DNA of 26,429 nucleotides from a virus: positions 1 to 26,429 of the IMG/VR virus record IMGVR_UViG_3300001450_000228; one strand, given 5' to 3'. A program made the position numbers and the translations under genes. How positions within the stretch are numbered: the stretch's first letter is position 1; each line of letters opens with the position of its first letter. Below the pieces are notes generated by a model that saw nothing but the letters and a program-made list of their open reading frames with translations, was not told the DNA's origin and ran no database searches. This document shows positions 1-26,429 of this stretch, in pieces.

Positions 1-29
1 AAAAATGTGGAGGCAATCACAGAATAATA

Positions 30-66
30 TTAGTCGCTCATTAGTCGAACCGGCAGGTTTAAATAC
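30..66 (+). promoter_or_regulatory. Class I promoter: tandem TTAGTCG plus TATA box
   Basis: Two copies of TTAGTCG (30-36 and 41-47, 11 bp apart) are followed by ACCGGCAG and a TATA box TTTAAATA (58-65). The TATA core begins 18 bp after the start of the second copy. The same arrangement recurs at 2559, 5031 and 13872. The start site would fall near 85-90, giving a roughly 45-base leader with a strong AGGAGG ribosome site at 121-126. Bases 1-27 can be read as the end of an upstream gene (stop TAA 25-27), but too little is present to call it. The role as operator is inferred from position and repetition. Confidence 0.8.
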
Positions 67-74
67 TTGAAGGG

Positions 75-110
75 GTATGGTTAAATGAAGCGGGAGAGAA
101 CCGCCGACAA
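75..110 (+). other. Conserved 5' leader element
   Basis: GTATGGTTA (75-83), AAGCGGGAGAGA (88-99) and CGACAA (105-110) recur in the same order downstream of the class I promoters at 2588 and 5060. It lies in the predicted transcribed leader, upstream of the Shine-Dalgarno sequence. It may be an initial transcribed sequence, an RNA element or a second protein-binding site. The sequence does not decide between these. Confidence 0.5.
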
Positions 111-134
111 ACAAAATACAAGGAGGAAAATAAA

Positions 135-278
135 ATGAAAAATATACCGAAAAAAGCAAAACAGACAACAGACATACCGAAGAAAGACCTTAACGCTTGG
201 GGCCACCCCGATGCAAAGAAATGGGCTTTCGTCGGCTACACAAAGAAAGACGAAACCGCATGGTGGGTGAAGAAATGA
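135..278 (+). CDS. Small basic hypothetical protein (47 aa)
   Basis: First gene after the class I promoter. The ATG at 135 is preceded by a strong AGGAGG at 121-126, and the frame runs to TGA at 278, overlapping the next ATG by four bases. The product is lysine-rich at its N terminus (two IPKK copies, at residues 4-7 and 14-17) and ends in a Trp/Lys-rich segment with GYTKKDETAWWVKK, which suggests a compact, possibly nucleic-acid-binding fold. I do not recognise a family. The strong ribosome site and the ATGA overlap are the main arguments that it is real. Confidence 0.6.
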   Translation: MKNIPKKAKQTTDIPKKDLNAWGHPDAKKWAFVGYTKKDETAWWVKK

Positions 279-676
279 AAGTCATAATCCCTGAAGCGGA
301 AACTGAAGGCACATTTGAGGGGTGGGTTCGCGTTGAAACCAAAAACGCCATATCCATTTACCGTAAAATGTTGCTTAGACAAAGAAGAGAGAACGAAGCC
401 CGAACACCACAATACCCGTATTCATTGGGTAGTCATATGAAAGCATCTATGCTTCTTCACTTGACACCGGAACAGCGTTCATCTCAATGGATTAGACTGC
501 CTTTAGGTAAAGCCGAAAAAATTATGGAATTGCATTGCGAGGTAATAAAATACAGAAATTGTGTGATGAAACCTTTCTTTTACATGCAAACTCACCGGCA
601 CAGCATTTCAGTATGGCCTCAACATGAGCGCGATGAAACTCTCAACAGGGACAATAATTGGGGTGAAGAAGAATGA
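275..676 (+). CDS. Hypothetical protein (133 aa)
   Basis: Unknown function. I chose the ATG at 275 because it overlaps the preceding stop as ATGA. An in-frame start at 197 would bury most of the upstream gene. The product begins MKVIIPEAETEGTFEGW, has a basic middle (LLRQRRENEAR) and ends in an acidic tail (WGEEE). No membrane segment or known motif is visible. It is the second of eight short overlapping genes that must share the promoter at 30-66. Confidence 0.7.
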   Translation: MKVIIPEAETEGTFEGWVRVETKNAISIYRKMLLRQRRENEARTPQYPYSLGSHMKASMLLHLTPEQRSSQWIRLPLGKAEKIMELHCEVIKYRNCVMKPFFYMQTHRHSISVWPQHERDETLNRDNNWGEEE

Positions 677-1185
677 AAAACCCAAGCCCGATACAAAAAA
701 TGCTAATCTACGACCAACCACGCGTGTATGTGGCCTGTTTAGGTTGCTATAACGAAGGCCGACTGAATGGTAAATGGATGGATGCCGACGAGTATGAAGA
801 CTATACTCATAAGTGCAAACGCCCATATCATGAAGAATACGCCATACATGACTATGACACGATGCCGAACTTAGACGAATATCCCGACCCTGAAAAAGTC
901 GTTGATGTCGCCCACGCCGTCATGGAGCATGGTTATGATATTGTCAATGACTTCATAAATTGGGGTATGGATGATGTCTCAAAAATATCCGACGCATTCT
1001 TAACCGAATTAAGCGGATGGAATTACAACAAACAATTAGGGGAATACTTAGTGCATGAATTAGACATGATGAATATACCCGATGAAATGTCCTATTACTT
1101 CGATTATGAGGCGTATGGTCGCGATATGTCGGTGAACTGCGTCTATGTCTCGGACAAGGGCAATGTATTTTGGAGGGATTTTTGA
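673..1185 (+). CDS. Acidic Tyr/Asp-rich hypothetical protein (170 aa)
   Basis: Unknown function. The ATG at 673 overlaps the preceding TGA by four bases. The product is strongly acidic and rich in Tyr and Asp, with a short CLGC near residues 23-26 and a further Cys near residue 48. A single CxxC pair is too little to claim a zinc site. An acidic, tyrosine-rich composition is often seen in small viral proteins that bind host proteins, but nothing here shows a partner. The next gene starts inside its stop codon (TGATG). Confidence 0.7.
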   Translation: MKNPSPIQKMLIYDQPRVYVACLGCYNEGRLNGKWMDADEYEDYTHKCKRPYHEEYAIHDYDTMPNLDEYPDPEKVVDVAHAVMEHGYDIVNDFINWGMDDVSKISDAFLTELSGWNYNKQLGEYLVHELDMMNIPDEMSYYFDYEAYGRDMSVNCVYVSDKGNVFWRDF

Positions 1186-1478
1186 TGACTCGAATGGTTG
1201 GAATATGCGGCTACTGCTCATTTGTTCAAGGTTATTGCGTGGAAAATATGCTATTGATAGCAGACCATCCGAGCCTTTCACACGACTTTTGTAAATCGTG
1301 TAAATCACACCATCCCGATTATGAACCGACGGATGAATGTGAAGACTTCAAACCAAGAAACCCCGATGTATACGAAGGGCAAACATGGTTTTGTCAAGGC
1401 TGTGGGTCGGGAACAGAATTTTTAGGTGATGCTGATTTACTCGATGAAAACGGAAGAGAGGTGAAGAACAATGACTGA
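1185..1478 (+). CDS. Small zinc-finger-like protein (97 aa)
   Basis: The ATG at 1185 shares one base with the preceding TGA. It is preferred over the in-frame ATG at 1170, which overlaps more of the upstream gene and precedes the likely ribosome site GGAGGG (1172-1177). The protein carries several cysteine pairs: CGYC near residues 6-9, CKSC in the middle and CQGCGSG near the C terminus, with histidines between them. This is a pattern of one or two structural zinc sites. The family is not recognised. It may be a nucleic-acid- or protein-binding adaptor. Confidence 0.7.
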   Translation: MTRMVGICGYCSFVQGYCVENMLLIADHPSLSHDFCKSCKSHHPDYEPTDECEDFKPRNPDVYEGQTWFCQGCGSGTEFLGDADLLDENGREVKNND

Positions 1479-1713
1479 AAAAACCTTAGAGTATATTCAA
1501 ACCGTCAATTCGCTACGCGATGCCGACCGGCCTTATTGCCCTGAAACGATATGTGCAAACATTTGTTTCGATGTTTCCGGTTCGGCCTCAAGGTTGAAAT
1601 TGATAACTTATATTGACCCTAAAAGTAAAATTGGGGTTGTCGATTGGCAATGCTATCAATGCGGTTATCAAGCACCGCTTCACCGGCATAATTGGCAAAG
1701 AGGTGATGAGTAA
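1471..1713 (+). CDS. Small zinc-finger-like protein (80 aa)
   Basis: The ATG at 1471 overlaps the end of the preceding gene by eight bases. Cysteines occur as YCPETICANIC (residues about 22-32) and CYQCGYQAPLHRH (residues about 62-74). This is consistent with one zinc ion held by two separated knuckles, as in zinc ribbons. The C terminus is short and charged. No enzymatic motif is visible. Co-transcription with neighbouring small zinc proteins suggests a set of related regulatory or accessory factors. Confidence 0.65.
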   Translation: MTEKTLEYIQTVNSLRDADRPYCPETICANICFDVSGSASRLKLITYIDPKSKIGVVDWQCYQCGYQAPLHRHNWQRGDE

Positions 1714-1934
1714 TGTTCGGACAAGAAAATATTCATGTTATCACCGTGTTTAATACTTTTGGGGATATAGTATTCTCATCGGATGACCGCGAATCATTCA
1801 TTGACTTTTGCGAGGATGTGCCGAAAGGCCACGATATAAAACGCGTCAAATACGAAACGACAAGAAATCCATATTCGGGCAAAGCGATTACAATAAGCCA
1901 CTACACCATGCGACCAAAAGGAGGGCCACTATGA
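1713..1934 (+). CDS. Hypothetical protein (73 aa)
   Basis: The ATG at 1713 shares one base with the preceding TAA (TAATG). The product has an alternating hydrophobic start (IHVITVFNTFGDIVFSS), suggesting a small beta-rich fold, followed by an acidic stretch and a basic segment. No cysteine pairs, membrane helix or known motif are visible. Function unknown. Its reality rests on the tight coupling to both neighbours. Confidence 0.6.
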   Translation: MFGQENIHVITVFNTFGDIVFSSDDRESFIDFCEDVPKGHDIKRVKYETTRNPYSGKAITISHYTMRPKGGPL

Positions 1935-2212
1935 CGGATTTAACTTTAACGATAATAGAAAACCTAATCATTGACAAAATCGGTGCGGAAGCCGCATCCG
2001 AGGGATTATTTTTGACCGACCGAAAGGTTTGGGTTTCGGATGTGAGCATAATATCTATGACTTGTCCGTATTGCTCAAAAACATTTGTCGGGCCTGATTA
2101 CAATGTGTATCATTTACTCGCTACGCATGAATACGGCCACCGGCACGAAGAGGCTATGCTTGCCGCCGCCGCACTCGACGATGATGATGAAGAAGGAGGC
2201 TTGAGCGCATGA
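1931..2212 (+). CDS. C2H2-type zinc finger protein with acidic tail (93 aa)
   Basis: The ATG at 1931 overlaps the preceding stop as ATGA. I prefer it to an in-frame start at 1808, which would cover most of the previous gene. Near residues 45-70 it has CPYC followed by HLLATHEYGHRHE, a C-x2-C...H-x4-H arrangement typical of a classical zinc finger. The C terminus is alanine-rich and then acidic (LDDDDEEGG). C2H2 fingers of this kind in archaeal viruses usually bind DNA or mediate protein contacts. Which applies here cannot be told. Confidence 0.7.
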   Translation: MTDLTLTIIENLIIDKIGAEAASEGLFLTDRKVWVSDVSIISMTCPYCSKTFVGPDYNVYHLLATHEYGHRHEEAMLAAAALDDDDEEGGLSA

Positions 2213-2541
2213 AAAAAAGGGCTACACAAAAATGGTGTGAGGTTTTCCTTAAGAAATTGAAATACCTTCACGAACCGGTTACTTTCAACCAATTGAAAAA
2301 CCTTGTTTGGGATGACCCTGAAGCGCGCCCTCTAAGCAACGGTGCAATATCGCGTCGTGCCAAAATGACAACCATGCCCGTTACCGGTAGCGTGTGGGGG
2401 GCTTTCTGTAAAAGGTATGACAACATTAGTATTACCCGTAAAGTATGTGAAAATGACAGGTATTTTGACACTCAAACATCTTTAACTCAAAGACCTTCAA
2501 AAATAAACCATTACCAATGGATTATTGAGGTGATAGAATAA
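2209..2541 (+). CDS. Basic hypothetical protein, possible winged helix (110 aa)
   Basis: The ATG at 2209 overlaps the preceding TGA by four bases, and a GGAGG lies at 2193-2197. The product is basic at its N terminus (MKKRATQKW). The pattern of helix, PVTFNQLKNLV, and then LSNGAISRRAKMT resembles the recognition part of a winged helix, but the match is weak. It is the last gene of the first operon. The next class I promoter begins 17 bases after its stop. Confidence 0.55.
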   Translation: MKKRATQKWCEVFLKKLKYLHEPVTFNQLKNLVWDDPEARPLSNGAISRRAKMTTMPVTGSVWGAFCKRYDNISITRKVCENDRYFDTQTSLTQRPSKINHYQWIIEVIE

Positions 2542-2558
2542 TATTCGATGACTACTTA

Positions 2559-2595
2559 TTAGTCGCCTATTAGTCGAACCGGCAGACTTATATAG
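2559..2595 (+). promoter_or_regulatory. Class I promoter: tandem TTAGTCG plus TATA box
   Basis: TTAGTCG at 2559-2565 and 2570-2576 (11 bp apart), then AACCGGCAG and TATA box TTATATAG at 2588-2595. The second copy to TATA spacing is 18 bp, identical to the other three copies. The leader is about 100 bases long and includes a GTAGTAGTAGTA run (2595-2606) and an A-rich stretch before the GGAGG (2704-2708) of the DUF932 gene. The first 120 bases of this gap also hold the conserved leader element. Confidence 0.85.
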
Positions 2596-2603
2596 TAGTA
2601 GTA

Positions 2604-2636
2604 GTATGGTTATATAGAGGCGGAGAGAGACGACAA
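2604..2636 (+). other. Conserved 5' leader element (copy 2)
   Basis: GTATGGTTA (2604-2612), AGGCGGAGAGA (2618-2628) and CGACAA (2631-2636) match the elements at 75-110 and 5077-5104 in order and spacing. It lies downstream of the TATA box, so it would be in the RNA. Function unknown. Confidence 0.5.
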
Positions 2637-2716
2637 CCCCACGAACAATGGCAACACATGACTCAAACCAAATCAAAAAAAAACAATGAAAAAATAAAAA
2701 AATGGAGGACAAAAAT

Positions 2717-3679
2717 ATGTTAAGCGCACACATGATAACAGGACAGAAAGCGGTTGGTAACAACACGCGAGAGGTATTGCAGAATGCCGGAATGGATTTT
2801 GAGGTGGCAAGGGAACCCTTGTTCACTTCGACGGGCCGTGAAATACGGTCGAAGTTTCAAAGAATATATCGAAAGGACAGCGACCACACGCTCGGCGTAG
2901 TGGGTCGCACATACAAACCGATGCAAAATGAAGAGTTATTGGGTATTGCCCAAAACCTCATTGACACTGATGATATTGCTTGGGATAGAACCGGCATGAT
3001 TGACGGCGGCTCAAAGTTATGGGCTTCGTTCACTTTGCCCGACTCTTTCCGCATCGACGGATGGGATGACATCGACCAACACATCTACCTTGTCAATTCG
3101 CATGACGGTTCGGGTGGCGTGAAGTGCATACCCGTCAATGTTCGGCTTGGTTGTTCAAACCAATTCGCCTTTGCCATGTCTCAAATCAAAGCCGCCGGTA
3201 TCAACCCGCGTGATTTGACAATTCGCCACTCATCCAAAATGGGCGACCGTGTGGGTGATTTCAGGAAAGCGATAAAATTGGTTGATACTCTCAACCAAAA
3301 CTTTGCCGATACTGCCGCCGAATTGATTTCTGTTGAAATGACGGATGTTGAACGCGTGGACTACTACATTGATGCTCTCGGACTCAAACATGATGTGAAG
3401 AACATATCCAAGGACAATACCACCGGTTTGACAACGCGTGGGAACAACACCTTGAACCACCTCATCGAACTCGAAAAGTCTTCGACAAACAACACCGCCG
3501 CTATGCGAGACAGTGCATGGCAAGCGTTCAATGTTGTAACTGAATACATCGACCACGCATGGGTTCACAACTCCGCCGGAACAATCAACGCCAAGCGCGC
3601 CGAATCCGCTATCATCGGAACCGGTTCTCGACTCAAGGCTAAAGCATGGGATTCAGTGGTGGCCCGTATCGTAGCATGA
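2717..3679 (+). CDS. DUF932 phage/plasmid-like protein (320 aa)
   Basis: This matches the DUF932 (TIGR03299 phage/plasmid-like) family along its length. Landmarks are the N-terminal LGVVGRTYKPMQNEELL (about residues 60-76), the central IYLVNSHDGSGGV and CIPVNVRLGCSNQFAFAM, then ILTIRHS-like IRHSS, the late TEYIDHAW, and a C terminus ending in GSRLKAKAWDSVV. The family is common on phages and plasmids, often near replication or recombination genes. Its biochemical role is not established. The ATG at 2717 follows GGAGG at 2704-2708. An upstream in-frame ATG at 2702 would sit before that ribosome site. It is the first gene of the operon that contains PCNA. Confidence 0.88.
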   Translation: MLSAHMITGQKAVGNNTREVLQNAGMDFEVAREPLFTSTGREIRSKFQRIYRKDSDHTLGVVGRTYKPMQNEELLGIAQNLIDTDDIAWDRTGMIDGGSKLWASFTLPDSFRIDGWDDIDQHIYLVNSHDGSGGVKCIPVNVRLGCSNQFAFAMSQIKAAGINPRDLTIRHSSKMGDRVGDFRKAIKLVDTLNQNFADTAAELISVEMTDVERVDYYIDALGLKHDVKNISKDNTTGLTTRGNNTLNHLIELEKSSTNNTAAMRDSAWQAFNVVTEYIDHAWVHNSAGTINAKRAESAIIGTGSRLKAKAWDSVVARIVA

Positions 3680-3764
3680 GGCTATACACACACGCAGTCA
3701 AAAGTGAATGACGGCCTCCCTCTAAGGATGCCCGACGCAAATTGACAAAGTGGAGGTTATTATT

Positions 3765-4508
3765 ATGACAAAAGAAAATATAGTATTCAAAGCGAAAGGT
3801 TCCGAGATTCTTCGGTTCTGTGCAATGGCCGATGTCGTTGTTGAAGACATACTCATTGAGATGGGTAAAGACGGCATGACTTTTCGCGCAGTAGACCCGT
3901 CGCATGTCGCCATGATTGAGGTTGATTTAGGCCGTATCACCGGCCATCACAAGACAACCAAATTCGGCATACAGGTTCGCGACCTGAAGGAATCCGCCGA
4001 AAAAAGTGAAGACATCTCTATCCAATGGTCGAAAGACGGGAAAGACATTATCATCAAGGCCGACAAGTGGGAAACCAAATTGAAGCCATTGCGTGAAGAC
4101 TCTCTCTATCCGCCGAGTCTACCGGATGTAAACCCGTTACACACTAAGACCGTTCACACATCAACAATTGATTTCAAATTGGGATGCGACCGCCTAAGTA
4201 AAATGGGCGACCTATGCACTTTCACCCTTGACAGAACTTTAACGGGAAATGTAACCTCTAATGTCCGTAGCCGACGGTTTGACTTTTCTAATTCCCTGAA
4301 CAAGAGAAGTCATCCGACAAATCTCAAGAAGAAAACATCGGCTCAATACAGCCTCACATACCTATCGAACCTCGCTAAAAAATTGAAGGTCGGAAAGGAT
4401 GCGACAATGCTCTCTTGGACTGTAAAAGAAGACAATTACCCACTTACTATTAGAGGTAAAGAAGGCCGAATGACTTGGACTTATTTCTTAGCCCCACGAA
4501 TCGAATGA
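3765..4508 (+). CDS. pcn: PCNA-like DNA sliding clamp (247 aa)
   Basis: Archaeal/eukaryotic PCNA homologue: the ring-shaped clamp that tethers DNA polymerase and other factors to DNA. Length (247 aa) is normal for the family. Diagnostic features are FRAVDPSHVAMIEVDL (about residues 39-54), the first-domain core motif, and the C terminus YFLAPRIE, the classic end of PCNA, preceded by YPLTIRGKEGRMTW. The interdomain region is recognisable but divergent. The start at 3765 follows GTGGAGG. The 85-base gap before it shows no clear TATA box, so it is probably co-transcribed with the DUF932 gene. It should be loaded by the clamp loader at 16398 and serve the polymerase at 24558. Confidence 0.93.
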   Translation: MTKENIVFKAKGSEILRFCAMADVVVEDILIEMGKDGMTFRAVDPSHVAMIEVDLGRITGHHKTTKFGIQVRDLKESAEKSEDISIQWSKDGKDIIIKADKWETKLKPLREDSLYPPSLPDVNPLHTKTVHTSTIDFKLGCDRLSKMGDLCTFTLDRTLTGNVTSNVRSRRFDFSNSLNKRSHPTNLKKKTSAQYSLTYLSNLAKKLKVGKDATMLSWTVKEDNYPLTIRGKEGRMTWTYFLAPRIE

Positions 4509-4518
4509 GGTGTTACAT

Positions 4519-5034
4519 ATGAAGTTAAAGAAACAACCTATTGAGTATGTGTTTTACTATACCCTCAAAACTAAAGACGGGTTTCAACATCCGCTTTGGT
4601 ATGCAGGTTTCGGTTCACCTTGGAGATTGAGCGAGAACATCATAGACGCTCTCAAATCCAAACCCGATACAGTCAATGAAGTAATAACCCTGAAGGCTCT
4701 CGAAAAACATACGAAGACTGAATGGTTTGTTATTCCGGTAAAAGAAACATACGGAGACAGAACAAATTCATGCGTCGTTTGTGGTTTCGCTTGGACTAAT
4801 GCCGAAAGAGACTATGTTTTACTTGACCGATACAGCGAAAGTATGCCGAGAGAAGGTCTACACCTCGCGTCGGTGTTGAACAAACACTTCGACGGTTACA
4901 TTGATTATGAGGCGACAAAAAAACAAATCCTGAGAGCATCACATTGCGAGACACACGGACAAGTCTGTGGGTCATGTCGCAAACCAAAGGGTAGGTGCAA
5001 AAATTGCCGACCGATTGTTCGGAGGAAAAATTAG
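4519..5034 (+). CDS. Zinc-finger-containing hypothetical protein (171 aa)
   Basis: The ATG at 4519 follows GAGGTG. An in-frame GTG at 4510 is possible but less likely. Two cysteine clusters are visible: CVVCGFAW near residues 77-84, and C-terminal CETHGQVCGSCRKPKGRCKNC (reads as C-x6-C-x2-C-x6-C-x2-C), followed by a basic tail. The second cluster resembles a zinc knuckle that binds nucleic acid. The N-terminal 70 residues look like a mixed alpha/beta domain. No HNH catalytic pattern is convincing. It ends the PCNA operon. Confidence 0.7.
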   Translation: MKLKKQPIEYVFYYTLKTKDGFQHPLWYAGFGSPWRLSENIIDALKSKPDTVNEVITLKALEKHTKTEWFVIPVKETYGDRTNSCVVCGFAWTNAERDYVLLDRYSESMPREGLHLASVLNKHFDGYIDYEATKKQILRASHCETHGQVCGSCRKPKGRCKNCRPIVRRKN

Positions 5035-5066
5035 ACGCCAATTAGTCGCACCGGCACGCTTATATA
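5031..5066 (+). promoter_or_regulatory. Class I promoter: tandem TTAGWCG plus TATA box
   Basis: TTAGACG at 5031-5037 (one mismatch) overlaps the stop of the preceding gene. TTAGTCG follows at 5042-5048, then CACCGGCACG and TATA box TTATATA at 5060-5066. Period (11 bp) and distance to TATA (18 bp) are identical to the other three. It drives the gene at 5120, which has AGGAGG at 5107-5112. Confidence 0.83.
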
Positions 5067-5076
5067 CTTGAAAGAA

Positions 5077-5104
5077 GTAGTTAATTTGTAAGCGGAAGCG
5101 ACAA
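5077..5104 (+). other. Conserved 5' leader element (copy 3, shortened)
   Basis: GTAGTTA (5077-5083) and AAGCGGAAGCGACAA (5090-5104) correspond to the leader elements at 75-110 and 2604-2636, with a few bases missing between GCGG and CGACAA. Confidence 0.42.
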
Positions 5105-5119
5105 CAGGAGGAATTAAAC

Positions 5120-5671
5120 ATGAACATATTTTATCTCGATGAAGACCCACACCTCGCCGCCACTATGGTATGCGATTCTCACGCAAGCAAAATGTGTGTA
5201 GAATCCGTTCAAATGCTTGTGAGCGCATTACTCATCAACGGTGCGAACCCTGATGACATGCCCTTAACGAAGTCTACCGAACAACCGCACAAGGGAGGTT
5301 ACAAACACCACCCGTCTACGCGCTGGACTGCTACATCCCTGCCTAATTGGATATGGTTATTCAATCATGCTCACGGTCTATGCGACCAATTTCACGCTCG
5401 ATTCGGCGGCGAACACTTCGCCCGACGACAACTCGACCATCTAATGAAAATTGCTTGGTCGGAGTATCTACCTATTCTCAAGCGAACACCTATCGCTCGC
5501 GCATTCAATCAATCCAAAGGACTCAACCTTGACCTTCTCGATTATGTAAAATACACTGATGTAGAAGCATACAGACAATTTTACATTAGAGACAAAAGTA
5601 ATATCGCTAAGTGGGAAAAAGGTGTAGCCGCACCCGATTGGTGGGTTGAAGCAATGGAGGTGACAGCATGA
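5120..5671 (+). CDS. Widespread phage protein family (MNIFYLD...CDxHxxKM), 183 aa
   Basis: The N terminus MNIFYLDEDPHLAA, followed by CDSHASKMCVESVQML (residues about 18-33), matches a protein family I know from many tailed phages, where the usual form is CDKHVVKM with a conserved Glu-Gln pair after it. The later AYRQFYIRDKSNIAKW and the terminal PDWW also belong to that family. The Cys, His, Lys and Glu in the first motif are the best candidates for an active or metal site. The function is not established to my knowledge. I do not accept glycosylase labels without a structure search. It is led by a class I promoter with a strong ribosome site. Confidence 0.7.
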   Translation: MNIFYLDEDPHLAATMVCDSHASKMCVESVQMLVSALLINGANPDDMPLTKSTEQPHKGGYKHHPSTRWTATSLPNWIWLFNHAHGLCDQFHARFGGEHFARRQLDHLMKIAWSEYLPILKRTPIARAFNQSKGLNLDLLDYVKYTDVEAYRQFYIRDKSNIAKWEKGVAAPDWWVEAMEVTA

Positions 5672-5988
5672 CCCTAAGAAAAAAGGTGGCTTTCAAATCC
5701 GATGATTTTTCTCCGAAAGGGTCAAAGGGATTTATCAACCACCCTTCACCCGTCTTTGATAAGATGTGGTCTATGAAAAACATAAGATTACTCAAGACGG
5801 TTAAGCGAGAGCGTTTGTTCAACGGCAAAAAATACAAAGCCGACGATGTGTATTCAAGTGTAGAAACTGCTAATTATTATGCGAGAGCATACCGCTACGA
5901 AGGTCGCAAGGCTCGCGTGATACCAACGAAATGTCAAGGTCAAGTGAAAACTACCCACTTTATCGTTTATGTGGAGGTGTGGGGATGA
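5668..5988 (+). CDS. Basic hypothetical protein (106 aa)
   Basis: The ATG at 5668 overlaps the preceding TGA by four bases, and the stop in turn overlaps the methyltransferase start. The product is basic (RKKVAFKSDDF at the start, KTVKRERLFNGKKYKADD in the middle) and ends in an alternating hydrophobic strand (HFIVYVEVWG). This could be a small alpha/beta nucleic-acid-binding protein. No known motif. Its close coupling to the methyltransferase is the only clue to its role. Confidence 0.6.
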   Translation: MTLRKKVAFKSDDFSPKGSKGFINHPSPVFDKMWSMKNIRLLKTVKRERLFNGKKYKADDVYSSVETANYYARAYRYEGRKARVIPTKCQGQVKTTHFIVYVEVWG

Positions 5989-6944
5989 CTACTTGGATGA
6001 TGAATAACGCTAAGTGGCGAGCCGAAAGAAACAACGGTATCACCGCTCTCTCTCTATTCGATGGCATGTCCGGTGCGAGGGTCGCCCTAAAGAAAGCAGG
6101 TATTCCCGTAAAAGTATATTACTCTTCGGAGATTGACAAGTATGCTTTACAGATAGCCAATAAAAATTATCCTGAAGATGAGCGTTACCGTTTAGGAGAC
6201 ATCACCAAAACACATTTCCAAGAATATGCGAACTCCGAATGGCCTATTGACCTTCTCATTGGAGGGTCGCCATGTCAAGACCTATCATCATCGAATGTGT
6301 GGACTGAACAGCGTGGGCTTGAAGGTAAGAAGTCAAGTCTCTTTTGGGAGTATGTTCGGGTTCTTAAGGAAGTTAAACCGAAATATTTTTTGTTAGAAAA
6401 TGTTGGCTCTTGTCGTAAAGAGGATAGAGAAATCATATCGCGTGAACTCGGAGTCGAACCCATCCGTCTCAACAGTAAGTTATTTTTACCCCAAAACAGA
6501 AACCGTTTGTATTGGACTAATATACCATTTAGTGTTCCGGTAAAAGCAAAGCACGACTTAACCATGCAAGACTTGTTGGAGGTAGATGTTGAAGGCAAAT
6601 ACCACCTCTCGGAAAAAATGCGTGATTGTGTCATGCGACCGGCAAAGAAAGGTTGGGTGTCCGGCAAAATGGAAACAGACTTACCTATCGCTCGACCACT
6701 TACGGCGACGATGGCAAAGATGCACAGGGCCGATACCGATAACTATATTACTACCAACAATACACCTCAAAACAAGACGAGCCTCCGTAGACTGACCCCG
6801 ATTGAGTGCGAAAGACTACAAGGTTTTGAAGACAATTATACTCAAGGTGTGAGCGACACGCAACGATACAGGATGCTCGGAAACGGGTTCACCACTGATG
6901 CTATCGCACACATCCTGAAAGGAATTAGGAGGAAAATAATATGA
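5985..6944 (+). CDS. DNA (cytosine-5) methyltransferase (319 aa)
   Basis: Transfers a methyl group from AdoMet to C5 of cytosine in DNA. All core motifs of the family are present in order: motif I ALSLFDGMSGARVAL (about 21-35), motif IV GGSPCQDLSS with catalytic Cys97, motif VI LLENVGS, motif VIII QNRNRLYW, a variable target-recognition region, and motifs IX/X ending in YRMLGNGFTTDAIAHIL. The motif I style (LFDGMSG) resembles phage and Dnmt3-like enzymes. The start at 5985 overlaps the previous stop as ATGA. An in-frame start at 5931 would overlap far more. No nuclease partner is adjacent, so protection or epigenetic modification of the viral genome is more likely than restriction-modification. 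Confidence 0.93.
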   Translation: MTTWMMNNAKWRAERNNGITALSLFDGMSGARVALKKAGIPVKVYYSSEIDKYALQIANKNYPEDERYRLGDITKTHFQEYANSEWPIDLLIGGSPCQDLSSSNVWTEQRGLEGKKSSLFWEYVRVLKEVKPKYFLLENVGSCRKEDREIISRELGVEPIRLNSKLFLPQNRNRLYWTNIPFSVPVKAKHDLTMQDLLEVDVEGKYHLSEKMRDCVMRPAKKGWVSGKMETDLPIARPLTATMAKMHRADTDNYITTNNTPQNKTSLRRLTPIECERLQGFEDNYTQGVSDTQRYRMLGNGFTTDAIAHILKGIRRKII

Positions 6945-7102
6945 TGAAAAAAGGAGAAAGTAAAAGATTACAATGTAACTGCGAATATGACTGTTGGACT
7001 GTTCACCTCATGGGTGGCAAACCACACATCTTAAAATTGTCTTGTATTCAGTGTGGAACAGTTTTGAAATTCAAAACAGCAAGCAAAGATAGGGGTGTTT
7101 GA
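6941..7102 (+). CDS. Mini zinc-ribbon protein (53 aa)
   Basis: Short gene whose ATG (6941) overlaps the methyltransferase stop as ATGA. The ribosome site GGAGG (6929-6933) lies just upstream. Cysteines at residues 12, 14 and 18 and the pair CIQC (35-38) with a GGKPH turn between them give the look of a zinc ribbon. A second in-frame ATG follows directly. The C terminus is lysine-rich. Function unknown. It is one of at least ten very small Cys-rich proteins in the window. Confidence 0.65.
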   Translation: MMKKGESKRLQCNCEYDCWTVHLMGGKPHILKLSCIQCGTVLKFKTASKDRGV

Positions 7103-7103
7103 A

Positions 7104-7415
7104 ATGCCACGAAGCACAGGCCCAAAACGCCGTAGAAACATTGCTCTCAAACGCCGCATGGTGTTAATCCTAAAACAGAACGAGGGTCGTCTTGTTTCGG
7201 CAAGTGAAATGATTGGACTTCTCATTGACAGTGGGTTGAGCCAACGATACCTGAAGAACGCAGTCGGTATTGGTTTAATCCTAAAAGCAACTGCCGGAGT
7301 ATCAAGAAGTCAAACACACTTCAAAGACTGCGGGGGGCAAACATATTCAAGTTACGGGTATACTCTTGAGGATGAGACGGCCTTTGAAAATTGGCTCGAA
7401 TCCAAAGGTTGTTGA
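7104..7415 (+). CDS. Small basic protein, probable winged helix (103 aa)
   Basis: The ATG at 7104 follows a GGGGTG site. The N terminus is very basic (PKRRRNIALKRRM). After it come a helix, then LVSASEMIGLL and LSQRYLKNAVGIGLI, and a hairpin-like GYTL, consistent with a winged-helix DNA-binding domain. The terminal segment is acidic and ends in Cys. It may be a regulator of viral transcription. The exact family is not recognised. It is two bases after the zinc-ribbon gene and three before the next gene. Confidence 0.6.
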   Translation: MPRSTGPKRRRNIALKRRMVLILKQNEGRLVSASEMIGLLIDSGLSQRYLKNAVGIGLILKATAGVSRSQTHFKDCGGQTYSSYGYTLEDETAFENWLESKGC

Positions 7416-7418
7416 AGA

Positions 7419-8231
7419 ATGCGTATTGGTTCGTGGCTTTTTACGAGAACAGAAGATTTGTTTGTTGAAAACTATTTCCCTTATAGTAAAAAGGGTAGAA
7501 ACCGAATCTTCCAACCATACATCTATTTGTCCGGCCCGTCGGGTCGGATTAAATTACACGGTAAGCGCGCTCTATGGTCGCTTCTTGACGCTATGTTCCC
7601 TAATGACCCTCTACCCCGAAAGATGCTCAATGAAGACCTTAAAGACCCCTTTATCGGCAAGGATTTGCTCAACGGTCTGTTGTCCGACCCCGACTCTTGG
7701 CCTCATCTCCGTTTGCATGTGCGAACCGGAGATTGGGTAGACGAAAGAGGTAAACCAAACGAAGGAACATTTGTCATGTCGGCAAGCGCATCATCATCCG
7801 ACTTCGACGCAACTCCATCACTTCTCATGCTTGAGAAGGAATACCCTGAATCTTACATCATGCCCTTTACCCTTAATACTAAAACACGACTAATTACTAT
7901 TCCCGCATTAGTAATACCATGCGTGAATGATTTACAAATGAGAGTAGTTTTGACTGATACCGTAAATGGAAAACACCTTATCTTTTCCGTAATAGAAAAA
8001 AATGGTTCCGCTTTCCGACCCCAACGCTTAGATTATTTACCGCTTTCCGACACCATTTCTATGCTGTCGAATATCGGGGATAGAATGAAGAAGTTAGATT
8101 TTATTTCAACCATGAATTACATTTGGCCTAAAAATAACCCACTTGATGCCGGAATGCGCTATTATGAGCGTGATGATTTAGAATATCGAAGGTTTGTTTC
8201 ATCTCCTTCGTTTAATTCTTTCAATTCTTGA
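7419..8231 (+). CDS. Hypothetical protein (270 aa)
   Basis: Unknown function. It is a full-length soluble protein without signal peptide, membrane helix or cysteine pairs. Recognisable pieces are IYLSGPSGRIKLHGKRALWSL near residues 38-58, and RLHVRTGDWVDERGKP and TFVMSASASSSDFD in the middle. The second half alternates hydrophobic residues as in beta-sheets. It ends with a Ser/Phe/Asn repeat (SPSFNSFNS). It is the last gene before the large non-coding gap, so it closes the operon that starts at 5060. Confidence 0.7.
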   Translation: MRIGSWLFTRTEDLFVENYFPYSKKGRNRIFQPYIYLSGPSGRIKLHGKRALWSLLDAMFPNDPLPRKMLNEDLKDPFIGKDLLNGLLSDPDSWPHLRLHVRTGDWVDERGKPNEGTFVMSASASSSDFDATPSLLMLEKEYPESYIMPFTLNTKTRLITIPALVIPCVNDLQMRVVLTDTVNGKHLIFSVIEKNGSAFRPQRLDYLPLSDTISMLSNIGDRMKKLDFISTMNYIWPKNNPLDAGMRYYERDDLEYRRFVSSPSFNSFNS

Positions 8232-8267
8232 AATGTTTCTAAAAAGAATAAATTGCTCGCAGTAGTG

Positions 8268-8287
8268 TATTTTTATTTATTCTTTTA
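8268..8287 (+). terminator. T-rich tract, candidate archaeal terminator
   Basis: After the stop at 8231 the + strand carries a T-rich run (TATTTTTATTTATTCTTTTA). Archaeal polymerase terminates on T-rich non-template strands without a hairpin, so this is a plausible end for the operon starting at 5060. It runs into the left arm of the inverted repeat at 8283. Confidence 0.45.
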
Positions 8288-8374
8288 TTGTTTCATAGAG
8301 GGTGAACGGCTCAACCCTGTATTCTATTACTATACTAATAACTACTTTTCTTAAACATCTATGAAACAATAAAA
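8283..8374. ncRNA. Candidate structured RNA or cruciform with 17-bp inverted repeat
   Basis: Perfect 17-bp inverted repeat: TTTTATTGTTTCATAGA (8283-8299) and TCTATGAAACAATAAAA (8358-8374), separated by 58 bases. Inside lie a smaller hairpin, AGGGT(8299-8303)/ACCCT(8314-8318) with one unpaired base and GA/TCA extension, and a near-palindrome TATTACTATACTAATA. Right after it, AACGGTA (8380-8386) pairs with TACCGTT (8400-8406). No open frame of note crosses the gap on either strand. The nested arrangement would fit a non-coding RNA, a replication-initiation cruciform or a protein-binding site. Nothing in the sequence alone decides this. Confidence 0.5.
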
Positions 8375-8379
8375 TAATT

Positions 8380-8406
8380 AACGGTATAGAGTCGCAGTCT
8401 ACCGTT
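8380..8406 (+). other. Hairpin after the inverted repeat
   Basis: AACGGTA and TACCGTT form a 7-bp perfect stem around a 13-base loop that can pair two more bases. It is followed by TTTATTATTT. It could be a terminator for a short RNA made from the 8283-8374 element, or part of the same structure. Confidence 0.4.
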
Positions 8407-8447
8407 TTATTATTTCTGGGACATCGTAAATTAGAGAAAGAATGGTG

Positions 8448-8454
8448 TTATATA
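8448..8454 (+). promoter_or_regulatory. Class II promoter (TATA box, leaderless type)
   Basis: TTATATA begins 29 bases before the ATG at 8477. This is the distance expected when transcription starts at or within a few bases of the start codon. No TTAGTCG motif and no clear Shine-Dalgarno sequence are present. Confidence 0.65.
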
Positions 8455-8476
8455 GTATGTTTTACTATCTCTTAGT

Positions 8477-8893
8477 ATGGCAAAAGGCAACCAACGAACC
8501 AAAGCGAGACTCACTGAAAGAATACGCGCTATACTTTTCGATGGGCCTATGCGTAGCGACGACATCCACTCAATCTTACATCGTGAATACGGACATGAGA
8601 AATGGAGTGGTCTTGGTTCGGTCGCCACCATGTCTCAAACCATGAGGCAATCAGGAATGTTCCGTCGCAATCATTGGGTAGACACACAAGGTAATGCACA
8701 CAACGGTAAAATGAGCGTAAGCGAATTGAGAAAGGTCGGTGTGGTGGTGAATGTTCATTCTGTTTGGGAAAACAAATCAATGGATGAAATCATCGAACCT
8801 TTCCTCACTAAGACCCACACACGCCGTCTCATAGGGAGAATGCCCGCAAGTGTCCGAGAGGCATACAACTTAGCAAAGGGTGATGAACAATGA
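8477..8893 (+). CDS. Winged-helix-like DNA-binding protein (138 aa)
   Basis: Probably read from a leaderless mRNA, given TATA at 8448. Another in-frame ATG does not occur before 8477 with a better context. The basic N terminus MAKGNQRTKARLTERIR leads into AILFDGPMRSDDIHSIL and MSQTMRQSGMFRRNHWV, the layout of a winged helix with the recognition helix followed by a wing. The C-terminal half is helical and basic. It is the first gene of an operon with the AAA+ helicase candidate, so it may be a regulator or a replication-initiation factor. The second role is a guess. Confidence 0.65.
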   Translation: MAKGNQRTKARLTERIRAILFDGPMRSDDIHSILHREYGHEKWSGLGSVATMSQTMRQSGMFRRNHWVDTQGNAHNGKMSVSELRKVGVVVNVHSVWENKSMDEIIEPFLTKTHTRRLIGRMPASVREAYNLAKGDEQ

Positions 8894-9639
8894 GTTACGG
8901 TATGGAATCATTCAATTCTCTCGACATCATTTGGAGAGAAAGGCAATCTACTTTTAACCCAAAAATATGTTATATTTATGTTCAAGGTGAGTTCGGATTC
9001 TTACCATACATTTGTGCGACCGGTTTAGCAGGTAATCTAAAACCGCATGTTGAAATCCTATCGGCAAATATGTGTGTAGAACCTTTCAACCGCTTGCCGA
9101 ACCCCGTTCCCCCTTCTTGGAATATAACTCAAATCGAAAGGGGTATTGCTCTTTTGAGTATCAATCACCATTTCCCTATGACAATGATGCCCGACACCAA
9201 CCCCGATGTTTGGTCGAAGTGTTACGATACCATGCGTGATGTCCTGAAATTCCTTGAGGCTCAAGGTTGTAATCAAATTGTATTTGTTACATCTATGACA
9301 ATGACCGAAGCCGATGAAGTCTCCGATTTGTATGTCTATGACATCAAAAACAATATCCAACCGGAGTCTCCGCTAATGCTTGCTCTACCTGCTTGGGCCA
9401 TGCCTTACCTTTGGGATGGCATGGGTAAAGCCGCATCCGTTATCGCTATCGCCCAAGACGAAGGACAATTCATTGACATGGAGGCTTACGCATTATTACG
9501 GGAATACTTAATTGCAGTCGGACTTAGTTATGACGACACTCACGCTGAACGCACGATGAAAATGGTAAAAATGGTTCAGGGTTCTTTAGAATCAATCGGC
9601 TCATCCTTTGAAGACTTTGGCGGAGATGATTTGAGATGA
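8890..9639 (+). CDS. PAC2-family-like protein (249 aa)
   Basis: The layout resembles the PAC2 family (proteasome assembly chaperone 2 and archaeal relatives): a hydrophobic start with GEFGFLPYICATGLAGNL, then a long helix MRDVLKFLEAQGCNQIVFVTSM, in which the strand after the helix is typical, and a late block LPAWAMPYLWDG...ASVIAIAQDEG and FIDMEAYALLREYLIAVGL, matching the PAC2 region where a Gly-rich loop is followed by a helix. Archaeal PAC2 proteins interact with the 20S proteasome, so a viral copy could act on host proteolysis. The match is by pattern only. The start overlaps the previous stop as ATGA. Confidence 0.45.
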   Translation: MSYGMESFNSLDIIWRERQSTFNPKICYIYVQGEFGFLPYICATGLAGNLKPHVEILSANMCVEPFNRLPNPVPPSWNITQIERGIALLSINHHFPMTMMPDTNPDVWSKCYDTMRDVLKFLEAQGCNQIVFVTSMTMTEADEVSDLYVYDIKNNIQPESPLMLALPAWAMPYLWDGMGKAASVIAIAQDEGQFIDMEAYALLREYLIAVGLSYDDTHAERTMKMVKMVQGSLESIGSSFEDFGGDDLR

Positions 9640-10958
9640 ATAACATAATTGACCGAGTAGTAAAATTTGCTCAAAACAATTACTATGTCGATGTCGAAGA
9701 CAAAATACCTATTTTCATTTGTTCAATCGGCGCACATATTTTTAACGCTATCAACAAGTGTTCACGGTGCGACTTCGACCCTGCCACTAATGCCCACTTT
9801 AACATACCCAACTGCCCGTTGCGACACAACTTTGCACCCATCTACACCCCGATGTCTCAACTCGCTGATACACGCCTTCACATCCTCATGCGGGGAGAGA
9901 AAGGTTCCGGTAAAAGTATTCTCATAAATCTATTCTTGGCCGAAGGGACAGGTCTTCTGTATTCCTCAAGTGCCATGAACGACGGTATAGGGTTCCGCAC
10001 CATGCTTGGCCCCAACTCCATTACAGAAGCCGGTATGTTCGGGTCTGTTGATGAAGAAGGCGACATCATGGGCCGACCGCTTGCGAGAGAGATGTGTGGC
10101 GGATTCTTGGGTTTTGAAGAATCGTCATCCTTGACCGATGCAAACAAAAAAGACCACAGCGTAGATATGAAAAACCAATTGCTCACATCCCTCGACAACG
10201 GGAGAGTGAACAAAGCCATGCGTAGTGGTTGGGTTACTTACAATACTCGTTATACTATGTGGGGTGGCACTCAACCTGCTCGCCTCGAAATGGAATCAGG
10301 TCTTGACCGAAGGCTGTTCATCATCGACATAGAAATGTCGCCGGAAAAAGAAGCCGCATACAAAATCGCACAACACAAGCAAAGCAACATGACAAGAGAA
10401 CAACGGGCCGAACTCGCCGGAGAGTCTATCGCTATCCGCAATTGGATTAACACCCGTATGCTCGACGCTATGTTTGACCCGCCTTCTGGAGTTATCTTTG
10501 CCGAATCGTTGGGTGATTGGCTCAACCGACCGGACATCCGTTCTTACGAAGCCGACATCTTCCGCCGTCTCGCCATCGGGTATTCGATGATGAACAAAGA
10601 ATGGGTTGGTAACAAACCTCTTACAATCGAACTCGACAAAAAATTACTCGGTCTTCTTGAGTCGGCTCTCATCATGCGTCGGTCTGTTATGGATGTTGAG
10701 GTTCGACTTATCAAAGACACTTATTGGATGCAAGACATTACCAAGTCTACCCTGCTAAAAGAAATTAGCCGAATAATAACTAATGGTGATTATACCTCCG
10801 CAAAGCGGTGGATAGGCGAAAACCTTGAAGGGCAAATGTGGTATTCGGAATATGTGCCGAAGAGTAAGGGTCGGGGCCGTCGTGGTGTGATGTGTCGCAT
10901 CGGGCCATTGACTGACCCTGAACAGGTCAAACAGAAGTGGGGTGCAAACAATGACTGA
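9636..10958 (+). CDS. AAA+ ATPase, candidate MCM-like replicative helicase (440 aa)
   Basis: A zinc site (C42-x2-C45-x14-C60-x3-H64) comes before an AAA+ core. Walker A is GEKGSGKS (87-94), Walker B FLGFEE (about 157-162), sensor 1 lies in TMWGGTQP, and the arginine finger is probably in SGLDRRLFII. The order resembles MCM helicases, which also have a zinc domain before an AAA+ motor and an Arg finger in a similar L-x-R-F/D context. The protein is much shorter than a cellular MCM. The C terminus is basic (SKGRGRRG). With polymerase, clamp and loader in the window it is the best candidate for the replicative helicase. A terminase or other AAA+ role is not excluded. Confidence 0.6.
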   Translation: MNNIIDRVVKFAQNNYYVDVEDKIPIFICSIGAHIFNAINKCSRCDFDPATNAHFNIPNCPLRHNFAPIYTPMSQLADTRLHILMRGEKGSGKSILINLFLAEGTGLLYSSSAMNDGIGFRTMLGPNSITEAGMFGSVDEEGDIMGRPLAREMCGGFLGFEESSSLTDANKKDHSVDMKNQLLTSLDNGRVNKAMRSGWVTYNTRYTMWGGTQPARLEMESGLDRRLFIIDIEMSPEKEAAYKIAQHKQSNMTREQRAELAGESIAIRNWINTRMLDAMFDPPSGVIFAESLGDWLNRPDIRSYEADIFRRLAIGYSMMNKEWVGNKPLTIELDKKLLGLLESALIMRRSVMDVEVRLIKDTYWMQDITKSTLLKEISRIITNGDYTSAKRWIGENLEGQMWYSEYVPKSKGRGRRGVMCRIGPLTDPEQVKQKWGANND

Positions 10959-11592
10959 TAATCACACTTGGTTACAGAACAAGTCTTGGAATGTCAAAGA
11001 TGAATACTATACCCCTAAAATCTTAGTGGATGCTATCATGCCGCACCTCCCCCACCCCTTCACCACCTCCACCGTCCCCGCCACACGCAAAATCGTTTGG
11101 TGTCCTTTCGATACCGAGAATAGCGAGTTCGTTATTGGGTTGAGGGAGAAAGGTTACGATGTTATCCACAGCCACATTTGGGAGGGGAAAGACTTCTTTC
11201 ATTATGAGCCGGAACAACACTACGACATGATTATATCGAACCCTCCTTTTACCCTAAAACTAAAAGTGTTTGAACGATTGTTCAATTTGGGAAAGCCGTT
11301 CCTCATGTTGATGGGGTTGCCGATTCTAAATTATCAGGTTGTCGGAGAATACTTTCACAAGAAACAGAATGAAGGTAAGAAGTTACAATTGTTAATCGTA
11401 GACAAGAAGGTTTCTTTTAACGGTGATACTTCTTCTTTCAACAACTCTTACTTTGGTTGGAACATACTTCAAGAAGACATTATCTTCGCTCACTTGGAAC
11501 ATAACAATAGTGGTGAAAATTATGTCGGTAGTAGAATGGGCGACAGTGAATCGTTGCCGGAGATAGAAAAGAAAAAGGTGGAGTGGTTTTAA
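10951..11592 (+). CDS. Adenine-specific DNA methyltransferase-like protein, NPPF type (213 aa)
   Basis: The catalytic motif ISNPPF (residues 95-100, ending a DMIISNPPF strand) is that of N6-adenine methyltransferases. The start YYTPKILVDAI is common in phage methyltransferases of this group. IVWCPFDTENSEFV (48-61), with GYDVIHSHIWEGKDFF, is the AdoMet-side region. There is no strict FxGxG motif, as usual for this phage subgroup. The ATG at 10951 overlaps the previous gene by eight bases. An in-frame GTG at 10942 is possible. A Pro/Thr-rich insertion encoded by a C-rich tract (11041-11092) interrupts the early part. Target sequence unknown. Confidence 0.72.
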   Translation: MTDNHTWLQNKSWNVKDEYYTPKILVDAIMPHLPHPFTTSTVPATRKIVWCPFDTENSEFVIGLREKGYDVIHSHIWEGKDFFHYEPEQHYDMIISNPPFTLKLKVFERLFNLGKPFLMLMGLPILNYQVVGEYFHKKQNEGKKLQLLIVDKKVSFNGDTSSFNNSYFGWNILQEDIIFAHLEHNNSGENYVGSRMGDSESLPEIEKKKVEWF

Positions 11593-12212
11593 TGAGAACA
11601 AAGAATGAGATTGAACAACGGCTCGCATCCGAGCATAACGCATTGACGATTGAAACCCTTCGTTGGGTTCTCAACAATCCCGACTGCCCCATGTGTGGAA
11701 TCGGAACAAGAAAGGAATTAGAAGTCGGTGTTCATTCAGGTGATGTAACCACATTATATTTAGAGGAAAAGTATTCTTGGCCGGTTGGCACAGTGATGAC
11801 TCACATGGATGAGCATGTAGACTACGACCCCGAAGAAGCGAGACACATGGAAAGAATGCGAGGGGAGAGCATAGACACGCTCGACAGCGCACAGGATATT
11901 GTCTCCCGTCTTTTGGGGTGGCTCGATGAATTGGAGGCTATCAAAGACTCAACCGGAGGTATAACTTCGGAGTGGGTTGCCGACGCTTCTAAATTGGTTG
12001 CTCAAGCAAACACCTCTCTTCGACTTGTCGGACAACTCAAAAAGGAAATTGGCGTGGACTCGCAATTACTTTTAGCGCAAAAACAAATGGATGGGGTTAT
12101 GGGTATTCTGGTGAACAGTCTACGCGATTCACCGCATCTTTTGGATGACATAGAATTTAGAATCGCTTCTCTCAAACCCCCGACAAATGTTATTGAATAT
12201 ACGGATGTGTGA
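11592..12212 (+). CDS. Hypothetical helical protein with CxxC (206 aa)
   Basis: The ATG at 11592 shares one base with the preceding TAA (TAATG). A short N-terminal helical region with CPMCGIGTRKELE (near residues 32-44) is followed by YSWPVGTVMTHMDEHVDYDPEEA, the look of a small DNA-binding helix-turn-helix. Then comes a long charged helical C-terminal half, probably coiled coil. Small terminase subunits have this kind of layout, so that is a possibility, but no large terminase is in the window to support it. Otherwise unrecognised. Confidence 0.6.
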   Translation: MRTKNEIEQRLASEHNALTIETLRWVLNNPDCPMCGIGTRKELEVGVHSGDVTTLYLEEKYSWPVGTVMTHMDEHVDYDPEEARHMERMRGESIDTLDSAQDIVSRLLGWLDELEAIKDSTGGITSEWVADASKLVAQANTSLRLVGQLKKEIGVDSQLLLAQKQMDGVMGILVNSLRDSPHLLDDIEFRIASLKPPTNVIEYTDV

Positions 12213-12214
12213 TT

Positions 12215-12478
12215 ATGGCAAAAACATGGAGAAATAAACCACGCAACTCGCTCTACGCTCGGCGCATTCAACGGGTAGAGTTTCCTCGATTGATTGAAGC
12301 CATGAAAGATGACATGCTCGACTGCCAAATCCAAGACACCGGCTTGGTGTGGTCTATCAAAGGTTATCGTATCGCATCCTCCGAAGTGGCTCGCAATTGG
12401 GGTATCACTTATGCACAAATGAAAAGGTTTCAGGATTACATCTATGAGAAAGACCCTTGGTATGCGGAGTATCGGTGA
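12215..12478 (+). CDS. Small basic hypothetical protein (87 aa)
   Basis: The start may be the ATG at 12215 or the in-frame GTG at 12209, which overlaps the previous TGA. The product is basic at the start (MAKTWRNKPRNSLYARRIQR) and ends with SEVARNWGITYAQMKRFQDY, which looks like a helix-turn-helix recognition helix region. It may bind DNA. It sits between the terminase-like/helical gene and the 221-residue gene, with six bases to the next ATG. Confidence 0.55.
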   Translation: MAKTWRNKPRNSLYARRIQRVEFPRLIEAMKDDMLDCQIQDTGLVWSIKGYRIASSEVARNWGITYAQMKRFQDYIYEKDPWYAEYR

Positions 12479-12483
12479 GTATT

Positions 12484-13149
12484 ATGGGAATAGTAATACT
12501 TACTGCCGATGATTCGGCTTACCGTTTGGGTAGAGTGATTGAATCGCGAGGTTTGAAACATCCTCCGACCGCACCCGATACTACATACCTTGTTCACCAA
12601 AGTAAAATAACCGAAAAAGAAATCACTCATTGGATTGGGCTTGTCCCGTATCGTTTGGTATTTGTCATCAAGAAATTACCGAGACTTAGTAAGCAAACTA
12701 AGGAGGCTATCATCATTGACAAGAGCCTCGCTGAATCTAAAAACCCATACAAGAAGGGTATTGATGCCCTGTTTAGGTGGGGCGACCGTCGAAGAGTTCA
12801 CAATTTGTTCGTGGGAACGCCTGTCCCTTTAGCATTGGCGTTTGTAAGACAAAACAACAAAGACATCAGGTTGTGGCGTATGCTTGCCGATGTCTCATTC
12901 ACGCTACCGACTGAATATGCCGAAGCGGTTTTGGTCTACGGAATCAAACCGTCGAACAAATCAGTGGCTTGGCCGAAGAAGTCAAAGAAGGATGATGAAG
13001 CACCTCCACAATTTAGGCAGTCCGATAAGTATTGGCGTAAAATTATTGACATCGAACCAAAGGTGAGAAATCAAATCCGAACACAGACACCGGACAAAGC
13101 ACCAACCACCATGAAAAAACGGAGGGAGAAAACCCATGAATGGTTTTGA
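12484..13149 (+). CDS. Hypothetical protein, possible clamp-loader-associated subunit (221 aa)
   Basis: Not recognised with certainty. The first 100 residues alternate hydrophobic strands and helices (MGIVILTADD; LVFVIKKLPRL). The block ALFRWGDRRRVHNLF, then PVPLALAFVRQN and LWRMLADVSFTL, has the helical rhythm of the collar domain of clamp-loader subunits (RFC large subunit or bacterial delta). The tail is very basic. The virus has a loader ATPase at 16398 but no visible large subunit, which makes the idea worth testing. The start could also be the in-frame GTG at 12475. Confidence 0.5.
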   Translation: MGIVILTADDSAYRLGRVIESRGLKHPPTAPDTTYLVHQSKITEKEITHWIGLVPYRLVFVIKKLPRLSKQTKEAIIIDKSLAESKNPYKKGIDALFRWGDRRRVHNLFVGTPVPLALAFVRQNNKDIRLWRMLADVSFTLPTEYAEAVLVYGIKPSNKSVAWPKKSKKDDEAPPQFRQSDKYWRKIIDIEPKVRNQIRTQTPDKAPTTMKKRREKTHEWF

Positions 13150-13414
13150 ATTTTCTTTTGGTGTTTTTACCTTAATTCTAATTGGTTATGTTGGTAACAA
13201 AATCGAAGAGGCCAAAAAGAAAAGGATGCTTTTTCGGGCGGCTTACCCCACAATCCCTTATCACTTACAAGGCCAACCGGCGCGAGGCGGTGCGACACAC
13301 AATTTTACTGTAAATCAAGACGAAGCCCAAGAAGAAAAGGCTTACGAGTTTCAGGAACATTTCTTTGATTGGGTAGACAACTCCGACTTCTTGACTTTCA
13401 ACGATGACTTTTAA
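13136..13414 (+). CDS. Small single-pass membrane protein (92 aa)
   Basis: The ATG at 13136 overlaps the previous gene by 14 bases and follows GGAGGGAG. Residues about 5-20 (EFSFGVFTLILIGYVG) form one hydrophobic segment with no signal peptidase site. It is followed by a basic stretch KIEEAKKKR and a soluble, acidic C-terminal part. This would give an N-terminal membrane anchor with a cytoplasmic tail by the positive-inside rule. Function unknown. Confidence 0.65.
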   Translation: MNGFEFSFGVFTLILIGYVGNKIEEAKKKRMLFRAAYPTIPYHLQGQPARGGATHNFTVNQDEAQEEKAYEFQEHFFDWVDNSDFLTFNDDF

Positions 13415-13427
13415 CTTTAACGGCAAC

Positions 13428-13436
13428 TTTATTAAG
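13428..13436 (+). promoter_or_regulatory. Class II promoter (TATA-like TTTATTAAG)
   Basis: TTTATTAAG starts 31 bases before the ATG at 13459. No TTAGTCG motif or Shine-Dalgarno is seen in the gap 13415-13458. It fits a leaderless mRNA. Confidence 0.55.
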
Positions 13437-13458
13437 CGACCAAAGAAACAATTATACA

Positions 13459-13866
13459 ATGAGTGCTACGAACCGCCGAGTCCGACGCGCCATACTTGAG
13501 ATACTCTGGGATGAAGGCCCGCTAACAAAAGAAGAGGTGGCCGTTGAATTAGCAAAGCGAAAGGGCGTTGGTCGTGTGCCAAGCCCACACAGTCTTTCCG
13601 CTTTGTTGTGTAAATCTAATTCAGTAATTAGTGTCGGAAAGAAGACGGTGCAAAATATAATTGGGGTAAAAGCAAAACACTTACTGTATGATATTGACCG
13701 TGAAATAGTTCTCAAAGTCTCGGAGATAGAATACATCCGAGAGCCGTCTACTATGACCCCTAAAGAAAGGGAGAAAGCCGCAAAGTGCAAGTCCTGTTCC
13801 CGAACAAGAATCTTTCCTGAAAATGAGAATGAGTGTATTTCTTGTTTACGCACCCCGAACCCATAG
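13459..13866 (+). CDS. Winged-helix protein with C-terminal zinc ribbon (135 aa)
   Basis: Probably leaderless. Residues 1-60 have the winged-helix pattern: RRVRRAILEILWDEGPLTKEEV, VAVELAKRK and then SPHSLSALLCKS as the recognition helix, with a wing at VISVGKKTV. The C terminus has CKSC...CISC (about residues 112-127), a zinc ribbon. A transcription regulator fits best, since such fusions are common in archaea. Two bases after its stop begins the operator-type promoter at 13872, whose extra TAGTCG half-site overlaps the stop codon. It is a natural candidate for the protein that binds TTAGTCG, but this is a guess. Confidence 0.68.
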   Translation: MSATNRRVRRAILEILWDEGPLTKEEVAVELAKRKGVGRVPSPHSLSALLCKSNSVISVGKKTVQNIIGVKAKHLLYDIDREIVLKVSEIEYIREPSTMTPKEREKAAKCKSCSRTRIFPENENECISCLRTPNP

Positions 13867-13871
13867 TCGTA

Positions 13872-13907
13872 TTAGTCGTCTATTAGTCGTATAGGCAGGT
13901 TTATATA
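13872..13907 (+). promoter_or_regulatory. Class I promoter: tandem TTAGTCG plus TATA box
   Basis: TTAGTCG at 13872-13878 and 13883-13889 (11 bp apart), then ATAGGCAGGT and TATA box TTATATA at 13901-13907, with the same 18-bp distance. A third half-site TAGTCG lies at 13864-13869. The leader differs from the other three copies and lacks the clear conserved leader element. The start codon at 13943 is close, about 36 bases after TATA. Confidence 0.8.
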
Positions 13908-13942
13908 GTATGAGATGTATGTATATATGTAAGGGGAACCGA

Positions 13943-14167
13943 ATGAGAGCCGAAAGCATACCGCATGTAGAATACGAGATATTGAACGAAGTCATTAGCA
14001 ACATTGACATTGCCGATGTTCAAGACGCTATGGTAACTGATGCAGTTACCGCTAAGCGATTCAAGACCGGTGCTAAGAATGTTGCCAAGTTAATTCGCAA
14101 CTTGATGTCTCGACGCACTCATCGTCTACCTGACAAACACAAGGATTACAAACAAAAGGAGGAATGA
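13943..14167 (+). CDS. Small helical hypothetical protein (74 aa)
   Basis: I chose the ATG at 13943 because it follows AAGGGGAAC. The in-frame ATG at 13910 lies within a few bases of the TATA box and is almost certainly untranslated. The product is helical and basic (AKRFKTGAKNVAKLIRNLMSRRTHR), ending in a Lys-rich tail. It may bind nucleic acid. Function unknown. Confidence 0.6.
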   Translation: MRAESIPHVEYEILNEVISNIDIADVQDAMVTDAVTAKRFKTGAKNVAKLIRNLMSRRTHRLPDKHKDYKQKEE

Positions 14168-14170
14168 AAA

Positions 14171-14575
14171 ATGGTAAATATAAAATGCTTAAAGGACTAC
14201 GCCGATTACATGGGGGTAGATATTGACGACGAAGAAGCGGTAAACGCATTACAATCTAACTACGATGATTGGCGGTATGAGGCTCTAAGGGTCGCTTACT
14301 ACCCAAACGAAACAACGGTTTGGGTTGAGAATACAGAACGCGAGGGTCTTGTGGATGACGGCAACGGGTATTTTTCATGCCCCGCTATGCTCAAGAAGAC
14401 TGTTTCAGGTATTTGGAAATGGCAAGACACTATCGAAACCGGTGGGTATTGGGAACTCTACGACATAGAGCGAGACTTTCACCGTTTCTTTTCTCGGTGT
14501 TCTTGTAACGACGCACAGATGGTTTGGTATAGGACTGACGGACAATGCGGATTTTGTTTCAATGGAGGGGTTTGA
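14171..14575 (+). CDS. Acidic hypothetical protein with C-terminal Cys cluster (134 aa)
   Basis: The ATG at 14171 follows a strong AAAGGAGG (14156-14163). The first 35 residues are acidic (YMGVDIDDEEAVNAL). The C terminus has CSCNDAQ...CGFCFNGG, a likely zinc site. It is rich in Trp and Tyr (IWKWQDTIETGGYWELYD). No family recognised. The gene abuts the next one (ATG at 14576). Confidence 0.65.
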   Translation: MVNIKCLKDYADYMGVDIDDEEAVNALQSNYDDWRYEALRVAYYPNETTVWVENTEREGLVDDGNGYFSCPAMLKKTVSGIWKWQDTIETGGYWELYDIERDFHRFFSRCSCNDAQMVWYRTDGQCGFCFNGGV

Positions 14576-15013
14576 ATGTTCAAGAGAAGCCCATACAAAG
14601 TCGGACAAACGGTTCGCGTTAATGACATCAAGCCGAAAATGAACGGTCGTGCCAAAATGATACCTTCAGGAACCGGAGGTTTTGTCGTAAAAGAAGTTCA
14701 CCCGCAACTTAATCAAAACAACGGTGGTTATCTCATCGTTGCCGAGAGCAACCGCAATATCGAAGGTGGTAAGGTTCACCTCTCATGGCATGTCATGTGG
14801 CCGCACTTCAACGGTCGCAAATCACCGACCGAATATCATTCGGCTTTCCGAATCATCGTTGAGGGTCGCACACCGACCCCCAAAGCCAACGCTTATATAC
14901 CTCGCCAAACAACAGCAAATAGTGAAGACAAAACCAACACTATTATCGCTAAGTCTGTTCCCGCAGGTTCAAGACCGAAGCGACTTGTTTTGGCAGACTT
15001 TTTGGAGGAATGA
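14576..15013 (+). CDS. Hypothetical protein, SH3-like N-terminal half possible (145 aa)
   Basis: Starts right after the previous stop, with GGAGGGG just before. The N terminus YKVGQTVRVNDIKPKMNGRA, then SGTGGFVVKEV and GGYLIVAESN, has the short-strand pattern of an SH3/KOW-type barrel, which in viruses can be an RNA- or protein-binding module. The C terminus is low in structure (Pro, Thr, Lys) with a final acidic LADFLEE. No enzyme motif is visible. I infer the fold only from the strand pattern. Confidence 0.6.
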   Translation: MFKRSPYKVGQTVRVNDIKPKMNGRAKMIPSGTGGFVVKEVHPQLNQNNGGYLIVAESNRNIEGGKVHLSWHVMWPHFNGRKSPTEYHSAFRIIVEGRTPTPKANAYIPRQTTANSEDKTNTIIAKSVPAGSRPKRLVLADFLEE

Positions 15014-15016
15014 AAA

Positions 15017-15169
15017 ATGGTAACAGTGAAAATAAGAATAGATTTAGAATTGGATATTGAAGTAGAAACAGACGAATTGATGGATGCGACCCTTCGGGAT
15101 ATTATCGCTCAACATATCAAGGACTATTACATGGATGACATTGCAGACAACGCACAGGTGATTGGATGA
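15017..15169 (+). CDS. Very small acidic protein (50 aa)
   Basis: The ATG at 15017 follows TTGGAGGAATG, a strong ribosome site overlapping the end of the previous gene. The product is MVTVKIRIDLELDIEVETDE and then a helix ending DIADNAQVIG, that is, a beta-strand with alternating charge followed by an amphipathic acidic helix. This looks like a folded mini protein rather than noise. Function unknown. Confidence 0.55.
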   Translation: MVTVKIRIDLELDIEVETDELMDATLRDIIAQHIKDYYMDDIADNAQVIG

Positions 15170-15336
15170 GCGACGAGATGGTAAGTGCATTAACAAACAT
15201 CATCGGCTTATTGGCCGAATGTGATGAAACCTTAGATGATGTCGTTATCGTGAACCGTGATGGTGTCATTGAAGCCCTTCGTGGTATCATTCAGGATGAA
15301 TGGATGCGAACAGGTGTTTTGGCGGTGGTTGAATGA
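15166..15336 (+). CDS. Very small acidic protein (56 aa)
   Basis: Starts inside the previous stop (ATGA) and overlaps the next gene's ATG by four bases. The product is helical and acidic (MSDEMVSALTNIIGLLAECDE). The stretch GAAGCCCTTCGTGGT (15270-15284) recurs in the next gene (15368-15382), encoding EALRG in both, so the two genes may share an ancestor or module. Confidence 0.55.
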   Translation: MSDEMVSALTNIIGLLAECDETLDDVVIVNRDGVIEALRGIIQDEWMRTGVLAVVE

Positions 15337-15578
15337 TTACTCTTCACGATTTACTACCTCTTGTCGAAGCCCTTCGTGGTCTACAATTAGACCAAGTGCA
15401 AAGTGTCGCTGACCGCGATACCGACGAGGATAATTACAATTACTCTCACCTTATTACTATTAGGAGAACACTTGCTCGCTACAATGAAGCGTATGCCCCT
15501 TACCTCAACTTTGATGAAGACATTGCTTTCATCAAAGAATTGTTAGAGGAATATGCAAACGAGGTGATGAACGGATGA
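15333..15578 (+). CDS. Small acidic helical protein (81 aa)
   Basis: Begins inside the previous stop. It is acidic and helical (LVEALRGLQLDQVQSVADR; FDEDIAFIKELLEEYANEV). No cysteine pairs and no membrane segment. Its EALRG block is shared with the gene before. Function unknown. Its coupling (ATGA at both ends) supports translation. Confidence 0.6.
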   Translation: MITLHDLLPLVEALRGLQLDQVQSVADRDTDEDNYNYSHLITIRRTLARYNEAYAPYLNFDEDIAFIKELLEEYANEVMNG

Positions 15579-15844
15579 ACGCAAACGAATTGTTCAAGGG
15601 TCTACGAAGAATTAAGAGTAGAGTAAATTACTCGGACTTCATCAAGCACTTCTATGGCGACGACCGGTGCGGCGAAACATACCGCATGGCCCAATGGACT
15701 ATGTTCAGGGATAACCTTGTGTCGTTTTGGTGTTACTCCGACAACACTCGCCAAGCACTTGTTGAGTCTTTGGTTGAGCGACATGCCGCAAAGGAAAAAC
15801 AAGCCGAAGAACTCTCCGCAGTCATTGACGAGGTGGGCGTTTGA
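15575..15844 (+). CDS. Small helical protein (89 aa)
   Basis: The ATG at 15575 overlaps the previous TGA by four bases. It is helical, with NYSDFIKHFYGDDRCGE and a Trp-rich middle, and a C-terminal helix of alternating Lys and Glu (ERHAAKEKQAEELSA), probably coiled coil. Function unknown. Confidence 0.6.
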   Translation: MNANELFKGLRRIKSRVNYSDFIKHFYGDDRCGETYRMAQWTMFRDNLVSFWCYSDNTRQALVESLVERHAAKEKQAEELSAVIDEVGV

Positions 15845-16020
15845 TTGCTAAGTGGCTTGTTAAGCGTTTGTTGCGAAAGCAGGGTTGGGCTGTATGTCAT
15901 ACATGCGACGATTCTATTGTTCACATCAACAGCGATAACGGGCTATGCGCCCCATGCGAACAGGAGTTCTACAAAGAACAACAGCGACAATATCATCTTA
16001 ATCAGGAGGCTTACCAATGA
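15841..16020 (+). CDS. Tiny zinc-binding protein with TTG start (59 aa)
   Basis: No ATG or GTG is available upstream in this frame: an in-frame stop (TGA 15826-15828) precedes TTG 15841, so TTG is the only plausible start. It overlaps the previous stop as TTGA and is preceded by GAGGTGGG. The product is basic at the start (KWLVKRLLRKQGW) and then has CHTC...CAPC (residues 19-22 and 36-39), a treble-clef or ribbon-like zinc site, followed by a Gln-rich helix. The gene's reality is supported by the cysteine spacing and by coupling to the next gene (ATGA). Confidence 0.62.
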   Translation: MIAKWLVKRLLRKQGWAVCHTCDDSIVHINSDNGLCAPCEQEFYKEQQRQYHLNQEAYQ

Positions 16021-16133
16021 ACTTCAAATGTTTGAAACCGTTGATTCATTCCCCTCAATTTGAAGGTAAGAAACACTGTAAGACATGCTACACTGAACAT
16101 ATCATTAAGGAAATAACAGGTGAGGAAGAATGA
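16017..16133 (+). CDS. Tiny zinc-binding protein (38 aa)
   Basis: ATG 16017 overlaps the previous stop as ATGA. Cys5, Cys21 and Cys24 with His11 and His28 give a possible zinc knuckle (CKTC-like pair followed by HIIKE). At 38 residues it is near the limit of what can be judged, but the overlaps at both ends and the GGAGG (16005-16009) upstream support it. Confidence 0.5.
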   Translation: MNFKCLKPLIHSPQFEGKKHCKTCYTEHIIKEITGEEE

Positions 16134-16288
16134 CCGTAAAATTAACTTGTTGTCTTTGCGGTAAGGATGCCGGAAAATACGGGCATAATGCTCAACCTTT
16201 GGCTCAGGGCCGATGTTGCGATTCATGCAACACAGCCGTTATCTACGAGCGACTTACTCAAGCCATGAAAAAGGATGGTTCGCTATGA
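16130..16288 (+). CDS. Small Cys-rich phage protein (52 aa)
   Basis: The pattern CCLCGKDAGKYGHNAQPL and GRCCDSCNTAV is that of a small protein I know from many phages: two CxxC knuckles separated by a GNNxxPL-type loop, usually with Asn/Asp after the Cys-Cys. It binds zinc. Function not established. ATG 16130 and the stop at 16288 overlap the neighbours by four bases each. It is the best-supported gene of this tiny-gene cluster. Confidence 0.68.
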   Translation: MTVKLTCCLCGKDAGKYGHNAQPLAQGRCCDSCNTAVIYERLTQAMKKDGSL

Positions 16289-16401
16289 AGTGTGCTTGTG
16301 GTGCTTGGCATTGTGATACTATCGGAGTTGCATACTCCTTTGAATGTATCTTTTGTATTGAGAGAGGTATGTGTTTTCTTTTAAGTGAGGTGGGGCAATG
16401 A
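16285..16401 (+). CDS. Tiny Cys-rich protein (38 aa)
   Basis: ATG 16285 overlaps the previous stop (ATGA) and the stop overlaps the clamp-loader ATG. Cysteines at residues 3, 5, 10, 21 and 24 (CACG...C...CIFC), with a His, form one zinc site. An in-frame upstream start at 16213 is possible but would cover half the previous gene. Confidence 0.5.
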   Translation: MKCACGAWHCDTIGVAYSFECIFCIERGMCFLLSEVGQ

Positions 16402-17312
16402 GCGTTTGGGCTACTAAACACCGACCGAGGACTCTACAAGATGTCGTCGGACAGGATGAAATCGTTAATGAATTAAAGGCAATAGTAAGTGGTAAAGCAC
16501 CTATGCAACATTACATATTTCATTCTCCCGAAGCCGGAACAGGAAAGACTTCTGTTGCGAATGCTATGGCAACCGAAATGCGTTGGCAACTCATCATGTT
16601 CAATGCGTCTTCTAAGAAAGAGCGAGGTATTGACTTCATCGAAGAAGTTATTATTCCCTTAACAAGAAGTGGTATCAAGGAACGGATATTCTTTTTGGAT
16701 GAAGCCGACCAACTTACTGATGCGGCGCAGTCGGCACTGAAAGGTGTGATAGAAAACGCCAACGGTATTTTCATCCTGACATGCAACAACTTGACAAAGG
16801 TTTCACGGTGGCTTCAATCTCGATGCCAAGTCCGAACCTTCAAACCGATTCCGCATGATGCAATGGTCGGTAGACTGCGAGCGATTGTTACGATGGAGGG
16901 AATGCGTAGCCACCTAAGCGGAGGCTTGGAGACACTTGATATTATCGCAAAAGCACATGCCGGTGATTTGAGAAATGCTATCGGTGCAACTCAAGCGTAT
17001 GTTCACATGATTGTTCCCGACCAAGAGAAATTCTTGGATTCTTTAATCACACCAGAATTGAATTACAAATTACTTTTACGCCTATGTTTCCTTGAGAACG
17101 GATTCGATGAGGCATTGAAAATGTTCGTCGGAGAAGTCCGCGAACAAGTGCGTGAGACTTTCCGATACGCCGTCAATAGCGGTGCTAATGCGGAGTCTAA
17201 AATGCAGGTTATCGAAGCCGCAGTAGTGGCCGAGAGAGATATACTCAACGGAGTAGACGCTGAAATAGTGCGCCATAACTTCATTAGAATGTTGGTCGGA
17301 GGGAGCCAATAA
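16398..17312 (+). CDS. Clamp-loader ATPase, RFC small subunit / T4 gp44-like (304 aa)
   Basis: Loads the sliding clamp on primer-template DNA. The N terminus ATKHRPRTLQDVVGQ is the classic RFC box, with Walker A SPEAGTGKTS (43-52), Walker B FFLDEADQL, sensor 1 TCNN and the SRC motif (LQSRCQV), in this order. The unusual HSPEAGTGKT form resembles the HSPSPGTGKT of T4 gp44, while the RFC box is shared with archaeal RFC small subunits. Length is a little below the usual 320. The C-terminal part is a helical collar. There is no RFC large subunit in the window. A single-subunit or T4-type loader is therefore possible. It starts within the previous stop (ATGA) with GAGGTGGGG before it. Confidence 0.9.
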   Translation: MSVWATKHRPRTLQDVVGQDEIVNELKAIVSGKAPMQHYIFHSPEAGTGKTSVANAMATEMRWQLIMFNASSKKERGIDFIEEVIIPLTRSGIKERIFFLDEADQLTDAAQSALKGVIENANGIFILTCNNLTKVSRWLQSRCQVRTFKPIPHDAMVGRLRAIVTMEGMRSHLSGGLETLDIIAKAHAGDLRNAIGATQAYVHMIVPDQEKFLDSLITPELNYKLLLRLCFLENGFDEALKMFVGEVREQVRETFRYAVNSGANAESKMQVIEAAVVAERDILNGVDAEIVRHNFIRMLVGGSQ

Positions 17313-17317
17313 CAACC

Positions 17318-17325
17318 TTTTAATA
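17318..17325 (+). promoter_or_regulatory. Class II promoter (TATA-like TTTTAATA)
   Basis: The 52-base gap after the clamp-loader stop holds AACAACCTTTTAATA. The start would fall near 17345. AGGAAG (17351-17356) serves as ribosome site for ATG 17365. A short ATG frame at 17333 (8 codons) is too close to the TATA box to be transcribed. Confidence 0.5.
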
Positions 17326-17364
17326 CCCCCCAATGAAAACGAATAGATACAGGAAGTGAACCAA

Positions 17365-18594
17365 ATGGTAGCATACGAACAGATGATAGAAAAAGTGGCC
17401 GGACAGATTAAAACAACCGTAGAAGCATTATCGGCAAAGGCCGATTTGCTTTTGGCACAAGAAGGTGCAGGTTGGGAAGCCGCCGGTAAGAATGAAGAAC
17501 AGCGAAAGGTTTTGGCTCTACGAGTAGCGGCCCGACAAATCTCAAGCGAAAAGGCAAAACTGACCCGTAGTGGTGCTACTCTCTTTGAGGGTATGTTCGC
17601 ATCCGTTCCCCGTGAAAAGGATTGGGCGAAGATGGCTTACAACAAGATGAAGAACACTCTCGCAACTATGGATGAATCAGGTCGTTTGGCCCTTGTTGAA
17701 CAAGGTGCTATTGTTCTTTACGAGAACAACCACGACGGCACTTACACTCGACACTCCAACCCTTCTTTAATGGCAAAACAAACTTTTGAAGAAGGCTCAA
17801 CCTCCGCCGACATTACTTCTCTCCCACCTCGACAAATGGACTTGGATGCAAACACATCCTTCTCTTTGATTTGGGATAAAAATAACATGACCTTTGCTAA
17901 TGGTAATGCCAACTTCAAATACGGCTCAAACAGACCGCTTGAAGAACTCGACCGAACATGCTTGTTCTTGGGTCGAAAGCAAGGAACAAACGATGACCCT
18001 GAAATGATTGAAGTTCGCCTCTCCGGTGAACAGGCTAAAATCCAATTCCCGACATTTGTTTGCGGAACCATCGGTTTGAAACCTGCGGCTAAAGCAGGTC
18101 TTTGTTACGGCTCTAAGGCTACTGCCTTTACTGCCGATGACTCGGTGATGGATATTTTCTCCGCCCCGCCTCTCATGCTTGACGACGACGGCTCTCCGGT
18201 CGGACTTGTCGCTGATTGGCTCGGTAACAACCTGAAACCTTCTATCGAATCGTGTGGTAAAGCATACGCCGAACTCGACCAAAAGGCAAAGTGGAACACT
18301 CTCTTCGGAACTATTGTCGAAGTCGTTCACATTGACCCACGCGAAAACGGTGGCTTCATCGTTTCTCTTGGCGACACTGACATTATGAGCGAGGCCGAAG
18401 TAGTCTCTCTCTATGTCCCTGCCGACCAAGAAGGTGAAGTGGACTTCGGAGTTGGTTCGGAACTACTCATCGTTGGCTCTCCTTGGATTACCCGTGAAGA
18501 AGAACTTCGATTCATGGTGAACTCATGGTGGTGTGTCAATCGAATCGCACCTATGGCCGACACTGAAACAGTAGACGGCGACGGTTGGGATTGA
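17365..18594 (+). CDS. OB-fold protein, possible RPA-like ssDNA-binding protein (409 aa)
   Basis: Large soluble protein with a helical N-terminal third (coiled-coil-like MIEKVAGQIKTTVEALSAKAD...) and a beta-rich remainder. The segment GTIVEVVHIDPRENGGFIV, then VVSLYVPADQEGEVDFG and SELLIVGSPWI, with Trp pairs in MVNSWWCVN, has the strand and loop pattern of an OB-fold as in RPA. A second possible OB region lies around VRLSGEQAKIQFPTF. Location between loader, chaperonin and recombinase suits a single-strand-binding protein. This is a structural guess and the family is not named with certainty. ATG 17365 is preferred over GTG 17356. Confidence 0.5.
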   Translation: MVAYEQMIEKVAGQIKTTVEALSAKADLLLAQEGAGWEAAGKNEEQRKVLALRVAARQISSEKAKLTRSGATLFEGMFASVPREKDWAKMAYNKMKNTLATMDESGRLALVEQGAIVLYENNHDGTYTRHSNPSLMAKQTFEEGSTSADITSLPPRQMDLDANTSFSLIWDKNNMTFANGNANFKYGSNRPLEELDRTCLFLGRKQGTNDDPEMIEVRLSGEQAKIQFPTFVCGTIGLKPAAKAGLCYGSKATAFTADDSVMDIFSAPPLMLDDDGSPVGLVADWLGNNLKPSIESCGKAYAELDQKAKWNTLFGTIVEVVHIDPRENGGFIVSLGDTDIMSEAEVVSLYVPADQEGEVDFGVGSELLIVGSPWITREEELRFMVNSWWCVNRIAPMADTETVDGDGWD

Positions 18595-18623
18595 AACAAA
18601 CATAACTTCAGGGGGAAAAGTAA

Positions 18624-20195
18624 ATGTCAAATGTTATCAAAGAAGGAACTAAAGATGCTATGTATGCGGCGGTAGATGCTATCTCCGACGCTATCAGTGG
18701 CACTCTTGGCCCATGCGCTAAGACTGTTGTTGTTTCAGGAGACGGCACTCGCCCTCCGAGAATACTCAACGACGGTGTTTCTATCGTGAATGCTGTGCGT
18801 TCCGATGACCCCGCAACCCAAACGGCAATATCTCTTTTCCGCCAAATCAGTAACGAAGCGCAACAAGCATCCGGCGACGGCACTACGACCGCTACCGTTC
18901 TCGCTCGCGCTATGGTTGATTACTCCAAGACACATTATGATAGTTTAGACATAAAAGGAATACAGGCCGACTTAGATGTTATCCTTCACCACATAGAGAA
19001 CTCTTCGGAGGAACTCGACATTGACAACGAAGACGACGAATCTCGCATACAAGCGGTCGCTACCATAGCGGCCAACAACGATGAATACTTAGGTGAATTG
19101 ATTAGCGATATGTTCATCAATACCGGTGTAGATTGTATGGTGAATTTGAAAGTCGGTAGTGAAGACTGTTCCTCATGGAGTAGAGAATCAGGGTTCAATA
19201 TACCTGCCGGTTTCGCCTCTCCTATGTTCGCAAACACACCGAAGAAAGAATGTGTGTTTGACGACCCTCTTATCATCCTCGCTGACGAAGTGATTGAAGA
19301 CTTCGACAAATTGACACCTGCTCTTGAAGTGGCTATCGAAAACAGTAGACCAATTGTTTTCATGGTGAACGACATTAAAGGAATTGCGTTGTCGAATCTA
19401 ATTGCTAATACATTAGGGGGAATAGTAAATGCTTGTGCTATCCGAATGCCGAAAGGTGGTTACGATAGTGCGGCTTGGTTCAAAGATACCCAAGTGTTCT
19501 CCGGTTCGGGAACTCTCTTTATCGGGTTCGGTGAAGATGACCCATTGGGTATTCAAAATGCTAAGGCAGGTTCAGGACACTTCGGAACTTGTGATAGAAT
19601 TATCGTAAAAGAAAAGACTACGCATTTGATTCTCTCTCAAGAAAGTAAGACTCAAGAATACAGAATCTCTATGGCCGAACACTTCGGTGGTTTGGGTCTA
19701 CAAGGCGACAATGCCGAGCATTCCTTCGACAAGGAAAAGATACTTACAAGAATGAGCCGCCTTAGCGGAACAGCCGCTACAATCCATGTCGGCGGTGTAA
19801 CCGAATTAGAAATCCGTGAAACGCGTGAGCGTATTGACGATGCCGTGAACGCTACTCGCCTCGCCCTCAAGGGTGGTGTTGTAGCCGGTGGCGGTTGGTG
19901 TCTTGTTCAGGTGTTGCGTGAAATTTACCACACCAATGAAGGTAGAGGTGTAAACAACTACAATATGTGGGTGGGTGTGCTTACTGCCCCTTACCGACAA
20001 ATCCTAACCAACGCAGGGTTTGAACCTGTCATTAAAGACCACTTGACTTACAGATTCCTTGACGCTTTGACATTGGAGGATTCAACAAAAGAAATCCTCG
20101 ACCCAAAGCAGGTCGTCATCAACAGCCTAAAGGCGGCTGTGTCTATTGTTTCCCTAATACTTAACACCGATACAATGGTTATCGTTGGGGAATAA
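18624..20195 (+). CDS. groEL-like: Group I chaperonin, GroEL/Cpn60-like (523 aa)
   Basis: Folds proteins in a ring cavity with ATP. The ATP-site signatures are TLGP (27-30), NDGVSI with Asp50 (GroEL Asp52), SGDGTTTATV with Asp85 (GroEL Asp87), and VVAGGG. The apical region (ASPMFANTPKKE, PLIILADEVI, GIVNACAIRMPKGGYD) aligns with GroEL blocks rather than with thermosomes, and the C-terminal ILDPKQVVINSLKAAVSIVSL matches GroEL, so it is group I. The GroEL FGDRR motif is altered and there is no GGM tail. No GroES gene is seen in this window. It could be a single-ring, co-chaperone-independent machine for viral proteins, as in some giant phages. RBS GGGGGAAA is at 18611. Confidence 0.93.
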   Translation: MSNVIKEGTKDAMYAAVDAISDAISGTLGPCAKTVVVSGDGTRPPRILNDGVSIVNAVRSDDPATQTAISLFRQISNEAQQASGDGTTTATVLARAMVDYSKTHYDSLDIKGIQADLDVILHHIENSSEELDIDNEDDESRIQAVATIAANNDEYLGELISDMFINTGVDCMVNLKVGSEDCSSWSRESGFNIPAGFASPMFANTPKKECVFDDPLIILADEVIEDFDKLTPALEVAIENSRPIVFMVNDIKGIALSNLIANTLGGIVNACAIRMPKGGYDSAAWFKDTQVFSGSGTLFIGFGEDDPLGIQNAKAGSGHFGTCDRIIVKEKTTHLILSQESKTQEYRISMAEHFGGLGLQGDNAEHSFDKEKILTRMSRLSGTAATIHVGGVTELEIRETRERIDDAVNATRLALKGGVVAGGGWCLVQVLREIYHTNEGRGVNNYNMWVGVLTAPYRQILTNAGFEPVIKDHLTYRFLDALTLEDSTKEILDPKQVVINSLKAAVSIVSLILNTDTMVIVGE

Positions 20196-20201
20196 CTACC
20201 C

Positions 20202-20208
20202 TTATATA
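20202..20208 (+). promoter_or_regulatory. Class II promoter (TATA box, ACTACCC type)
   Basis: ACTACCCTTATATA (20195-20208) with the TATA core 29 bases before ATG 20231. The same 14-base string is found before the polymerase gene (24523-24536). AGGAGAG (20218-20224) lies near the start, so the mRNA may be leaderless or have a minimal leader. Confidence 0.65.
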
Positions 20209-20230
20209 GAATCAAATAGGAGAGAATAAT

Positions 20231-21172
20231 ATGTCGTGGAACACCAACAAAAAGACGAGCGCACCGACCCCTGAAAAGGTGGGGTTCGGCAAAGAATACT
20301 ACCGAAATATGTTTGAGAACAATACGGCCCAATCCGTTCCTGTTCGCTGTGCTTTGGTTGCCAAAGAAAACTGTGCCAAGACCGGACTCGCTATCAGTCT
20401 GTCTCGCCAAGTAAACGCAAAGGGTAAAATCTATGTCATTGATGTAGACAACTCCGCTAAGGCCACCATTGATGAAGCATACCCGAAAGACAAGGACATC
20501 ATCGTTCTACCTCTTTTGGATGAGCGAGACGACTCAATTTTCAATGAGGATTCGACCGTTGATTATGCGGCCCTCACTGACAAAATGAATATGTATACGA
20601 ACATTATTGCCGAGAAAATCAAAGAAGGTGAAAACATTACCGGAATAGTATTTGACGGTGGTTCAACTTATCTCAAGTGGTGTGAACACGCTATGACTGC
20701 TGTTCTACTACGCAAAGGAACAATCAAAGAAGAAGGTGATGCTTTCAACCAGAAGGAATGGCGAACCCGAAATCAACTGTTCCGCCAAACCATGACTCGA
20801 CTTCATGGACTCGCTGTGCCTTCGGTGTTCTTTACTTTTCACCTAAAGGATGTCTCAAATTATGTAGACAATGGTTCCGGTGGTAAAGTGCTAATGAAGA
20901 TTGGCGACAAACCTGATTGGGACAAAGGCACTATGCGTTTGTTCTCTCAACAGATATTCCTTGCTCGATACATGAAGAAGGCCGACTCCGCCGTTGGTGT
21001 CAAGGCCGACCCAACGCTCAAGAACACTGACGATTGGGTTGTCAAGGCGACCCTTGAAGAAATCAAAGGTAAGCACATGCAAATGGTCGGAGAAACACAC
21101 ACTATCCTTTCAGTTATTAAGGGTAAAGTAAAGTGGGATGGACTACCTATGCTTACATGGGGTGATGAATAA
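20231..21172 (+). CDS. RecA/Sak4-like ATPase with degenerate P-loop (313 aa)
   Basis: The layout resembles phage RecA-superfamily recombinases of the Sak4 type: a strand into the P-loop region (VRCALVAKENCAKTG, residues 38-52), KIYVIDVDNS, a Walker B strand GIVFDGGSTY (about 138-147), and a later strand SVFFTFHLKD ending the core. The P-loop has Lys50-Thr51 but both usual glycines are alanines (Ala44, Ala49). It may still bind ATP, or have become a scaffold. Likely role: single-strand annealing or recombination-dependent replication. A RadA homologue is the alternative but lacks its zinc and HhH domain. TATA 29 bases upstream. Confidence 0.6.
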   Translation: MSWNTNKKTSAPTPEKVGFGKEYYRNMFENNTAQSVPVRCALVAKENCAKTGLAISLSRQVNAKGKIYVIDVDNSAKATIDEAYPKDKDIIVLPLLDERDDSIFNEDSTVDYAALTDKMNMYTNIIAEKIKEGENITGIVFDGGSTYLKWCEHAMTAVLLRKGTIKEEGDAFNQKEWRTRNQLFRQTMTRLHGLAVPSVFFTFHLKDVSNYVDNGSGGKVLMKIGDKPDWDKGTMRLFSQQIFLARYMKKADSAVGVKADPTLKNTDDWVVKATLEEIKGKHMQMVGETHTILSVIKGKVKWDGLPMLTWGDE

Positions 21173-21432
21173 TGTCGAATAAAGATGACGAACTTACTTC
21201 TTTGCTTGTGTCGAATATCGAATTGATAGGAACTCGACTTGACCTAATCAACGAGAGGATGGAGAGAATGATGAAGCGTGTAGAATCGCTTGAAATCGAC
21301 AACCTCCCGTTGAACGATGTCAATTTGTTGAAACAAGCCGTCGAAGAAATCCAACAGGAATACGAAGCACCGGCAACTCGATTCACATATCATGTGCCAT
21401 CCGTCTTCAACAAGAAGGGGGCTAAACAATGA
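21172..21432 (+). CDS. Coiled-coil protein (86 aa)
   Basis: ATG 21172 shares one base with the previous TAA. Residues 15-55 (SNIELIGTRLDLINERMERMMKRVESLEID) are a heptad-like amphipathic helix, probably a dimeric or trimeric coiled coil. The C terminus is basic (FNKKGAKQ). It lies between the recombinase-like and the clamp-like genes, overlapping the latter by four bases, so it may be an adaptor to one of them. Confidence 0.6.
   Translation: MSNKDDELTSLLVSNIELIGTRLDLINERMERMMKRVESLEIDNLPLNDVNLLKQAVEEIQQEYEAPATRFTYHVPSVFNKKGAKQ

Positions 21433-26429: not shown

Follow-up and report, generated by a model that had tools for sequence, protein, structure and literature searches.

A short DNA word shared by replication-gene promoters and a repeat-packed region in uncultured marine tailed viruses that probably infect archaea

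A stretch of viral DNA of 26,429 nucleotides (IMG/VR record IMGVR_UViG_3300001450_000228; here called the window) carries four promoters with the same paired heptamer at a fixed distance from the TATA box. This raises the question whether these sites belong to one virus-specific regulatory system, and how far such a system extends. The initial annotation described two TTAGTCG copies with an 11-bp period at positions 30, 2559, 5031 and 13872, a CCGGCA-like box, a TATA box 18 bp after the start of the second copy, and an extra half-site in one promoter. This observation was confirmed, with small corrections to the sequences. It was proposed that the sites mark a dedicated transcription factor or altered transcription initiation for a viral regulon comprising the first operon, the DUF932/PCNA operon, the methyltransferase operon and the small-gene operon. 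This interpretation was supported in part: a dedicated virus-specific factor is well supported, while altered initiation is not, as the TATA boxes look ordinary and no TFB homologue was found in 15 of these virus records.

Promoter anatomy and promoter classes

All four sites lie on the + strand, with copies at 30/41, 2559/2570, 5031/5042 and 13872/13883. The first-operon promoter has the tandem TTAGTCG-CTCA-TTAGTCG at 30-47, followed at 48-65 by the CGG box (AACCGGCAGG) and the TATA box TTTAAATA (58-65). The DUF932/PCNA operon promoter has its tandem at 2559-2576 and, at 2577-2594, the box AACCGGCAGA and the TATA box CTTATATA (2587-2594). In the methyltransferase operon promoter (5031-5048) the distal copy is TTAGACG rather than TTAGTCG, and the box CACCGGCACG and the TATA box CTTATATA (5059-5066) follow at 5049-5066. 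The operator of the small-gene operon (13863-13889) consists of the extra half-site ATAGTCG at 13863, which overlaps the stop codon of the upstream gene, and the tandem at 13872/13883. It is followed at 13890-13907 by the box TATAGGCAGG and the TATA box TTTATATA (13900-13907). The ten bases between proximal copy and TATA box thus contain CGG or AGG, and TTATATA/TTAAATA starts exactly 18 bp after the start of the second copy in all four. The TATA boxes look like ordinary archaeal-type boxes. A scan with the exact motif including CCGGCA was too narrow and hit only the same genome. A small hairpin (GCGG-loop-CCGC) lies at the predicted 5' end of the first-operon leader (84-134), and a similar GCGGGAGCAACCCGC is found in the related record G003. 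Other leaders of this promoter class share GCGG but fold less clearly, and a conserved leader hairpin holds at some promoters only.

Single heptamers with one mismatch are not unusual in the window (78 found, 70 expected). The tandem with its spacing, however, occurs four times in the window and in none of 400 dinucleotide shuffles, which rejects chance. TTAGTCG, with its overlapping shift ATTAGTC, is the only heptamer with three exact 11-bp tandems in the window. The window is 100% identical to part of the IMG/VR record G001 (68,595 bases), whose ends overlap through window positions 1185-1310, so that the genome closes; the two records are therefore not independent evidence. G001 holds 74 copies of TTAGTCG against 7.6 expected, the most over-represented heptamer of the genome. 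Seven promoters have the word at a gap of 9-10 bp from TATA, three more than in the window (63443, 65458, 67327, 1392, 3864 and 12705 on the + strand, 62405 on the - strand; the first-operon site is at 67315-67332). In six of these the tandem is exact, the exception being 3864 (window 5042).

Other promoters of the same genome have a TATA box but lack the word. This second class, ACTACC/ATAACT-CTTATATA, often followed by C-runs, precedes the RadA-like gene (TATA CTTATATA at 20201-20208), the HTH gene at 24060 (TATA at 24029-24036), the PolB gene (TATA at 24529-24536) and following genes (also G001 27497). The word is thus a mark of one promoter class (class I). The window also encodes three DNA methyltransferase-like genes of different families within 26 kb (5931-6944, 10942-11592 and 22692-23846).

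A hub of word copies and its co-variation with the promoters

The remaining copies in G001, about 60, lie outside the window and hence outside the sequence seen by the initial annotation. They fill 60.4-63.4 kb, between the large terminase gene (57.2 kb) and a gene for a 538-aa protein (63.8 kb), 3.8 kb upstream of the window. In this region, here called the hub, many copies occur as TTAGTCGCGACTAA palindromes with a fixed 25-bp linker. Two further leftward promoters near the hub probably use the word too. Hub copies (G001 60.4-63.6 kb) are often followed by A-tracts, which read as T-runs on the leftward strand and could double as terminators. In the TAGTCG-type hubs examined (G001 and the relatives G002, G006, G004 and G040) the array is built from adjacent inverted copies (centre distance 6) and divergent pairs at 31 bp. 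A scan of 2.9 million viral contigs with this grammar returned 28 stretches with about 94 matches, many stretches having 3-7. A permuted word gave 12 single hits in unrelated contigs, and a wrong spacing gave 19 stretches with 33 matches, mostly in the same hub contigs.

Loci of relatives were found through DUF932 and the 13459 protein. TAGTCG-TATA is retained upstream of the DUF932 orthologue in relatives of 67-85% identity, and 21 of 23 viral loci keep TAGTCG upstream of TATA after the orthologue of the 13459 protein, while the surrounding bases change. The gap between word and TATA is constant within a genome but lineage-specific: 10 bp with a tandem, or 11, 13 or 21 bp, the last equal to the position of the distal copy in the window. 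Other lineages have a single copy.

The two bases before TAGTCG in a hub predict those at the promoters of the same virus. These dialects are AT in G001 and L197, AT/TT in G002, TT in G041, L184 and L188, GT in L191, CT in L194, AA in G040 and L186, and A in G004 (G and L numbers denote virus records and loci). Across the 60 promoter sites in 13 viruses, assigning hubs to the wrong virus never fitted as well (0 of 20,000 permutations, for all promoters and for those outside the hub), although this test ignores relatedness among the viruses, which form about seven dialect groups. In the more distant outgroup G008/G009 (DUF932 46-48%, terminase 57-58% identity) the hub lies at the same genomic place but is made of TGCCTACAAAAC (CTACAAA: 54 copies in G008 against 4.3 expected). 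That word, or its TGACTACAAAAC/CGCCTACAAAAC variants, sits 22-23 bp before GTATATATA at four promoters in each record. This is what a single co-evolving factor predicts. The outgroup hub (L031 8400-13000 and L032 6500-10300) has its own phasing, with convergent pairs at 11 bp and divergent pairs at 33 bp.

Candidate factors and the predicted host

The initial annotation named HTH proteins at 13459, 8477, 24060 and 7104 as possible binding proteins. Of these, 13459 and 24060 are conserved across the group, whereas 8477 diverges fast (27-36% identity) and no HTH evidence was found for 7104. The 13459-13866 gene (+ strand) encodes a 135-aa protein with a predicted winged helix plus CxxC...CxxC, in which the recognition helix PSPHSLSALLCKS is nearly invariant in all dialects. 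The 24060-24368 gene (+ strand) encodes an HTH protein with an RSRGRR tail. A third candidate is the 435-aa protein encoded at the hub edge, whose gene has its own word-bearing promoter in some relatives. Binding by any of these is hypothetical. Sequence and fold searches gave only generic winged-helix matches for 13459 (weak structure model, mean pLDDT 71). The model of the 435-aa protein is poor (mean pLDDT 47) and Foldseek gave nothing reliable for it. The 538-aa protein has no PDB relative and a 440-aa protein no credible one, and NCBIfam gave nothing for the HTH candidates tested. A profile search (PF00382) for a viral TFB was negative in 15 virus records, several of them fragments. The distant record G052 has a homologue of the 13459 protein with a changed recognition helix (SPNSISALMSKN; L170 7975-8375, - strand; G052 47780-48166) and no TAGTCG enrichment, though its hub may lie off the contig.

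The host is predicted rather than known. Infection of Poseidoniales (MGII) is inferred from gene content resembling that of Magrovirales, namely PolB, a clamp loader, a RadA-like protein and a group II chaperonin, and from the chaperonin type, as the thermosome-type chaperonin matches clade 1 of PMC5332604. No close named record was found in the phage collection searched. Neither the tandem nor the word with TATA was found in 30 Poseidoniales genomes (about 45 Mb), which were identified through a 16S pattern. Together with the second promoter class, this rejects a universal host promoter layout.

Interpretation and comparison with known systems

The best explanation, held with moderate confidence, is that TTAGTCG is the binding word of one virus-specific factor. 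In this view the factor binds one or two copies on one helical face just upstream of the TFB/TBP site and most likely activates the early/replication operons by recruiting or holding TBP/TFB. The same factor would load the hub of about 25-65 phased copies between the terminase gene and the early operons, where it probably initiates replication and/or sets factor dosage. Factor, hub and promoters would change together in each lineage. The analysis itself establishes the promoter anatomy, its conservation, the restriction of the word to one promoter class, the hub grammar and the co-variation of hub and promoters. That a virus-encoded protein binds the word, that it activates, that the operons are expressed early and that the hub is a replication origin are inferences. 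The hub has a phased repeat array in non-coding DNA, as iteron-type origins have, and lies at an AT-skew minimum in three genomes, but gene orientation also changes nearby, so that the evidence for an origin is weak. It is possible, though less likely than not, that a single virus-encoded protein couples origin firing and early transcription in a widespread group of probable archaeal viruses, its word diversifying in concert at hub and promoters, so that each lineage runs a private code that separates it from co-infecting relatives.

The main rival is that the same factor represses: early genes would fire first from host TBP/TFB, and accumulating factor, also titrated by the hub, would switch them off. 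Several described archaeal viral regulators are repressors, SSV1 F55 binds tandem repeats at early promoters (PMC5569661), and hub-edge genes have word copies very near TATA. However, the sites lie upstream of BRE/TATA on one helical face with strict spacing, rather than overlapping BRE or the start site as F55 sites do, and in this they resemble archaeal upstream activating sequences such as that of GvpE more than repressor operators. Activation is therefore favoured and repression considered less likely, although the sign of regulation is inferred from sequence alone. It is doubtful that a host transcription factor reads the word and that the viruses tune their sites to the local host. Dialects could track the hosts of the lineages, but the absence from the 30 Poseidoniales genomes, the dozens of copies in a viral hub and the complete change of word in the outgroup are easier to explain by a viral factor. 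It is equally doubtful that the hub is a packaging (pac) site or an assembly-prone repeat array, unrelated in function to the promoters, with words shared through concerted evolution of repeats. The hub does lie beside the large terminase gene, but promoters and hub share only an 8-9 bp word inside unrelated sequence, too short for ordinary gene conversion, and the word is at a fixed distance from TATA. Least likely, the promoters are mere copies of one promoter cassette, like the HF2 intergenic repeats, with no separate regulator: they share further similarity up to the GCGG leader, but outside word, box and TATA the sequences differ, orthologous promoters keep the word over large divergence while spacing shifts, and the word recurs in the non-promoter hub.

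Almost nothing is known about transcription control or replication origins in the abundant uncultured viruses of marine archaea. Here one short word predicts the regulon, a likely control centre and a short list of candidate factors. The naturally matched word-hub pairs offer ready-made specificity tests in vitro, the concerted change of a word at dozens of sites is a clear case of co-evolution of an inferred regulator with its sites, and word and hub grammar can be used to find and join fragments of such viruses in metagenomes. No paper on promoters of magroviruses or Poseidoniales viruses was found in the literature searched. Shared promoter sequences in archaeal viruses are known; the same word in a phased multi-copy hub, and its concerted change in both places between relatives, were not found in that literature.

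The intergenic-repeat promoters of the tailed halovirus HF2 (Haloferacalesvirus) likewise are repeated, virus-specific sequences of two classes, conserved in position among relatives, with extra conserved blocks around TATA (PMC8707807). The HF2 repeats are 58/29 bp long with key motifs confined to them, no hub of dozens of copies is described, and the conserved upstream alpha block could be mutated without loss in reporter assays, showing that upstream motifs can be dispensable. In SIRV2-type viruses one consensus sequence around TATA/BRE marks early genes and differs between viruses, implying different regulators (PMC11065993), as the word is shared by several promoters here and is virus-specific. 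The SIRV2 regulator, Aca8, is thought to be a repressor and acts on anti-defence genes rather than replication operons, and no phased multi-copy hub appears to be described. SSV1 F55 is a viral factor that reads tandem short repeats at several early promoters, but it is a repressor of the lysogenic state and its sites overlap BRE or the start site (PMC5569661), whereas the proximal copies in the window end 10 bp upstream of TATA. In iteron-type origins with an initiator that also regulates promoters, such as those of plasmid Rep and papillomavirus E2, many phased copies of a promoter-binding word lie in one non-coding region; for the hub such a layout is seen, while initiator and origin activity are inferred. 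The upstream activating sequence of GvpE, a host gas-vesicle regulator, is unrelated in sequence and has no hub, but it is an element of about 20 nt just upstream of BRE/TATA that is needed for activation (PMC8241225), and the 18-bp tandem of the window has a similar size and place.
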